Positions 1-64,000 of a DNA stretch of 64,000 nt are shown here, in pieces. The notes below the pieces were generated by a model. That model searched no databases. It had not been told where the DNA came from and saw only the letters and a program-made list of their open reading frames with translations. The translations under genes were made by a program, and so were the position numbers. How positions within the stretch are numbered: the stretch's first letter is position 1; each line of letters starts with the position of its first letter. Source of the DNA: Kineosporia succinea (lineage in GTDB: Bacteria > Actinomycetota > Actinomycetes > Actinomycetales > Kineosporiaceae); NCBI RefSeq assembly GCF_030811555.1, contig NZ_JAUSQZ010000001.1, forward strand, positions 2,353,241-2,417,240. The letters are read 5' to 3'.

Positions 1-384
1 CAGCCGCCCGTTGTGCAGGCAGTAGGCCCGGGAGTCACCGATGTGGGCCAGGGCCAGACGCCCGGGCCCCACCCGCAGGATCGCGGTGACGGTCGTGCCC
101 ATGCCGGACAGTGCCGGTTCGTCCACCACGCGGGCCTCGAGCTCGTGCTGCACGTGCCGCAGGGATCCCTGCAGCTCGTCCAGCGCGGCGTCGAAGCCGT
201 GCTCCATGTCGTTCAGCGGGGCCATCTCACCGATGGCCATCGACGACGCGATGTCTCCGCCCGCGTGCCCGCCCATACCGTCCGCGATGACCAGCAGGCT
301 GGGCCCGGCGAAGCCGGAGTCCTGGTTGTTGGACCGGACCAGGCCGACATCGGAGCGCGCCGCATACCGCAACGCGATCGCCAT
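1..384 (-). CDS. pstP: PP2C-family Ser/Thr protein phosphatase (PstP-like), 3' end outside window
   Basis: Only the first 128 codons are in the window. The protein should remove phosphate from Ser/Thr kinase substrates and from PknA/PknB in the cell-division and wall-growth cluster. Visible PP2C motifs are the metal-binding N-N-Q-D near residue 22, A-D-G-M-G-G-H at 34-40, a G-T-T motif near 96 and H-I-G-D-S-R near 113. The ATG is preceded by GGAGG, which overlaps the stop codon of the upstream fhaB gene, so the two are translationally coupled. The order fhaA-fhaB-pstP on one strand matches the conserved actinobacterial fhaAB-pstP-rodA-pbpA-pknAB operon, whose remainder would lie to the left. 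The C-terminal membrane segment and extracellular part cannot be checked here. Confidence 0.93.
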   Translation of the reverse strand, partial: MAIALRYAARSDVGLVRSNNQDSGFAGPSLLVIADGMGGHAGGDIASSMAIGEMAPLNDMEHGFDAALDELQGSLRHVQHELEARVVDEPALSGMGTTVTAILRVGPGRLALAHIGDSRAYCLHNGRL

Positions 385-387
385 GTC

Positions 388-879
388 TTACCTCCGCAGC
401 TCGAGGACGGTACGCCCGATCCGGACCTGTGCTCCGGGGGCGATCGGTACCGGGTCCTGAACGCGGTTGCGTCCCAAGAAGGTCCCGTTGGTTGACCCGA
501 GATCTTCGACCATCCACGTGCCGTGCCGCAACGACAGCCTCGCATGCCGGCCCGACGCGTAGTCGTCGTCCAGTACGAGAGTGCTCTCCGGTGCGCGGCC
601 GAGCAGGATCGGGGCCTGGCCCAGGGGAATCGTGGTGCCTTTCAGTGACCCCGCCGTCACGACGAGCGTGGTCGGCATCGGCGGCGCTTCCTGCTGCCGC
701 TGCTGGGGTCGGCCGCCGCCGTTGTCGGGGAAGGCCGGACCCCCGGCCGCCACCGGGCGCCGGGCGGTGCGGGTGCTGTTGAACAGGTCGCGGCGCAGGA
801 CCGCCACGACCGACAGCACCAGCAGCCAGAGCAGTGCAAGGAAACCCAGCCTCAGCAGGGTCAGCGTGAGCTCGCTCAT
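388..879 (-). CDS. fhaB: FHA-domain membrane-anchored protein FhaB (FipA-like)
   Basis: This 163-residue protein has one N-terminal transmembrane helix (about residues 5-27), a basic Pro/Arg/Gly-rich linker, and a C-terminal forkhead-associated domain that binds phosphothreonine. The FHA signature is clear: G-R near 85, a G-R-H turn near 104, and the strand-turn E-D-L-G-S-T-N-G-T-F near 123-132. FhaB proteins bind Thr-phosphorylated partners in divisome and elongasome control. The gene lies 10 bp downstream of fhaA and 3 bp before pstP, so all three are probably one transcript. Length and layout are normal for the family. Confidence 0.93.
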   Translation of the reverse strand: MSELTLTLLRLGFLALLWLLVLSVVAVLRRDLFNSTRTARRPVAAGGPAFPDNGGGRPQQRQQEAPPMPTTLVVTAGSLKGTTIPLGQAPILLGRAPESTLVLDDDYASGRHARLSLRHGTWMVEDLGSTNGTFLGRNRVQDPVPIAPGAQVRIGRTVLELRR

Positions 880-889
880 CGCGGTTTCA

Positions 890-1654
890 TCACCATGATC
901 CGAAGCGGACGACGAGGGTGCTGCGGCCGATCTTGATCTGGCTGCCGTCGACGACCTCGGCGGTGTTGATGCGTTCGCCGTCGACGTACGTGCCGTTCGT
1001 GGAACCGAGGTCGGCTGCGACCAGCCGGCCGTGCTCGACGCGGACCTCGGCGTGTCGGCGAGACACCCCGATGTCGTCGACGATCACGTCGGCCTCGGTA
1101 CCGCGACCGATCACCGTGACCGCTGCGGTGATCGGGTAGACCCGGCCGTCGACCACCAGGGACGGGTGGTCGGGCTGCTGGGGGGCCGGGGGCTGACCGT
1201 AGTTGTCGTACCCCTGGCTCTGCGGTTGCTGCTGCGGGCGGGAGAGCGCCTGCTGCTGCGGGTGCGGCTGGGCGGGCCGGGTGCCGCGCGTGGTGGTGCT
1301 GCGCACCCGGAACAGGCCGGTGTCCAGGTCGGGAGCCTCTTCGAAGCGGACCGTGATCGGCCCCACGAACGAGTACTCCTGGTTGCCGGCGTGCTCCGCG
1401 ACCACGTCGCGCAGCTCGTCGCCGAGCGTGTCTTCCCATTCGCCGAGGCGCTGATGGTCACCGGCGCCGAGTTCCACCACGAAGGTGTTCGGCGCCAGGG
1501 TGCGACCCCGGGCGACCACGGTGGCCCGGTCGTCGATCTCGCGGCGGAGGGCGCTGGCGATCTCGACCGGCTGCACCTCGCTTCGGAAGGCCTTGGCGAA
1601 AGCGCCGTTCACGGCGCGCTCGATGCCCTTCTCCATCCGGTCGAACATTCCCAC
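890..1654 (-). CDS. fhaA: FhaA-like protein: DUF3662 domain plus C-terminal FHA domain
   Basis: The 254-residue protein starts with a DUF3662 domain (about 1-120; the stretch V-Q-P-V-E-I-A-S-A-L-R-R-E is diagnostic). A Gln/Pro-rich linker follows (about 135-165), then an FHA domain (about 170-250, with the R-R-H-A and L-G-S-T-N-G-T-Y motifs). In mycobacteria FhaA is a PknB substrate that binds the MviN/MurJ pseudokinase, linking kinase signalling to wall synthesis. I chose the GTG at 1654 because a GGAGGAGGT ribosome site lies at normal spacing; the ATG two codons later (1648) is the alternative. It is the first gene of the visible operon. Confidence 0.92.
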   Translation of the reverse strand: MGMFDRMEKGIERAVNGAFAKAFRSEVQPVEIASALRREIDDRATVVARGRTLAPNTFVVELGAGDHQRLGEWEDTLGDELRDVVAEHAGNQEYSFVGPITVRFEEAPDLDTGLFRVRSTTTRGTRPAQPHPQQQALSRPQQQPQSQGYDNYGQPPAPQQPDHPSLVVDGRVYPITAAVTVIGRGTEADVIVDDIGVSRRHAEVRVEHGRLVAADLGSTNGTYVDGERINTAEVVDGSQIKIGRSTLVVRFGSW

Positions 1655-1988
1655 GGCTACCTCCTCCCGGTCATGTGGCTGACTGCTGATCCTCACAGAT
1701 CCTGCCGCAGTCACGGTCACAGCACGACCAGCCCGGTACACGAGGCGCCTCGCGCGCCTCCTGTCGTGGGCAACGACTGAGGGGCACGCCGCGATCCGTG
1801 GCACGGGTCCGGTCACCTCCAGCGTATCCGCGAGCCGGTCCAACCCGCGGATGTGACGGGTGCCGGGAAACGTCATCGATTATCCCCGGATGCCCGGCTC
1901 CTCCCCGACAGCGGGGGCGCGGGGCACCGGGGCGGTCAGGGACGCCCTCTCAATCGTGCTAACGTTCTGCACGCAGCAAGGGCAACAA
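1655..1988. other. Intergenic region between divergent fhaA and tRNA-Leu
   Basis: This 334-bp stretch has no convincing gene. It must hold the fhaA operon promoter (minus strand) and the tRNA-Leu promoter (plus strand). For the tRNA, TAACGT at 1960-1965 fits an actinobacterial TAnnnT -10 hexamer about 24 bp upstream of the mature 5' end. I see no clear -35. A short AT-richer patch near 1875-1884 could belong to the fhaA promoter, but I cannot assign it. Confidence 0.4.
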
Positions 1989-2072
1989 GCGCGAGTGGCG
2001 GAATAGGCAGACGCGCACGGTTCAGGTCCGTGTGCCCGAAAGGGCGTGGGGGTTCAACTCCCCCCTCGCGCA
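1989..2072 (+). tRNA. tRNA-Leu (anticodon CAG)
   Basis: The 84-nt gene has a 7-bp acceptor stem (GCGCGAG with CTCGCGC), a D arm, an anticodon arm with CAG in its loop, a long type II variable arm built on GCCC/GGGC, and a GGGGG-TTCAACT-CCCCC T arm. Discriminator A is followed by encoded CC but not A. tRNA-Leu divergent from fhaA is the usual actinobacterial arrangement. Confidence 0.96.
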
Positions 2073-2079
2073 CCGCTGA

Positions 2080-2118
2080 GAAGGCCCCAGGTTTCCAACC
2101 TGGGGCCTTCTGCTTTTG
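2080..2118 (+). terminator. Rho-independent terminator of tRNA-Leu
   Basis: A 14-bp perfect stem (2080-2093 with 2097-2110) around a 3-nt loop is followed by TGCTTTTG. It begins 8 bp after the tRNA 3' end. Confidence 0.88.
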
Positions 2119-2306
2119 CTCTTCGCGCGTCACTGCGTGTGTCCGCGCTCGAGCGCCGGTGGGCCGACGCGTCCCTCATCGGTCGTCAGCCGGTTCGCAC
2201 GAGCCGGCCATGGACGCGTGGCCCGGCGGCGAGAGGAACGTCACCAAGCCGCCGGACCGCCTCGGGAACACGGGCGTGTCGCCCGCCCGAACCCGTCCGA
2301 AACGGG

Positions 2307-3662
2307 TCACCCGCGCGCGATGACCCGGCGCGCCGACGGGACCACCCCGTCCAGAAGCCCCTCGACCAGAAGATCCAGGGATGCCGCCCGCGACCCCTTG
2401 ACCAGCACCACATCGTCGGGCCGCAGCTCACCGCGCAACCACCCGAGGGCGGCGTCCCGGTCGGCCAGGTGCACCCCGCCCGACTCGGCCGCCACCTCGG
2501 CCGCGCCCGCCCCGACCGCGACCACCACGTCCACCCCGAACACCCGGGCCAGCGCCCCCACGTGCCGGTGCGACGAGACCGAGTGCGGCCCCAGTTCCCG
2601 CATCTCGCCCAGCACGGCCACGGTGCGCCCCGACCGGCGGCGGCCGATCGCGTCGAGACAGGCCAGCGCGGCCAGGGCGGCGTCCGGGTTGGAGTTGTAG
2701 GTGTCGTCGAGCACGAGCAGCCCGTCGGCCCCCTCCCGGGGCTGCAGCCGGTGCGGCGTCGGCCCGACCTCGCTCAGCCGGGAGGCCACGTCCGGCAGGC
2801 TCTCCCCGGCCGCCAGCGCCATCGCCGCGGCGGCGGCCGCGTTGCGGATCTGGTGCTCACCGCTGCGCCGCAGCGTGACCGGGTGCCACTCGTCACGGAA
2901 CCCCAGCTCGAACGAGGGCCGGTCGAGGTCGTCGAGGCTCACCCGGCGCCAGCTCACCTCACCGCGCCGGCCGAAGGTGCGCACCGGCGCGAGCGTGCGC
3001 CAGGCCATCCCCATCACCCGCGGGTCGTCGGCGTTGAGCACCGCCAGACCGTCGGCCGGCAGGGCCTCCACCAGCTCGCCCTTGGCCTGCCCGATCAGCT
3101 GCGCCGAGCCGAACCGGCCGATGTGCGCGCTGCCCACGTTCAGCACCGCCGCGATGTCCGGCCGGGCGATGCTCGTCAGCCAGGACAGCTGCCCCACGCC
3201 CCGGGCACCCATCTCCAGCACCAGACGGCTCGTGTCCGGGCGCAGCCGCAGGCAGGTCAGCGGCACCCCGAGCTCGTTGTTCAGGTTGCCCGCGGTGGCC
3301 AGGGCGCCGGGCAGCAGCGCCGCCAGGTAGTCCTTGGTGCCGGTCTCGCCGTGCGAGCCGGTCAGCGCGATCACCCGGGGCCGGACCTCCCGCACCACGT
3401 GCCGGGCCAGCGCCCCCAGGGCCACGACCGGGTCGGCCACCACCACGGTCGGGGCCTCGGTGGGCCGGGAACCGAGCACGGCGTGAGCGCCGGGCGTGTG
3501 GTCGTGCCCGTCACTGTGCGTGCCCCGGAGCGCCACGAACAGGCCCCGCGGCACCGGCCGGCGGTTGTCGAGGTAGGCCTCCCCCTCGACCACCCGGTCC
3601 GGATCGCCGTGCACGGAACCGTCGCAGATCCGGGCGATCTCGCCCAGCGTCATCGGGATCAT
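2307..3662 (-). CDS. MurF-family ligase paralogue (UDP-MurNAc-tripeptide:D-Ala-D-X ligase-like) with altered P-loop
   Basis: This 451-residue Mur ligase matches MurF, which adds the terminal D-amino-acid dipeptide to UDP-MurNAc-tripeptide in the cytoplasm. MurF hallmarks are the lysine of Q-A-K-G-E-L (K194), N-A-D-D-P (210-214), the D-D-T-Y-N-S-N-P motif in the C-terminal half, V-A-V-L-G-E-M-R-E-L-G and the final V-L-V-K-G-S-R. The ATP-binding P-loop reads T-G-S-H-G-E-T-G-T-K-D: residue 106 is Glu where almost all Mur ligases have the phosphate-binding Lys, and the DNA reads GAG clearly. The gene diverges from a vanX-racemase-ligase operon, so it may be a second MurF dedicated to modified dipeptides. 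Loss of the P-loop Lys leaves open whether it is catalytically normal. The start codon has no strong ribosome site. Confidence 0.82.
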   Translation of the reverse strand: MIPMTLGEIARICDGSVHGDPDRVVEGEAYLDNRRPVPRGLFVALRGTHSDGHDHTPGAHAVLGSRPTEAPTVVVADPVVALGALARHVVREVRPRVIALTGSHGETGTKDYLAALLPGALATAGNLNNELGVPLTCLRLRPDTSRLVLEMGARGVGQLSWLTSIARPDIAAVLNVGSAHIGRFGSAQLIGQAKGELVEALPADGLAVLNADDPRVMGMAWRTLAPVRTFGRRGEVSWRRVSLDDLDRPSFELGFRDEWHPVTLRRSGEHQIRNAAAAAAMALAAGESLPDVASRLSEVGPTPHRLQPREGADGLLVLDDTYNSNPDAALAALACLDAIGRRRSGRTVAVLGEMRELGPHSVSSHRHVGALARVFGVDVVVAVGAGAAEVAAESGGVHLADRDAALGWLRGELRPDDVVLVKGSRAASLDLLVEGLLDGVVPSARRVIARG

Positions 3663-3672
3663 GCCGTCGATG

Positions 3673-3729
3673 CTCGTCCGCCGGAGGTGCCCGGGGCGTC
3701 AGCCCGGGGTCTGACATCTCGTCCGCCGG
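3673..3729. promoter_or_regulatory. Divergent control region of murF-like and vanX-like genes with 12-bp direct repeat
   Basis: The 12-mer CTCGTCCGCCGG occurs twice exactly (3673-3684 and 3718-3729), and a related TTCGTCCGG lies at 3735-3743. All are inside the 124-bp gap between the divergent genes. They are candidate operators for the NarL-type regulator encoded at the end of the operon. No promoter hexamers are convincing. Confidence 0.35.
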
Positions 3730-3786
3730 GACATTCGTCCGGTACCTCAGGTGGACGCGACAACCGGGCCCGAGGGGACAACGTTG

Positions 3787-4407
3787 GTGACTGTGACGAT
3801 CCTTCTCTCCGACCCCCGGGTCGCCGCGGTGCCCCTGCACGAGAACGGCGAACCGCTGGTGCGGCTGCCGGAAACGTTCGGCCCGGCCCGGGCCGCGGTG
3901 CGCGCCGGTCTGGCACAGCGGCTGCGGGGCGCCCAGTCGCTGCTGCCCCGGGGCGTGCACCTGCGCGTCGTCGAGGGGCACCGGCCGCTCGAGCAGCAGC
4001 AGGCGATCATCGACCGCTACACCGCGCAGGTGCGGGCGGCGCATCCGCAGGCCGGCGAGGCCGAACTGCCCGACCTGGTGGCCCGGTTCGTGTCGCCGGT
4101 CGCGGTCGCCCCGCACGTGGCCGGGGCGGCGGTGGATCTGGAGATGGTGGACGCGTCGGGGCACCTTCTCGATCTCGGCACCCCGGTCGACGCGACCCCC
4201 GAGGAGTCGCGCGGCGCCTGCTTCTTCGACTCGCCCCGGATCTCGGCGGAGGCCCGGGCCAACCGGAGGCTGATGGGCGCCGCCCTGACGGCGAACGGGA
4301 TGGTGAACTACCCGACCGAGTGGTGGCACTGGTCGTACGGCGACCGTTACTGGGCGCTGACCACCGGGGCCCCGGCCGCGATCTACGGCTCCGGGGTGGC
4401 GGCGTGA
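3787..4407 (+). CDS. vanX: VanX-type D-Ala-D-Ala dipeptidase (peptidase M15D)
   Basis: VanX is a cytoplasmic zinc enzyme that destroys D-Ala-D-Ala so that normal, vancomycin-sensitive wall precursors are not made. All key residues are visible: Arg66 in G-H-R-P, zinc ligands H110 and D117 in S-x6-H-x6-D, catalytic E178 and zinc ligand H181 in E-W-W-H-W. The length of about 206 residues is typical. I prefer the GTG at 3787, 9 nt after GAGGGG; TTG at 3784 or GTG at 3751 are possible. It is the first gene of a run of five genes in which each overlaps the next by 4 bp. Housekeeping VanX homologues exist, but linkage to racemase, ligase, MurF and a two-component system favours a resistance-like role. 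Confidence 0.9.
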   Translation: MTVTILLSDPRVAAVPLHENGEPLVRLPETFGPARAAVRAGLAQRLRGAQSLLPRGVHLRVVEGHRPLEQQQAIIDRYTAQVRAAHPQAGEAELPDLVARFVSPVAVAPHVAGAAVDLEMVDASGHLLDLGTPVDATPEESRGACFFDSPRISAEARANRRLMGAALTANGMVNYPTEWWHWSYGDRYWALTTGAPAAIYGSGVAA

Positions 4408-5525
4408 CCGCGCTCGCCGATGTTGCCCGATCCACCCCTTCCGGAGAGGGGGAAAGGGGCAACCGGCCGACCCTTGCCGTCGATCTGGGCGCGGTCGGCG
4501 CCAACGTGCGTCACTTCGCCCGGATCACGCCCGGTGAGGTGATGGCGGTGGTGAAGGCCGACGCCTTCGGGCACGGCGCCGCCGGGGTGGCTCGCACCGC
4601 GCTCGCCCACGGCGCCTCCCGGCTCGGGGTCACCAGCCTGGACGAGGCGCTGGCACTGCGGTTTCGGCACATCGACGCCCCGGTGCTGAGCTGGCTGAAC
4701 CCGGTCGACGCGAACTGGGGAGCGGCCGTGCGCGAGGGCATCGAGGTGGCGGTGCCGAGTGCGGAGCACCTGGCCGCGCTCGCTCCCGGCGCTCGCGTGC
4801 ACCTCCACCTGGACTGCGGCACAGGCCGCGACGGCGCCGAGCCGGCGGCCTGGCCGGGTCTGTGCGCGGCGGCGGCGCGGCGGCCGGATGTTTCCGTGGT
4901 GGGCGTCATGGGGCACCTGAGCTGCGCCGATGCACCTTCCGAACGAGGGGACGCGTCGGGCCGGGAGATCTTCGGGTGGGGTGTGCGGGTGGCCCGGGCC
5001 GCTGGGCTGGACCCGGTGCACCAGCACCTGGCCGCCACCGCCGCCACGCTGAACGATCCGCTCAGCCACCACACGATGAGCCGGATCGGCGCCGGGCTGT
5101 TCGGCATCGACCCGTCCGGGCCGGGCCGACTGACCCCGACGCTGACGCTCACCGCGCCGCTGCTCGGGGTGCGAACCGTGTCTGCGGGCACCGGGGTCGG
5201 CTACGGCCACACCTGGGTCGCGCCCCGGACAACCACTTTGGGCCTCGTCGGCGTGGGCTACGCGGACGGCCTGCCGCGCAGCGCCTCCAACCGGGCGCAG
5301 GTGCTCGTGCGGGGCCGGCGGCGTCCGCTGGTCGGGCGGATCTCGATGGACATGAGCGTGATCGATCTCGGAACGGAGGGTGCGCAGATGGGCGACGTCG
5401 TGACGGTGTTCGGGCCGGGCACCGCAGGGGAGCCCACGGTGGCCGAATGGGCCTCCTGGGCAGGCACTATCGAGCACGAGGTGATGACCGGCCTGGGGCC
5501 GCGTCTGGCGCGGAGGATGTCGTGA
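4404..5525 (+). CDS. Alanine-racemase-family PLP enzyme (Ala or Ser racemase)
   Basis: The 373-residue protein is a fold-type III PLP racemase. The PLP lysine is K51 in V-V-K-A-D-A-F-G-H-G, the second catalytic base is Y286 in G-Y-A-D-G, and the R-x-G-x-G motif near 227 is present. In canonical Alr a Tyr precedes Glu near the C-terminus and contacts substrate and PLP phosphate. Here that residue is His358 (T-I-E-H-E-V-M). In VanT-type serine racemases the corresponding Tyr is also replaced (Asn in VanTG), so broader substrate use is possible. There is no VanT-like membrane domain. The GTG start overlaps the vanX stop (GTGA), indicating coupling. It would supply D-amino acid to the next gene product. 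Confidence 0.88.
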   Translation: MTALADVARSTPSGEGERGNRPTLAVDLGAVGANVRHFARITPGEVMAVVKADAFGHGAAGVARTALAHGASRLGVTSLDEALALRFRHIDAPVLSWLNPVDANWGAAVREGIEVAVPSAEHLAALAPGARVHLHLDCGTGRDGAEPAAWPGLCAAAARRPDVSVVGVMGHLSCADAPSERGDASGREIFGWGVRVARAAGLDPVHQHLAATAATLNDPLSHHTMSRIGAGLFGIDPSGPGRLTPTLTLTAPLLGVRTVSAGTGVGYGHTWVAPRTTTLGLVGVGYADGLPRSASNRAQVLVRGRRRPLVGRISMDMSVIDLGTEGAQMGDVVTVFGPGTAGEPTVAEWASWAGTIEHEVMTGLGPRLARRMS

Positions 5526-6484
5526 GCCTGCGGGTGGTCGTGATCGGCGGCGGGCAGAACTGTGAGCACGAGGTGTCGCTGGCCTCGGCCGCAGCGGTGA
5601 AAAGGGCTCTGTCGCATGCCGGTTACGAGGTGGTCGGGCTGACCCTCGACGAGGCCGGCACCTGGCGCGACGAAGAGCTGCGACCGATCGGGCTGGCCGG
5701 CGCGGTGCAGGTCATCGGCACCTGCGCGGTGGTGGTGCCGATGCTCCACGGCCCGCACGGCGAGGACGGCACGCTCGCCGCGCTGTGCGACCTGGCCCAG
5801 GTGCCCTACGTCGGGTCGGGAGTGGGAGCCGGGGCCGTGGGGATGGACAAGTGGATCACCAAGCTGGTCGCCCAGGCCGTCGGCATCCCGGTGGCGTCGG
5901 GGCGGTTGCTCACGAGAAGCACTGCCGCGTCGTACGTCTGGACTCACCCGGTGGTGGTCAAACCGGTCGCCGCGGGGTCGAGTCACGGGGTGTCGCTGGT
6001 GCGCGACCGGGCCGGCCTGTCCGCGGCGCTCGATGCGGCGTTCGCGCTCGACGAGCGGGTGCTGGTGGAGGAGCTGATCACCGGCCGGGAGATCGACGTG
6101 GCCGTGCTGGGTCGCCCCGACGGCAGCCGGATGGTGGCGCCTCTGATTGAGATCCTGCTGTCCGAGGCCATTTTCGACCACGAGACGAAGTATGACGGGA
6201 GTGCCCGGTTCCGGCTCCCGGCCGTGGTCGACCCGGTCGCGCAGAAGGCGCTCGAGAGCGCGGCGTTGGCGATGTACGACGCGCTCGGCTGCTCCGGCGT
6301 GGCCCGGGTCGACTTCTTCCTCACCGTCGACGGGCCCGTGCTCAACGAGGTCAACACCGCGCCGGGCTTCACCGAGCAGTCCCAGGCCCCGAAGATGTTC
6401 GCGGCCGGGGGCACGGCCTACCCGGAGCTGCTCGACCTGCTGGTGCGCGACGCGCTGGCCGTCGGGAAGCGGATCCCGGCATGA
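5522..6484 (+). CDS. D-alanine:D-X ligase (Ddl/Van ligase family, ATP-grasp)
   Basis: This 320-residue ATP-grasp ligase joins D-Ala to a second D-amino or D-hydroxy acid. E15 in E-H-E-V-S is the residue that binds the first D-Ala. H-G-x-x-G-E-D-G is at 76-83, G-S-S-H-G lies near 152-156, and the metal site N-E-V-N-T is at 275-279. The omega loop reads F-D-H-E-T-K-Y (218-224). A Lys-Tyr here is the Ddl/VanC/VanG pattern; D-Lac ligases such as VanA have a different loop. The product is therefore more likely D-Ala-D-Ala or D-Ala-D-Ser than D-Ala-D-Lac. GTG overlaps the racemase stop by 4 bp. A standard housekeeping Ddl is presumably elsewhere. Confidence 0.86.
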   Translation: MSLRVVVIGGGQNCEHEVSLASAAAVKRALSHAGYEVVGLTLDEAGTWRDEELRPIGLAGAVQVIGTCAVVVPMLHGPHGEDGTLAALCDLAQVPYVGSGVGAGAVGMDKWITKLVAQAVGIPVASGRLLTRSTAASYVWTHPVVVKPVAAGSSHGVSLVRDRAGLSAALDAAFALDERVLVEELITGREIDVAVLGRPDGSRMVAPLIEILLSEAIFDHETKYDGSARFRLPAVVDPVAQKALESAALAMYDALGCSGVARVDFFLTVDGPVLNEVNTAPGFTEQSQAPKMFAAGGTAYPELLDLLVRDALAVGKRIPA

Positions 6485-7860
6485 CCGGAACACCCGGGTC
6501 CCGGACGCCGCGTCCGGCCTCGTCCCCGTCCTCGTCCCCGTCCCAGTCCTCGTCCTCGTCCTCGCCGGAGATCGAGCAGCTCCGGCGCTGGCTCGAGGTC
6601 TGGTGGCCCGACCTGCTGGCCGGGCTGCTGGTGCTGTTCGCCGCGTTCGTCGAGTGGAACTCCGTCTACGGGTACTACCTGCCCCCGTCGGTGCTGGCCG
6701 CGCCCGCACTCGCGATGGCCCTGGCCGTGGTGCTCACCCGCCAGCGGCCGGCCTGGGCCCTGGGCGTGCTCTGGGCGCTGGGCCTGTTCCAGTTCACCTA
6801 CGGCAACCAGATCATGCTGGTCCAGCTGTCGATCATGTACGTCGCGTTCGGGGTGGCGCGCTGGGGCCGACCGGTCACGGTCTGGCTGAGCCTGATCTCG
6901 GTGCCGCTGGCCGCGCTCGGTGGCCTGGCCTACATCGAGGTCTTCGGCGACGGGGTGGTGTTCCAGCTCGGCGGCCGGTTCCCGGGCTTCGTCGGAACCT
7001 GGGCCGGGCAGTTCGGCTACCGGCTGATGGCCATGCTCGTCATCGCCGTGATCCTGCTGCTGCCCTGGCTGATCGGCCTGGCGGTGCGGCTCGGGGTCCG
7101 GGCCAGCGCCTCCGACGCCCGGGCCAGCGCGTCCGACGCGTCCCGGGAGATGGCCGAGGCCGATGCGGCCCGGGCCCAGCTGGAGAGCGAGCAGGCCCGG
7201 GAGATCGCGGCGCTGCGCGAGGAGCAGGCCCGGCTGGCCGCCGACGTGCACGACGTGGTGGGGCACTCGCTGGCGGTGATCCTGGCCCAGGCCGAGTCGG
7301 CGCAGTTCCTCGACGACGACCCGGTGGTGCTGAAGCAGACCATGACCACGATCGCGGCCTCGGCCCGCACCTCGCTGCAGGACATCCGCCAGGTGCTGGC
7401 CGGGGCTCAGCAGGCGTCGGCGATGGCGACGGCCGGGTCGTTCCGCGAGCTGGTCGACGGGGTGCGGGCCAGCGGGCACCAGGTGATGGTCACCGAGGTG
7501 GGGCAGCCCCGCCCGATGCCGCCCGAGCTGGAGGTGGTGGCCCACCGCGTGGTGCAGGAGATGCTCACCAACGCGATCAAGCACGGCCGCCGCGAGCAGC
7601 CGCTGTCCGTCGAGCGGCACTGGCCGGAGGGTCCCTACGCCCACGACCTGCGCATCGAGGTGCGTAACGTGGCGGCGACGCGTCTGGCCGACACCCAGCC
7701 GCTCGACCTGGTCTCCCCCCGCGACACGGGTGGGCAAGGCCTCGGCGGCATGCGGCGCCGGCTCGAGGCGGTGGGTGGCAAGCTCGACGTACGCACCCGC
7801 GACGAACCGGAAGGACCCACCTTCACCGTGACCGCCTGGCTGCCCGTGAGCGGGCGATGA
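6481..7860 (+). CDS. Membrane sensor histidine kinase, HisKA_3/NarX type
   Basis: The 459-residue kinase has a Ser/Pro-rich N-terminal tail (1-30) and about five or six transmembrane segments (roughly 42-200). A short alanine-rich coiled coil (about 207-250) contains a direct repeat of A-S-A-S-D-A. The dimerisation box D-V-H-D-V-V-G-H-S-L gives phospho-acceptor H257. An HATPase_c domain follows, with E-M-L-T-N-A-I-K-H-G (N box) and G-Q-G-L-G-G-M (G box). There is no extracellular domain of any size, so the signal is probably sensed in or near the membrane. ATGA overlaps at both ends tie it to the ligase and to the response regulator. It probably controls this wall-modification operon and the divergent murF, a role filled by VanS in other clusters, but it is not of the VanS sequence family. 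Confidence 0.93.
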   Translation: MTGTPGSRTPRPASSPSSSPSQSSSSSSPEIEQLRRWLEVWWPDLLAGLLVLFAAFVEWNSVYGYYLPPSVLAAPALAMALAVVLTRQRPAWALGVLWALGLFQFTYGNQIMLVQLSIMYVAFGVARWGRPVTVWLSLISVPLAALGGLAYIEVFGDGVVFQLGGRFPGFVGTWAGQFGYRLMAMLVIAVILLLPWLIGLAVRLGVRASASDARASASDASREMAEADAARAQLESEQAREIAALREEQARLAADVHDVVGHSLAVILAQAESAQFLDDDPVVLKQTMTTIAASARTSLQDIRQVLAGAQQASAMATAGSFRELVDGVRASGHQVMVTEVGQPRPMPPELEVVAHRVVQEMLTNAIKHGRREQPLSVERHWPEGPYAHDLRIEVRNVAATRLADTQPLDLVSPRDTGGQGLGGMRRRLEAVGGKLDVRTRDEPEGPTFTVTAWLPVSGR

Positions 7861-8537
7861 ACGCACCGGCCACCCCCGACATCCGCGTCCTGCTGGTCGA
7901 CGACCAGGAACTGTTCCGTGCCGGTGTCCAGGTGATCATCAACGCCCAGGCCGGCATGACGGTCGTCGGGGCGGCCGGTGACGGCCTGGAGGGCGTGCGC
8001 CTGGTCGACGAGCTCGAGCCCGACGTGGTGCTGATGGACATCCGGATGCCCGAGATGGACGGCGTCGAGGCCACCCGGCAGATCTTCCACCCCGACCGGG
8101 TGGCCCGCCGCGGCCGGCCGGTGCGGGTGGTCGTGCTCACCACGTTCAACCTCGACGACCGGGCGGCGCGGGCCATCCGTCACGGCGCCAGCGGTTTCCT
8201 GCTCAAGGACACCACGCCGCTGATGCTCGGCGACGCGATCCGCACCGTGCACGGGGGCAACGCCGTTCTCGCCCCGCGCGACCTGAGCACGTTGCTGGAG
8301 ACCCAGTTCCGCGAGTCCGCGCCGGTGCCGGGCCCCTACCGCGCGCTCACCGAGAAGGAGCGCGAGGTGTTCGACGCGGTGGCCCGGGGGCTGTCCAACA
8401 CCGAGATCGCGAGCCTGGTGTTCGCCAGCGAGTCGACCGTGAAGACGCACGTGGGGGCGATCCTGCGCAAGCTCGCCCTGCGCGACCGGGTGCAGATCGT
8501 GGTGTTCGCGCACCAGCACGGCCTGGTCAAGTTCTGA
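7857..8537 (+). CDS. NarL/LuxR-family response regulator
   Basis: The 226-residue protein has a receiver domain (about 9-130; acidic pair D15-D16, phospho-acceptor D61 in M-D-I-R-M-P, Lys in L-L-K-D). A LuxR-type helix-turn-helix follows (L-T-E-K-E-R-E-V-F near 160, then S-E-S-T-V-K-T-H-V). It overlaps the kinase gene by 4 bp and is its obvious partner. It ends the five-gene operon. The 12-bp repeats at 3673-3729 are candidate targets. Confidence 0.95.
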   Translation: MNAPATPDIRVLLVDDQELFRAGVQVIINAQAGMTVVGAAGDGLEGVRLVDELEPDVVLMDIRMPEMDGVEATRQIFHPDRVARRGRPVRVVVLTTFNLDDRAARAIRHGASGFLLKDTTPLMLGDAIRTVHGGNAVLAPRDLSTLLETQFRESAPVPGPYRALTEKEREVFDAVARGLSNTEIASLVFASESTVKTHVGAILRKLALRDRVQIVVFAHQHGLVKF

Positions 8538-8703
8538 GTCCCGGACAGAGCTGAGCACACCACGGCGAAACAGGCCGTCGGGCGCCTGCACGCACACGCC
8601 CACGGTGTGAGTGCGACGGGCGACCGTGCCCTGGGCCATCCCGTGGGGCACGTACCCGAGCTCGCCTGCGGCGGAAGGGTAATCGCTGCGGGGCGCGGGT
8701 AGT

Positions 8704-9321
8704 GTGAATGATGTGGAACGTTCGCAGACCTGGCCCGCCGTGGTTTTCGACATCGGTGGGGTGCTCACGACCTCTGAGGGCGGAGTGCCCGAGCTGTCCC
8801 GGATGATCGGTGTCGAGCCCGAGCGGTTCAGCGGGCCGTACTGGGAACACCGCCTCGACTACGACCGCGGCTCGCTGCCCACCGAGTACTGGCCGAAGGT
8901 CGCGCGTGACCTCGGCCTGGAGTGGTCGGACGAGGAGCTCGCCCGCATCGACCTCTTCGACGCCCGGCGCTGGTCGCAGATCGCGCCCGGCCGGCTCGAG
9001 ATCCTCACCGCGCTGCAGCGGGGCGGGGTCACCACCGCACTGCTGTCGAACGCTCCGGCGTCGATGGCCCGCATCGTGAAGGCCGCAGACTGGTCGGCCG
9101 GTTTCGACGAGCGCTTCTTCTCGTGCGACCTGGGCCTGATCAAGCCCGAGGCGAAGATCTACGAGGTGGTCGAGGAGCGGCTCGGCGCACAGCTGGTGTT
9201 CTTCGACGACCGGCCGCCGAATATCGAGGCGGCGCGGGCACGAGGCTGGCAGGCCCATCTGTGGACCACCCCGGAAGCCTGCCGGGAGGTGCTCGACGGT
9301 CTGGGCCTGCCTACCCCCTAG
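8704..9321 (+). CDS. HAD-superfamily hydrolase
   Basis: This 205-residue protein has the HAD core: nucleophile motif V-F-D-I-G-G-V near residue 13-19, motif II L-L-S-N-A near 103, motif III lysine in G-L-I-K-P near 137, and acidic motif IV F-F-D-D-R near 157. A small helical cap lies between motifs I and II. It resembles epoxide-hydrolase-N-like or YihX-like phosphatases; the substrate is unknown. Its stop shares the palindromic CTAG with the stop of the convergent rhomboid gene. GTG at 8704 is the assumed start. Confidence 0.87.
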   Translation: MNDVERSQTWPAVVFDIGGVLTTSEGGVPELSRMIGVEPERFSGPYWEHRLDYDRGSLPTEYWPKVARDLGLEWSDEELARIDLFDARRWSQIAPGRLEILTALQRGGVTTALLSNAPASMARIVKAADWSAGFDERFFSCDLGLIKPEAKIYEVVEERLGAQLVFFDDRPPNIEAARARGWQAHLWTTPEACREVLDGLGLPTP

Positions 9322-10199
9322 AGCGAGATCAGCAGCCCTTCGGGCACCATGCTGATCTTGATCGCGTACGCGGCCGCCAGCAGCACCAGCACACCGACGA
9401 TGCCGGCGGTCTGGACGGCTGTGCGGTTGGCGCGCGGCGCGTAGGCCAGGGCCGCCGCCACCACGACACCCGTCACCAGGCCGCCCAGGTGGGCCTGCCA
9501 GGCGATGTTGGGCAGCAGGAAGCCGATCACGAAGTTGATCGCGATCATCACCAGGATCTGGGTGGCATCGCGGTTCAGCCTGCGCTGCACCACGAAGAAC
9601 GCCCCGAACAGGCCGAACACCGCACCTGAGGCACCCACCGTGGTGGTGACCCAGGAACCCTCGACACCGGGGGTGGCGAGCACCAGCGACGCGATCGAGC
9701 CGCCGAGCGCGCTGGTCAGGTAGAGCGCGGCGAAGCGGACCCGACCGAACATCTGCTCCAGGTACGGCCCGGTGATCCACAGCGCGTACATGTTGAACAT
9801 GATGTGCAGCGGGCTGGTGGAGTGCAGGAACGCCGAGGTGATCAGACGCCAGGGCTCGGACTCGGCCAGCGGCGGGAAGAACGCGAAGTCGCTGGTGACC
9901 TGCGAGTTGGACAGCTGCAGCAGCCAGGCGACGACACAGATGCCGATGATCGACATCGTGACCACCGGCCGGCCACCCGGGTTGAGGGTGCCACCGAAGG
10001 GCGAGCGGGCGACCCGCATGCCCTTGTTCTGCTGCCGCACGCAGTCGACGCACTGCACGCCGACGGCCGCGGCTCGTTGGCACTCCGGGCAGACGGGCCG
10101 TTCACAGCGCTGGCACCGGACGTAGGACACGCGGTCCGGGTGGCGCGGGCAGACCGGTTCCCCGGTGCCCGCACCACCCGTGGAGGGCTGAGTGGTCAC
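9318..10199 (-). CDS. Rhomboid-family intramembrane serine protease with N-terminal zinc-ribbon/B-box
   Basis: The 293-residue protein starts with a cysteine/histidine-rich module (C17, H20, C29, C32, C37, C40, H-less repeat to C53) that probably binds zinc. Six or so transmembrane helices follow. Rhomboid catalytic residues are S191 in G-A-S-G-A-V-F-G and H237 in A-H-L-G-G, with the H-I-M-F-N motif near 132-136. It should cut membrane proteins within the bilayer; targets are unknown. Its GTG overlaps the stop of the upstream cyclophilin gene. Cyclophilin followed by rhomboid is the conserved actinobacterial order near oriC. Confidence 0.93.
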   Translation of the reverse strand: MTTQPSTGGAGTGEPVCPRHPDRVSYVRCQRCERPVCPECQRAAAVGVQCVDCVRQQNKGMRVARSPFGGTLNPGGRPVVTMSIIGICVVAWLLQLSNSQVTSDFAFFPPLAESEPWRLITSAFLHSTSPLHIMFNMYALWITGPYLEQMFGRVRFAALYLTSALGGSIASLVLATPGVEGSWVTTTVGASGAVFGLFGAFFVVQRRLNRDATQILVMIAINFVIGFLLPNIAWQAHLGGLVTGVVVAAALAYAPRANRTAVQTAGIVGVLVLLAAAYAIKISMVPEGLLISL

Positions 10200-10723
10200 C
10201 CGCGCGTGATGGTGACCCGCTCGATCACGACGTCCTTCTCGGGACGGTCGCGACGGTCGACCGGGGTGTTGCTGATGGAGTCCACCACGTCCCGGCTGGC
10301 CTGGTCGGCGACCTGGCCGAAGATCGTGTGCTTGCCCTGGAGGTGCGTGGGCGTGCTGGTGGTGATGAAGAACTGCGAACCGTTGGTGCCCCGGCCGCCG
10401 CGGACGCCCGCGTTCGCCATCGCCAGCAGGTACGGCTGGGTGAAGGTGAGCTCCGGGTGGATCTCGTCGTCGAAGTTGTAGCCCGGGCCGCCGGTGCCGG
10501 TGCCCGTCGGGTCGCCGCCCTGGATCATGAACCCGGCGATGACGCGGTGGAAGATGACACCGTCGTAGAAGTTCTTGCCCTGGTTCTGCTCCTGGGTGCC
10601 CTCCGCCAGCTCGACGAAGTTACGCACCGTCTTCGGGGCGTGGTTCGGGAACAGCTGGACGCGGATGACCCCGTGGTTCGTGAGGATGTCGGCGTTCAGG
10701 TTTGAGGGAAGCTGCTCGGTCAA
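10196..10723 (-). CDS. ppiA: Cyclophilin-type peptidyl-prolyl cis-trans isomerase
   Basis: The protein of about 175 residues is a single-domain cyclophilin catalysing proline isomerisation in the cytoplasm. Visible motifs include F-H-R-V-I-A-G-F-M-I-Q-G-G-D (catalytic Arg in F-H-R), N-G-S-Q-F-F-I-T and the substrate-pocket H-T-I-F-G. I place the start at the TTG of 10723, 9 nt after AAGGGG, which gives the normal family length. The longer frame upstream has no family similarity. It is coupled to the rhomboid gene by a GTGA overlap. Confidence 0.9.
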   Translation of the reverse strand: MTEQLPSNLNADILTNHGVIRVQLFPNHAPKTVRNFVELAEGTQEQNQGKNFYDGVIFHRVIAGFMIQGGDPTGTGTGGPGYNFDDEIHPELTFTQPYLLAMANAGVRGGRGTNGSQFFITTSTPTHLQGKHTIFGQVADQASRDVVDSISNTPVDRRDRPEKDVVIERVTITRG

Positions 10724-11049
10724 CGGGTGATTCCCCTTCAGGATGTGCGGATGTCGCTCGATGCTCACGAAGTCTGTCACGGACCGTCGGGACGGACCGG
10801 CTGGGATTGGCCTTGGATCGGCACGAACGGATACGCCGTGCGCGGACACGCCCAGATTGTCCAACGTCTGACCGGCCGGGATGTATCCCCCAGGTGGCAC
10901 TTCGAGTTGGTACCCGACGGTAAAGATCACATAGTTGATCTGACGATAGACCTCGGGTGGCATTCTGCTCAGATCGCGGAACGATGGAGCCCGAAGCGGC
11001 CCCACCCAGTTGCTTCCCGAGTGAGCCGCACGAACAGGAGGACGATGCC

Positions 11050-11736
11050 GTGAGCACGCGAAGGAAGAGGGCCAAGGCGAAGAAGGAAGCCCAGGCGCAG
11101 TTCCGGTCGGCGCTGGAGAGCGCCCGCACCGGTGGTGCCGTGGTGGCCGAGCGCGCCTACCCGGCCGCCGTCGCGACCAGGGACCGCGTGAGTGTCGCCA
11201 CGAAGGACCACGTCGTCCCCGCGGTGCGCAACGCGGCTGAGCACGCCGGCCCGGCGCTGGAGAAGGGCTACGCCCAGGCTCGGGAGAAGGCCGCTCCGGT
11301 CGTCGCCCACGGTCGCGACAAGGTGGTGGACGATCTGCTGCCGAAGCTGGCCGAGGCGATCGCCGCCGCGTCCGCCGCGGCGATCGCGGCCCGGGACAAC
11401 GCCTCCGTCCACGCCCAGGAGCGCGCCGCCGTCGCGGTGCAGCACCTGCCGGCCAACAAGAAGGCGCTGAAGAAGGCCCGCCGCAAGCAGCGTCGCCGTC
11501 GCTTCGTGCTCTTCTCGCTGATCGCGGCCGCCGCCGGTGGTGCGGCCGTGGCCTGGCAGAAGCGCAACGCCCAGCAAGACCCGTGGACCCCTGACCCGGG
11601 CGTCACCACGGTGAACGGCGCGTCGAACGGCACTCCGCTGGCCACCCCGGGCACCCCTTCGGTGCCGGTCGAGGAGGCCGAGGCGGGCAAGGTCACGGGT
11701 GACCCGATTCTCGGCGACCCGAAGTCCGACCGCTGA
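11050..11736 (+). CDS. DUF5324-like alanine-rich membrane-associated protein
   Basis: The 228-residue protein has a basic N-terminus, a long Ala-rich helical region (about 15-140) suited to a coiled coil, a very basic patch (K-K-A-R-R-K-Q-R-R-R-R) near 155-165, one transmembrane helix (about 166-182) and a Pro/Thr-rich tail. Position next to the cyclophilin gene and overall layout match the DUF5324 proteins found here in Streptomyces. Function is unknown. AGGAGG lies 7 nt before the GTG start. It diverges from ppiA. Confidence 0.7.
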   Translation: MSTRRKRAKAKKEAQAQFRSALESARTGGAVVAERAYPAAVATRDRVSVATKDHVVPAVRNAAEHAGPALEKGYAQAREKAAPVVAHGRDKVVDDLLPKLAEAIAAASAAAIAARDNASVHAQERAAVAVQHLPANKKALKKARRKQRRRRFVLFSLIAAAAGGAAVAWQKRNAQQDPWTPDPGVTTVNGASNGTPLATPGTPSVPVEEAEAGKVTGDPILGDPKSDR

Positions 11737-11748
11737 GCTGACCAATGG

Positions 11749-11788
11749 CGGACGTGCCGGTCACCTTTCGAGGTGACCGGCACGTCCG
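11749..11788. terminator. Bidirectional terminator, 18-bp stem with TTCG loop
   Basis: An 18-bp perfect stem (11749-11766 with 11771-11788) closes a TTCG tetraloop between two convergent genes. It includes the stop codon of the SARP gene. No U-tract is present, as is common in actinomycetes. Confidence 0.85.
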
Positions 11789-13794
11789 TCGTGGTGGTCG
11801 CCGGTAACCACCGCCCCGGCCCGCGCTCTCACCCGGCTCGCGACCGCGAAATGCCGCTGTGCGGCGTCGCTCTCCCCCAGAGCCGACGCGAGCCGCCCCA
11901 GGAATTCCGCCACCGGCCCCAGCGTGACCATCCCGCTACCGGCTCCGGCCAGCTCGTTCTCGGCCGGGAGCAGTTGCGCGTAGAGCCTTTTCATCGACGG
12001 TTCGTCGTGATCGCGCAGAGCCACGATCGCCGCCAGTGCGGTGCGGGCCTCGAAGAGCAGATCACGGGGGGACGACGCGGGCACCTCGGTCTTTCCCTGG
12101 AGTGCGGAGGCCCACGGTTGATAGGGACCGAAATCCATTTCGGCGCCGTGATTCCCGTCACCGCCGGCGGTCAGGTCGAGGCACAGCAGGGCCAGTGGCA
12201 GGATGCCGTGCTCGACGCCCGGCATGCCTGATCCGGGCAGGGTCACCGCCGCTGCGAGACAGGCTTCCCGCGCCTCCTCGGGCGGTCCGGTGATCGCCCG
12301 GCGCAACGCTGCGTACCAGGTCGTGAACACCCCGATCAGCGGAATGCCGTGCTGCTCGGCCAGAGCGTCGGCGGCGGCCGCGTGCCGGTCGGCGGCGGCC
12401 AGGTCGGCGAGCGCGGCGTATGACTGGATCAGGATCAGATGTCCCAGCACGGCCACCGTCGGAAGCCCCTGACCTGCGAGTTCGAGCAGTTCGTGGCCGA
12501 TCAGCGCGCGCTGGGGAGCGAGCCCGGCCCGGTCGAACGTCTGCAGGAACCGGCCGTTCAGCGCGAGGGCGAGCAGGTCCGGGTCGCCCAGCTCACGGGC
12601 TAGGCGCTCGGCCTCACGGGCCGCCTCCTGCCCTCGGTCCCCGGCGTCGGCGCGGCGTTCCAGGGCGATGGTGACCAGCAGCCGGGCCCGCTCGTACCGG
12701 TGCTCCCCCTCCAGCGCCTCGAGCCCGGCCAGCGCTCGTTCCGCCGATTCCACCAGGAACGCCGAGAGCTCCTCGTCGTCGTTCGCCGTCCAGATCGCGG
12801 GGACGTCGAAAGCCCCTACCACCTGGGCGAAAAGGAGCGGGTCGGCCAGCTCGGCGGCGGCTCGCACGGCTTGCGCGCGATACTGCCGGGCCTGAGCGAG
12901 CTCCCCGGTCACGGCGAGCGCCCGCACCAGTCCCATCAGGGCCTCGAGACGCTCCCGACCGCCGGCGCCGGACATGGTCGGATCCTGTCCCCGGATCGCC
13001 GCGCGCCACAGGCTGCTACCGGAAGACTTTTCCGGCGAGGGGATTTCGAGGTGCTCGGCGTGCGCGAGGACGTCGGACTCCAGACGCCGCAGCGACTCCC
13101 CCGGCTCCACTCCGAGTTGCTCGACGAGCGTGGCGCGGGCCCGGCGCAGGGCTGCGAGCGCGTCCCCCTGACGTCCGGTGCGGTACAGCGCGAGAGCCAG
13201 CAGACGCCACCCGTCTTCGCGCAGCGGGTACTGCTCGACGTGCAGCTCCAGGTCCGGCACGGTGACGGCAGCCCGGCCGAGGGCCAGCGCCGCCTCAGCC
13301 TTCGACTCCACGGCGAGCGACCGCAGCTCGTCCAGGCGATGGGCCTCGGCCCGCGCCCACCGCCCGAACTCGGCCCAGGCCGGGCCCCGCCACTGCCGCA
13401 GAGCCCGTTCCAGCTGGTCATGGGCCTGCAGCGGCTGCCCGGCGGAGAGCCGGCGCCGGCCTTCGTCCAGGGCAGCGGTGAACTGCCAGGCATCCACCTC
13501 GACGGGCCGCAGTGCGTACCCAGGCGCCTGCGTGACGAGCAGACCAGACGCCGTACGGGGCGGCCGGCCGGGTTCCAGTGCCTTGCGCAGCGCACCGACG
13601 AACGTCTGCAGCGAACCGAGAGCGTTGGCGGGCGGCTCGTCCCAGAGGTCGTCGATGAGCCACTGCACCGGCACGACCCGAGGCGCGGAGATCAGCAGCC
13701 GCCCCAGCACAGCCCGGTGCCGCGGACCGCCGAGGCTGACCACTTCCCCCTCGCGCATGACCTCCAGGGGCCCCAGAACTCCGAAACGCAGCAC
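11761..13794 (-). CDS. SARP/AfsR-family transcriptional regulator (winged helix + BTAD + helical repeats)
   Basis: The 677-residue regulator has an OmpR-type winged helix at about 1-95 (L-G-P-L-E-V, then L-I-D-D-L-W and G-Y-A-L). A bacterial transcriptional activation domain (BTAD) follows at about 100-245 (L-R-E-D-G-W-R-L-L-A-L-A-L-Y-R-x-G-R-Q-x-D-A-L). A TPR-like helical C-terminal half extends to about 670. There is no NB-ARC ATPase between them, unlike AfsR. SARPs usually activate secondary-metabolite genes, but none are adjacent, so the target is unknown. The start is the GTG or ATG ahead of L-R-F-G-V-L-G. The gene diverges from a long repeat-rich intergenic region. Confidence 0.9.
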   Translation of the reverse strand: MLRFGVLGPLEVMREGEVVSLGGPRHRAVLGRLLISAPRVVPVQWLIDDLWDEPPANALGSLQTFVGALRKALEPGRPPRTASGLLVTQAPGYALRPVEVDAWQFTAALDEGRRRLSAGQPLQAHDQLERALRQWRGPAWAEFGRWARAEAHRLDELRSLAVESKAEAALALGRAAVTVPDLELHVEQYPLREDGWRLLALALYRTGRQGDALAALRRARATLVEQLGVEPGESLRRLESDVLAHAEHLEIPSPEKSSGSSLWRAAIRGQDPTMSGAGGRERLEALMGLVRALAVTGELAQARQYRAQAVRAAAELADPLLFAQVVGAFDVPAIWTANDDEELSAFLVESAERALAGLEALEGEHRYERARLLVTIALERRADAGDRGQEAAREAERLARELGDPDLLALALNGRFLQTFDRAGLAPQRALIGHELLELAGQGLPTVAVLGHLILIQSYAALADLAAADRHAAAADALAEQHGIPLIGVFTTWYAALRRAITGPPEEAREACLAAAVTLPGSGMPGVEHGILPLALLCLDLTAGGDGNHGAEMDFGPYQPWASALQGKTEVPASSPRDLLFEARTALAAIVALRDHDEPSMKRLYAQLLPAENELAGAGSGMVTLGPVAEFLGRLASALGESDAAQRHFAVASRVRARAGAVVTGDHHDGRAGHLER

Positions 13795-13980
13795 GTCACA
13801 AGCCTAGAACGCCCGCCCCACAGCCCACCGGCCAAGTCTCCGCTCCCCATCAACTAGGCCCGCGTCGTGGAGGCAGCCCGAGGCGTAGGGAGTGCGGGCA
13901 GACGCGGGAATGGGATGGGGAAGGCGACCAGGGAGGGGCGTGGGCCGGGGTCCGAGTGCGGACCGGGGCGTGGGCCGAGG

Positions 13981-14064
13981 TGCGGGCCGAAGTGCGGGCC
14001 GAGGTGCGGGCCGAAGTGCGGGCCGAAGTGCGGGCCGAAGTGCGGGCCGAAGTGCGGGCCGAAG
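13981..14064. repeat. 12-bp tandem repeat array (7 copies)
   Basis: Seven head-to-tail copies of TGCGGGCCGAAG (one with GAGG at the end) lie in the 873-bp gap between the SARP gene and the hydrolase gene. Degenerate copies extend on both sides (about 13940-14110). Open frames through it are by-products of a 3n period and very low complexity; I do not regard them as genes. Confidence 0.9.
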
Positions 14065-14335
14065 TGCGGGTGCGGGCTGGGCTGTGGGCGGTCGCGGAGG
14101 CGGAGGCGGATGGGGCAGGCAGACGCGGGAAGGGGCGAGGCCGGGGCGGACACGGGAAGGGGCGAGGCCGGGGCAGTCGCGGAGGCGGTCTGGGGAAAGG
14201 CAAGACCCGCGGTTGGCGAGGTGAGGTCTGAAAGGGCACTCGCCGGAGCAGGTCTGGGGGCCGATCGGCACAGCGTCTACACGGCACACGGCACACCGCA
14301 CACCGCACACCGCACCTGACACCTGGCACCTGGAC

Positions 14336-14400
14336 GGGGACGGGGACGGGGACGGGGACGGGGACGGGGACGGGGACGGGGACGGGGACGGGGACGGGAC
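14336..14400. repeat. Hexanucleotide array (GGGGAC)n, about 10.8 copies
   Basis: Ten uninterrupted GGGGAC units and a partial GGGAC run from 14336 to 14400. The plus strand has a G4 run every 6 nt, a strong candidate for G-quadruplex formation. A 7-9 nt CACACCG repeat precedes it (14281-14315). The array ends 20 bp before the 34-bp palindrome. Confidence 0.93.
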
Positions 14401-14420
14401 CTAGCCGGGCGGGCGATCCA

Positions 14421-14454
14421 TGGTGCTTTCGATTATCGATAATCGAAAGCACCA
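14421..14454. repeat. Palindromic element, copy 1 (34-bp perfect palindrome)
   Basis: A perfect inverted repeat without loop is centred on ATCGAT. It shares the inner 28 bp, which includes TTCGATTATCGATAATCGAA, with copies at 30336 and 47541. The outermost three bases on each side differ from copy 2 yet remain complementary to each other. It lies between divergent SARP and hydrolase genes, beside the GGGGAC array. Confidence 0.93.
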
Positions 14455-14667
14455 CACTTTGCGCCGAGCCAAAGGTCCACCTGCGACCGCGCACAGAGCC
14501 CGGCCCCGACACAGCCGAACCGGACAGACCCGACTGAACCCCCGCACCGCCCACGCAGCCGACCTCACACTTCCCCCGCCGGCTCAAAGATCGATCCCCT
14601 GTTCGGTCCACCGCGTCCGCACCCGGCACTGATCGGTTGCTGATTCACGACCCACAGGCTGGTTCGC

Positions 14668-15525
14668 ATGAACATCCCCGGATTCACCCAGCAGCGCATC
14701 GAAGGCACCGACGGCGTGCACCTGAACGTCGCGGTCGGAGGTGAGGGGCCGGCCCTGGTGCTGCTCCACGGCTTTCCGCAGACTCACCTGTGCTGGCGCG
14801 ACGTCGCCGTCGAACTTGCCGTCGATCACACCGTCATCTGTCCTGACCTGCGCGGATACGGTGACAGCGACAAGCCCGCGGACACCGGTGAGACCTATTC
14901 CAAGCGCACGATGGCCAACGACGTGGTCGCCGTGACGAAACGGCTCGGCTTCGAGCGGTTCGCCCTCGCGGGGCACGACCGCGGCGCCCTGGTCGCGATC
15001 CGCGCCGGGCTCGACCACCCGGACACCGTCACGCACCTGGCCTCGCTCGACGTCTTCACCACGCTCGACACCTGGGACGTCATGGCCGGCCGGGCCGCCT
15101 CCGTGGGCTGGCACCTGTACCTCATGGCGCAGCCGCCCGGCCTGCCCGAGGCCATGATCAACGCCGTTCCCGAGGCCTTCTTCGGCCATTTCCTCGACAT
15201 CTGGGCCAAGACCCCGCTGGCCCTGCGCGATCTCTACGTCGAGAAGTCCCGCGCCGCCGTGACCTCGATCGTCGCCGACTACCGGGCCTCGGCGGGCATC
15301 GACGTCGACCACGACGAGGCCGACCGCGACGCCGGGCGCCGTCTGCGCATGCCCGTCACCGTGCTGCAGCAGGACTGGGGCCCGGCCATGACCGGGCACG
15401 CCGTGCAGCGCTGGCAGTCCTGGGCCCCCGACCTCGAGCACCGTACCGTCACCAGCGGGCACTTCATGGCCGAGGAGGACCCGGCCACGATCAGCCAGGC
15501 CCTGCGCGACCTGCTCAAGCGTTAG
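14668..15525 (+). CDS. Alpha/beta-hydrolase related to haloacetate dehalogenase / epoxide hydrolase
   Basis: The 285-residue alpha/beta hydrolase has H-G-F-P-Q near 34-38 (oxyanion loop), nucleophile D104 in G-H-D-R-G and a C-terminal His in S-G-H-F near 270. It aligns with fluoroacetate dehalogenases: R105, H149 and the Tyr of D-Y-R-A are kept. However, the second carboxylate-binding Arg is Leu108, and the Trp of the halide pocket is Leu150. It probably acts by an Asp-nucleophile mechanism on an ester, epoxide or halide that is not fluoroacetate. Its stop overlaps the convergent next gene by 4 bp. Confidence 0.85.
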   Translation: MNIPGFTQQRIEGTDGVHLNVAVGGEGPALVLLHGFPQTHLCWRDVAVELAVDHTVICPDLRGYGDSDKPADTGETYSKRTMANDVVAVTKRLGFERFALAGHDRGALVAIRAGLDHPDTVTHLASLDVFTTLDTWDVMAGRAASVGWHLYLMAQPPGLPEAMINAVPEAFFGHFLDIWAKTPLALRDLYVEKSRAAVTSIVADYRASAGIDVDHDEADRDAGRRLRMPVTVLQQDWGPAMTGHAVQRWQSWAPDLEHRTVTSGHFMAEEDPATISQALRDLLKR

Positions 15526-16040
15526 GGCAGTTCCGCCGAGCCGCCGAGATTCGCGATCATCCGCCGCAGCGTGTTGATCGTGGTCACGTAGTCCTCGGTG
15601 CTGATGCCCTCACAGGTATCAGCCTGTGCACCCGTCATCCGCTCCCGGGCGCGGGCCAGTCCCTGTTCCCCGTCCGGCGTCAGCCCCAGAACGCCGGAGG
15701 CATCGGTCAGCCAGCCGCGCTCGAGGAGGTCGTCGAACACGTCCTCCATCTCGATGCCCAGGTCGTCGTAGGGCTGCAGCCGGTCGGCCAGCACCGAACG
15801 GGTCCAGGTACCGGAGGACACATGGTTCAGCGTCCACCAGTGCGGCTGCGTGAGCTGCTCGAACACCAGCTCGGCCCGCAGCCGCCCGACCACCGCCTGG
15901 TGGGCGGCCCGGCTCCAGTACCCGATGGGCTGGGCCGCCACCTGCTCGTCCGTACCCGAGAGACCCGAGAGACCCGAAAGGCCCGAGAGCCCCGAAAGAC
16001 CTGCAAGACCCGGAAGCGCGTCAGAAGCCATACCGGCCAC
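15522..16040 (-). CDS. MarR-like winged-helix protein with N-terminal Leu-Ser-Gly repeats
   Basis: The C-terminal 120 residues look like a MarR/PadR-type winged helix (W-W-T-L-N-H-V then a helix-turn-helix and G-L-T-P-D-G-E-Q-G wing). The N-terminus carries five L-S-G units (about residues 14-29), encoded by an imperfect 9-bp repeat that may vary in copy number. Start choice is GTG 16040 or ATG 16031; neither has a clear ribosome site. The ligand and target are unknown. The gene is convergent with the hydrolase gene. Confidence 0.68.
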   Translation of the reverse strand: MAGMASDALPGLAGLSGLSGLSGLSGLSGTDEQVAAQPIGYWSRAAHQAVVGRLRAELVFEQLTQPHWWTLNHVSSGTWTRSVLADRLQPYDDLGIEMEDVFDDLLERGWLTDASGVLGLTPDGEQGLARARERMTGAQADTCEGISTEDYVTTINTLRRMIANLGGSAELP

Positions 16041-16065
16041 CGTACGAAGTGAACCGGACTTCAGG

Positions 16066-17133
16066 TCAACCGGCCGCGACCGGCGCCGGCGAGTCCGTCG
16101 CGACCGCCACCACCGGGTCCGGATGGATCGTGGCCAGCAGCACCCGCAACACCCCGATCCAGGTCAGCGCCGCACCCACCATGTGGATCGCGACCGCCAC
16201 CCAGGGCAGCCCGTCGAGGCTCTGGTAGAGCCCCAGCGTCATCTGCCCGATCAGCACACCGAGCAGGATCAGCCCGCGCCGGAACGTCTTCCGGTCACCG
16301 GCCTGGTGCGCGGCCCAGGCACAGACTGCCGCGAGCACCAGCACCAGCACCCCGATCAGGCCGTGCGTCCAGGCCATCCCGGCCCAGTCGACCTGAATCC
16401 GGTGCACCTCGCTGGAGTCACCCGGGTGCGGCCCCGCACCGGTCGTCACCGTGCCCGCCACCACGAGGAACCCGGCCACGACCACCAGGATCCAGGCCAG
16501 CTTGGTGCGCCCCGGACGCGTCGGGTCGGCCACCGGCTCCGGCAGCACGACCGACCCGTCGACCGCCTTGGCCGAGCTAGGAGCGGAAGCAGCGGCACGC
16601 CGCCCGTACCGAGGCCCGGTGCCCGAGTACGTGCGCTTGTTCCACTCCTCGAACGCCGGACTGTGCGCGAAGTCGTAGCTCAGCGTCGTGGTGGTGAGCA
16701 GCAGCGTCGCCGCACAGAAGTGCACGGCCACCATGTACGGGTTGAGCCCCGTCCACACCGTGATCCCGCCGAGCACCGCGTTGAGCACGATGATGAAGAA
16801 CTGCGACCAGGTCGTGCGCACCAGCCAGCGGTTGGGCACCTTCTGGAACCGCGCGGTGATGATCGCCAGACCCACCGCGATCGAGATCACGAAGGTCAGC
16901 ATCCGGTTGGTGAACTCGATCGCCCCGTGGATGCCCATCTCGGCCGGCACCACGAGCGAGTCGTCGGTGCATTTGGGCCAGGTCGTGCAGCCCAGGCCGG
17001 AGCCCGTCAACCGCACGATGCCACCGGTCAGGATGATGCCGATGCTGCAGACCAGGGCAAGCGTGGTGGCCCAGCGCACCGCCCGGGGGCTCAACCGGAC
17101 GTAGGGCTCGATCAGGCCGAACGGCGTACGCAT
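16066..17133 (-). CDS. ctaA: Heme A synthase (COX15/CtaA family)
   Basis: This membrane enzyme of about 355 residues converts heme O to heme A for cytochrome aa3 oxidase. It shows eight transmembrane segments in two four-helix halves. Conserved heme-ligand histidines appear in I-H-G-A-I-E-F-T-N-R, A-V-H-F, W-T-H-G and A-I-H-M. A Cys pair in G-L-G-C-T-T-W-P-K-C sits in the first extracellular loop, as in the B-type enzyme. A hydrophilic loop of about 50 residues separates the halves. The start is set at the ATG of M-R-T-P-F-G-L. No heme O synthase gene is adjacent. Confidence 0.93.
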   Translation of the reverse strand: MRTPFGLIEPYVRLSPRAVRWATTLALVCSIGIILTGGIVRLTGSGLGCTTWPKCTDDSLVVPAEMGIHGAIEFTNRMLTFVISIAVGLAIITARFQKVPNRWLVRTTWSQFFIIVLNAVLGGITVWTGLNPYMVAVHFCAATLLLTTTTLSYDFAHSPAFEEWNKRTYSGTGPRYGRRAAASAPSSAKAVDGSVVLPEPVADPTRPGRTKLAWILVVVAGFLVVAGTVTTGAGPHPGDSSEVHRIQVDWAGMAWTHGLIGVLVLVLAAVCAWAAHQAGDRKTFRRGLILLGVLIGQMTLGLYQSLDGLPWVAVAIHMVGAALTWIGVLRVLLATIHPDPVVAVATDSPAPVAAG

Positions 17134-17228
17134 GGATCCGAGTCTGTCACGTCGCCACGGTCCCACGACCACTGGTCCACCAGGCACGCAGCAGGTCAGG
17201 ACGAACGGCGGAGCCTTCGGGACGAACG

Positions 17229-17801
17229 TCAGATCCCCGGTCGCCGCAGATCGGGAAAGATCGGTTCCAGGTCGGAATCCGGGTCGGTGTTCATGTCGTG
17301 CCGGGGTCGCATCTGCCTGGGAATCAGGCCGGTGTGTGGGGTGAGCATGGGGATCTCCCCGGATTCCGACTCCTTCGCCCGCGGGCTGGGCAGGTTTTCA
17401 ATGGGGGACGTCTGTACGCTCGCTGAGCGTTCGGTCGCCTGGGCCGCCACTCCCCCGCCGGAGCCGCCGGAGGCATGGGCCTCCCCACCGCTCATGTTCA
17501 GCACGACCACCCCCAGGATGATCAACCCCACTCCGCAGATCCGCGCCAGAGTGACGCTCTCACCGAACGCCATCACCCCGATGATCGTGATCGCCGCGGT
17601 GCCGACCGCCGACCACATCGCGTAAACCAGCCCCACGTCAAAGGTTTTCAGGGCGAAGCCGAGAAGGCTGAAGCACCCCACGTAACCCACCACCACGATC
17701 AGGCTGGGCCAGAACCGGGTGAACCCGTCGGCCGTCTTCAGACTCACCGTCGCCACGATCTCCAACGCAATAGCTCCAGCCAGAGCCAGCCACGCCACCA
17801 C
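17229..17801 (-). CDS. Small multidrug resistance (SMR/EmrE-like) transporter with long hydrophilic tail
   Basis: Residues 1-105 form a standard four-helix SMR protein: membrane Glu14 in A-L-E-I-V-A-T, the Y-A-M-W-S motif near 60-64 and G-E-S near 80. SMR proteins exchange cationic drugs for protons. The remaining 85 residues are Gly/Ser/Pro-rich and hydrophilic; most SMR proteins stop near residue 107-115. The tail has no recognised domain. GTG start. Confidence 0.86.
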   Translation of the reverse strand: MVAWLALAGAIALEIVATVSLKTADGFTRFWPSLIVVVGYVGCFSLLGFALKTFDVGLVYAMWSAVGTAAITIIGVMAFGESVTLARICGVGLIILGVVVLNMSGGEAHASGGSGGGVAAQATERSASVQTSPIENLPSPRAKESESGEIPMLTPHTGLIPRQMRPRHDMNTDPDSDLEPIFPDLRRPGI

Positions 17802-18102
17802 GAAAAGCCCCCAGATCCGCCCGCTTGATCAACAGCTTGAACCTACAGCGAAATTGACTGCGGAGTAGGCGAACCCGGTTTCAATGCGCCTAATTTCGGC
17901 TTACCGAGCCATATTCCGACGCCGGACCAGGCCGTTCTTCATCCGTTGAGCGGATGGACCGCTCCACAGCTCGGTCACAGCAACCACAGGATTTTCACAG
18001 TCGAATCCCACAGCGGGCTTTCAGACTTCTCTGTCGATGGGTCCAGCTCCCGGCCCGAGAGTTGATCACGACCGGATCACCCGAGGGACTCCAGGAGGAG
18101 CC
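17802..18102. other. Intergenic region between divergent SMR and apbE genes
   Basis: This 301-bp gap is AT-richer than its surroundings (17840-17945) and must contain two divergent promoters. I see no hairpin and no clear hexamer pair. Confidence 0.3.
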
Positions 18103-19092
18103 ATGGCCATCACCGACATCGTCCGGCCGGGCCTGCGCCGGAACGAGCCCGTCTCCGAGAACCCCGTCAGCGGCGACCGCTCCCGCACCGCCGCCTGGCA
18201 GGCCTGGGGAACCACCGCGTCCGTCACCGTCGACGACCCGGCCGCCCTCAACGTGGCCCGCCGCATCGTCTCCCGCCAGTTCGCCGCCGCCGAGAAGGCC
18301 GCCGCCCGCTTCCGCTCCGACGCCGAGCTGCACAAGCTCTACCGCGCCGGCGGCCGCCCGGTGACGATCAGCCCGCTCCTGGCCCAGCTGGTGGCATCCG
18401 CCCTGGCCGTGGCCGAGCGCACCGACGGCGACATCGACCCCACCGTGGCCGCGGCCCTGACCGCCCACGGCACGATCGGCGCCGACCGGCCCCGGGGCGT
18501 GTTCCCGGCCTGCGGCTCCCGCCCGACCGGCACCCGCCCCGCCCCCGGCTGGGAGCACGTGCGCCTCGAGGGCCGCAAGCTACAGGTCCCGGCGGGCACG
18601 ACCCTCGACCTGAGCGCCACCGCCAAGGCCGCGATCTGCGACCTGGCCGCCGCCCGGGTGCGCGAGCGGCTCGACACCGGCGTCATGGTGCGACTCGGCG
18701 GCAACGCCGCGACGGCCGGACCCGCTCCGGACCAGGGCTGGCGCGTGCGCATCGAAGACCGTGCCGGTGACCTGGGCGCCGAGGTCTTCCTGACCCCGGG
18801 CGCCGCGATCAGCACCACCCAGATCGGCCCCCAGCCGGCCCGGTCGCAGCACATCACCCTGATGATCGACCCGCACACCGGCGAGATGCCCCTGCCGGTC
18901 TGGCGGATGGTCAGCGCGATCGGCTTCACCTGCCTCGAGGCCACGACCTACTCCACCGCCGCCCTCGTGCGCGGCACCCGCGCCCGCTCCTGGCTCAGCC
19001 AGATGTGGATCCCCGCCCGGCTGATCACCACCGCCGACGACGAGCTCCTGTCCGGCAACTGGGCCAACCACACCACCCCGTACGCCGCCTGA
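18103..19092 (+). CDS. apbE: ApbE-family FAD:protein FMN transferase
   Basis: The 329-residue protein has the ApbE fold: W-G-T-T-A-S-V near 35, D-G-D-I-D-P-T-V near 110 (canonical D-G-x-x-D-P-T) and D-L-S-A-T-A-K-A near 171 (canonical D-L-G-G-I-A-K-G). R-L-G-G-N near 196 is also present. Family members attach FMN to Thr of extracytoplasmic flavoproteins or act as flavin pyrophosphatases. No signal peptide is visible, and no FMN-binding target or ferric-reductase gene is adjacent, which is unusual. AGGAGGAG precedes the ATG. The next gene starts 50 bp later and is probably co-transcribed. Confidence 0.87.
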   Translation: MAITDIVRPGLRRNEPVSENPVSGDRSRTAAWQAWGTTASVTVDDPAALNVARRIVSRQFAAAEKAAARFRSDAELHKLYRAGGRPVTISPLLAQLVASALAVAERTDGDIDPTVAAALTAHGTIGADRPRGVFPACGSRPTGTRPAPGWEHVRLEGRKLQVPAGTTLDLSATAKAAICDLAAARVRERLDTGVMVRLGGNAATAGPAPDQGWRVRIEDRAGDLGAEVFLTPGAAISTTQIGPQPARSQHITLMIDPHTGEMPLPVWRMVSAIGFTCLEATTYSTAALVRGTRARSWLSQMWIPARLITTADDELLSGNWANHTTPYAA

Positions 19093-19142
19093 CCACCCCG
19101 ACCACCACGTCCTCAAGCACCCCCCGAAACCAAGGGAAACCC

Positions 19143-21236
19143 ATGACCGCGACCCTGGACAGCCCCACCGGGCACCACCCCGAAGCCGTGCCTCCCCCAC
19201 AACGGCCCGGTCTCGCCCGGCGGCTGGTGCGGGGCCGCGCCGACGACGCGGCCTGGGTGCGCCCCGCCCTGCTCGGCCTGCTCGGCGCCACCGCCCTGCT
19301 CTACATGTGGTCACTGGGCGAGTCCGGCTGGGCCAACTCGTTCTACTCGGCCGCGGTGCAGGCCGGTTCGGAGAGCTGGAAGGCGTTCTTCTTCGGCTCC
19401 TCCGACGCCGCCAACGCCATCACGGTCGACAAACCCCCGCTCGCCCTCTGGCCGATGGCGCTGTCGGTGCGCATCTTCGGCCTGAGCTCCTGGTCGATCC
19501 TGATGCCGCAGGCCATCATGGGCGTCGCCTCGGTCGGCCTGCTCTTCACCATCGTGCGCCGTCACTTCGGCGCCGGAGCCGGTCTGCTGGCCGGTGCGGC
19601 CCTGGCCACCACGCCGGTGGCCACGCTGATGTTCCGGTTCAACAACCCGGACGCGCTGCTCGTGCTGCTCATGATCGCGGGCGTCTACTTCGTGATGCGC
19701 GCCGTCGAGCACGCCACGATGCGCTGGCTCCTGCTGGCCGGCGTGATGATCGGCCTGGGCTTCCTCACCAAGCAGCTGCAGGCCCTGCTGGTGGTGCCGG
19801 CGTTCGGCCTGACCTACCTGTGGGCCGCGCCGACCACGTTCGCGAAGCGGATCGGCCACCTGCTGGCCGCTTTCGTCGCGATGATCGTGTCGGCCGGCTG
19901 GTGGATCGCGATCGTCGAGTTCTGGCCCGCCGATTCGCGTCCGTACATCGGCGGCTCGCAGAACAACTCGATCCTCGAACTCACCCTCGGCTACAACGGC
20001 CTGGGCCGGCTCACCGGTAACGAGACCGGAAGCGTCGGCAGCAACGGCAACTGGGGCGAGACCGGCATCACCCGGCTCTTCGGCTCCGAGTTCTCCAGCC
20101 AGATCGGCTGGCTGCTCCCGGCCGCCGGCATCCTGCTCGTCGCCGGTCTCGTGATCACCCGGAAACTGCCGCGCACCAGCCCGGTTCGCGCCCAGTTCAT
20201 CATCTGGGGCGGCTGGCTGGTCGTCACCTTCCTGACCTTCAGCATGATGCAGGGCATCTTCCACTCGTACTACACCGTGGCCCTGGCCCCGGCCATCGCC
20301 GCCCTCGTCGGCATCGGCGTGGCCGCGCTCTGGAAGAGCCGTTCCGTCATCGGCACGTTCGTGCTGGCCGGCACCGTGCTGGTCACCGCGCTCTGGTCGT
20401 ACACCCTGCTGGCCAACAGCTCCGACTGGCACCCCTGGATCCGCGTGGTCGTGCTGATCACCGGTCTGCTCGCCACCTTCGGCCTGGCCGCGTCGGGCTG
20501 GCTCGCCGGCCGTCTGAACGGCCGCACCCGGCAGCGGGTCATGCTCGGCATCGGCGCTCTCGCGGTGGTCTCGGCCCTGCTCGGGCCGGTCGGCTACTCG
20601 ATGAACACGGCGGCCACGGCGCACACCGGTTCGCTCCCCTCGGCCGGTCCGAGTGTCGGCGGCGGTATGGGCGGTGGACGCGGTGGCGGCGGTATGGGCG
20701 GCGGTGGCGGTATGGGCGGCGGCCCGGGTGGCCAGACCCAGAACGGCACCGGCCAGACCCAGGGCGGCACCGGCACGGGTCAGTCTCAGGGCACGACCGG
20801 CGGTTTCGGTGGCGGCGGCATGGGCGGCGGCGGAGGTGGCATGGGCGGTCTGCTCAACGCCACCACCCCCAGCGACGAGCTGGTCTCGGCCCTCACCGCG
20901 AACGCGGACAGCTACACCTGGGTCGCCGCGACCGTCGGCTCGAACAACGCCTCCGGCTACCAGCTGGCCTCCGAAGAGCCCGTCATGGCCATCGGCGGCT
21001 TCAACGGCACCGACCCCTCCCCCACGCTGGAGCAGTTCAAGGCCTACGTGGCGGCCGGCCAGATCCACTACTTCATCGCCGGCGGCACGATGAGCAGCGG
21101 CAGCGACTCCGGGGGCAGCGACGCCGCCGAGCAGATCACCGAGTGGGTGGAGTCGACCTACACGTCCACCACGATCGGTGACACGACGGTCTACGACCTC
21201 ACGTCGGCCTCGGGCACCACGTCGTCAACCAGCTAG
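19143..21236 (+). CDS. GT39/GT83-like polyprenyl-sugar-dependent glycosyltransferase (YkcB-like)
   Basis: The 697-residue membrane protein has about 11-12 transmembrane helices in its first 500 residues. The early loop V-D-K-P-P-L near 98 matches the D-K-P-P motif of the ArnT/PMT superfamily, with F-R-F-N-N-P-D later. A cytoplasm-distal Gly/Met-rich low-complexity region with G-G-M-G-G-G repeats (about 505-575) is followed by a compact C-terminal domain (about 575-690) seen in YkcB-type homologues. It probably transfers a sugar from a lipid carrier outside the membrane; the acceptor is unknown. It follows apbE. Confidence 0.87.
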   Translation: MTATLDSPTGHHPEAVPPPQRPGLARRLVRGRADDAAWVRPALLGLLGATALLYMWSLGESGWANSFYSAAVQAGSESWKAFFFGSSDAANAITVDKPPLALWPMALSVRIFGLSSWSILMPQAIMGVASVGLLFTIVRRHFGAGAGLLAGAALATTPVATLMFRFNNPDALLVLLMIAGVYFVMRAVEHATMRWLLLAGVMIGLGFLTKQLQALLVVPAFGLTYLWAAPTTFAKRIGHLLAAFVAMIVSAGWWIAIVEFWPADSRPYIGGSQNNSILELTLGYNGLGRLTGNETGSVGSNGNWGETGITRLFGSEFSSQIGWLLPAAGILLVAGLVITRKLPRTSPVRAQFIIWGGWLVVTFLTFSMMQGIFHSYYTVALAPAIAALVGIGVAALWKSRSVIGTFVLAGTVLVTALWSYTLLANSSDWHPWIRVVVLITGLLATFGLAASGWLAGRLNGRTRQRVMLGIGALAVVSALLGPVGYSMNTAATAHTGSLPSAGPSVGGGMGGGRGGGGMGGGGGMGGGPGGQTQNGTGQTQGGTGTGQSQGTTGGFGGGGMGGGGGGMGGLLNATTPSDELVSALTANADSYTWVAATVGSNNASGYQLASEEPVMAIGGFNGTDPSPTLEQFKAYVAAGQIHYFIAGGTMSSGSDSGGSDAAEQITEWVESTYTSTTIGDTTVYDLTSASGTTSSTS

Positions 21237-21242
21237 ACCCCC

Positions 21243-21296
21243 AATGATGGACGGGCCTGTCTCACCAGATCTGGTGAGACAGGCCCGTCCATCATT
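21243..21296. terminator. Terminator with 27-bp perfect stem
   Basis: A continuous 54-bp palindrome (27-bp arms, no unpaired loop beyond the turn) begins 6 bp after the glycosyltransferase stop and ends in ATTTT. Its unusual length makes it very stable. Confidence 0.88.
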
Positions 21297-21477
21297 TTGC
21301 GGTTCCGAAACGCTCTCGAACCGTTCCCGACCAATCTCCGCGCACAGCAAGCATTCAGATAAGGAGGACTCACCGGCGGAGCTCGAAACGCGCGTTGTTC
21401 ATGACGTAGCCTCGCTCGCGCCCCCACCCGCTACCCCAGCGCGGTGGATCATGCATGTCGAGAAGCCAGGGAGCAGC

Positions 21478-21624
21478 ATGTCCGAGATCGTCTGGACCGG
21501 CGTCTTCATCAGCGGTGCCGTCGCTGCCGGGCAATTCGCCTGGCTCGGTATGGACAAGCTGATCGGCATGATCGGAACCGAACCCCGCACCTGGCTCGAG
21601 AACAAACTCCGCAGCGAGAGCTGA
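21478..21624 (+). CDS. Small single-pass membrane protein (48 residues), hypothetical
   Basis: The peptide has one hydrophobic helix (about residues 5-22) and a short polar C-terminus. I do not recognise a family. GAG-rich bases lie just before the ATG; an in-frame ATG at 21451 is an alternative. It lies 43 bp before a response-regulator gene and might be co-transcribed with it. Coding status is uncertain. Confidence 0.45.
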   Translation: MSEIVWTGVFISGAVAAGQFAWLGMDKLIGMIGTEPRTWLENKLRSES

Positions 21625-21667
21625 CCCGACCACCACGTCCCCCGTTCGACCGATAATCTCGCCGCTC

Positions 21668-22333
21668 GTGACCTTGCGCGTGCTGGTGGCCGACGACCAG
21701 GAACTGGTGCGGACGGGCTACGTGACGATTCTGTCGGCGCAGTCCGACATGGAGGTCGTCGGGGAGGCCGGCAACGGCCGCGACGCTGTCGACCTGGCGT
21801 TGCGGCTCAAGCCCGACGTCGTGGTGATGGACGTGCGGATGCCGGTGCTCGACGGCATCACGGCCACCCGGGAACTCGCCGGCCCGGGTGTCGAGAACCC
21901 GGCGAAAGTGCTGGTGGTGACCACTTTCCAGCTCGACGAGTACGTCTACGAGGCGTTGCGCGCGGGCGCCAGCGGATTCCTGCTGAAGGACTCACCGCCG
22001 AGCGAACTGCTGAACGGCATCCGGGTGATCGCGTCGGGGGAGGCCCTGCTGGCCCCGGCGATCACGCGCAAGCTGGTGGGGCGGTTCGGCGAGCGTGTGC
22101 GGCCGACGACCTCGGCCGGCAGCGCGGTCGACGCGCTGACCCCGCGGGAGGTCGAGGTGCTCAAGCTGATCGCCGAGGGCATGTCGAACGTGGAGATCGC
22201 CGAGGCCATGGTGGTCAGCCGGGAGACCGTGAAGACCCACGTCTCGCGGATCCTGACCAAGCTCGATCTGCGCGACCGGGTGCAGGCCGTGGTGTTCGCG
22301 CACCGGAACGGCCTGGTCAGCGCCACGCTCTGA
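21668..22333 (+). CDS. NarL/LuxR-family response regulator, orphan
   Basis: The 221-residue protein has a receiver (D10-D11 acidic pair, phospho-acceptor near residue 56 in M-D-V-R-M-P, K in L-L-K-D) and a LuxR helix-turn-helix (L-T-P-R-E-V-E-V-L, then S-R-E-T-V-K-T-H-V-S). No histidine kinase is adjacent. It is similar in layout to the regulator at 7857-8537, so cross-talk or paralogy is possible. Confidence 0.94.
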   Translation: MTLRVLVADDQELVRTGYVTILSAQSDMEVVGEAGNGRDAVDLALRLKPDVVVMDVRMPVLDGITATRELAGPGVENPAKVLVVTTFQLDEYVYEALRAGASGFLLKDSPPSELLNGIRVIASGEALLAPAITRKLVGRFGERVRPTTSAGSAVDALTPREVEVLKLIAEGMSNVEIAEAMVVSRETVKTHVSRILTKLDLRDRVQAVVFAHRNGLVSATL

Positions 22334-22455
22334 CCGCATCCCCCACGAGAGCTACGCAAGGTCCGCTCACGTGCGTGACGCGGGGGAGTGCCCTCCTTTT
22401 CTAGGTTTTCGGTTGTGGCCAGGAGGCCGCACCACACCTAGCAGGAGGCTTCGAG

Positions 22456-23289
22456 ATGTTCACCGAGCAGATGAGCAAGACCCCGGTCCGGCTGGTCTTC
22501 CTGGCCGTCGTGTTCTTCGCCGTGAACGCGGTGGTCGTCGGGCCGCTGTCGCAGATGGTGCACAGCTCGAACCCGTTCGTGGCGCTGGTGACGCTGGTGC
22601 TCGGGGTGGCCGCGGCCGCCGGCATGGTGTGGCTGTACCGCTGGGTGATCGGCAAGGTCGAACACCGCGAGGCCACCGAGCTCGCCCCGGTGAACGTCGG
22701 GCCCGCCCTGCGCCGTGGCGCCCTGCTCGGTATGGGCATGTTCACCGCGGTCATGCTGCTGATCACGATCTTCGGCGGGTACGAGTCGCTGAGCTGGGGC
22801 TCGTTCACCTCGGCGCTGGCCACGGCCGGGATGATGGCGTCGGTCGCGGTGATCGAGGAGATCCTGTTCCGCGGTGTGCTGTTCCGCCTGGTCGAGCAGA
22901 TGACCGGCACGGTCGGCGCGATGGTCGTCTCGGCCCTGGTCTTCGGCGGTCTGCACCTGCTGAACAGCCCGAACCTGTGGGGTGCGCTGGCCATCGCGAT
23001 CCAGGGCGGTCTGATGCTGGCGGCCGTCTACGCCGCGACCCGCTCGCTGTGGCTGCCGATCGGCCTGCACTTCGGCTGGAACTTCGCCGAGTCGGGCATC
23101 TTCGGCACCACGGTCTCCGGGTCGGACAACAGCGGCGGCGGCATCTTCAGCAGCGTGCTCGACGGCCCGACCCTGATCTCCGGCGGCGATTTCGGCCCCG
23201 AGGCCACGATCTTCGCGGTGCTGGTCTGCAGCGTGCTCACGGTCGTCTACACCCGGCGCATCACGACTCGGACTCGGGAAATGGCCTGA
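22456..23289 (+). CDS. CPBP-family intramembrane metalloprotease (CAAX-protease-like)
   Basis: The 277-residue membrane protein has about eight hydrophobic segments. The family catalytic motifs are E134-E135-x-x-x-R139 (E-E-I-L-F-R-G), H167 in F-G-G-L-H and H205 with N209 in G-L-H-F-G-W-N. Such proteins act as membrane proteases or in bacteriocin self-protection. No partner gene is evident. AGGAGG lies before the ATG. Confidence 0.9.
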   Translation: MFTEQMSKTPVRLVFLAVVFFAVNAVVVGPLSQMVHSSNPFVALVTLVLGVAAAAGMVWLYRWVIGKVEHREATELAPVNVGPALRRGALLGMGMFTAVMLLITIFGGYESLSWGSFTSALATAGMMASVAVIEEILFRGVLFRLVEQMTGTVGAMVVSALVFGGLHLLNSPNLWGALAIAIQGGLMLAAVYAATRSLWLPIGLHFGWNFAESGIFGTTVSGSDNSGGGIFSSVLDGPTLISGGDFGPEATIFAVLVCSVLTVVYTRRITTRTREMA

Positions 23290-23303
23290 TCGACAACGCC
23301 TTA

Positions 23304-23340
23304 CGGTGGCATTCCGACCTTCGGGCCGGAGATGCCACCG
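23304..23340. terminator. Bidirectional terminator between convergent genes
   Basis: Arms at 23304-23312 and 23332-23340 pair as a 9-bp stem (CGGTGGCAT with ATGCCACCG). They sit between the stops of the CPBP gene and the tipA-like gene. Confidence 0.7.
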
Positions 23341-23351
23341 CCGCGTTTTGC

Positions 23352-24107
23352 CTACAGGTTGCGTTCCGCGTAGACCTTCAGCACGTCGCGCACGTACTCC
23401 GCGTACGGCGTCGGGTCCATCCCCTCCGGTGCGTAGTTCTCGCCGAAACGCGGGTCGGCCACGTACATCTCGCCGAGACCGATCACGTAGTCCCGGCTCG
23501 GCTCGGTCGTGATCCCCAGCCACTCGACGTGGCGACGGGCGACGTCCTGGGCGACCACCCCGTCCGCCATCTCGCCGTTCTCCCGGGCCGCCACGAAATC
23601 CCGGGCGATGTCGAGACCCTGCTGCCTGAACCCGGCCTTCTCCTCGGCACTGAGCGACCGCCACCAGCGGTCACCCTTCTCGTAGGCCTCGCGCCCCCAG
23701 CGCTGCGAGACCTCTTCTTCGTATCGCGTGTGGTCGAACCCGTCGAGCACTTCCTCGGCCATGAGCGGTTCCCCTCCCTCGAGCTTGCGGATGGTGGTGC
23801 GGATCGACGCGACCTGCCGGCTCAGCCGCTCCTGCTCGCGCCGAAGAAGCCGCAGGTGACGGTTGAGGGCGGTGACGGTGTCGTGCTGACCGTCGAGCGT
23901 CTCCGCGATGGCGGAAAGGCCCAGGCCAAGGCCTCGCAGCAACAGGATCTGCTGGAGCCGGACCAGCGCCTGCTGGTCGTAGTAGCGCTGCCCGTTGCCG
24001 CCCGTGCTCGTTGGAGTCAGCAGCCCCTTGTCACCGTAGTGACGAAGGGTGCGACTGGTGGTTCCGGTGAGCCGGGCGACCTCCTGGATGGACCATTCCG
24101 CCGTCAC
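23352..24107 (-). CDS. TipA-type MerR-family regulator
   Basis: The 251-residue protein has an N-terminal MerR helix-turn-helix (about 1-75; W-S-I-Q-E-V-A-R-L-T-G then R-T-L-R-H-Y). A coiled-coil linker (about 75-120) and a C-terminal TipAS-like antibiotic-recognition domain (about 125-250; R-Y-E-E-E-V-x-x-R-W-G, W-L) follow. TipA-like proteins bind thiopeptides or other drugs and activate their own promoter. The promoter at 24114-24144 has the stretched spacer expected of MerR targets. Its -10 lies so close to the GTG that the transcript is probably leaderless. Confidence 0.92.
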   Translation of the reverse strand: MTAEWSIQEVARLTGTTSRTLRHYGDKGLLTPTSTGGNGQRYYDQQALVRLQQILLLRGLGLGLSAIAETLDGQHDTVTALNRHLRLLRREQERLSRQVASIRTTIRKLEGGEPLMAEEVLDGFDHTRYEEEVSQRWGREAYEKGDRWWRSLSAEEKAGFRQQGLDIARDFVAARENGEMADGVVAQDVARRHVEWLGITTEPSRDYVIGLGEMYVADPRFGENYAPEGMDPTPYAEYVRDVLKVYAERNL

Positions 24108-24113
24108 ACATCC

Positions 24114-24144
24114 ACGGTAGGAGTTGACGTTGCGTCAATGTCAA
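24114..24144 (-). promoter_or_regulatory. MerR-type promoter and operator of the tipA-like gene
   Basis: On the minus strand, TTGACA (24144-24139) and TACCGT (24119-24114) are separated by 19 bp, the overlong spacing typical of MerR-activated promoters. The spacer holds a perfect dyad, TTGACG-CAA-CGTCAA (24138-24124). The predicted start of transcription falls at or next to the GTG at 24107. Confidence 0.75.
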
Positions 24145-24148
24145 CGCC

Positions 24149-24694
24149 TTACCAGGCGAGGGCGTCCTTGCGGCTGTACTGCCAGTAGGTGACCATCGCC
24201 TGGCCCGCGTTGATGACGCCCTTGCCGCTGACCTTCACCGTGGCCTCACTGCCGACCGAGCCATTGTTGTTGCGGTTGGCGAAGAGCACGCCGACCTGGT
24301 TGGTGGCGTAGTCCTCTTCGCGCTGGCTGTAGCCGGCGACGATGATGCTGGCGTACGCGGTCTCGCCGGGGAACAGCGTGACCACGGCCTGCGGCTGGCT
24401 CTCCTTGATCACGAAGGCCGGCGCCTGGGCCTCCTTGCCCATGCAGAGGTAGGGCGCGGAGAAGGCGTTGCAGTTGTTCTTGCTCGTGTTCCTGGCCCGC
24501 ACCAGCAGGTGGTTGTACGGCTGCGCCACCTTGGTGATCTTGATGTCGGTGTTCGCGGCGGTGCAGGTAACCGTCTTCGGGGCAGCCTTGACGGGCTGGG
24601 CCGATGCCCCCGGCGCGAAGGCCACGGCCCCCGCGGTGGCGACAGCCACGGCGCCGGAGGCGATGAGGTGGGCACGGGTGAAGACGCGGTTCAT
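24149..24694 (-). CDS. Secreted DUF4232-like protein
   Basis: The 181-residue protein has a signal peptide (about 1-32, A-x-A cleavage site before Q-P-V-K). A beta-rich domain of about 130 residues follows, containing C-T-A-A-N, an R-N-T-S motif and a paired Cys (N-N-C ... Y-L-C). This is the pattern of DUF4232 proteins, which are exported and of unknown function. AGGAGC precedes the ATG. The gene ends 5 bp from the tipA-like promoter and is transcribed towards it, so read-through is possible. Confidence 0.78.
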   Translation of the reverse strand: MNRVFTRAHLIASGAVAVATAGAVAFAPGASAQPVKAAPKTVTCTAANTDIKITKVAQPYNHLLVRARNTSKNNCNAFSAPYLCMGKEAQAPAFVIKESQPQAVVTLFPGETAYASIIVAGYSQREEDYATNQVGVLFANRNNNGSVGSEATVKVSGKGVINAGQAMVTYWQYSRKDALAW

Positions 24695-24911
24695 GGTCTT
24701 GCTCCTGTCGAGTGGTCGGATCTGGCGTTGCCCACACCTTCCGCCCGGTCTCGTCCCACTCGCCAGAGCTCGTCGTGACAGGGACGTTCCACCCCTTCTG
24801 ACCTGCCGGAACACCATCGACTGGAACACCTGGGAACGTTCGGGTGACCACGTCGTCCACCCTTCGGCCGCACTGGTTACCGGTCGGGAACAAACGTCTC
24901 CGGGCCGCACT

Positions 24912-24939
24912 TGTACAGATGTACTAGTACAGGCGTACA
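24912..24939. promoter_or_regulatory. TetR-type operator upstream of SMR gene
   Basis: A 28-bp dyad centred on GTACTAGTAC reads TGTAC-AGA-TGTACTAGTACA-GGC-GTACA. It ends at the AGGAG ribosome site of the SMR gene. The TetR gene directly downstream is the likely repressor. Confidence 0.78.
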
Positions 24940-24948
24940 GGAGTTCCG

Positions 24949-25269
24949 ATGGCTTATCTGATGCTGGTCGTGGCGATCGCCCTCGAGGTCGTGGCCACCA
25001 GCCTGCTCCCCTCGACCCACGGCTTCTCGCGGCTGGGGCCGAGTGCGCTGTGCCTGGGCACGTATGCGGTGGTGTTCATCCTGCTCGCGCGCATCGTGCA
25101 GGATCTGCCGGTCGGCGTCGTCTACGCCACCTGGTCGGGTATGGGCGTCGCGGCGATCATGCTGGTCGGGGCCACATTCCTGGGTGAACCGCTCAGCCCG
25201 GCCAAGATCACCGGGGCGGCGATGATCATCGGCGGTGTGGTGATCCTCAACGTGGCCGGTGTTCACTAG
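24949..25269 (+). CDS. Small multidrug resistance (SMR/EmrE-like) efflux protein
   Basis: This 106-residue four-helix protein has normal SMR length. The proton/drug-coupling Glu is E13 in A-L-E-V-V-A-T; Y-A-T-W-S near 58-62 and G-E-P near 78 are also family motifs. It should export quaternary cations. An operator dyad covers its promoter, and a TetR gene starts 5 bp after its stop, so the two form an autoregulated operon. It is distinct from the longer SMR gene at 17229. Confidence 0.93.
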   Translation: MAYLMLVVAIALEVVATSLLPSTHGFSRLGPSALCLGTYAVVFILLARIVQDLPVGVVYATWSGMGVAAIMLVGATFLGEPLSPAKITGAAMIIGGVVILNVAGVH

Positions 25270-25274
25270 CTGGG

Positions 25275-25847
25275 GTGACGACTTCCCGGGATCCCGAAGG
25301 CCGGCGCCGCGCCCTGCTCGCCGCCACCGTCGAGGTGGTGGCCGAGGTCGGGGTGGCCCGCACGACACACCGGCTCATCGCGGCCCGGGCCGACGTCCCA
25401 CTGGGGGCGACCACCTATTACTTCCCGACGCTGAACGACCTCATCGCCACCGCGCTCGAGCAAGCCGGTGACGCGTGGGACGCGGATCTCGTGCGCTGGG
25501 AGACCGAACTGCGCCGGGCCCAGCACGAACTGGGCCCCGATGACGACGGCCCGGCCGGTCTGCTCACCCGGCTGATCCTGGAGTACCTGGCCGATCAGCC
25601 GCGGGCCCGGCTGGAGTGCGAGCTCTACCTGGCGGCGGGGCACACGCCCGAGCTGCGGCCGCTGGCGACGCGCTGGCTGCTGGGGCTGCGTGAGGTCACG
25701 GCCCGGCTGGCCGGTCCGAGCACCGGCTATGCGCTCGCGACTCTCGTCGACGGGGTGTTTCTGCAGGCCACGGTCACGGGTGAGGCGCCTGCGGCCGATC
25801 AGCTGCAGTCGGCGATCGCGAAGATCTGGGCTTCGCCGGCCGTTTGA
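25275..25847 (+). CDS. TetR-family repressor of the adjacent SMR gene
   Basis: The 190-residue regulator has a TetR helix-turn-helix at about 10-55 (L-A-A-T-V-E-V-V-A-E-V-G, then P-L-G-A-T-T-Y-Y-F) and a helical ligand domain after it. It is co-transcribed with the SMR gene and probably binds the 28-bp dyad at 24912-24939. GTG start. Confidence 0.93.
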   Translation: MTTSRDPEGRRRALLAATVEVVAEVGVARTTHRLIAARADVPLGATTYYFPTLNDLIATALEQAGDAWDADLVRWETELRRAQHELGPDDDGPAGLLTRLILEYLADQPRARLECELYLAAGHTPELRPLATRWLLGLREVTARLAGPSTGYALATLVDGVFLQATVTGEAPAADQLQSAIAKIWASPAV

Positions 25848-25919
25848 TCCCCCTCTGGCACCTGTCGGCCTTCCCCTCGCGCCCTTCACCGGGTTTTCGG
25901 GGCTTGAGGACGCGTCGGG

Positions 25920-26744
25920 CTAGCGGGCTGCCTGACGTCGCCCGGGTGGGCGGACAGTTTCGGCCGGGACCTCGAGCAGCTGGGCACGCTGCCGGCTGGT
26001 CAGGGACACCTGACGCATGTCGCAGTCGCGGGTGTCGGCGCCGGTGAGATCGGCGCCCAGCAGGTTGGCCCAGCTCAGGTCGGCGCCGCGCAGATCGGCG
26101 TGGGACAGGTTGCAGTTGGCCAGGTTCGCGAGCGACAGGTCGGCGCCACTGAGGTCGACCAGGGCGAGATTGGCGCCGGACAGGTCGATGCCCTTGAACT
26201 GCCCGCCGGGCAACCGGGCCGCGGTCAGGTCGACCGGACGGCGACGGTGCCCGGCCACCCGGGCCAGCACCTGCAAGGCCGCGGCGACGTCCGACGAGAT
26301 CGCGGTGAAGTGCCCCGTCACCTCGAGCGGGCGGGCCTCCTGCACGAAGGCCGCCAGCACCTCGGCGACGGGCTGGGTGTCCTGACCGCGTTCGTGCGAG
26401 AGACGTTCCAGTGCGTAGACGGCGCCGACCCGGGTGCTGGCCGCCGGATCGGTGAGCTGGGTGACGGCGCGGTTGAATCGCTCGCCCCGGTCGACGGTGC
26501 GAGCGCGCTGCTGCTGGCGCACCGAGAACCAGAGCCCGGCCACCCCCGCGCCGACGGCGACCGCGACCAGGGCGGGCATCCGCGCATCGTTGGCCAGGGT
26601 GAGTCGCTGCACCTCGCTGAGCCCGGCGCCCCGGCCGGTGACGTACTGCGGGAAGAGCCAGAGGGAAGCGGCGAGAGCCAGGCCGATCGCAGCCACGGCA
26701 ACGATGTCAACGGCCCATGCGAGCCGCTTGGATGCGTTCATCAC
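25920..26744 (-). CDS. Two-TM membrane protein with C-terminal pentapeptide repeats
   Basis: The 274-residue protein has two hydrophobic helices (about 10-32 and 58-76) and a helical middle. A pentapeptide-repeat domain of about 11 units follows (about 172-245; A-D-L-S-L, A-N-L-L-G, A-D-L-T-G type), forming a right-handed quadrilateral helix. Such membrane-linked pentapeptide proteins are common in actinomycetes and of unknown function. GGAGG precedes the GTG/ATG pair; either may be the start. Confidence 0.88.
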   Translation of the reverse strand: MMNASKRLAWAVDIVAVAAIGLALAASLWLFPQYVTGRGAGLSEVQRLTLANDARMPALVAVAVGAGVAGLWFSVRQQQRARTVDRGERFNRAVTQLTDPAASTRVGAVYALERLSHERGQDTQPVAEVLAAFVQEARPLEVTGHFTAISSDVAAALQVLARVAGHRRRPVDLTAARLPGGQFKGIDLSGANLALVDLSGADLSLANLANCNLSHADLRGADLSWANLLGADLTGADTRDCDMRQVSLTSRQRAQLLEVPAETVRPPGRRQAAR

Positions 26745-26818
26745 GCACCGCCTCCCCGTCGGTCCCGGCGCCTTGAGCTGGGAGGATCACTCTAAGCCTC
26801 AGTCGCCACTACCTGTAG

Positions 26819-27259
26819 TCAGAGCGAGCCCCCGCCGGTCAGGACCGGGAACAGGAGCGCGGTGAGGGCCTGGCGCTGCTCGTCGTCCAGTGGTGCGAGG
26901 ACCTTCTGCTCGACCTCGCGCATCACCCGGAAACCGGTGGCGATCAATTCCTGCCCGGCCGGCGTGACCACCAGCTCGGCAGTGCGGCCCCGCCCGGGCA
27001 GGGTGCGGCGCTCGACCCCGCCCAGTTCCTCGAGCTGCCGGAGCGTGGCCTGCATGCTCTGGGCCGTCACCCCGGCGCGGCGGCCGAGTTCGCTGTACGA
27101 GAGGCCGGGCTCGCGCGAGAGATGCCCCAGCGCGGACAGGTGCCGCAGCGACGTGCCGTGCTCCCGCAGCCCCGCCTCGACCTCGACCCGGATCGTGCGG
27201 CCGATGGTCATCAGCAGAAAACCCGGGCTGGGCTGCGGAGTTCTGGGCACTGGCGTCAC
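26819..27259 (-). CDS. MarR-family transcriptional regulator
   Basis: The 146-residue protein has the MarR winged helix: L-R-H-L-S-A-L near 40, the recognition region S-Y-S-E-L-G-R-R-A-G-V-T and the wing R-T-L-P-G-R-G-R-T-A-E-L. I chose the GTG at 27259, which gives the family length. The gene diverges from the DUF2269/DUF3817 pair and probably controls it and itself. Confidence 0.88.
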   Translation of the reverse strand: MTPVPRTPQPSPGFLLMTIGRTIRVEVEAGLREHGTSLRHLSALGHLSREPGLSYSELGRRAGVTAQSMQATLRQLEELGGVERRTLPGRGRTAELVVTPAGQELIATGFRVMREVEQKVLAPLDDEQRQALTALLFPVLTGGGSL

Positions 27260-27322
27260 CGGCTCATCCTGACACCCGCGCCCCCTTGCGGAGTGGTTTA
27301 AGTCTGACTGTAACCTGCCTCC

Positions 27323-27358
27323 ATGAACGCTCCCGTTACCCCGGCGGGCCGGGCATGA
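27323..27358 (+). CDS. Possible 11-codon leader peptide coupled to the DUF2269 gene
   Basis: An ATG opens an 11-codon frame (M-N-A-P-V-T-P-A-G-R-A) whose TGA overlaps the ATG of the next gene as ATGA. The main gene lacks a clear ribosome site, so coupling would explain its translation. This is a prediction from arrangement only. Confidence 0.35.
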   Translation: MNAPVTPAGRA

Positions 27359-27828
27359 AGGCCGTCCTGCTCGTCGTCCACGTCGTTCTCGCGATCGTGC
27401 TGATCGGCCCACTCACCGCCGCTGCCAGTCTTTTTCCGCGCTACGCCCGTGAGGCGGTGGCCGCCGGCGAGAACCGCACCGGCCCGCTGTCCGTGCTCAG
27501 CGCCCTGCACCGGATCAGCACCGGCTACGCGGTCGCCGGAATCGCCGTACCGGTGTTCGGCATCGCCACCGCGTCGGCCATGGGGGTGCTCGGGGACTGG
27601 TGGATCTGGGTCTCGATGGCCCTGACCCTGCTCGCCGCCGCCCTGCTGGGCTGGGCGGTGGTGCCCGCACAGAAGCGGATCATGGAGCTGCTGCAACCGC
27701 CCGGCGACCTGGCGGCGGTTTCACCCCTACTGCCGCGTCTGGGCATGGTCACCGGCAGCTTCGCCCTGGTCTGGGCGATCGTGGTGGTCATCATGATCGT
27801 GCGCCCCGGCTCGTCCACGGGGGTGTGA
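27355..27828 (+). CDS. DUF2269-like four-helix integral membrane protein
   Basis: The 157-residue protein has four transmembrane helices (about 1-25, 50-75, 80-105, 128-150). H-R-I-S-T-G-Y and the N-terminal L-V-V-H-V-V-L fit DUF2269-type proteins of unknown function. It overlaps the next gene by 4 bp and diverges from a MarR gene. Confidence 0.72.
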   Translation: MKAVLLVVHVVLAIVLIGPLTAAASLFPRYAREAVAAGENRTGPLSVLSALHRISTGYAVAGIAVPVFGIATASAMGVLGDWWIWVSMALTLLAAALLGWAVVPAQKRIMELLQPPGDLAAVSPLLPRLGMVTGSFALVWAIVVVIMIVRPGSSTGV

Positions 27829-28097
27829 CCGTGTCCCTGCGTTCTCTGCGCGTCGCGGCGGCGGTCGAGGCCTGCTCGCTGGCGCTGCTCCTGCTGAACC
27901 TGGCCACCGTGCACGTCGCGGCGCTGGCCTCGGCACTCGGGCCGGTGCACGGCTGCGCCTACCTGATCGGCATCGTGCTGACCTTCGCACTGACGAGATC
28001 GGCCGGAATCCGGGTCTTGTCGCTGATTCCCGCAGTCGGCGCACTGCTTGTGCTGCGCCGCCTGCGAGATTCGGTCAGCAGTATCCCCAGGCTGTGA
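27825..28097 (+). CDS. DUF3817-like small membrane protein
   Basis: The 90-residue protein has three hydrophobic stretches, with G-P-V-H-G in the central loop, a feature of DUF3817 proteins. The GTG start overlaps the DUF2269 stop as GTGA. It probably forms a membrane partner of that protein; function is unknown. Confidence 0.72.
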   Translation: MTVSLRSLRVAAAVEACSLALLLLNLATVHVAALASALGPVHGCAYLIGIVLTFALTRSAGIRVLSLIPAVGALLVLRRLRDSVSSIPRL

Positions 28098-28123
28098 AAA
28101 GCCTTGTGGACAACTGCGGCTGA

Positions 28124-28585
28124 CTACTGCTCGCTGCTCGGGCGACGACCCGGAAGAGCGGCGATCTTGGCATAGAAGTGGTCAATTCGGCGCACCACCT
28201 CGGTCAGCCCGTCGAGGTTCATGGGCTTGGTGACATAGGCGTTCGCGTGCAGCGAGTAGCTGCTCAGGATGTCGGACGGAGCCTGCGAGGTGGTGAGCAC
28301 CACGATCGGGATGCTGCGCAGCTCCGGGTCGTTCTTGATCTCGGCCAGCACCTGACGTCCGTCCATGCGGGGCATGTTCAGGTCGAGCAGGATGACGTCG
28401 GGGCGGGGAGCGTCTTCGTGCTCACCGGTGCGGCGCAGGAAGGCCACCGCCTCTTCGCCGTCGTTGGCCACGTAGACGTTGCGCGGGGCGCCGATCGACT
28501 CGAGAGCCTCTTCGATCATCAGAACGTCGCCCGGGTCGTCGTCGACCAGCAGGACGGCCATGGCACGGGTAGCGGATGCGAGCAT
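28124..28585 (-). CDS. Single-domain response regulator (Rcp1/CheY-like)
   Basis: The 153-residue protein is a receiver domain only: acidic D15-D17 cluster, phospho-acceptor D in L-L-D-L-N-M-P near residue 68, T-T-S and K in V-T-K-P. The long insertion around residues 45-60 and the sequence L-L-D-L-N-M-P are typical of phytochrome-linked Rcp1-type regulators. No kinase is adjacent. GAGGGG precedes the ATG. It has no output domain, so it may relay phosphate or bind a partner. Confidence 0.93.
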   Translation of the reverse strand: MLASATRAMAVLLVDDDPGDVLMIEEALESIGAPRNVYVANDGEEAVAFLRRTGEHEDAPRPDVILLDLNMPRMDGRQVLAEIKNDPELRSIPIVVLTTSQAPSDILSSYSLHANAYVTKPMNLDGLTEVVRRIDHFYAKIAALPGRRPSSEQ

Positions 28586-28778
28586 GAGAACCCCTCGAAG
28601 TTGCTTGGAGCGGCCGAGGAACTACTTCGCCGTGAAAAGCTCGCACCTCGGGGGCAGTGGCGTTCAGGCGATGATCCTAACCGGCGAGTGACTTCACCGG
28701 ACAGATGTGGGCGGATGCCCGTGCACCGAACTGTACGTCACCCTCGGAAGGCCCAGTGACCAGCAGCGTTGACCGGTC

Positions 28779-29213
28779 TCAGGATGGGTCGCCGGTCTTT
28801 TTCGCCGCCTCGTTCTCGGCGAGTCGGCGATACGCGTCGTCCCACCCGGCGGGCAGTTCACCGGCCCGCAACCGATAGAACACGAACTCCGACGAGGCCA
28901 TCGCCGGGCGGTGACGGGACATCACGGCACCGTGCGGCTGAGCCCGGTACATCGCGTTCAGGGAGCCCTGGTCACGCCAGGCGCTGAGAGTGAGGAACTC
29001 CCGGCGCAGAGGATGGGCACGCAGTGAGAGCCCGACGACTCCCTCGCTGCGGGCGGCCTGACGCTGCACGCGCAGGGCGTCGAGGAAGAACCGGGGCACC
29101 TGGCTGAGCCGGTGCAGGCGGAAACGTGAAGCCATGACCACGACTTCGGCGTCGTCGGCCATCTCGTGGTCGAGCTGCTGCCAGGGAACGGTCGGCACCG
29201 TCGCACTCCTCAT
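28779..29213 (-). CDS. ABM/DUF3291-like ferredoxin-like-fold protein
   Basis: This protein of about 144 residues has the W-R-D-x-x-S-L and A-M-Y-R segments seen in antibiotic-biosynthesis-monooxygenase-like and spheroidene-monooxygenase-like families. Its enzymatic role is unclear. The ATG used here sits directly against a 34-bp operator dyad, so the mRNA is probably leaderless or nearly so. It diverges from a TetR gene that likely represses it. Confidence 0.68.
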   Translation of the reverse strand: MRSATVPTVPWQQLDHEMADDAEVVVMASRFRLHRLSQVPRFFLDALRVQRQAARSEGVVGLSLRAHPLRREFLTLSAWRDQGSLNAMYRAQPHGAVMSRHRPAMASSEFVFYRLRAGELPAGWDDAYRRLAENEAAKKTGDPS

Positions 29214-29247
29214 CTTGTCACTGACCAGATATCTAGACAGTGACAAG
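29214..29247. promoter_or_regulatory. Operator dyad between divergent ABM-like and TetR genes
   Basis: CTTGTCACTG (29214-29223) and CAGTGACAAG (29238-29247) form perfect 10-bp arms around a further symmetrical AGATATCT centre. A second weaker dyad, AACTTG-N7-CAAGTT, lies at 29256-29274. Both are suited to a TetR dimer pair. Confidence 0.8.
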
Positions 29248-29294
29248 ACTCGACTAACTTGTCAATGGCAAGTTGCGATGCCTAAGGTCGGTCC

Positions 29295-29855
29295 GTGACC
29301 TCCGGGACGAAGCCGTACCACCACGGCGACCTGCGCCGGGCCCTGCTCGCCGCCGCGGCCGAGGTGATCGCGGAGTCCGGCACCGACGCGCTGAGCCTGC
29401 GCGACCTGGCCCGCCGCGCCGGCGTGTCCCACGCCGCACCCGGCCATCACTTCGGCGACCGGGCCGGCCTGATGACAGCCGTGGCCGCCCAGGGCTTCGA
29501 GCTGCTCTGCGAGTCGCTCGCGCAGGCCCCCGACTTCGCCGACATGGGCCTGCGCTACGTGCGTTTCGCACTCGACCATCCGGGCCACTTCGCGGTGATG
29601 TTCCGCGCCGACGCGATCCACCAGGACGACCCTGACTTCACCACCGCCGCCGGCCGAGCCCAGGACCTGCTGCGAGGCGGTGCGGTGAAAGCTTTTTCAC
29701 GCACCGACGAACGCGTCTCGGCCCTGGCCGCGTGGTCGCTGGTGCACGGGCTGGCAACGTTGCTGCTGAGCGGCGCCATGACGCTCGACGAAGGGCAGAC
29801 CGAAGACGACCTGACCCGGCTGGTCACCCGCTGGCTGACGCAGCGGTCGCTGTGA
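29295..29855 (+). CDS. TetR-family regulator with WHG-type ligand domain
   Basis: The 186-residue protein has Y-H-H-G-D-L-R-R-A-L at the N-terminus, a TetR helix-turn-helix (A-R-R-A-G-V-S-H-A-A-P-G-H-H-F) and W-S-L-V-H-G-L-A in the C-terminal domain, which marks the TetR_C_33/WHG class. It probably binds the dyads at 29214-29274 and controls both itself and the divergent gene. Confidence 0.93.
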   Translation: MTSGTKPYHHGDLRRALLAAAAEVIAESGTDALSLRDLARRAGVSHAAPGHHFGDRAGLMTAVAAQGFELLCESLAQAPDFADMGLRYVRFALDHPGHFAVMFRADAIHQDDPDFTTAAGRAQDLLRGGAVKAFSRTDERVSALAAWSLVHGLATLLLSGAMTLDEGQTEDDLTRLVTRWLTQRSL

Positions 29856-29956
29856 CCAGCCCGGTCGGAGCCTGGCGGTGGTTGGTCGGTGATAATCTCG
29901 GACGTGCTCAAGAGGACGACTGAGATGTCGCCCTCAACGGACGGGGAGGAACCCTG

Positions 29957-30070
29957 ATGAAGAAGCTGCTGGTGGTCGCCGTCGCGTCCGCGGCCGGCGT
30001 CGCGCTCTGGCGCAAGGTCGGTTCCAACAAGCCCAGCCAGCCGTGGGCATCGGCGACCGACAAGGTCTGA
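29957..30070 (+). CDS. DLW-39 family small protein (37 residues)
   Basis: The peptide M-K-K-L-L-V-V-A-V-A-S-A-A-G-V-A-L-W-R-K-V followed by a polar tail matches the DLW-39 family, small proteins found next to the ribosomal-type tRNA-Ile/Ala pair near gyrA in actinobacteria. A GGGGAGGA ribosome site lies just before the ATG. tRNA-Ala starts 42 bp later on the same strand. Function is unknown. Confidence 0.85.
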   Translation: MKKLLVVAVASAAGVALWRKVGSNKPSQPWASATDKV

Positions 30071-30112
30071 TCCTCCCGTCCCGCGGGTGATAATGAATCA
30101 CTCGCGAGATCC

Positions 30113-30185
30113 GGGGACGTGGCGCAATTGGTAGCGCACCTGCTTTGCAAGCAGGGGGTTGTGGGTTCGAGTCCCATCGTCTCCA
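30113..30185 (+). tRNA. tRNA-Ala (anticodon TGC)
   Basis: The 73-nt cloverleaf has a 7-bp acceptor (GGGGACG with CGTCTCC), a TGC anticodon in CTTTGCAAG, a GTGGG-TTCGAGT-CCCAT T arm and discriminator A. CCA is not encoded. In most actinobacteria it directly follows tRNA-Ile(GAT); here that gene is 17.7 kb away on the opposite strand. Confidence 0.97.
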
Positions 30186-30192
30186 CTTCATG

Positions 30193-30236
30193 AACGGCCA
30201 GGTCAGAGGGCATCTGCTCGACCTGGCCGTTTCTCG
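30193..30236 (+). terminator. Terminator of tRNA-Ala
   Basis: A 12-bp stem (30193-30204 with 30220-30231) around a 15-nt loop is followed by TCTCGTT, starting 8 bp after the tRNA. Confidence 0.8.
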
Positions 30237-30335
30237 TTCCGGCGCGCACAGGGGCCCCACCCACGTGTGAGTGACCACGCGATCAGGCCGCCGCGTCCGT
30301 TCGTTTCCGCCCGGGGCTCTAGCGGCAACTACCCC

Positions 30336-30363
30336 TGCTTTCGATTATCGATAATCGAAAGCA
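30336..30363. repeat. Palindromic element, copy 2 (28-bp perfect palindrome)
   Basis: It has the same 28-bp core as copies 1 and 3, with no complementary extension beyond it. It lies 150 bp past the 3' end of tRNA-Ala and 11 bp before a tandem-repeat array. Confidence 0.93.
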
Positions 30364-30373
30364 TCGATCTGCT

Positions 30374-30532
30374 CGCCGCCCCCAGCGAAGCGAGGCACCG
30401 CGAATCGCCGCCCCCACCGAAGCAAGGCACCACGAATCGCCGCCCCCACCGAAGCTAAGCACCACGAATCGCCACCTCCGCGAGGCAAAGCGGAGCGGAG
30501 CGAATCGCCACCCCAGCGAAGCGAACCGGAAC
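30374..30532. repeat. 32-bp tandem repeat array, about 3 good copies plus degenerate tail
   Basis: Three near-identical 32-bp units begin CGCCGCCCCC and end CACGAAT (30374-30469). Degenerate pieces with the same CGAATCGCC junction continue up to the hicB-like stop. Units are contiguous with no spacers, so this is not a CRISPR array. Confidence 0.82.
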
Positions 30533-30745
30533 TCAGGCCGCAACCGTGATCGACAGCTCCCGCGACACGCTGAACTCCTCGAACAACCCGGTCAGCGCCT
30601 CACGCAGATCCTCGAGGGCGTCTTCCTCGGTGTCACCCTCGCCGTGCGCCTCGAGACCACGCCGCAGCTGCACGTCGGCCGACCAGACGCCGTCGTCACC
30701 TTGCTCGATGACGATCGGGATGGTCACGATCCGGGGCTCGGACAT
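30533..30745 (-). CDS. HicB-like / type II antitoxin-like small protein
   Basis: The 70-residue protein resembles the partial RNase-H fold of HicB: I-P-I-V-I-E-Q-G-D-D-G-V-W-S-A-D-V near 9-25 and E-A-H-G-E-G-D-T-E-E-D-A-L-E-D-L-R-E-A-L near 32-51. No HicA toxin gene is adjacent, so it may be a solitary regulator. It may also belong to the UPF0150 group without a toxin role. ATG start. Confidence 0.78.
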   Translation of the reverse strand: MSEPRIVTIPIVIEQGDDGVWSADVQLRRGLEAHGEGDTEEDALEDLREALTGLFEEFSVSRELSITVAA

Positions 30746-30900
30746 GGCTCAAACCATAACTCGGGCACGTCCGGGTCGACCTCCGGCCGCCCCACGTTCG
30801 CAAGCCGCCAACCAGGCATTTCCCCTCTAACGACACCAGCCTGTGTCTGCTTGGATACTCAAAGCCACATAAGTGCGTATCTGGTCGGAGGGACACGGAT

Positions 30901-31149
30901 ATGGCTGGTTATCGATCATGGCAGGCTGTCGGGCTGGTCTTCTTCTGCATCGGCCTCCCGATGCTCGGGGGAGGCCTGTTCGACACGACATCAGGAACAT
31001 CGGACATCGTCGTCGGGCTGATGTGCCTGGCGGCCTCGGCCGGCGGCTTCCACGAGGCTTGGTCGCGGAAGCGCACGGCCGAGGCCCGGCACGCGGAGAT
31101 CAGCCGATTCGCAACTGAAGCACCGCCAGAGCACGACCCGCCACGGTAA
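30901..31149 (+). CDS. Small two-helix membrane protein, hypothetical
   Basis: The 82-residue frame has two hydrophobic segments (about 8-26 and 34-50) and a polar C-terminus. GGAGGG lies about 10 nt before the ATG. Its last 50 bp overlap the 3' end of convergent glgX. No family is recognised. Confidence 0.5.
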   Translation: MAGYRSWQAVGLVFFCIGLPMLGGGLFDTTSGTSDIVVGLMCLAASAGGFHEAWSRKRTAEARHAEISRFATEAPPEHDPPR

Positions 31150-33304
31150 TCGACTTCTCGGCCTCTACCAGCGGGCCCGGTTCGGCCTGCACCACGGGCA
31201 CCGAGATCGGCACGCCCTGCACCGCGACCACCGGTGCGATCACGGGGCGGCGGCCGGCCTCGGTGCTCAGCACCAGCTCCCACTCCGCGCCGAAACCGGT
31301 TGGCGGCATGTGGAAGTCGATCGGCTCGTCGTGGGCGTTGTAACAGACCACGAAGGAGTCGTCGACCACCGGCTCACCCCGCGTACTGAGGTCGGTGATG
31401 CCCTGGCCGTTCAGGTACACCGAGATCGCCCGGCCGAATCCGGAACCCCAGTCCTGGTCGGTCATCTCGGAGCCGTCGGGCGTGAACCAGGCAATGTCGG
31501 GCTGAGCCTCCGAACCCTGCTCACGCACCGGCAGGCCGTTGAAGAACCGGCGCCGGCGGAACACCGGGTGCTGAGCCCGTAGCGACGCCGCGGCCCGGAC
31601 GAAATCGAGCAGGTCTTCGTCGACCGAGCTCCAGTCCACCCACGCGATCTCACTGTCCTGGCAGTAGGCATTATTATTGCCCCGCTGCGTGCGGCCCAGC
31701 TCGTCACCGTGCGAGATCATCGGAACACCCTGCGACAGCAACAGAGTGGTGAAGAAGTTGCGCTGCTGGCGAGCGCGGATCTCGAGCACCACCGGGTCGT
31801 CGGTCGGCCCCTCGACCCCGCAGTTCCACGACCGGTTGTGGCTCTCCCCGTCCCGGTTGTCCTCGCCGTTCGCCTCGTTGTGCTTCTCGTTGTAAGCAAC
31901 CAGGTCGTGCAGCGTGAACCCGTCGTGCGCGGTGACGAAGTTGACCGACGCCACCGGCCGCCGCGCCGAGTGCTCGTACAGATCGGCGGAACCCGTTATC
32001 CGCGAGGCAAATTCACCGAGGGTCGCCGGCTCCCCGCGCCAGAAGTCACGAACGGTGTCGCGGTACTTGCCGTTCCACTCCGTCCACTGAGGCGGGAAGT
32101 TGCCGACCTGATACCCACCCGGCCCCACGTCCCAGGGCTCGGCAATCAGTTTCACCTGCGACACGGTCGGATCCTGCTGCACCAGCTCGAAGAAGCTCGA
32201 GAGCCGGTCGACGTCGTAGAACTCCCGCGCCAGGGTGGACGCCAGGTCGAAACGGAAACCGTCGACGTGCATCTCGGTGACCCAGTAACGCAGCGAGTCC
32301 ATGATCAGCTGCAGCGAGTGCGGATGCCGCACGTTCAGCGTGTTGCCGGTGCCGGTGTAATCCATGTAGTACCGCCGGTCTTCTTCGACCGTGCGGTAGT
32401 AGGCCAGGTTGTCCACACCCCGCATCGACAGCGTCGGGCCCAGGTGATTGCCCTCGGCCGTGTGGTTGTAGACCACGTCGAGAATGACCTCGATGCCGGC
32501 CTCGTGCAGCGCCCGCACCATGGCCTTGAACTCCTGCACCTGACCACCGGGCGCGATGGTGGACGCGTACTTCGGGTCGGGCGCGAAGAACCCGATCGTG
32601 TTGTAGCCCCAGTAGTTCGACAGGCCCTTGCTGATCAGCGTGGAGTCGTTCGCGAAGTGGTGCACCGGCATCAGCTCGAGCGCGGTGACGCCCAGCGAGA
32701 CCAGGTGCTGCACGATCGCCGGGTGCGCGATGCCTGAGTAGGTGCCCCGCATGGCCTCGGGCACGTCCGGATGGGTCTGCGTCAGACCCTTCACATGCGC
32801 CTCGTAGACAACGCTGTCTGCGTACTCATGCTTCGGCGGCCTGTCGACGCCCCAATCGAAGTACGGGTTGATCACCACCGACTTGGGCATGTACTCGGCC
32901 GAGTCGGCGTCGTTACGGGCGTCGGGCTCACCGAACGGGTAGCCGAAAACCGCCTCGTTCCAGTCGAAAACCCCGTCGATCGCCTTGGCGTAGGTGTCGA
33001 GCAGCAGCTTGTTCGGGTTGCAGCGATGGCCTTGCGAGGGGTTCCACGGGCCGTGCACCCGGTAGCCGTAGCGCTGACCGGGCTGGATGCCGGGCAGGAA
33101 CACGTGCCAGATGAACGCGTCGACCTCGGGCAACGTCACCCGGGTCTCGTTGCCGGCCTCGTCGAACAGGCAGAGCTCGACCTTTTCGGCGACTTCGCTG
33201 AAGATGGCGAAGTTCGTGCCGTACCCGTCATAGCTCGCACCGAGCGGGTAGGCCTTGCCGGGCCAGACACCGAGTGCGGACGGGGTGGTCGCCGGATCCG
33301 TCAC
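31100..33304 (-). CDS. glgX: Glycogen debranching enzyme GlgX (GH13)
   Basis: The 734-residue enzyme cleaves alpha-1,6 branches of glycogen limit dextrins. A CBM48-like N-terminal domain (about 10-130) precedes the GH13 barrel, with D-V-V-Y-N-H-T, G-F-R-F-D-L-A (nucleophile Asp), the acid Glu in I-A-E-P-W-D, and T-A-H-D. The C-terminal beta domain ends with L-Q-L-R-I. Length is typical. The GTG start has GGGAG upstream. No other glycogen genes are near. Confidence 0.96.
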   Translation of the reverse strand: MTDPATTPSALGVWPGKAYPLGASYDGYGTNFAIFSEVAEKVELCLFDEAGNETRVTLPEVDAFIWHVFLPGIQPGQRYGYRVHGPWNPSQGHRCNPNKLLLDTYAKAIDGVFDWNEAVFGYPFGEPDARNDADSAEYMPKSVVINPYFDWGVDRPPKHEYADSVVYEAHVKGLTQTHPDVPEAMRGTYSGIAHPAIVQHLVSLGVTALELMPVHHFANDSTLISKGLSNYWGYNTIGFFAPDPKYASTIAPGGQVQEFKAMVRALHEAGIEVILDVVYNHTAEGNHLGPTLSMRGVDNLAYYRTVEEDRRYYMDYTGTGNTLNVRHPHSLQLIMDSLRYWVTEMHVDGFRFDLASTLAREFYDVDRLSSFFELVQQDPTVSQVKLIAEPWDVGPGGYQVGNFPPQWTEWNGKYRDTVRDFWRGEPATLGEFASRITGSADLYEHSARRPVASVNFVTAHDGFTLHDLVAYNEKHNEANGEDNRDGESHNRSWNCGVEGPTDDPVVLEIRARQQRNFFTTLLLSQGVPMISHGDELGRTQRGNNNAYCQDSEIAWVDWSSVDEDLLDFVRAAASLRAQHPVFRRRRFFNGLPVREQGSEAQPDIAWFTPDGSEMTDQDWGSGFGRAISVYLNGQGITDLSTRGEPVVDDSFVVCYNAHDEPIDFHMPPTGFGAEWELVLSTEAGRRPVIAPVVAVQGVPISVPVVQAEPGPLVEAEKSITVAGRALAVLQLRIG

Positions 33305-33433
33305 GTTGACTCCCTGAGGTTCACAGCGAGAGGGACTCAGCCGAGAACAGCTGAACCATGATCATCGCCCGGAATGCCGGTTTCCGCACGTCGATGAAGT
33401 GCCGTCCGGCCCGGGACGCGAGACGATCGCCGG

Positions 33434-34486
33434 GTGCTCCTCGACGTCCGCACCATCTACGCCGAACCCGCCGCGCTCGAGCTCGAGCGCGGGCGGCAGA
33501 TCGTCGAGCGCTGGCCTCGGGCCGAGGTGATCGAGGTGGCCTCGGCCAACCGCGTCGACGCGGTGCACGGTGACGAGCAGAACGTGCAGCGCTGGGTCCG
33601 GGTGAAGACCGAGGTGCTCGCGCTGGGGGTGCGCAAGACCATGACGGCCCGGGTGAACGGCCGTTCCGCGGACTGGATCGCCCCCAGCGCCGCGAACGGC
33701 TGCGCCATGGCCTGCGCCTACTGTTACGTCCCGCGGCACAAGGGCTACGCGAACCCGATCACGGTCTACGCCAACATCGAGCAGATGATCGGCTACCTGC
33801 GCCGGCACGTCGTGAGGCAGGGCCCCAAGACCGAGCCGAACCAGTGCGACCCGCGGGCCTGGGTCTACGACCTGGGGGAGAACAGCGACGCCAGCGTCGA
33901 CGCGCTGGTCAGCGACAACGTCGCCGACCTGGTCGCGGCCTTCCGCGACCTCGAGCACGCCAAGGCCTCGTTCGCGACCAAGTTCGTCAACCGCGACCTG
34001 CTCACCTACGACCCACAGGGCCGCACCCGCATCCGCTTCTCGGTGATGCCCGAGCGCACCGCGAAGCTGCTGGACATCCGCACCTCTTCGGTGGGGGAGC
34101 GCATCGCCGCGGTGGACGATTTCCTGGCCGCCGGCTACGAGGTGCACCTGAACATGTCACCGGTGGTGGTGCACGAGGAGTGGCTCAGCGACTGGGCCGA
34201 GCTGCTCCAGCAGCTGAACGATGTGCTCTCACCCGCCGCCAAGGCCCAGGCGCAGGCCGAGGTCATCTTCCTGACCCACAACCAGGGCCTGCACGACGTC
34301 AACCTGGGCTGGCATCCTCAGGCCGAGAACCTGTTGTGGCGCCCCGACATCCAGGAGTTCAAGGTCTCCCAGAACGGCATGCGCAACGTGCGTTACCGCG
34401 CGGGCTGGAAGGGCGTCTGGAAACAGCGCCTGCTCGACCTGATCGCCGAGCAGGCGCCCTGGCTGACCGTCCGGTACGCGTTCTAG
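33434..34486 (+). CDS. Radical-SAM protein of the spore photoproduct lyase family
   Basis: The 350-residue protein has the radical-SAM cluster C90-x3-C94-x2-C97 (C-A-M-A-C-A-Y-C) followed by Y-V-P-R-H-K-G-Y-A-N-P, a hallmark of SplB-type lyases. SplB repairs the spore-specific thymine dimer. Many non-sporulating actinobacteria carry this family, and its real substrate there is not known. GTG start. It is convergent with the subtilase gene (9-bp gap). Confidence 0.9.
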   Translation: MLLDVRTIYAEPAALELERGRQIVERWPRAEVIEVASANRVDAVHGDEQNVQRWVRVKTEVLALGVRKTMTARVNGRSADWIAPSAANGCAMACAYCYVPRHKGYANPITVYANIEQMIGYLRRHVVRQGPKTEPNQCDPRAWVYDLGENSDASVDALVSDNVADLVAAFRDLEHAKASFATKFVNRDLLTYDPQGRTRIRFSVMPERTAKLLDIRTSSVGERIAAVDDFLAAGYEVHLNMSPVVVHEEWLSDWAELLQQLNDVLSPAAKAQAQAEVIFLTHNQGLHDVNLGWHPQAENLLWRPDIQEFKVSQNGMRNVRYRAGWKGVWKQRLLDLIAEQAPWLTVRYAF

Positions 34487-34494
34487 GACGAGAC

Positions 34495-36219
34495 CTAGGC
34501 CGGGTGCGAGATCTTCAGCGTGTAGCTGCCCTTGCCCTTCTCCCGCTCCACCGTCCACCGGTACTTGCCCGAAGTGCCGGTGTAGCTGACGGTTTCGCTG
34601 GAGCCGGACTTCTCGCCGGTCTTCACCACGACCCAGCGCTTCCCGTTCCACTTCGACAGCGTCAGGTCGAAGTTCGTGCCCTTCGGCCCGCTCAGGCAGC
34701 CGCGGTGCAGGCCCGCCTTCTTGCTGGTGTAGGTGGACGCGGTGATCGCCCGGGTCTTCAGGGTCACCTTGCCGGTGGTGGTGGTCGTGCAGGTGGGTGC
34801 GGGCTTGGTGGGTGTGGGGGTGATGGTGGACGTGGTGGTCGGCGTCGGTGTGCTCGTCGCCGTGGGTGCCGGGGTGGGTCCGGTGGTGGGCGCCGTGGTG
34901 GGGGAGGCGCTGGGTGAGGTGGTGGGTGACGTCACCGGCACCGCGGTGGTGGGGGTGGCAGTTGGGGTGGTGGGCGCCGGGGTGGACGTGCTGGCCGTGG
35001 AACCGACGTACAGCAGCAGGTTCGGCGTCCCGCTCGGAACTCCGCTCAGCGCGTCGCTGGTCGCGCTGCTGACCAGGGCCGATGCCACGGTCGCGGGCGC
35101 GGCCGCAGGGTCGCCCTGCAGGTAGAGCGCGATCGCCCCGGCCACGTGCGGCGTGGCCATCGAGGTACCGCTGAGCGTCTTGGTGGCGGTGTTGGAGGTG
35201 TACCAGTCCGAGACGATCGACTGGCCCGGCCCGTAGAGGTCCACGCACGAGCCGAAGTTGCTGAAACTGGCGTTCATGTCCGTGTTCGTCGACGCCGCCA
35301 CCGTGATCGCGTTCGGCACGTCGGCGGGGGAGTTGGTGCAGGCGTCCTTGGCATCGTTACCCGCCGCCACGGCGTAGGTGATGCCCGAGGCGATCGACGC
35401 GTTCACCGCGTTGTCCAGCGCCGCGTTGCTCTCGCCGCCCAGGCTCATGTTCACCACCGACGGTCCGGAGGCGTTCGCGGTGACCCAGTTGACGCCGGCG
35501 ATGACATCCGACGAGGTGCCACTGCCGTCACAGCCGAGCACCCGCACCGGAACGATGTTCACGCCCGGCGCCACCCCGTAGGTGGCCCCGCCGATCGTGC
35601 CCGCGACGTGGGTCCCGTGCCCGGCGCAGTCCTCGGTGCCGTTGCCGTCGGAGACCGTGCTGTAGCCGGACAGCACCCGCCCGGCCAGGTCGCTGTGGGT
35701 GGAACGGACGCCGGTGTCGATCACGTAAGCGGTCACGCCGCTGCCGTCACCGCTGGTCACGAGCTTGCCGTTGAGGCCCGAACGCTGGTCGACGCGGTCC
35801 TGGCCCCACGAGCTCACCGAGCGCGACCCGGAGATGCTCATCGTCCGGTCGGCCACGATGTAGGCGACGGCCGGGTCCTGGCGGGCCTTGGCCAGCTCGG
35901 CCGCGCTCATCTCGGCCGCGTACCCGTTGATCGCGTCGCCGTACTCGTGCGTGACCTCGGCCCCGCGGTCCTCGGCCCGGTCCACGGCGGCGTCCAGCGC
36001 GGCGTTGTCCTCGCCGGTGGCCGGAGCCTTGAGCACCACGATGTACTGGCCGGGGATGACGTCGGCCTCGCCGGTCCCCAGCACCTGCGCGGCGTACGAC
36101 GAGGCGTCGGCGGAACTCTCCTCCGCACTGCCCGGCAGCGCCGTGAGCACGGCTGCGGTGCCGACGGCGGCGACGAGAAGTTTGGTGGGCAGATCGAGCG
36201 TGATGTGGCGTTCGCCCAC
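34495..36219 (-). CDS. Secreted subtilisin-like serine protease (S8, proteinase-K type)
   Basis: The 574-residue preproprotein has a signal peptide (about 1-32), an inhibitor I9 prodomain (about 55-125) and a peptidase S8 domain with D168 (V-I-D-T-G), H201 (H-G-T-H-V-A-G) and S353 (G-T-S-M-A-T-P). A Thr/Pro-rich linker follows (about 405-475). A C-terminal domain of about 95 residues, Lys/Gly/Tyr-rich with two Cys, probably aids substrate or wall binding. Secretion to the medium or wall is expected. The GTG start has a purine-rich site upstream. Confidence 0.94.
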   Translation of the reverse strand: MGERHITLDLPTKLLVAAVGTAAVLTALPGSAEESSADASSYAAQVLGTGEADVIPGQYIVVLKAPATGEDNAALDAAVDRAEDRGAEVTHEYGDAINGYAAEMSAAELAKARQDPAVAYIVADRTMSISGSRSVSSWGQDRVDQRSGLNGKLVTSGDGSGVTAYVIDTGVRSTHSDLAGRVLSGYSTVSDGNGTEDCAGHGTHVAGTIGGATYGVAPGVNIVPVRVLGCDGSGTSSDVIAGVNWVTANASGPSVVNMSLGGESNAALDNAVNASIASGITYAVAAGNDAKDACTNSPADVPNAITVAASTNTDMNASFSNFGSCVDLYGPGQSIVSDWYTSNTATKTLSGTSMATPHVAGAIALYLQGDPAAAPATVASALVSSATSDALSGVPSGTPNLLLYVGSTASTSTPAPTTPTATPTTAVPVTSPTTSPSASPTTAPTTGPTPAPTATSTPTPTTTSTITPTPTKPAPTCTTTTTGKVTLKTRAITASTYTSKKAGLHRGCLSGPKGTNFDLTLSKWNGKRWVVVKTGEKSGSSETVSYTGTSGKYRWTVEREKGKGSYTLKISHPA

Positions 36220-36348
36220 GTTAGAACCCCGTCCCTGGTTGACGTTCCGTCATCCTGAAATAACGGAGCGTCTAGTTGACGATTCAGGGGCCGAACGGGT
36301 TTGCCCTGTGCGTTTGAGCATCCCGGCCGGTCCTTGTAGGACGGAGGG

Positions 36349-37557
36349 ATGTCGGTCAGCGGTGAAGAGGCAATGGCTCTGGGTGAACTCGCGGAACGCT
36401 GGACGGAGGGGATCGACGCGGCGCTGCCGGCGGCCGTGGCCCTGCGCCACGAACTGCACGCCAATCCGGACGTTTCCGGGCAGGAGGAGCCCACGGCCCG
36501 CCGGGTGATGGCAGCGCTCGGCGGCCTGGACGCGGAGACCGTCGCCGGCACCGGCCGTCTGGTGCGGCTCGGCCCGCCCGGCCCGTCGATCGGGCTGAGG
36601 GCCGAGCTCGACGCCCTCCCGGTCGCCGAGCTGACCGGTTCACCGTTCGCCTCGACGGTGCGCACGCCTCCCGCGATGCACGCCTGTGGTCACGACGTGC
36701 ACCTGGCCGGTCTCTTCGCCGTCCTCCAGGCCGCCCGGCGACTGAAACTGCCGCTGGGACTCATCGGCCTGCTCCAGCCGCGTGAGGAGGTGGGCCCCAC
36801 CGGAGCCGCCGATGTCGTGGCCGGCGACCACCTCGTCCACCATCAGGTCAGGGCTCTGGTGGCCGCCCACGTGCAACCGCAGGTGCCCGCCGGACGCGTC
36901 GCCTCGGATGCCGGGCCGGTGAACGCCGCGGTCGACGAGATCGAGATCGTCGTCTCCGGCCGGGGTGGCCACGGCGCCTATCCGCACCTGGCCGTCGACC
37001 CCGTGCCCGCTCTCTGCCGGATCGTGCTGGCCCTGTCGGAGACGGCCCGATCGACCGTCAATCCCCTTCATGCCTCCGTGGTTTCGATCACCCAGATCAG
37101 CGGCTCGGCAGCCCCGAACGTCATCCCGGGAACCGCCGCAGCTGCCGGGACGATCCGCCTGATGCACGAGACCGACCGCCCCCTGCTGCACGAACGCCTG
37201 GCCCGGACGGTCACCAGCATCGCCGAGGCCCACGGCTGCACGGGCAAGTACGAGGTGCGACGCGGTGAGCCGGCCCTGGTCAACGACGCGACGCTGGCCG
37301 GCCTGACCCGCGGCTGGCTCGACGAGTTCCGGGTTCCGACCGCCTCTTTCGCCTCGTGCGGCTCCGACGACTTCGCCACCTACGGCTCCCAGGTGCCGAT
37401 CCTCATGCAGTTCGTCGGCACCGGCTACGACCATGCGAGCGGCCCGATGCTGCACGACCCGTCGTTCCTGCCCGGCGACGAGGTGGTGCGTCAGGTGGCC
37501 GTGGCCCTGCTGGCGGGCTGGCTGGGAGCGGCATCGGTCACGTCACCGAGTAGCTGA
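36349..37557 (+). CDS. M20-family metal-dependent amidohydrolase
   Basis: The 402-residue protein matches IAA-amino-acid-hydrolase/hippuricase-like M20D enzymes: M-H-A-C-G-H-D near 106-112 (metal ligands), catalytic Glu in Q-P-R-E-E-V-G near 144-150, and a G-R-G-G-H-G-A-Y-P-H dimerisation/lid motif near 204-213. It probably hydrolyses an N-acyl amino acid; the substrate is unknown. Its 3' end overlaps the convergent RibD-like gene by 20 bp. Confidence 0.91.
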   Translation: MSVSGEEAMALGELAERWTEGIDAALPAAVALRHELHANPDVSGQEEPTARRVMAALGGLDAETVAGTGRLVRLGPPGPSIGLRAELDALPVAELTGSPFASTVRTPPAMHACGHDVHLAGLFAVLQAARRLKLPLGLIGLLQPREEVGPTGAADVVAGDHLVHHQVRALVAAHVQPQVPAGRVASDAGPVNAAVDEIEIVVSGRGGHGAYPHLAVDPVPALCRIVLALSETARSTVNPLHASVVSITQISGSAAPNVIPGTAAAAGTIRLMHETDRPLLHERLARTVTSIAEAHGCTGKYEVRRGEPALVNDATLAGLTRGWLDEFRVPTASFASCGSDDFATYGSQVPILMQFVGTGYDHASGPMLHDPSFLPGDEVVRQVAVALLAGWLGAASVTSPSS

Positions 37558-38077
37558 GCAGCACCAGGCCGGTGGGCGTGCGGCGCCCGTCGTTCAGGGT
37601 GAGGCGGCGCAGCATGTCCTGGTTGTCGAACAGCTTGCGCCCGGTGCCGGCCAGCGTCGGCGCTACCACCAGGCGCAGTTCGTCGACCAGACCGGCGAAG
37701 AGCAGCGTCTGGGCCAGCCGGATGCTGCCGTGCACGCCGATGTCCCCGCCTTCTTGAGCCTTGAGCTGGGTGACGAAGCTGGTCAGGGGCTGCTCGATGC
37801 GCTCGGTGTTCGCCCAGGGATGGTTCAGCGGCGCACTCGTGGCCACGTACTTGGGGGTGCCGTTGATGAAGTCGGAGAACGGCTCCATGTCCATGTCCGG
37901 CCAGATCGGAGCCCACTCGTCGTACATCGCCCGCCCCAGCAACACCGTGTCCTGCCGCCGGATCACCTCCCGCAGGTTGTCCAGATACACCGTGTCTTCC
38001 TGCATGGGCATCCACCGGTCCGGACTCTCCGCCACCCCGTCGAGCGACAGCAGCTCGTACAGCACCACCCTGCGCAT
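37538..38077 (-). CDS. RibD C-terminal / dihydrofolate-reductase-like oxidoreductase
   Basis: The 179-residue protein has the DHFR-like fold of the YyaP/RibD-C family: S-L-D-G-V-A-E-S near 11-18, L-L-G-R-A-M-Y near 45-51, and G-V-H-G-S-I-R-L-A-Q-T-L near 113-124 (NADPH loop). The substrate is unknown; these are common stand-alone reductases in actinomycetes. ATG start. Confidence 0.9.
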   Translation of the reverse strand: MRRVVLYELLSLDGVAESPDRWMPMQEDTVYLDNLREVIRRQDTVLLGRAMYDEWAPIWPDMDMEPFSDFINGTPKYVATSAPLNHPWANTERIEQPLTSFVTQLKAQEGGDIGVHGSIRLAQTLLFAGLVDELRLVVAPTLAGTGRKLFDNQDMLRRLTLNDGRRTPTGLVLLSYSVT

Positions 38078-38147
38078 GACATCTCCCTGATCGACTCCAA
38101 CGAAGACGTCCCCCGCCCGCGGAACTCATCGGTCTACGGTGTGCGCC

Positions 38148-38510
38148 ATGACCCTGCTCGGCGCGGTCCCCTCCCTTCCCGTCTTCGACATCGCCGCGGC
38201 CGTGGAGTTCTACACCTCGAAACTGCCCTTCCGGTGCCGGTACCAGGAGGCCGGCCTGGCCATCCTGGTGAGCGACGCGGTCGAGCTCAGCCTGTGGGCC
38301 GCGAACCGCCCCGACATCCCCGGCGGCGAACCCCACCTGGCCGGCAGCGCGTCGTGCAGCTTCCGCGTCGACGACGCGACCGCTCTGCACCGGACCTGCG
38401 AGGGCATCGTGCATCCGAACGCCCCGCTGCACCGGACCGCATGGGGCACGCGCGAGTTCAGCGTGCTCGACCACGACGGCAACGCGATCCGGTTCTACGA
38501 GGTGCTCTGA
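38148..38510 (+). CDS. VOC-family (glyoxalase/bleomycin-resistance-like) protein
   Basis: This protein of about 120 residues has the paired beta-alpha-beta-beta-beta modules of VOC proteins: V-F-D-I-A-A-A-V-E-F-Y near the start and F-S-V-L-D-H-D-G-N-A-I-R-F-Y-E at the end. It may bind a drug or metal; function cannot be specified. The upstream GTG at 38139 is an alternative start. TACGGT just upstream could be a -10, giving a very short leader. Confidence 0.86.
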   Translation: MTLLGAVPSLPVFDIAAAVEFYTSKLPFRCRYQEAGLAILVSDAVELSLWAANRPDIPGGEPHLAGSASCSFRVDDATALHRTCEGIVHPNAPLHRTAWGTREFSVLDHDGNAIRFYEVL

Positions 38511-38558
38511 GCGCCCTCTCCGGATGCGACGCCCCGCGCACCGGAACACCATGCCCGT

Positions 38559-38840
38559 ATGGCTACTTCGACCAAGAAGCGCGATCCCGGCCCCAGCGTC
38601 AAGGACAAGGAGCTCTACGAGGAGCTCCGCGACCACGGCAACAGCAAGCAGAAGTCCGCCCGCATCGCCAACGCTGCTGCGGCCCGGGGCCGCAGCAGCG
38701 TGGGGCGCAAAGGTGGCAAGGCGGGCGACTACGACGACTGGTCGGTCGACGACCTGCGCAAGCGCGCCGCCGAGATCGGCGTCAGCGGGCGCTCGAGCAT
38801 GCGCAAGGCCGAACTGATCGACGCCCTGCGCAACAGCTAA
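38559..38840 (+). CDS. Small basic protein with Rho_N/SAP-like C-terminus
   Basis: The 93-residue protein has a conserved N-terminal block (D-P-G-P-S-V-K-D, N-S-K-Q-K-S-A-R-I-A-N-A-A-A) and a C-terminal helix-extended-loop-helix (D-L-R-K-R-A-A-E-I-G-V-S-G-R-S-S-M-R-K-A-E-L), like the Rho N-terminal/SAP nucleic-acid-binding fold. Such proteins are widespread in actinobacteria and poorly studied. Nucleic-acid binding is likely. It is convergent with the nitrilase gene. Confidence 0.85.
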   Translation: MATSTKKRDPGPSVKDKELYEELRDHGNSKQKSARIANAAAARGRSSVGRKGGKAGDYDDWSVDDLRKRAAEIGVSGRSSMRKAELIDALRNS

Positions 38841-38841
38841 C

Positions 38842-39675
38842 TCACCAGCAGGTCGGATCCGTGCTCCGAGGATCGTCGGACACCCGGCGCTCGGCGTAGA
38901 TGCTGCCCTCCCGGGCGCGTGCCCGCCACGGACGAGCCGCCATCTGCGCGATCTCCCATCGTGGGTCGCTCGCATCAATGTCGGCCACGAGAACTGCACT
39001 CCGGTCACCGGCTCGGGCCACCGGCGTTCCGTCCGGACCGAACACGCACGAGCCGAAACCAAGTCCCAGTCCGGCCGGGATCGACACCGCCACCCAGTAG
39101 CTGTTGATGGCCGCGTGTGCCTGGGCCAGGACCGGAAAGATCGATTCGCCAGGGTAGGCCGGTAGCAGCACCCCGTCGACGCCAAGCTGTTCGTACTCCG
39201 CGAACAGCTCCGGAAAGTTCACCTCGATGCAGGTGAGCAGACCGAAACGGAAACCGTCGACCGCGAACGTCACCGCCCGGAACCCAGGGGAGTAGAACCT
39301 GGTGATCTCTGTGTGCGAACAGAGCCGCTTGTCGTAGCGCTCCACGATCTCTCCCCGGTCGGAGATCACGTAAAGGCTGTTGTGCGGCCGGTTCGGCGCG
39401 GTGAGCCGGTGCGCACTGCCCAGCACCAGCCAGATGTCGAGGTCACGCGCCAGCCGTCTGATCAGATCGAGCTCCCGCTCCAGGGCCGCCCAGTCCATCA
39501 CCGACCAGTCCGGTACCTGCGCCTTCGCGTATCCCGACAGCATGCCCTCGGGCAAGAGCACCAGCCGGGCGCCCTCCCGCGCCGCCTGCCGAACAACTGA
39601 GCGCACCGTCCGGCCGTTCGCCGAGACGTCTCGGCTGACCCTGCTCTGTGCGACAGCGACACGAAGCCTGCTCAT
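38842..39675 (-). CDS. Carbon-nitrogen hydrolase (nitrilase superfamily)
   Basis: The 277-residue protein shows the Glu-Lys-Cys triad of the superfamily: Glu in L-L-P-E-G near 42, Lys in Y-D-K-R-L near 113, and Cys in L-T-C-I-E near 149. It probably cleaves an amide; substrate unknown. ATG start at M-S-R-L-R-V-A-V-A-Q, the usual beginning of the first beta strand. Confidence 0.92.
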   Translation of the reverse strand: MSRLRVAVAQSRVSRDVSANGRTVRSVVRQAAREGARLVLLPEGMLSGYAKAQVPDWSVMDWAALERELDLIRRLARDLDIWLVLGSAHRLTAPNRPHNSLYVISDRGEIVERYDKRLCSHTEITRFYSPGFRAVTFAVDGFRFGLLTCIEVNFPELFAEYEQLGVDGVLLPAYPGESIFPVLAQAHAAINSYWVAVSIPAGLGLGFGSCVFGPDGTPVARAGDRSAVLVADIDASDPRWEIAQMAARPWRARAREGSIYAERRVSDDPRSTDPTCW

Positions 39676-39758
39676 GGCGAACCCCCGTCTGTTCACCGTC
39701 CGATCATCAAGCCTGACAAGACGGCCCCCGGGCCGCAAGGTCCTGGAACCAGCCTGCT

Positions 39759-41303
39759 CTAACTCACCAGCAGGTCGAACTTCTCCGCCTCGGCGCGTGA
39801 CGTGGTGTCCGAGACCAGCTTGCTGCCGTTGTCCTGCACCCGTACGTACTCCTTGTCCACGTCCGCCTGCAGCGACACCGAACCGTCGTCGTTGCGGACC
39901 ACGGTGAACTTCTCCCACGGCCCGAGAGCCGTGCGGTTGGCGATCAGCGGCTCGGCGCCGGAGTTCTCCGCCGTGACCAACTGGGAGTTCGCCCGGGCGC
40001 GCAGAGCGACCAGACCGTCCGACGCGTCCTCGATGTCGAACTTCTCCCAGACGCCGGCGGAGGCGATGCTGGCGTTGAGCGGCGACGTGCCGTTCGGGTC
40101 GGCCTGCACCCACTTGCCCGTGGTGCGCGAGCGCAGCGAGATCGCGTCGCCCTCGGCGGGCAGCGGCGACGACGCACTCTGGTAGCTGATGCCGAGCAGG
40201 AAGTTCAGCGGGGTGGCGGTGAAATCGCTCTGCAGCGAACCGCCCTGGGCGACGTCCGACTGGAAACCGGCCGGCTTCGGGTTGACGCCGTCACAGCTGC
40301 CGTTGGGGATACCGATGTGCGTGGAGTTGTCCTTGTTTCCGGTGATGGTGAAGTCCTTCACACCATTCACCGCGTAGCCGTAGCCCATGGTCGAGCCCTC
40401 GAGCGTGTTGCCGGTGACGGTGCCGCCGGTGACCAGGGTGTCAGTGCACGACCAGACGCCCGGGCCCATCGCCAGGCCGATCTTGATCAGTGCACCGTCG
40501 GCCCGGATGGTGTTGTTCGAGACCACGGTCTCGGCGTAGTTCCCGTCCATCGGCCCGTAGTCGACCATGTTGATACCGCCCAGCAGCGTGCGGTTCTTGG
40601 CGATGATCGTGTTGTCGCTGACCGTCGAGCCAGGTGCCCCGAAGACGACGATGGCGCCGTCGGTCGCGTCGGTGATGGTGTTGTTCTTGACCGTCGTGGT
40701 GCCACAGGCCAGTGAGATGCCGTCGGCCCAGCCGTCGGGGGTGCCCGAAGGACCGATCTGGTTGCCGGTCACGCTCGCCCCCTGACAACCGGGCACACCA
40801 CTGCGCACGACCCCCTCGGCCAGGTGCAGGGCCGACCAGCCGCGCGGCTCCAGGAACCGGCTGTTCTCGACCACGAGACCGGTGACGTCGCCGCCGATCT
40901 CGACCAGCCCGCTGCCGCCCTCGATCCGGCCGAGCGTGGGCCGCTGCCCGTCGACCTGGATGCTGCGCAGCTTGATGCCGCTCTTGCCGCCGCCCTCGAT
41001 CGCGGTCGCCTGGTTCGCCCCTGTCACCCTGAGCGTGGCACGGGTGTCACCGGAGGGCAGGCCCTCGGTCTCGATCGACTGGTTCGCCGCCGAGAACCTC
41101 ACCGGTTGCGACAGGTCGAACGTGGCCCCCGCGCAGAGCGTCGCCACCGCCCCGTCGCCGCTCAGGGCGTTCTGAATGTCCTTGTCCGTACCGGATTCGA
41201 GGCAGCCGGCCGGGTTGGCCGCGGTGGCCACCGAGGTGCCGACCACCGCGAGCAGCCCGGCCGTACCGATCGCGGCTGCTACGAGCGAGCGTCGCTTGAT
41301 CAC
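39759..41303 (-). CDS. Secreted right-handed beta-helix protein with fascin-like C-terminal domain
   Basis: The 514-residue protein has a signal peptide (about 1-28, A-T-A-A). A parallel beta-helix (about 45-345) with repeated N-N-T-I / G-N-x-I rungs (V-K-N-N-T-I-T-D, V-S-D-N-T-I, V-S-N-N-T-I) follows. The C-terminal part (about 375-510) contains three repeats of the type L-R-S-R-T-T-G-K-W-V, E-K-F-D/T-V and V-A-L-R-A-R, like fascin or a beta-trefoil carbohydrate-binding module. It probably binds or cuts a polysaccharide outside the cell; no catalytic site could be assigned. Confidence 0.85.
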   Translation of the reverse strand: MIKRRSLVAAAIGTAGLLAVVGTSVATAANPAGCLESGTDKDIQNALSGDGAVATLCAGATFDLSQPVRFSAANQSIETEGLPSGDTRATLRVTGANQATAIEGGGKSGIKLRSIQVDGQRPTLGRIEGGSGLVEIGGDVTGLVVENSRFLEPRGWSALHLAEGVVRSGVPGCQGASVTGNQIGPSGTPDGWADGISLACGTTTVKNNTITDATDGAIVVFGAPGSTVSDNTIIAKNRTLLGGINMVDYGPMDGNYAETVVSNNTIRADGALIKIGLAMGPGVWSCTDTLVTGGTVTGNTLEGSTMGYGYAVNGVKDFTITGNKDNSTHIGIPNGSCDGVNPKPAGFQSDVAQGGSLQSDFTATPLNFLLGISYQSASSPLPAEGDAISLRSRTTGKWVQADPNGTSPLNASIASAGVWEKFDIEDASDGLVALRARANSQLVTAENSGAEPLIANRTALGPWEKFTVVRNDDGSVSLQADVDKEYVRVQDNGSKLVSDTTSRAEAEKFDLLVS

Positions 41304-41456
41304 TGGGAGATTTCCTTAGCTGAGACGTCTTCCTACGCCTCGCAAGCTAGGTACCCACACCCAAAGGGCCAGCAAAACCCTTGCTAAGAAAGCTTTTTCA
41401 TTGATCCCGAACGTACGGCACGGCCGGGTGGTTCAGTGATGCCGACCACAACCGAC

Positions 41457-41497
41457 GGGGGACGCGTCGGCACCGGTCGGGTGCCGACGCGTCCCCC
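41457..41497 (-). terminator. Terminator after the aldo/keto reductase gene
   Basis: An 18-bp perfect stem (41457-41474 with 41480-41497) around a 5-nt loop starts 9 bp beyond the stop codon. Confidence 0.85.
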
Positions 41498-41506
41498 ATC
41501 GGGGGT

Positions 41507-42508
41507 TCAGTTGCCCGCGCCCAGATTCTCCATGAAGAACGACGGGTACCGGTCGCCCCGGGCCGCCCCCAGGGGAACCGCCTTCTCGATCTCGGCCAGG
41601 TCGTCCGGCGTCAGTTCCAGATCGGCCGCGATCCGGGCCTCGTCGAGCCGGGTGCGGGTGCGCGCACCGATCAGCGGCACGATCTCCGGACCCTGCGCCG
41701 CCACCCAGGCGATGGCGAGCTGGGCCACGGTGCAGCCCTTGACCTCGGCGATCGCGCGCAGCGCCTCGACCAGGGCCAGGTTGTGCTCCACGTTGTCGGC
41801 CGCGAACCGGGGGCTGCCGGCGCGGTGGTCGCCCGGTGCGGGCCGGGTGGACCGGTCGGTCGTCCAGTGCCCGGAGATCAGGCCCCGGCTGAGCACGCCG
41901 TAGGCGGTCAGCCCGATGCCGAGTTCGCGCAGCGTGGGCAGCACCTCGGCCTCGATCGCCCGGGAGATCAGCGAGTACTCGATCTGCAGGTCGGTGATCG
42001 GGTGCACGGCGTGGGCCCGGCGGATCGTCTCGGCGTTCATCTCCGAGAGCCCGGCGTAGCGCACGTACCCGGCCTCGACGAGCTCCTTGATCGCGCCGAC
42101 CGTTTCCTCGATCGGCACGTCCGGGTCACGACGGGCGGGGCGGTAGATGTCGATGTGATCGGTGCCCAGGCGGGTCAGCGAGTGCGCCACGCTGTTCCTG
42201 ATCGCCTCGGGCCGGCCGTCGTGGCCACCGGGCAGACCGTTCGGGTTCAGCAGCATGCCGGTCTTCACGCTCAGCACGTAGCTGTCGCGTGGCCGGCCCT
42301 TCAGCGCTTCGGCCAGCAGCAGCTCGTTGTGGCCCGCCGCGTAGAAGTCGGCCGTGTCGATGAGCGTGATCCCGGCGTCGAGCGCTGCCTGCACGGTGGC
42401 GATGCTCTCGTCCCGGTCGGCGGTGCCGTAGGCGCCGGACATGCTCATCCCGCCCAGGCCGATCGCCGAGACGGTGGGGCCGTTCTGGCCGAGGGTACGG
42501 GTCTGCAT
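41507..42508 (-). CDS. Aldo/keto reductase
   Basis: The 333-residue TIM-barrel NADPH oxidoreductase has Asp and Tyr in D-T-A-D-F-Y near 52-57 and Lys in V-K-T-G near 83. At the usual catalytic His site the protein reads I-Y-R-P-A-R, so His is replaced, as in a known subgroup of AKRs with Y-R-P-A-R. The coenzyme-binding I-P-L-I-G-A-R-T-R-T-R near 287 is clear. AAGGGAG precedes the ATG. It diverges from an XRE gene that probably regulates it. Confidence 0.92.
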   Translation of the reverse strand: MQTRTLGQNGPTVSAIGLGGMSMSGAYGTADRDESIATVQAALDAGITLIDTADFYAAGHNELLLAEALKGRPRDSYVLSVKTGMLLNPNGLPGGHDGRPEAIRNSVAHSLTRLGTDHIDIYRPARRDPDVPIEETVGAIKELVEAGYVRYAGLSEMNAETIRRAHAVHPITDLQIEYSLISRAIEAEVLPTLRELGIGLTAYGVLSRGLISGHWTTDRSTRPAPGDHRAGSPRFAADNVEHNLALVEALRAIAEVKGCTVAQLAIAWVAAQGPEIVPLIGARTRTRLDEARIAADLELTPDDLAEIEKAVPLGAARGDRYPSFFMENLGAGN

Positions 42509-42625
42509 GGCGTGCTCCCTTTCGTTCGTCGTGCCTCCAGGCTGGGCTTTTGACGAGCTGAGCGGGAGAGGAGCGTTCATCGTGGGAGCGCCGCTCCCTG
42601 GCTGGGCCGGTTCGGGAGGCGCAGG

Positions 42626-43480
42626 ATGGACGACATGCAGCGTGACGAGCTCGCCGACTTCCTGCGCCGCCGACGCGAGGCGATCCGCCCGGCCGAGGTG
42701 GGCATCGCCGACGGCCCGCGCCGCCGCACCAACGGGCTGCGCCGGGAGGAGGTGGCCATGCTCGCCGGGATGTCGGTCGACTACGTGGTGCGCCTCGAGC
42801 AGGGGCGCAGCAGTCAGCCGTCGACGCAGCTGCTCGCCTCGCTGGCCCGGGCCCTGCGCCTGACCGACGACGAACGCGACCACCTCTTTCACCTGGCCGG
42901 GCACCAGCCGCCGGCCTCGGAGGGGCACTCCCAGCTGGCCCGGGCCGGTCTGGTGCGAATGCTCGACCTGCTGGAGGGGGCCTCCGCGATGGTCATCTCC
43001 GACCTCGGCGTGGTGCTGGCCCAGAACCGCCTGTCCGTGCTGGTGGCCGGGGAGCTGACCCGGGCGGGCGGTGACCGCCGCTACCTCATTCACCGCTTCT
43101 TCACCGAGGCCAACGACTGGGGTGAACAGCTGCCGGAAGAACGTGAGCACCAGGCCCGGCAGCTGGTGGCCGACCTGCGGGCGGTCTACGGGCGGCGATC
43201 CGACGATCCGGAGGTGATCGGTCTGGTGGCGCGGCTCCAGGAGGACAGCGCCGAGTTCCGGGGTCTGTGGGCCGATCACGAGGTGAAGGTGCGGCGTGCC
43301 GACCGGAAGACGCTGGTGCACGCACGGGTCGGCCGGCTGCTGATGGACTGCGAGACCCTGGTCACGCCCGACCTGCGTCAGCAGTTGCTCGTGCTCACCC
43401 CGGCCGATGCGCAGACCCGCGAGAAGCTCGATCTGCTGCGGGTTCTCGGCACCCAGGAGTTCACGCCCGGCGTACGCTGA
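42626..43480 (+). CDS. XRE-family regulator with MmyB-type ligand domain
   Basis: The 284-residue protein has an N-terminal helix-turn-helix (about 10-75; R-R-T-N-G-L-R-R-E-E-V-A-M-L-A-G-M-S, then Y-V-V-R-L-E-Q-G-R). A C-terminal PAS-like MmyB domain (about 105-270) binds fatty acids in homologues. Divergence from the aldo/keto reductase gene is a common regulator-target layout. It overlaps the convergent MFS gene by 20 bp. Confidence 0.92.
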   Translation: MDDMQRDELADFLRRRREAIRPAEVGIADGPRRRTNGLRREEVAMLAGMSVDYVVRLEQGRSSQPSTQLLASLARALRLTDDERDHLFHLAGHQPPASEGHSQLARAGLVRMLDLLEGASAMVISDLGVVLAQNRLSVLVAGELTRAGGDRRYLIHRFFTEANDWGEQLPEEREHQARQLVADLRAVYGRRSDDPEVIGLVARLQEDSAEFRGLWADHEVKVRRADRKTLVHARVGRLLMDCETLVTPDLRQQLLVLTPADAQTREKLDLLRVLGTQEFTPGVR

Positions 43481-44687
43481 CGTGTCGGTCGCGGCTGGCC
43501 AGCAGACCGGCCACCAGCTGCACCACGAGCAGGACGCCGAGGGCTGCGATCGGCAGGGCCCACTCACCGGAAACCGAGTGCAGGTAGCCGATTCCGAGCG
43601 GTCCGAGGCCGGCGAAGAGGTAGCCGATGCCCTGCGCCATGGTGGAGACGTGCCCGGTGTGAGCGGCGTCGGGCGAGCGCCAGACGATGTAGGTGAGGGC
43701 CAGGCTGATCGAGGCGCCCTGGCCGAGGCCGAGCAGACTCATCCACAGGTAGGCGCCGGCGGTGGGGGCGAGAGCCAGGCCGGCGTAGCCCGCGCCGGTC
43801 AGGACGACGGCGATGACGATCGGGAGTCCGGCCGGGCGCATCGTGCGGGCCAGGGTGGGGGTGAACAGCGACGCGGCGATGCCCGGGAAGGCCGAGAACG
43901 ACAGCAGCCAGCCGGCCGTGTGGGCGTCCATGCCGTTATCGGTGAGCAGGGTGGGGATCCAGGTCAGCGTGGCGTAGTAGCTCATGCTCTGGGTGCCCAT
44001 CAGCACGGTCACGGCCAGGGCGACGGGGTCGGTCAGGATGGCTGAGAAGCGGGGTGCGTTCGTGCTTTTGGACGCGTCGGGGCTCGCCTCGGGTCGGTGG
44101 TTGCGGAACTGCGGGGTCCACAGCAGCACGGCCAGCACCGCGGGGATCGCCCAGAGTCCCAGGGCCACGCGCCATTCGCCGCCGACGACGGGAAGCAGGG
44201 GCGAGGTCAGGCCGGAGGCCAGGGCCGCGCCGATGAACAGCGTGGTGGAGTAGAGGCCCATCATCAGCCCGGCGCGGTGCGAGAAGTCGCGTTTGATGGC
44301 GGCGGGCATGGCGACGTTGGCGATCGCGATGGCCGCGCCCACCACCACGGTGCCGGCGAAGAGCGCGGCCAGGTCCGGGTAGAGCCGGAGCAGCAGCCCG
44401 GCCACGAGCGCGACCATGGCCGCGCCGAGCAGCCGGTGCAGGCCGAACCGCCTGGTCAGGCCGGGGGTGAGAAAGGCGAAGGCACCGAACGCCACGACCG
44501 GGATGGTGGTCAGCAGGCTCGCGGCGGTGTCGGTGATGCCCAGGTCGTTCCGGATGTCGCCGAGCACCGGCCCGATCGAGGCGACGCCGATGCGGAGGTT
44601 GAGCCCGATCAGCAGCAACCCGAGCGCCAGGAGAGCGGACTTCGTCCGTCGCTGGTCGGTTTTCGGTCGTTCCGGCGCGGTGGCCAT
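43461..44687 (-). CDS. CynX/NimT-family MFS transporter
   Basis: The 408-residue protein has 12 predicted membrane helices. G-L-N-L-R-I-G-V-A-S-I-G-P near 28-40 is the signature of CynX-type (cyanate/2-nitroimidazole) transporters. Substrate is not predictable. It diverges from an AraC gene, the usual local regulator for this family. Confidence 0.92.
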   Translation of the reverse strand: MATAPERPKTDQRRTKSALLALGLLLIGLNLRIGVASIGPVLGDIRNDLGITDTAASLLTTIPVVAFGAFAFLTPGLTRRFGLHRLLGAAMVALVAGLLLRLYPDLAALFAGTVVVGAAIAIANVAMPAAIKRDFSHRAGLMMGLYSTTLFIGAALASGLTSPLLPVVGGEWRVALGLWAIPAVLAVLLWTPQFRNHRPEASPDASKSTNAPRFSAILTDPVALAVTVLMGTQSMSYYATLTWIPTLLTDNGMDAHTAGWLLSFSAFPGIAASLFTPTLARTMRPAGLPIVIAVVLTGAGYAGLALAPTAGAYLWMSLLGLGQGASISLALTYIVWRSPDAAHTGHVSTMAQGIGYLFAGLGPLGIGYLHSVSGEWALPIAALGVLLVVQLVAGLLASRDRHVSVRRA

Positions 44688-44764
44688 CAGATTCGTCCTT
44701 GCTGTTGCGGGGATGCCCCCAGTTCACCGCCCGTCATTGCCGCAGGCAACCGATAAACTGACGC

Positions 44765-45535
44765 GTGATGCCCGAAACCCGCCATCATTGTGCTCAGCCG
44801 GAGCAGACGCTTCTGCTCGGCCACGCCGAGCGCACCGCCGAGCACGCCCATACGCGAGGTCATCTCGTGTACCCGGCCACGGGCGTCCTCTCGCTGGTGA
44901 CCGCCACCGGCAGCTGGATCGCCCCACCCAACCGGGTCGTCTGGATCCCGGGCGGGGCCGGACATCAGCACCGGGCCCACGGCGTCACCGACATGCGGGT
45001 GGTCTTCCTGTCGTCGGAGCTGGCCGAGCCCCTGCCCACACGCCCCGCCGTGCTCGTGGTCACGCCTCTGGCCCGGGCGGCTCTTCTGGCCCTGACCAGC
45101 AGCGATCAGCGCAGCCCGGCGGCGGTGGACCGACTGCGCCACGTTGTGGTCGACGACCTGTCGGTGGCCCCGGAGCAGCCGCTGCACCTGCCCGAACCCC
45201 GCGACGACCGGCTCCGCGCGGTGGCCCGGCGGGTGGCCGACGACCTGACCGGATCGGCCACCCTGGCGGAGCTGGGCCGTGAGGTGGGAGCGGCCGAACG
45301 CACTCTGAGCCGGCTCTTCCATGCCGAGACCGGTATGGGTTTCCGGCAGTGGCGCACCCAGCTGCGCGTTCACCGGGCGCTGTTGCTGCTCTCCGACGGG
45401 ATGCCGGTGATCGACGTGGCGGCGGCCTGCGGCTGGGCGAACCCGAGTGCGTTCATCGAGGCGTTCACGCTGTTGGTCGGGCAGAGTCCGGGGCGGTATC
45501 AGCGCTCGTCGCGTCTTTCGCCTTCGGACGGCTGA
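44765..45535 (+). CDS. AraC-family transcriptional regulator
   Basis: The 256-residue protein has a cupin-type sensor half (about 20-110; H-A-H-T-R-G, W-I-P-G-G-A-G-H) and a double helix-turn-helix (about 160-250; L-A-E-L-G-R-E-V-G-A-A-E-R-T-L-S-R-L-F and A-A-A-C-G-W-A-N-P-S-A-F-I-E-A-F). Position suggests control of the divergent CynX-type gene. GTG 44765 or ATG 44768 is the start. Its end overlaps the convergent MFS gene by 71 bp. Confidence 0.93.
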   Translation: MMPETRHHCAQPEQTLLLGHAERTAEHAHTRGHLVYPATGVLSLVTATGSWIAPPNRVVWIPGGAGHQHRAHGVTDMRVVFLSSELAEPLPTRPAVLVVTPLARAALLALTSSDQRSPAAVDRLRHVVVDDLSVAPEQPLHLPEPRDDRLRAVARRVADDLTGSATLAELGREVGAAERTLSRLFHAETGMGFRQWRTQLRVHRALLLLSDGMPVIDVAAACGWANPSAFIEAFTLLVGQSPGRYQRSSRLSPSDG

Positions 45536-46658
45536 GCGAGGCCAGCACCGCCCCGATCGCCAGCACCACGGCGAGAGCCGCGTAGCCGAACGTGAGGGTG
45601 GTCGCCGCGGCGACGGCGGCCACGAAGAGGGGACCACCCGCGTCCCCCATTTCGCGCCCCAGTTCGGCGGAGCCCATGGTCTGCCCCATGCGCTCCTCGG
45701 AGGTGGAGGCGGCGAGGGCCGAAAAGCCCAGCGGCGTGATGATTCCGGTGCCGATGCCGATGAGCACACCGGCGAGGAGCACGCCGGTCAGGCCCGGCAG
45801 CGTCGCGGCGGCCATACCGATGGCGGTGGCGAAAAGGCCTGTCAGAAGGCCGGTTCTGATGGTGAGACGCCCCTGGTCGAGAGCCCGGCCGGTTCTCGGC
45901 TGCACGAAGGCGGCCGCGGCGGCGAGCACGGAGACGGCCGCACCGGTGGCGATCGTGCCGAGGCCGGCCGCGGCGCCGGAGACGGGCAGGAAGCCAACGC
46001 CGACGGAGAGGGCGGCGGTGGCTGCGGCGAGTGCGGCGGTCGGGCCCAGGAATGAGCGGTCGGAGAGACGACGAGCCAGGTCAGCGACGGTTTGGCGCTG
46101 GCGGGGCAGGGGTGGGACCTCGGGGACGGCGGCCCAGGCCCAGACCGCGACGACGGCGCCGCAGAGCATCATCACGGTGAACAGCAGGCGCAGGCCGCCG
46201 GCCCAGACGAGCACACCGCCGAGCAGGGGGCCGAGGGTGTAGCCGATGGACTTGTAGAAGCCGTAGCTGCCGAACGCCCGGCCGCGCCTGGCCGCCGGGT
46301 TGAGCCGTGCGACCAGGGCCGAGGCGGAGGGGGAGAAGGCCGAGGCGGCGGCGCCCTGGCCGAGGCGCGCGGCCCAGAGCCAGCCCGAGCTGTCGGCCAC
46401 GACGTACAGGGCGGAGGCGGCGGCGAACGCGACGAGGCCGCCCAGCAGAACGGGTTTGGCTCCGATCCGGTCGGAGAGGGTGCCGAAGACCGGTTTGAGG
46501 ATGACCTCGGCCCCGTCGTACAGCGCGAGCAGGGCCCCGAGCACGAGCAGTGAGCTGACGGCGTCGTCGGAGAAGCCACCGAGGTTGGCGGCGATGCCGT
46601 GGGCGCCGAAGGCGGTGGTGAATCCCGCGGCGTACAGAGGCCACATCGACCGGCTCAC
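45465..46658 (-). CDS. MFS efflux transporter
   Basis: The 397-residue protein has 12 hydrophobic helices. G-T-L-S-D-R-I-G-A-K-P-V-L-L-G-G near 58-73 is the MFS loop 2-3 motif A, and R-L-G-Q-G-A-A near 95 is also typical of drug:H+ antiporters. The GTG start overlaps the stop of the upstream ChrB-like gene (GTGA), so the two are coupled. A role in export of a toxic compound sensed or handled by that protein is possible. Confidence 0.9.
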   Translation of the reverse strand: MSRSMWPLYAAGFTTAFGAHGIAANLGGFSDDAVSSLLVLGALLALYDGAEVILKPVFGTLSDRIGAKPVLLGGLVAFAAASALYVVADSSGWLWAARLGQGAAASAFSPSASALVARLNPAARRGRAFGSYGFYKSIGYTLGPLLGGVLVWAGGLRLLFTVMMLCGAVVAVWAWAAVPEVPPLPRQRQTVADLARRLSDRSFLGPTAALAAATAALSVGVGFLPVSGAAAGLGTIATGAAVSVLAAAAAFVQPRTGRALDQGRLTIRTGLLTGLFATAIGMAAATLPGLTGVLLAGVLIGIGTGIITPLGFSALAASTSEERMGQTMGSAELGREMGDAGGPLFVAAVAAATTLTFGYAALAVVLAIGAVLASLSRPKAKDATSADTAPDSARPTA

Positions 46659-47200
46659 AGAGCATCTCCGTCGTTGCTGTGCAGGGCCTTGAACACGCGT
46701 TCGGCGTAGCGCTCGCAGTCGGTGGCACACTGCTTGAGCCGTTCCGCGGCTTCGGGTGCCTCGGGGGCGCCGAACACGTCGCGGGCGGTGATGTCGCGGT
46801 GCCAGCGGCGGAGCCGTTCCAGGCTCTGTTCCTCTTCTTCCAGCTCGGCCAGGGTGAACTTGGCGATGCGGATCTCCTTGGCGATCTCCGCCTCGAACTT
46901 GTGGCAGTCGGCGAGGAACTCGAACCACTCGGCGGAGCGGGCCTCGGTGAAAAGCTTCTCCAGGTGCTCGGTGTCGCCCGCGGTGCGCCCGCTGGCCTGC
47001 AGCGTGACGGCCTGCCCGCCGGCGGCCTCGGCCAGCTCCACGGCCTGGCCGACGCCCCTCATGAACGCAGGGACGTCGGGTGCGGCCCAGACTCCCTGCC
47101 CCAGCGAGAGCACGCCGGCCTTGCGGAGCTCACGCCACACCGCCACGCGGTGACGTGACGGCTCGGCGGGGACCTTGATCAGGAGTATCAACCACGTCAC
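46655..47200 (-). CDS. ChrB N-terminal-domain-like protein
   Basis: The 181-residue protein matches the N-terminal domain of the chromate-resistance regulator ChrB (W-L-I-L-L-I-K-V-P-A-E-P-S-R-H-R-V-A-V-W-R-E-L-R-K-x-G). A charged coiled-coil region follows. The ChrB C-terminal domain is missing, which is common in actinomycete homologues paired with an MFS gene. A link to chromate is not shown. GTG start. Confidence 0.82.
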   Translation of the reverse strand: MTWLILLIKVPAEPSRHRVAVWRELRKAGVLSLGQGVWAAPDVPAFMRGVGQAVELAEAAGGQAVTLQASGRTAGDTEHLEKLFTEARSAEWFEFLADCHKFEAEIAKEIRIAKFTLAELEEEEQSLERLRRWHRDITARDVFGAPEAPEAAERLKQCATDCERYAERVFKALHSNDGDAL

Positions 47201-47335
47201 TTAATCGAATGTAGCAGGCGTTACTTCATCGATCGTGACACTCACGACGCAGGCTGGTCTGCGGTGGCGTGGAGGTGACATCCGCGGATCCTCACCGGTT
47301 GCCGCGCTCTCCGCCCCGGTGCTCCCCGCCTCGGG
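47201..47335. other. Start of a 730-bp gene-free region
   Basis: From 47201 to the tRNA-Ile gene no convincing gene is present. This first part must contain the ChrB-like promoter. The rest is repeat arrays, the palindrome and hairpins listed separately. Confidence 0.4.
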
Positions 47336-47485
47336 CACTCTCCGCCTTGGCACTCTCCGCCTTGGCACTCTCCGCCTTGGCACTCTCCGCCTTGGCACTC
47401 CCCACCCCGGCACTCCCCACCCCGGCACTCCCCACCCCGGCACTCCCCACCCCGGCACTCCCCACCCCGGCACTCCCCGCCCCGA
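47336..47485. repeat. 15-bp tandem repeat array, 10 copies of two types
   Basis: Four units of CACTCTCCGCCTTGG are followed by five units of CACTCCCCACCCCGG and one variant. The abrupt switch between two homogenised unit types suggests separate expansion events. The 3n period keeps frames open on both strands, but the predicted peptides are pure repeats and I do not call genes. Confidence 0.93.
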
Positions 47486-47540
47486 TGCTCCCCGGCCTCG
47501 GTACTTCCCGCCCCGGCGCCCGGCCTCCGGTCGATCGCAA

Positions 47541-47580
47541 GTGCGGTGCTTTCGATTATCGATAATCGAAAGCACCGCAC
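47541..47580. repeat. Palindromic element, copy 3 (40-bp perfect palindrome)
   Basis: It has the same 28-bp core as copies 1 and 2, extended by a further 6 bp of self-complementary sequence on each side (GTGCGG / CCGCAC). It lies between two repeat arrays and 350 bp beyond the 3' end of tRNA-Ile. Confidence 0.94.
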
Positions 47581-47605
47581 CTCAAACTCTTGCGGCACCG
47601 GGGCC

Positions 47606-47750
47606 GGACTGCCACGGGGGCTGGTTTGCCAGCGGGAGGGCTGGTTGCCACCGGGAGGGCCGGCCTGCCGCGGGGGAGCAGGACTGCCGCGGGGGAGCAG
47701 GACTGCCACCGCGAGGGATGGACTGCCAACGGGCGGGCTGGACCGTCGCC
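47606..47750. repeat. Imperfect repeat array with units of about 19-20 bp
   Basis: About seven degenerate copies of a GGACTGCCGCGGGGGAGCA-like unit follow the palindrome; two in the middle are nearly identical. Confidence 0.7.
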
Positions 47751-47830
47751 GAGATGCTGAACCCATCGCCAGGGCATCTGTCGGCCCAGGGGCCAGGCGA
47801 GATCGCCGGGTAGGGACGGCAACTGGAAAC

Positions 47831-47864
47831 TGCGGGTGTCCCTACGGTTTGTAGGACACCCGCA
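47831..47864. terminator. Hairpin, possible terminator
   Basis: Arms at 47831-47841 and 47854-47864 pair (TGCGGGTGTCC with GGACACCCGCA). It lies 23 bp from the tRNA-Ile terminator and could be a second terminator; no gene on the plus strand feeds it. Confidence 0.45.
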
Positions 47865-47886
47865 GGGACGCTGTATGTCAAAACGT

Positions 47887-47925
47887 CGAAACCCCAGCCA
47901 GACTGGTGTCTGAGCTGGGGTTTCG
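47887..47925 (-). terminator. Terminator of tRNA-Ile
   Basis: A 12-bp stem (47887-47898 with 47914-47925) lies 5 bp past the tRNA 3' end on its strand. Confidence 0.8.
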
Positions 47926-47930
47926 TTCGG

Positions 47931-48004
47931 TGGGCCTAAGTGGACTTGAACCACTGACCTCTTCCTTATCAGGGAAGCGCTCTAACCAACTGAGCTATAG
48001 GCCC
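47931..48004 (-). tRNA. tRNA-Ile (anticodon GAT)
   Basis: The 74-nt cloverleaf on the minus strand has a GGGCCTA/TAGGCCC acceptor, GAT in the CTGATAA anticodon loop, a T loop TTCAAGT and discriminator A. It follows the gyrA-DUF3566 genes as expected in actinobacteria. Confidence 0.97.
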
Positions 48005-48091
48005 GAACCGCGAGTCCTTCGCCGTGGCGACGACCGCTCGTAGAGATTACCGTACGGGGCCCGGTCTTCCCAAACCGGGCCCCGGTCGGTA

Positions 48092-49228
48092 TCAGTCGTC
48101 GGACAGCGTGACGCGCACGCCACCGACAAGACCGGAGCTGAGGTTGTACAGCAGCACCGACACGGTGGAGAGCGCGGTCAGGATGAACGCGTTCACCGCG
48201 CCGAGCACGATGCTGATCGACAGCACCTTGCCGAAGCCGATGTAGTCGTACAGGTCGAACTTCTCGCTGGACTGGTCGAGACCCAGCGTGTTGAGCAGCT
48301 CGTTGAGCGAGTCGAACACGCCCATCGCGCTCAGCACCATCCACAGCACCGACACGGCGATCACCAGGGCGATCGCGGCGGCGACGGACAGCAGGAACGA
48401 CACCTTCAGCGCCGACCAGACGTCGATGCTCGCGACCGTCAGACGGGCGACGCGGGGCGCCTCACCGTCGGCGGCGGCAGGGGCCACGTCGGACGAGCTG
48501 CCCTCGTTCCAGTTCTCCGTGCCGCCCGGGCGGGGCTGCGTCATCGGACGCTGGCCGGAGGAGGAGGGACGCGGGGTGTTGCCCACCGGGCGAGCGGCGG
48601 ACGGGGCGGACGCACCGGCCGACGGGCGCAGGCCCGGCTGACCGGCCTGCCCCGAGGCCGAACCCGGGTTGTTCGACGCCGGACGGGCCGGGGCGCTCGA
48701 GCGGGCTGCGCCGCCGCTGGCCACGGCACGAGCGGCAGCCGACTCGGCGGGGGAGGAGCTGCCCGACTTGCCGGGCGGCGGGGCCACCGGGCGGGTCGCG
48801 TCACCCGAGGTCGACGGGCGGCTGCCCGGCTGCCCCGACGACGGCCCACCGGCCGGACGCTTCGCACCGGGAGCGGGCGCGGCGCTGGGACGACCCTGCG
48901 CGCTGCTCGTCCCCGGCCGCGACGGCGTGCTGCCGGGCTGGTTGTTCTGCGGCCGCGCCGGCGCCGAGCCGGACTGGCCGGGGCGGGAGGGGGTGCCGCT
49001 CACCGCGCGGGGAGCAGCGTTGGACGAACCGGACGAGGCACCACCGTTGTTCGCCGGACGCGCGGGACCGCCACCTGCGGCGGGCCGTCCCTTCGCCGGA
49101 CCTCCGGAGGACGAGGGCTTGCCCCCGCCGGAGACGCTTGGCGATGCATCGGTCGTCATCGGAGATGCTCCCCCACCCGGTTTCGGTGCTGACGTGCTCG
49201 CCGGTCGGTCTTCCTTCTCCGGACTCAC
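48092..49228 (-). CDS. DUF3566 membrane protein with long disordered N-terminus
   Basis: The 378-residue protein has a disordered Pro/Ser/Ala/Gly/Arg-rich stretch (about 1-255) and a C-terminal DUF3566 domain with two transmembrane helices (about 278-305 and 340-370). V-A-R-L-T-V-A-S-I-D-V-W-S-A-L-K-V-S-F-L-L starts the domain. DUF3566 genes lie right after gyrA across actinobacteria; the mycobacterial homologue has been linked to envelope or division processes, but function is not settled. GGAGG precedes the GTG. Confidence 0.92.
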   Translation of the reverse strand: MSPEKEDRPASTSAPKPGGGASPMTTDASPSVSGGGKPSSSGGPAKGRPAAGGGPARPANNGGASSGSSNAAPRAVSGTPSRPGQSGSAPARPQNNQPGSTPSRPGTSSAQGRPSAAPAPGAKRPAGGPSSGQPGSRPSTSGDATRPVAPPPGKSGSSSPAESAAARAVASGGAARSSAPARPASNNPGSASGQAGQPGLRPSAGASAPSAARPVGNTPRPSSSGQRPMTQPRPGGTENWNEGSSSDVAPAAADGEAPRVARLTVASIDVWSALKVSFLLSVAAAIALVIAVSVLWMVLSAMGVFDSLNELLNTLGLDQSSEKFDLYDYIGFGKVLSISIVLGAVNAFILTALSTVSVLLYNLSSGLVGGVRVTLSDD

Positions 49229-49435
49229 GTCTCACCTCCACGCTCAGCAGCCGGCGGTACACGCCGTCAGAAATTCGGTCAGATGAATGATCGGCTATGC
49301 CGAACGTGGGCACGAACCACACCCGTTTCGGCCGATCCTAGCGCTCCACACCCGGTGTCCCGACCCTACGGCATGTCACTCCGGCCGTCTCGTGAGTCAT
49401 CTGTTACCCACGTGACGGCCGGACGTGGCAACCGA

Positions 49436-52057
<2,622 letters not shown>

Positions 52058-52110
52058 ATCGATCCTTTGTTTTCATCAGCGCCCTTGTGCAGCGCCATTT
52101 TTCGATTGAG

Positions 52111-52143
52111 GACGACGTGGGCACCTTCGGGGCCCACGTCGTC
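52111..52143 (-). terminator. Hairpin between gyrB and gyrA
   Basis: A 12-bp stem (52111-52122 with 52132-52143) begins 13 bp past the gyrB stop. It may attenuate or end gyrB transcription, implying a separate gyrA promoter in the remaining 50 bp. Confidence 0.7.
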
Positions 52144-52155
52144 TTTCGTTCGAAC

Positions 52156-54516
<2,361 letters not shown>

Positions 54517-55302
54517 TCACCCGTAGGTGTCGCCGGGGCCTTTCGAGCCGGGCGCGACCCGCGGGCCGTGCTTCCACGACGGGGCGGAGGGGCCACGCAC
54601 CACGATTCGGGTGACCGTGCCCTCGCCCACCTCGCGGGCGAGCAGGCCGAGGAGGTTCGCAGAGAGCAGGCGCACCTGGGTGGCCCAGGCCGAGGAGTCG
54701 GCGCCCACCGTGAGCACGCCCTCGACGAAACTGATGGGCTGGCAGTGGCCGGCGATGTCCGCCCCGACGATCTGGTCCCAGCGGCCGAGCACCCCACCGA
54801 CGGCCACCGTCTCGGTCCAGCCGCGCTCAGCGATCAGGCGCGCCATCACCGAGTTCACCCCCTGTGGATCACGCGCGTCCGGGTGCGCACCGGAGCGAGT
54901 ATTGGCTCCGGCCCGGCGTTCACGGGCGAGCGCGGCCGCCCCGATCCGGCCCGGGACACCGGGTTTTTCCCCACGGGCCTGCGCCGCCGCACGAGCTCGG
55001 CCCAGCGCTGCGCGCACCGCGTCGGCTCCATTGTCCACAGCCCCCTGTGGATTGTTTTTGGCGCTTTGACCTGCGACAACGCCTGCGGAACCGGGGGGCG
55101 GGAGGGGTACTCCGCGACTGTGTTCCACACCTGAACGAGGCTCGGTATCCACACGGTTATCCACAATGGGGACGGCGTGTCGCGCCCCTTCTTCCCCAGA
55201 AGACTCGGCGTTTCCCACAAGGTGTGGGGAAGTTGTGGATAAAGGCTGTTCTTTGTTCGTGGCCGAGTCGTTGCCGAAGCCTCTTGCGCTCCTACTGGAC
55301 AC
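54517..55302 (-). CDS. DUF721 / DciA-like protein
   Basis: The 261-residue protein has a long disordered N-terminus and a DUF721 domain at about 150-230 ([25 protein letters not shown]). DciA proteins load or support the replicative helicase. The gene lies between recF and gyrB as in other actinobacteria. The GTG overlaps the recF stop by 11 bp; a later start is possible because the first 90 residues are poorly structured. Confidence 0.85.
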
Positions 55303-56464
55303 GTGTCACCGACCCCTTCACCACGTCCACGCGTCCACCCGACAGCGCCTTCGGGACGTCGTCGGCCACCGCCGCCGTGACCAGAACCTGCTCGGCACCC
55401 GCGACCATCTCGGCCAGGCGCTCGCGTCGGCCGGCGTCGAGCTCGGCGAACACGTCGTCGAGAATCAGCACCGGCTCGGCCGACTCGTCACCGTCACCGC
55501 GCAGCAGGTCGTAGGAACTCAGGCGCAGGGCGAGCGCGAACGACCACGACTCCCCGTGGCTCGCGTACCCCTTGGCGGGCAGACCCCCGAGGCTGAGCAG
55601 CAGGTCGTCGCGGTGCGGGCCGACCAGGCTGGTGCCGCGCTCGATCTCGGCGGTGCGCTGCTCCTCCATCGCCTTGAGCATCCGGTCACGCAGCACGTCC
55701 CGACCGGGCACCTCGATCTGCACAGGGGTGTCGGTGGGCGGGCCGCCGATGTCCTCGCCCAGCGAGCTGCGGTAGGTGAGAGTGGCGTTGCCCTGGCCCT
55801 GGCTGACCGACTCATAGGCGGCTGCGACCAGCGGAGTCAGGGCCCGTACCAGGTAGAGACGGCCGAAGAGCAGCTCGGCGCCGGCCGTGGCGAGGTGGGT
55901 GTTCCAGACCTCGAGCGTGTGCAGGTCGGTCTTCTCGTTGCGGAAGCGCCGGTTGCGGGCAGCGGTCTTCAGCAGGGCGTTGCGCTGCTTGAGCACCTTC
56001 TCGTAGTCCGAGCGCACCCCGGCGAACCGCGGTGCGCGCAGCACCAGCAGGTCGTCCATGAAGCGGCGCCGGCCGTCCGGGTCGCCCTTCACGATGGCCA
56101 GGTCCTCGGGGGCGAAGAGCACGGTGCGCAGCAGGCCGAGCGCTTCCCGGGCCCGGGTCACGGGTGAGCGGTTGATGCGCGCGCGGTTGCTGCCGCCGGG
56201 CACGATCTCCAGCTCCACCAGTGCTTTTCGCTCGTCGCGCTGGATCGCGGTGCGCACCACCGCCCGTTGCGCGCCCGCCCGCACGAGCGGCGCGTCCGAA
56301 CTGACACGGTGGCTGGAGTGCGACGCCACGTACCCGATCGCCTCGACCAGATTGGTCTTGCCCTGCCCGTTCGGCCCGACCAGCGCGGTCACGCCCGGCT
56401 CCAGCGGGAGCTCGGCGGTCTCGTAGGAACGGAAGTCGGCCAGCGAGACGTGGGTGACGTGCAT
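55292..56464 (-). CDS. recF: DNA replication and repair protein RecF
   Basis: The 390-residue SMC-like ATPase aids RecA loading at gaps. Walker A is G30-P-N-G-Q-G-K36-T. The ABC signature region [13 protein letters not shown] and Walker [12 protein letters not shown] near 335-345 are intact. ATG start in a standard dnaA-dnaN-gnd-recF order. Confidence 0.97.
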
Positions 56465-56628
56465 CGGGGCGGATCGGTCTCCAGGCTCGGTGTTCTCTTT
56501 GTGGCCGACCGCCCATGGTCGTCCCGATGGGCCGTCCGAGTCCAGCCGATCTTGCTCCCGACCACGTGCTCAGGCCGGCAGGAAAACTCCGGTGCCCACG
56601 TCGTCCTTCATCGGCAGCCCGTGAACGG

Positions 56629-56670
56629 ACGAACCGCCGGTCACCCTGGTCGGGTAGCCGGCGGTTCGTT
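56629..56670 (-). terminator. Terminator of gnd
   Basis: A 12-bp stem (56629-56640 with 56659-56670, ACGAACCGCCGG type) lies 20 bp beyond the gnd stop and before recF. Confidence 0.78.
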
Positions 56671-56690
56671 CGATCAGGCTGGTGTTCGCG

Positions 56691-57602
56691 TTACTTGACC
56701 GCGCCGGCGCCCGAGGTCGGGCCGGCGGAGGTGACCGCGTGGCCACCGAACTGGTTGCGCAGGGCGGCGACGGCCTTCATGGCCGGCGAGTCGTCCTGGC
56801 GGCTGGTGAACCGGGCGTAGAGCGCCGCCGTCATGACCGGGGCGGGCACGGCGTTGGCGATGCACTCCTCGATCGTCCAGCGACCCTCACCGGAGTCGTT
56901 GACGTAACCGGTGATCTGCGAGAAGCCCGGGTCTTCCTCGAGGCCCTTGACCAGGAGGTCGAGCAGCCAGGAGCGGACGACGGTGCCCCGGGTCCAGGCC
57001 TTGAAGCTGCCCGTGACGTCCTTGACGATGTCCTTGGCGGCGAGGAGCTCGTAGCCCTCGGCGTAGGCCTGCATCAGGCCGTACTCGATGCCGTTGTGCA
57101 CCATCTTGGCGTAGTGACCGGCGCCGATCTCACCGACGTGGACGAAGCCCTCCTCGCGGGGGCCCTCCGGGCGCAGGGCGTCGAAGACCGGCAGGGCGCG
57201 CTCGACGTTCTTCGCGTCACCGCCGACCATCAGGCCGTAGCCGTTCTTCAGGCCCCAGACACCACCGGAGACGCCACAGTCGACGTATTCGATGCCCTTG
57301 GCGGACAGAACCTTGGCGTGCTCGAAGTCGTCGCTGAAGCGCGAGTTGCCGCCCTCGATGACCAGGTCACCCTCGGAGAGCAGGTTGCCCAGCTCCTCGA
57401 CGGTGCCACGGGTGATGTCGCCCGAGGGCACCATGACCCAGACGATGCGCGGCGCAGGCAGGGCCTCGACGAGCTCGGCGACCGAAGCGACGTCGCTGAC
57501 GGCAGGGTCGCGGTCGTAACCGGTCACCTTGATGCCGGCCTCGGACAGGCGCTTGTACATGTTGCCGCCCATGCGGCCGAGGCCGATCATTCCGATGTGC
57601 AC
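56691..57602 (-). CDS. gnd: 6-phosphogluconate dehydrogenase, decarboxylating (short form)
   Basis: The 303-residue enzyme oxidises and decarboxylates 6-phosphogluconate in the pentose phosphate pathway. The Rossmann motif is G-L-G-R-M-G near 7-12. The substrate-binding V-S-G-G-V-W-G near 114-120 and the catalytic Lys in G-H-Y-A-K-M-V-H-N-G near 160-169 are present. About 300 residues is the GndA-like short form placed between dnaN and recF in actinobacteria. GTG start with AAGGGA upstream. Confidence 0.96.
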   Translation of the reverse strand: MHIGMIGLGRMGGNMYKRLSEAGIKVTGYDRDPAVSDVASVAELVEALPAPRIVWVMVPSGDITRGTVEELGNLLSEGDLVIEGGNSRFSDDFEHAKVLSAKGIEYVDCGVSGGVWGLKNGYGLMVGGDAKNVERALPVFDALRPEGPREEGFVHVGEIGAGHYAKMVHNGIEYGLMQAYAEGYELLAAKDIVKDVTGSFKAWTRGTVVRSWLLDLLVKGLEEDPGFSQITGYVNDSGEGRWTIEECIANAVPAPVMTAALYARFTSRQDDSPAMKAVAALRNQFGGHAVTSAGPTSGAGAVK

Positions 57603-57621
57603 GGGGTGTTTCCCTTCGGGC

Positions 57622-58752
57622 TCAGCCCGCGATTCGCACCGGCATCAACAGGTACCGATAGCTGGTGTCGTCCGACCCTTCCGGGTCGGTCTGCGGTGTG
57701 AGCACCGCGGGCTTGGTGGGCTGTGTGAATGACAGGCGGACCAGGGGCGAGTTCAGCGCCCCGAGGCCGTCGAGCAGGAACTGCGGGTTGAAGGCGATGG
57801 AGAGATCGTCACCAACAAGGGTCGACTCAACTGCCTCCGATGCTTGAGCATCTTCTCCTTGCCCCGCTTCCAGCGTGAGGAGGCCCTCCGTGAAGGTGAG
57901 TCGGACCGGAGTGTTCCGCTCCGCCACCAACGCGACGCGTTTCACCGCATCCGTCAGAGCCTGCGTGCCCACCAGCGCATATGTCGCCACCGAGTCGGGG
58001 AACAACGCGCGAACCTTCGGGTAGTCGCCTTCCACCAGCAGTGAGGTGGTGCGGCGGCCACCGGCTTCGAAACCGATCATCTCGGTCGCTCCGCCGGTCG
58101 TGAGAGCCAGGGTGACGTCAGCGCTGCTGCCGAGGGCCTTCGCGACGTCGGAAAGGGTGCGTGCCCGGACCAGGGCGACGCTGCTCTGAGACGGGTCGCC
58201 AGGATGCCAGGGCAGGGTGCGCATCGCGAGCCGGTACCGGTCCGTGGCGAGCAGGGTGATCTGGTCACCCTCGATCTCGCACCGGATGCCGGTGAGGATC
58301 GGGAGCGTCTCGTCCCGGCTGGCTGCGATGCTGACCTGCCCCACCGCCTGGGTGAAGATGTCGCCCGCGACCGTACCTGATGCGTCCGGCATGACCGGAA
58401 GGGTGGGGTACTCCTCGACCGGCATGGTCAGCAGAGTGAAGCGGCCGGAGCCGCACGTGACCGAGACCTTGGAGCCGTCGGTGGTGACGTCGACCGGCTT
58501 CGACGGCAGCGACCGGGAGATGTCGGCCAGCAGCTTGCCGGAGACCAGCGCGGTGCCGGCGTCCAGCACGTCGGCGGGCACCTCGACGCGGGCCGAGACC
58601 TCGTAGTCGAAGCTCGAGAGCCGCAGCACGCCGACCGCGTCCGCCTCGAGCAGGAGACCGGCGAGGACCGGGACCGGAGGCCGGCTGGGCAGCGCACGGG
58701 CCGCCCAGGCAACTGCGTCCGCCAGCGCGTCGCGCTCAACCCGGAATTTCAC
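57622..58752 (-). CDS. dnaN: DNA polymerase III beta sliding clamp
   Basis: The 376-residue clamp has three repeated clamp domains. It begins K-F-R-V-E-R-D-A-L and ends R-Y-L-L-M-P-V-R-I. The long upstream open frame is repeat DNA and not part of the protein. I chose the GTG at 58752, 7 nt after GGAGGGG. It follows oriC on the dnaA strand. Confidence 0.97.
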   Translation of the reverse strand: MKFRVERDALADAVAWAARALPSRPPVPVLAGLLLEADAVGVLRLSSFDYEVSARVEVPADVLDAGTALVSGKLLADISRSLPSKPVDVTTDGSKVSVTCGSGRFTLLTMPVEEYPTLPVMPDASGTVAGDIFTQAVGQVSIAASRDETLPILTGIRCEIEGDQITLLATDRYRLAMRTLPWHPGDPSQSSVALVRARTLSDVAKALGSSADVTLALTTGGATEMIGFEAGGRRTTSLLVEGDYPKVRALFPDSVATYALVGTQALTDAVKRVALVAERNTPVRLTFTEGLLTLEAGQGEDAQASEAVESTLVGDDLSIAFNPQFLLDGLGALNSPLVRLSFTQPTKPAVLTPQTDPEGSDDTSYRYLLMPVRIAG

Positions 58753-59459
58753 GGGTAACCCCTCCACAACCGGCCGATGAATCGATGGACGACGCACACG
58801 CGCGAGCCCGGCGGAAGACGCCGGGCTGGGCGATGTGTAGTTCGTGCCCGCCGACACTACGCGAGTCGGCGAGGCGGAGGGAACTCGATCGGCGGGTCGT
58901 GCGGGGGTAGTGCGGGGTGGTGTGGGGGCGGTGCGGGTTGGTGCGCGGCGTCTGAGGGGGGCTGCGGGCGTTGCGTGGGTGGGTGGTGACCTTCCCGGGC
59001 AGCTCGGGGCCGTGAGGGCGCCAGTGCGTGGGTGAGGGCTTCCTGGGGGCATCTGGGTCGGGCGGCGGCGGGGGTTCACTGCTTGCGGACGACGTGCACA
59101 CGCGGTCTCGCCGGTCCGCCTACGTCGGCGGTCGGGTTGTGGGCGGCTGCACTTCGGGTTCAACGCCGCGCCTTCAATGCGAGCTCCTGCCGGCATCCGG
59201 ACGTCGAGGGTGGCAGTTTCGGCCATCAGCCGTTCCAGGGGCTTGGGGCCACGGCCGGGGTTTCTGCGAGCTGGGTCTCCGCGGGCTGGGATCTCCGCGG
59301 GCTTCTGTCTCCGCAGGGCGCTGCAGCGAGAAGACGAGGCTCGAACCTCCGTTCCAGCGTGGGCCTCACGAGCACCCGCTGCGACCCGGCCCCGGGCGAC
59401 CGGGTCTCCGGTGGCACCCGTTCGATTCGCCCTCGCTGTGCCACCCCGCCACCGCCCCA
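58753..59459. other. Long dnaN upstream region, left part
   Basis: About 700 bp of GC-rich DNA separates dnaN from the 19-bp repeat array. It contains short G-rich direct repeats (GTGCGGG/GGTGTGG pattern near 58900-58980). It has long but low-complexity open frames on both strands with no recognisable protein. It should hold the dnaN promoter. Confidence 0.4.
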
Positions 59460-59467
59460 CCTCCGGG

Positions 59468-59597
59468 CCACCGGCCCGCCTGCTCGCCACCGGCCCGCCT
59501 GCTCGCCACCGGCCCGCCTGCTCGCCACCGGCCCGCCTCCTCGCCACCGGCCCGCCTCCTCGCCACCGGCCCGCCTCCTCGCCACCGGTCCCTCCTC
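59468..59597. repeat. 19-bp tandem repeat array beside oriC
   Basis: About six to seven copies of CTGCTCGCCACCGGCCCGC run head to tail; the third base changes from G to C in later copies. A CACCCCGCTACCCCGC repeat follows to about 59650. The period is not a multiple of three, so the long open frames crossing it cannot be conserved coding sequence. Confidence 0.92.
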
Positions 59598-59907
59598 GCC
59601 ACCCCTGTGCCACCCCGCTACCCCGCCACCCCGCTACCCCGCCACCTCGCACTTCTTCGTCCCGCCACAGGCTCCTGTCGGTTCTCGCGCCGGGCTCCCT
59701 ACCCGCCGAGCTCCCGAGCACAGGGCCCTGGCCACCGAGCTCCCCACCTGCAGCGCCCCCACCCGCCGAGCTCCCCACCGCCGAGCCCGCTACTCGCAGC
59801 GCCACCATCCCCAGAGTTCTTCACCGCCGGAAGAAGGCAATGAGCCCCCGACCCCTCAGGCCGAAGCAGCCGCCTGCCGATGGGCTCTTGCAGGATCAAG
59901 AAAAAGT

Positions 59908-59938
59908 TCGAACACTTGTTCGTCGAACACCTGTTCGA
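59908..59938. promoter_or_regulatory. Two overlapping LexA-type SOS boxes
   Basis: TCGAACACCTGTTCGA (59923-59938) fits the actinobacterial LexA consensus TCGAAC-N4-GTTCGA perfectly. TCGAACACTTGTTCGT (59908-59923) matches at all but the last base, and the two share one base. The nearest gene they could control is dnaN, about 1.15 kb away on the minus strand, or an unrecognised transcript. Confidence 0.72.
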
Positions 59939-60039
59939 GTGCTCCAACTTTCCCCAGCCCACAGGCCGGCCCGGCCCCGCTCGTTCGTCCAAGCCAAATG
60001 TTGGCGGATCAACAATTTTCCTCGAGAGAACAGTTTGGG

Positions 60040-60640
60040 GTTTGTAGTAGGGGTTGTGGATTCTGTGGGTAACTCGCGTTTTTGCAGGTGGCGGGCCTAA
60101 GAGCCTGTCAATGGAAAGTGGATGAATTTGGGAAATCGGTGGGCGACCGGTGGACAGACGGGGGACCACCAACAGGGTTGTCCAAAGTTTTCCACCGATG
60201 ACCCCCAGATATCCACAGTCCATCCCCAGAAAACAGGCCTTCATCCACGGAAATATTCACGGCGCATGAATTGGGGTTATCCACGGGGTTGCAAACAGGT
60301 TGTCCACGCCCTGTCAACAACCGCTTCGCGAGCCGAGCGTCGCTCCGATCTCTAGGCGTTTTGGCCGGTCGGAGGCTTGGGACCAAAAGCGCAGGCCTGT
60401 GAGAAACGACTGTGGACAACCTGCCGCCGAGCAGTCCTTCCACAAAGTTGTCCCCAGTTGTGGGGAGAGCCCCAAAGTTTGTCCACCGCTGGGGATAACG
60501 CTGTGAGCCTGTGGATAACAGCCAACTCGAGACCAGCAAACGGCTTTCGCTGACACAGTCGCGTGTCACCCCCTCTGTTGGCCTACTTATCCACAGAATT
60601 CATCCCCACTCTGTGCACAGTGTGGAAACTCAACCCCCGT
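60040..60640. other. oriC: Replication origin oriC, main DnaA-box cluster
   Basis: Many 9-mers match the actinobacterial DnaA box TTRTCCACA on both strands. Strong sites are TTATCCACG 60277, TTGTCCACG 60300, TGTGGACAA 60411, TTGTCCACC 60479, TGTGGATAA 60510 and TTATCCACA 60587. Weaker ones are at 60064, 60178, 60188, 60209, 60241 and 60448. AT-rich patches (60001-60050 and AAATATTCA near 60251) are candidate unwinding sites. Position between dnaN and dnaA agrees. Confidence 0.93.
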
Positions 60641-61379
60641 AACCAGTTCAGCTGTCGCGCGTCCGCCATCGGCTTTTGCTCCGTGACCTGCAAAGACAGC
60701 AAAATTCAAGAACGCGTTTCGGCCGAGCCCGGGCGGCGGAATTTGCGGTCCTCTGTGGAGAACATGTGGAGAGCCGGATCTCGCCCCAGCAAAAGACCGG
60801 GCCTGCGTCGCTGAGAGCTCCAAAAACGCCGGGGAATCCGCTCCAAAATGCCGTCGGCGTGGTTTTGCAGAACGTCTCTGCAAAATCAGCCCGCGCTCCT
60901 ATGGAGGGACCCAAGGGCCGCAAATTGCTCATGTGACTGCCCCTGCGGGCACCCGCAGAAATTCCACAGGCCCAAACCCCCACGGCCTCCGCCCGCGTTG
61001 ATGAGCCTCGCGGGAAGGCGGTGCCGAGCTACCTCACCACTGGTAGGTGCCCGAGTTGGCCCAGCTCTACCTGCACCACCTGGTCTTGAAGCCGGCCACG
61101 ACGGTGCTGTGCACGGCGCTGCGCATCGGCAGCGGAACAGACGGCGAGCTGGCTGAACCCGAGCCCGCGAACCAGCTGGCGGCGGACCTTAAGACGATCG
61201 ATGGCCGCCTCAGCACCTGCAGATCCGTGGCGACCAGTCCCACCCACCGACCGCTCGAGCTCCCGGGTGAAGCGCTCGTCGGACAAGCCAGCTGGTGGCG
61301 AGGGCACCTTCTGGCGAGTGCCCCTGGTGACAGGGCAGATACAGATGCGGTGTGGGGCGGATGGTGCCCGGGCGGAGGC
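60641..61379. other. Region between DnaA-box cluster and 17-bp array
   Basis: About 740 bp without a convincing gene. It is less GC-rich than the arrays (60650-60950). Open frames on both strands show no recognisable domain. Confidence 0.35.
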
Positions 61380-61580
61380 GGTGCTGGGGGAGGCGGTGCT
61401 GGGGGGAGACGGCGCCTGGGGGAGGACGGCGCCCGGGGGAGGACGGCGCCCGGGGGGAGACGGCGCCCGGGGGGAGACGGCGCCCGGGGGAGGACGGCGC
61501 CTGGGGGAAGACGGCGCCCGAGGGGAGACAGCGCCCGGGGGGGAGACAGCGCCCGAGGGGAGACAGCGCCCGAGGGAAGC
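61380..61580. repeat. 17-bp tandem repeat array on the dnaA side of oriC
   Basis: About eleven imperfect copies of an ACGGCGCCCGGGGGAGG-type unit (one copy 18 bp) run head to tail. It mirrors the 19-bp array on the other side of the origin. The 17-bp period rules out conserved coding. Confidence 0.9.
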
Positions 61581-62028
61581 GTGGCTGATCCAGACGGTTC
61601 CAGGATCAGACGATGCCTGGGACCGTGCCTGGGCCAGGACCGTGCACGAAGCAAATATCGGCCGGGCCAGGTGATGACCAGGTCAGACAGCAGCCGGATG
61701 ACTCCGGGGTCGGCACAGGAGATCGGATCCGAGGCCGGATGGTCAGCCGCCCGCCCGGGCGGTCAGCCGTCGTGCCAGATCCACAGGCAGCTCTACCTGC
61801 CGGTGCTGGCGCCTGCGGAGATACCGCCGTCCCCAGAAAAAGCTGCCAGAGCTACGAACCCGCCTACGAAGGTCCGAGAGAACTAAGGGCTACTCGCCGA
61901 CGTGCTGTGCTGGCCAGAACGGGGCAGCACAGCAGCCAGGGAAGAACCGTCCTGCCGCCCCAGATTCCTGATGGGAAGGTGAGCCGGCAGGAGCAGGCGA
62001 CCGCAACGTCCACCATTAAACAAACAAC
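61581..62028. other. Gene-free segment between the 17-bp array and dnaA
   Basis: About 450 bp with scattered repeats of CAGCCG and CCAG motifs and no recognisable gene. Confidence 0.35.
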
Positions 62029-62049
62029 TGTGGGCAACCCTGTGGATAA
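62029..62049. promoter_or_regulatory. DnaA boxes next to the dnaA stop
   Basis: TGTGGGCAA (62029-62037) and a perfect TGTGGATAA (62041-62049) lie 16-36 bp beyond the dnaA stop codon, apart from the main cluster 1.4 kb away. Confidence 0.75.
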
Positions 62050-62064
62050 CTGCGTTACCGCAGG

Positions 62065-64000
62065 TCAGGACATGCGTGAGGTCTGCTTGATGCGGTTCGT
62101 CAGCTCGGTTACCTGGTTGTAAGTCGAACGGCGTTCGGCCATTTGCGTGCGAATTTTACGGTCGGCGTGGATGACCGTGGTGTGGTCGCGACCGCCGAAG
62201 AGCTGCCCGATCTTGGGCAGCGACAGGTCCGTCAGCTCACGGCACAGGTACATGGCGATCTGACGGGCATTGCTCAGCGCCCGCGAGCGCGACGGACCGC
62301 AGAGGTCGTCGAGCGAGACGCTGAAATAGGCCGCCGTCTGAGCCATGATCGTGGCCGACGTGATCTCCGGGGCATCGTCCGCCGGGATCAGGTCTTTCAG
62401 CACGATCTCGGCCAGCGACAGGTCGACCTGCTGCCGGTTCAGGCTGGCGAACGCCGTCACCCGGATCAGCGCGCCCTCGAGCTCACGGATGTTGGTCGAG
62501 ATGCGCGAGGCGATGTACTCCATCACGTCGTCACGCACCTCAAGGCGCTCGCCGATGGCCTTCTTCCGCAGGATCGCGATCCGCGTCTCGAGGTCGGGCG
62601 GCTGCACGTCGGTGATGAGGCCCCACTCGAAGCGCGACCGCATGCGCTCCTCGAACCCCGACAGCTGCTTCGGCGGCAGGTCGGACGTGATCACGACCTG
62701 CTTGTTCGCGTTGTGCAGCGTGTTGAAGGTGTGGAAGAACTCCTCCTGCGTCTGCACCTTGTTCTGCAGGAACTGGATGTCGTCGATCAGCAGCACGTCG
62801 ACGTCCCGGTACCGGCGCTGGAACGTGCTGGCCTTGTCGTCGCGGATGCTGTTGATGAACTCGTTGGTGAACTCCTCCGAGTTCACGTAGCGCACGCGCA
62901 CCCCGTTGTAGAGGTTCATCGCGTAGTGCCCGATGGCGTGCATCAGGTGGGTCTTGCCCAGCCCGGACTCGCCGTAGACGAACAGCGGGTTGTACGCCTT
63001 CGCCGGCGCCTCGGCCACGGCAACCGCCGCAGCGTGGGCGAACCGGTTGCTGGCACCGATGACGAACGTCTCGAAGGTGTACTTCGCGTTGAGGCGGGCC
63101 GGCTCGACCTGGGGCTTCACCGCTCGGTGGCGGGCCGGGCGGTCTTCGGGATGCGGCTCCGGAGCCGAGCTGGCCGGAAGACCGGTGGCCAGGCCCGGGT
63201 TGTGCACCCCGAGAGGGCTCGCGCTCGGCTGGATGATGCTCGGCTGCGAACCTTCAAGCGGCTTCGCCCGGTCGAGGTTACGGATGTCGATGACCGAGTC
63301 CGAGCTGCGGGAGTCGTCACGGAAGCCGTTGTCGCCCTGCTGGTTACGACCCGACGGCTTGAACGGCGCATCGGACCGGAACCCGCGGCGCCCTTCGCCG
63401 AAGGTGTCGCTCTCCTCGTCGTGGGCGACCGGTGCATCGGCGTCGGCCGACTCCCCGGAAGGCTCCTGGTCGTGCCCGAAGGGCGAACGACCGTTGCGCA
63501 TCGGCGGCTGGTCCGCGGAGTCACCCTGGCCGTGGTCGAAACGGCTCTCCGGACGACCCATCTCGTAGCGACTGCCGCCGTCGAAGCGGTCGTCATCGCT
63601 CTGCTCGGCCGGAGCGCGATCGAAGGCCGACGGGGCCTGGTCGCCGTCCGGACCGGACGGGTTCGGCTGCTCGAGGTCGAACCGGCCCTGGTCGGGGTCG
63701 TAGCGAACCTCGTTGTCGTAACGACTGCTCTGCCGGAGCTCACGTCGCGACTCGAAGCGCGGGCGCTCGTTGTCGTACCGGTCACGGTCGGACCGCTCGC
63801 TGTCGTAGCGATCGTTGTCGTACCGGTCGGGCTCCGGCCTCGCGCCCGGGTATCCACCGAACTGACCGGGGTAGTCCTGCCGGTAGTCGGGCTGCGGCGG
63901 CTGGTAGTCCTGCTGCTGGTACTCGCCCTGGTAACGGTCGAAGTGGTTGCGCTCGGCGCGGTCGGTGCCGTCGGGCCGGAGGTCACGCATGTCCGGCACC
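62065..64000 (-). CDS. dnaA: Chromosomal replication initiator DnaA, 5' end outside window
   Basis: The visible 645 codons hold a very long linker domain II (about the first 290 residues, Asp/Arg/Tyr/Gln-rich with repeated R-Y-D-N/S units), AAA+ domain III and DNA-binding domain IV. Domain III has Walker A G-E-S-G-L-G-K-T and Walker B L-L-I-D-D-I-Q-F. Domain IV has the signature [11 protein letters not shown]. The protein ends [10 protein letters not shown]. Domain I is not seen, so the true start lies to the right. The protein initiates replication at the adjacent oriC. Confidence 0.97.

What the first reader, a model, noticed from the sequence alone, without database searches (positions are those of the whole stretch)
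14421..47580. Three copies of an identical 28-bp palindromic core with different but self-complementary arms, about 16-17 kb apart
Perfect palindromes sit at 14421-14454 (34 bp), 30336-30363 (28 bp) and 47541-47580 (40 bp). All share the same 28-bp core containing TTCGATTATCGATAATCGAA. Outside the core the sequences differ, yet each left arm still matches its own right arm. That is expected for a dimeric protein site, cruciform or RNA hairpin under selection. The core is AT-rich in a GC-rich genome. None of the copies is in a gene, and the contexts differ (divergent, downstream of tRNA, upstream of tRNA terminator), so this is not one ordinary operator or terminator. Spacing is 15.9 and 17.2 kb. 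A chromosome-organisation or recombination site, or a mobile palindromic repeat with an unknown partner protein, are the main options.
Basis: partly seen in the sequence, partly recalled or inferred. Interest (0 to 1): 0.85.

Follow-up and report, generated by a model that had tools for sequence, protein, structure and literature searches.

The report
Dispersed perfect palindromes kept symmetric
A bacterium carries about 45 copies of one perfect DNA palindrome between its genes, and related species carry different palindromes of the same design, which hardly change while the DNA around them does; this looks like a variant of known small palindromic repeats whose protein partner is unknown.

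Summary
The window's genome (8.07 Mb) has 33 exact copies of the 20-bp core, 40 at up to one mismatch and 45 by covariance model; all 40 checked are intergenic. The ~44-bp unit has a nearly invariant 28-bp centre and arms that vary between copies but stay self-complementary (119 double-changed cells, 58.6 in shuffles). The core is absent from the five same-genus genomes held. Two sister species (G002, G005) carry a different 54-bp perfect palindrome in 28 and 32 places; diverged versions occur in two more. Over 19 orthologous G002/G005 pairs the palindrome differs at 2.4% of bases, the adjacent ~100 bp at 36%: it is constrained. One locus is occupied in G002 and empty in G005; another keeps only a remnant in G005. 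I found no Y1 (RAYT) transposase in G000, G002 or G005, no common gene function, terminator tail, parS motif or ori/ter bias. Best reading: lineage-specific, REP-like dispersed palindromes acting as DNA hairpin or cruciform, kept by selection, mobiliser or binder unknown. A fast-evolving chromosome-wide protein site is the main rival.

The parts
14421..14454 (.). copy 1: 34-bp perfect palindrome (28-bp core 14424-14451), divergent intergenic region
   Evidence: context
30336..30363 (.). copy 2: 28-bp perfect palindrome (core only), starting 150 bp past the end of tRNA-Ala
47541..47580 (.). copy 3: 40-bp perfect palindrome (core 47547-47574), between a ChrB_N-domain gene and tRNA-Ile
62608..63093 (-). 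Bac_DnaA domain of dnaA: the window lies beside dnaA, the usual oriC neighbourhood (context, not part of the element)
   Evidence: G000:C1:2415848-2416333, window = G000:C1:2353241-2417240

Best explanation
A family of small non-autonomous dispersed palindromic elements, REP-like in behaviour. Shown: copies carry a ~44-bp (G000) or ~54-bp (G002/G005) palindrome, perfect to the centre in nearly all copies, that folds on itself as a single strand; arms change in matched pairs; copies lie between ordinary genes; different species have different cores; one locus is occupied in one species and empty in a sister; old copies stay almost unchanged while flanks diverge. Inferred: a core variant spread in bursts (one in the G000 lineage, one in the G002/G005 ancestor) inside a weakly conserved surround of roughly 100 bp; the working form is a DNA hairpin or cruciform (dyad perfect to the centre, divergent intergenic regions also occupied in G000, asymmetric surround not tied to gene direction), recognised by an unidentified protein that moved it and/or now uses it. 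Retained copies are under purifying selection, by use or through continued recognition.
For: 45 places in G000, 0 in five same-genus genomes at <=1 mismatch (the model gives G004 two weak rows at one place, E 0.1 and 0.26). Different family in G002/G005 with the same architecture; diverged versions in G001 and G004, still symmetric. Covariation: 14 of 24 pairs changed on both sides; 12 of 27 pairs. 21 of 28 G002 places have an orthologous G005 copy; 25/1026 changes inside against 1329/3694 in flanks over 19 of these 21 pairs. Empty site and remnant. 40 of 40 G000 copies and 40 of 40 exact G002/G005 copies examined (of 43 exact) are intergenic by my gene caller. Convergent enrichment in G000 (16/37 vs 21/155, p=1.4e-4) and divergent scarcity in G002/G005 (3/39 vs 46/131, p=5e-4; orthologous copies are counted in both species); REPs too are predominantly between unidirectional and convergent ORFs (PMC3733652: abstract, passages, section 15). 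Asymmetric outer flanks above a far-flank control.
Against: No transposase or recombinase domain among 70 mostly flanking proteins scanned, and no Y1 transposase in G000, G002 or G005. Only two loci were compared in detail, and no target-site duplication is established. A neutral mobile element should not be some 15 times more conserved than its flanks, so mobility alone does not explain the retention. G000 copies show an excess of 15.9-22.1 kb spacings (9 of 45) that this reading does not predict. Mismatches on the sense strand of tandem sites lean towards G-U (14:5), as an RNA role would predict.
Confidence: 0.55

Rival explanations
1. Chromosome-wide binding sites of a fast-evolving DNA-binding protein (nucleoid organisation, gyrase or other supercoil-related binding, segregation). 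The protein binds the duplex palindrome; its specificity changed between lineages and sites were replaced.
For: Very strong sequence constraint at orthologous sites; dyad perfect to the centre in nearly all copies; regularly spaced 4-bp boxes: TCGA every 7 bp in G000, GTAC every 9 bp in G002/G005 (read by eye); copies spread round the whole chromosome; excess of 15.9-22.1 kb gaps in G000; enrichment between convergent genes.
Against: Arm positions that vary between copies still match inside each copy, which dimer binding alone does not need; no ori/ter bias; canonical parS-like sites are elsewhere, in all six genomes searched; the gap excess was found post hoc and is not evident on the G005 contigs (2 gaps of 15-22 kb, counted by eye).
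Confidence: 0.25
2. RNA hairpins in 3' untranslated regions (terminators, stability or processing elements).
For: Covariation; -39.7 kcal/mol as RNA for L028; divergent regions scarce in G002/G005; mismatches in tandem sites on the sense strand are G-U rather than A-C 14 to 5 (7:1 and 7:4; weak, orthologues counted twice).
Against: 10 of 37 G000 copies with both neighbours called are in divergent regions; centres lie at least 83 bp (G000) or 63 bp (G002/G005) from the nearest called gene; no T-run in the consensus; a terminator scan of window 30000-48200 (copies 2 and 3 only) finds terminators at shuffle level and just one, a 5-pair stem overlapping the foot of copy 3; orientation of the asymmetric flank is unrelated to gene direction (7:11 and 7:4); no Rfam family at its gathering score in 17 loci scanned.
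Confidence: 0.15
3. Neutral palindromes kept symmetric by replication template switching between the arms, with copies homogenised by gene conversion.
For: Would explain paired changes and symmetry to the centre without selection on structure.
Against: Template switching fixes changes in both arms but should not lower the rate; only 3 paired double changes among 513 pair positions against 36% flank divergence. Homogenisation within a species should give species-specific differences; G002 and G005 share the same core.
Confidence: 0.05

Closest known systems
REP elements / REPINs with RAYT (TnpA_REP) transposases; GTAG and CGTC super-families
   Same: Short, palindromic, intergenic, dispersed, some families species-specific, mostly between convergent and unidirectional ORFs (PMC3733652: abstract, passages and section 15)
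   Different: Perfect loop-less palindrome of 44-54 bp instead of a 20-40 bp stem-loop; no GTAG/CGTC tag at the foot of the consensus; about 30-45 copies where REPs usually exceed 100 (PMC2817692, abstract start in a listing); no Y1 transposase in G000, G002 or G005; centres at least 63 bp from called genes, whereas most conv-REPs in the two species of that paper's Figure 6 lie <20 bp from the 3' ends
Untagged REP-like repeats and MITEs
   Same: Non-coding, dispersed, no gene of their own; presence/absence difference of about 110 bp or more at one locus
   Different: No terminal inverted repeats or target duplication established; the centre, not the ends, is conserved
parS and other chromosome-organisation palindromes (SlmA, Noc, MatP sites; recalled)
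   Same: Palindromes in several to tens of copies per chromosome
   Different: Different motif, about three times as long as parS, no ori/ter bias, species-specific core, variable but matched arms

Membership tests
RAYT-associated REP | Y1 (HUH tyrosine) transposase in the genome, flanked by repeats | tested here: not met
   PF01797: 0 matches in G000, G001, G002, G003, G005; 1 in G004, with no match to the palindrome model and no long inverted repeat in its 3.3-kb locus
RAYT-associated REP | GTAG or CGTC tag at the foot of the stem | tested here: not met
   Judged from consensus columns, not by a motif search: feet are GAA/TTC-like (G000) and GCG/CGC (G002/G005); a CGTC inside TACCCGTCG lies some 45 bp from the centre in a minority of G000 copies
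RAYT-associated REP | Intergenic, species-specific, convergent/tandem preference | tested here: met
   in G000 divergent regions are not rare (10 of 37)
MITE / IS derivative | Terminal inverted repeats and target-site duplication | tested here: inconclusive
   One clean occupied/empty pair (L070 vs L171); a possible 4-bp duplication seen by eye, once only
Intrinsic terminator | Stem followed by a T-run, close to a stop codon | tested here: not met
   Columns; distances (copies 2 and 3 only)
parS (ParB site) | GTTTCACGTGAAAC-like site clustered at oriC | tested here: not met
   At <=1 mismatch 14 such sites in G000, 11 of them at 2.424-2.439 Mb, and 8 to 12 in each of 5 relatives; 0 in the window at <=2 mismatches
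Known structured RNA (Rfam 15) | Match at gathering score | tested here: not met
   Only two tRNAs in the window; none in 17 copy-bearing loci (sub-threshold hits at the palindromes are miRNA-precursor hairpin models)
Chromosome-organisation protein site | Specific protein bound in vivo | not testable with these tools
   needs pull-down or ChIP

The most novel reading that the evidence does not exclude
A genus-specific class of loop-less palindromes acts as chromosome-wide cruciform or oligomer-binding sites, built from regularly spaced 4-bp boxes (TCGA/7 bp, GTAC/9 bp), and co-evolves rapidly with an unidentified DNA-binding protein, so that each lineage rewrites its 30-45 sites.
Probability: 0.22. 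Interest if true: 0.85.

Novelty: new variant of a known kind. Interest (0 to 1): 0.62.

Why it matters
Intergenic DNA that changes at 2.4% of bases, in tens of unlinked places, while the neighbouring blocks that align between the two species mostly differ by 5-10%, must do something or be remade by something. The same architecture is seen with different sequences in sister species, with paired changes between orthologous copies and with occupied and empty sites, so how REP-like palindromes without a RAYT spread and why they are kept become testable questions. If a protein partner exists, the palindrome is a ready-made bait.

Tried and rejected
parS: rejected. RAYT-REP: rejected as a membership claim. 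Positional system around oriC/ter: no first- or second-harmonic bias over 40 copies. Element carrying its own gene: the closest pair (7717798 and 7723788, L032) has ordinary genes between the copies. Same intergenic region reused by both families: none seen when 41 G000 loci were compared with 40 loci of exact G002/G005 copies (the first 15 G000 loci reach only 1.5 kb either side); L036/L077/L107 and L032/L096 are one gene apart, L009/L089 share a neighbouring block in a rearranged region. Avoidance or excess of TCGA/GTAC outside the elements: nothing notable. Plasmids: no match; phages: one weak, partial match to each palindrome at E 0.4 and 0.6; viral contigs: 0 exact for the G000 core (the second core was not scanned there); GTDB r220 contigs: one exact 20-mer in Bradyrhizobium with other outer arms, against about 0.2 expected (my estimate). 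Other multicopy perfect palindromes: none seen in 358 kb of G000, 457 kb each of G001 and G003, 109 kb of G002 and 129 kb of G005; that is sampling, and only two further cores were counted genome-wide. Literature: (PMC only) listed no paper on these palindromes; of PMC3733652 I saw outline, abstract, passages and section 15; of PMC1590033 outline and abstract; the rest only in listings.

Errors corrected: one search used a wrong register for the structure and is superseded; one search crashed and was rerun; my notebook says 34 exact + 6 one-mismatch, the count is 33 + 7.

Rows dropped before counts: one search used 19 of 21 orthologous pairs (L165/L152 and L167/L100 left out: one arm broken, or 9 bp shorter). 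Alignment A2 left out 20 G005 orthologues, L081, L152, L167, L169 and 3 of 5 G004 places. A1 holds the 40 copies at <=1 mismatch, so the 5 others of the 45 are not. Context counts rest on a simple codon-usage gene caller of my own: 3 of 40 G000 and 1 of 40 G002/G005 copies had no called gene on one side, and the G000 background includes the sites' own intergenic regions. Orthologous copies were counted in both species in the G-U test and in the divergent-scarcity test.

Full report
What was checked. The three palindromes are present exactly as described, far beyond chance (0 in 100 shuffles). The window is G000:C1:2353241-2417240 of an 8,065,021-base single contig; dnaA is at window ~62608-63093, so this is the dnaA/oriC neighbourhood.

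Copy number in the own genome. The 20-bp core TTCGATTATCGATAATCGAA occurs 33 times exactly and 40 times at up to one mismatch; up to three mismatches gives 44 places, two of which overlap. A covariance model built from the 40 copies finds 45 places, the weakest at E about 0.003. Two are new and have changed cores that still pair: at 4,830,762 the core is TTCGGTCATCGATGACCGAA, with two paired double changes and 19 paired positions from the centre; at 6,800,227 most of the stem still pairs. L040 and L041 carry an enlarged centre with a fourth TCGA box.

Anatomy. Over 40 copies, positions 1-11 and 14 from the centre are invariant or nearly so, 12-13 nearly, 16 is mostly a G/C pair, and 15, 17-20 and 22 vary between copies. 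In-copy pairing exceeds what column composition gives: position 15 pairs in 36 of 40 (15.1 expected), 17 in 30 (18.8), 18 in 28 (18.4), 19 in 22 (10.6), 20 in 22 (10.3), 22 in 25 (16.3). Beyond about position 25 it is near expectation; 83.0% of cells paired (shuffles 75.7), 14 of 24 pairs changed on both sides, 119 double-changed cells (58.6), no shuffle of 500 reaching any measure; slid controls give 28-45 double-changed cells. As single strands the window copies fold into full hairpins (-15.6, -10.9, -21.4 kcal/mol as DNA).

Context. All 40 copies are intergenic by a simple gene caller: 16 convergent, 11 tandem, 10 divergent, 3 unclear, in intergenic regions mostly 400-1300 bp long. Convergent regions are over-represented (16/37 against 21/155, p=1.4e-4). 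Pfam on 70 mostly flanking proteins shows ordinary chromosomal genes of mixed function and no transposase or recombinase. 2 of 41 loci have a tRNA. The 40 copies show no first- or second-harmonic bias around dnaA (p about 0.84 and 0.48). They do cluster locally: of the 45 gaps (45 places, contig taken as circular) 13 are under 25 kb (5.7 expected, p=0.002) and 9 lie at 15.9-22.1 kb (scan p=0.0004; found post hoc).

Relatives. At up to one mismatch the core is in 1 of 118 genomes searched, the own one, so in 0 of 5 others of the genus; the model adds only one weak place in G004 (E 0.1). While reading relatives I met a different perfect palindrome in G002 and G005. Its core TACATCCGGTACCGGATGTA has 28 places in G002 and 32 in G005 at up to two mismatches (20 and 23 exact), 3 in G004, none in G000, G001, G003. 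The unit is 54 bp, GCGTTGTGTACACCTGGTACATCCGG and mirror. Its outer positions 24-27 vary; pairing exceeds column expectation at 24 in both species (18/20 against 13.2 and 11.9) and at 25-27 in G002, but hardly in G005. All 40 exact copies examined, of 43, are intergenic, with divergent regions scarce (3/39 against 46/131, p=5e-4). A model of this family (38 sequences; 12 of 27 pairs changed on both sides, 38 double-changed cells against 18.3) gives, over 13 genomes and counting both strands, 74 matches in G002, 83 in G005, 30 in G004, 27 in G001, 3 weak in G003, 0 in G000, and 5 weak ones in three other genera. The G001 and G004 copies I looked at (3 each) have other centres, symmetric or nearly so in five of the six: for example TGTGTGCACATGGTTCACCTGGT (L222) and TGTGTACACCTGGCACATCCGGT (L214), each followed by its mirror; L239 of G004 is broken in the centre. 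One G003 palindrome (L229) looks like the same half-unit turned inside out; its score is weak, no further copy turned up in 457 kb of G003, and I treat it as a lead only.

Conservation. 21 of 28 G002 places have an orthologous G005 copy among the 32 G005 places. Over 19 of those pairs the 54 bp differ at 25 of 1026 positions (2.4%), the flanking ~100 bp at 1329 of 3694 (36%; poorly alignable intergenic DNA inflates this). Three differences are paired double changes (for example GCGTTG..CAACGC against GCGATG..CATCGC, L078/L095); 16 turn a pair into a mismatch or the reverse; 3 fall at pairs unpaired in both. I infer purifying selection; a mutation bias that keeps arms alike would not by itself give so low a rate.

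Gain and loss. At the L070 locus G002 has the palindrome within a stretch about 109 bp longer than in G005 (by eye an insertion of some 130 bp); G005 has a short continuous sequence there, and G000 and G001 alignments also show short gaps, which favours insertion in G002. At the L079 locus G005 keeps AGGTCTGCGTTGT, the family's outer arm, without the rest, which points to a loss. Outer flanks hold a weak asymmetric consensus to about 50 bp from the centre, above a far-flank control (19.4 against 9.2 bits for 36 G002/G005 copies, 15.0 against 9.4 for 40 G000 copies); its direction is unrelated to gene direction in tandem sites (7:11 and 7:4).

How it most likely works. Shown: dispersed elements whose palindrome is constrained in sequence and in symmetry, with lineage-specific families and with gain and loss. 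Inferred: the symmetric unit works as a DNA hairpin or cruciform, or as an oligomer site, for a protein not identified here; spread was in bursts; retention is by use. It works like a REP element but fails two defining tests of RAYT-associated REPs (transposase, tag) and differs in structure, so I do not file it there. PMC3733652 itself notes REP-like families without tags, and CGTC REPs without a dedicated transposase (passages), so the nearest shelf is untagged REP-like repeats.

Limits. G-U against A-C in tandem sites (14:5) mildly favours an RNA role and is not settled.

Noticed in passing
window 21243-21296: Single-copy 54-bp perfect palindrome starting 7 bp after an ORF end at 21236; probably a terminator; no other copy of its 20-bp centre in six genomes at <=2 mismatches.
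   Followed up: partly
   Followed up: no
G000 whole contig: Nine of 45 gaps between neighbouring palindromes are 15.9-22.1 kb; unexplained and found post hoc.
   Followed up: partly
window 13795-14667: Intergenic region of copy 1 is over 800 bp with GGACGG and other tandem repeats; the unaligned gap in the five relatives is about 47 to 180 bp. Many copies have tandem repeats next to them.
   Followed up: partly
L067 and L063 (G005) against window 25.7-31.1 kb: Order and orientation of blocks near tRNA-Ala differ in G005, with a palindrome at one block edge; possibly a rearrangement at or near the palindrome.
   Followed up: no
L017, L018, L019, L033: Four of the 70 proteins scanned beside G000 copies belong to DNA repair or recombination families (RecQ-like helicase, UvrD-like helicase, Y-family polymerase, RmuC); no enrichment test was made.
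   Followed up: no
window 59908-59937: Two tandem TCGAACACCTGTTCG units resembling the actinobacterial SOS box (motif recalled).
   Followed up: no
L167 (G002), L040 and L041 (G000): Copies with one box fewer or more (9-bp and 7-bp steps), as if the regularly spaced 4-bp boxes were gained or lost as units.
   Followed up: partly
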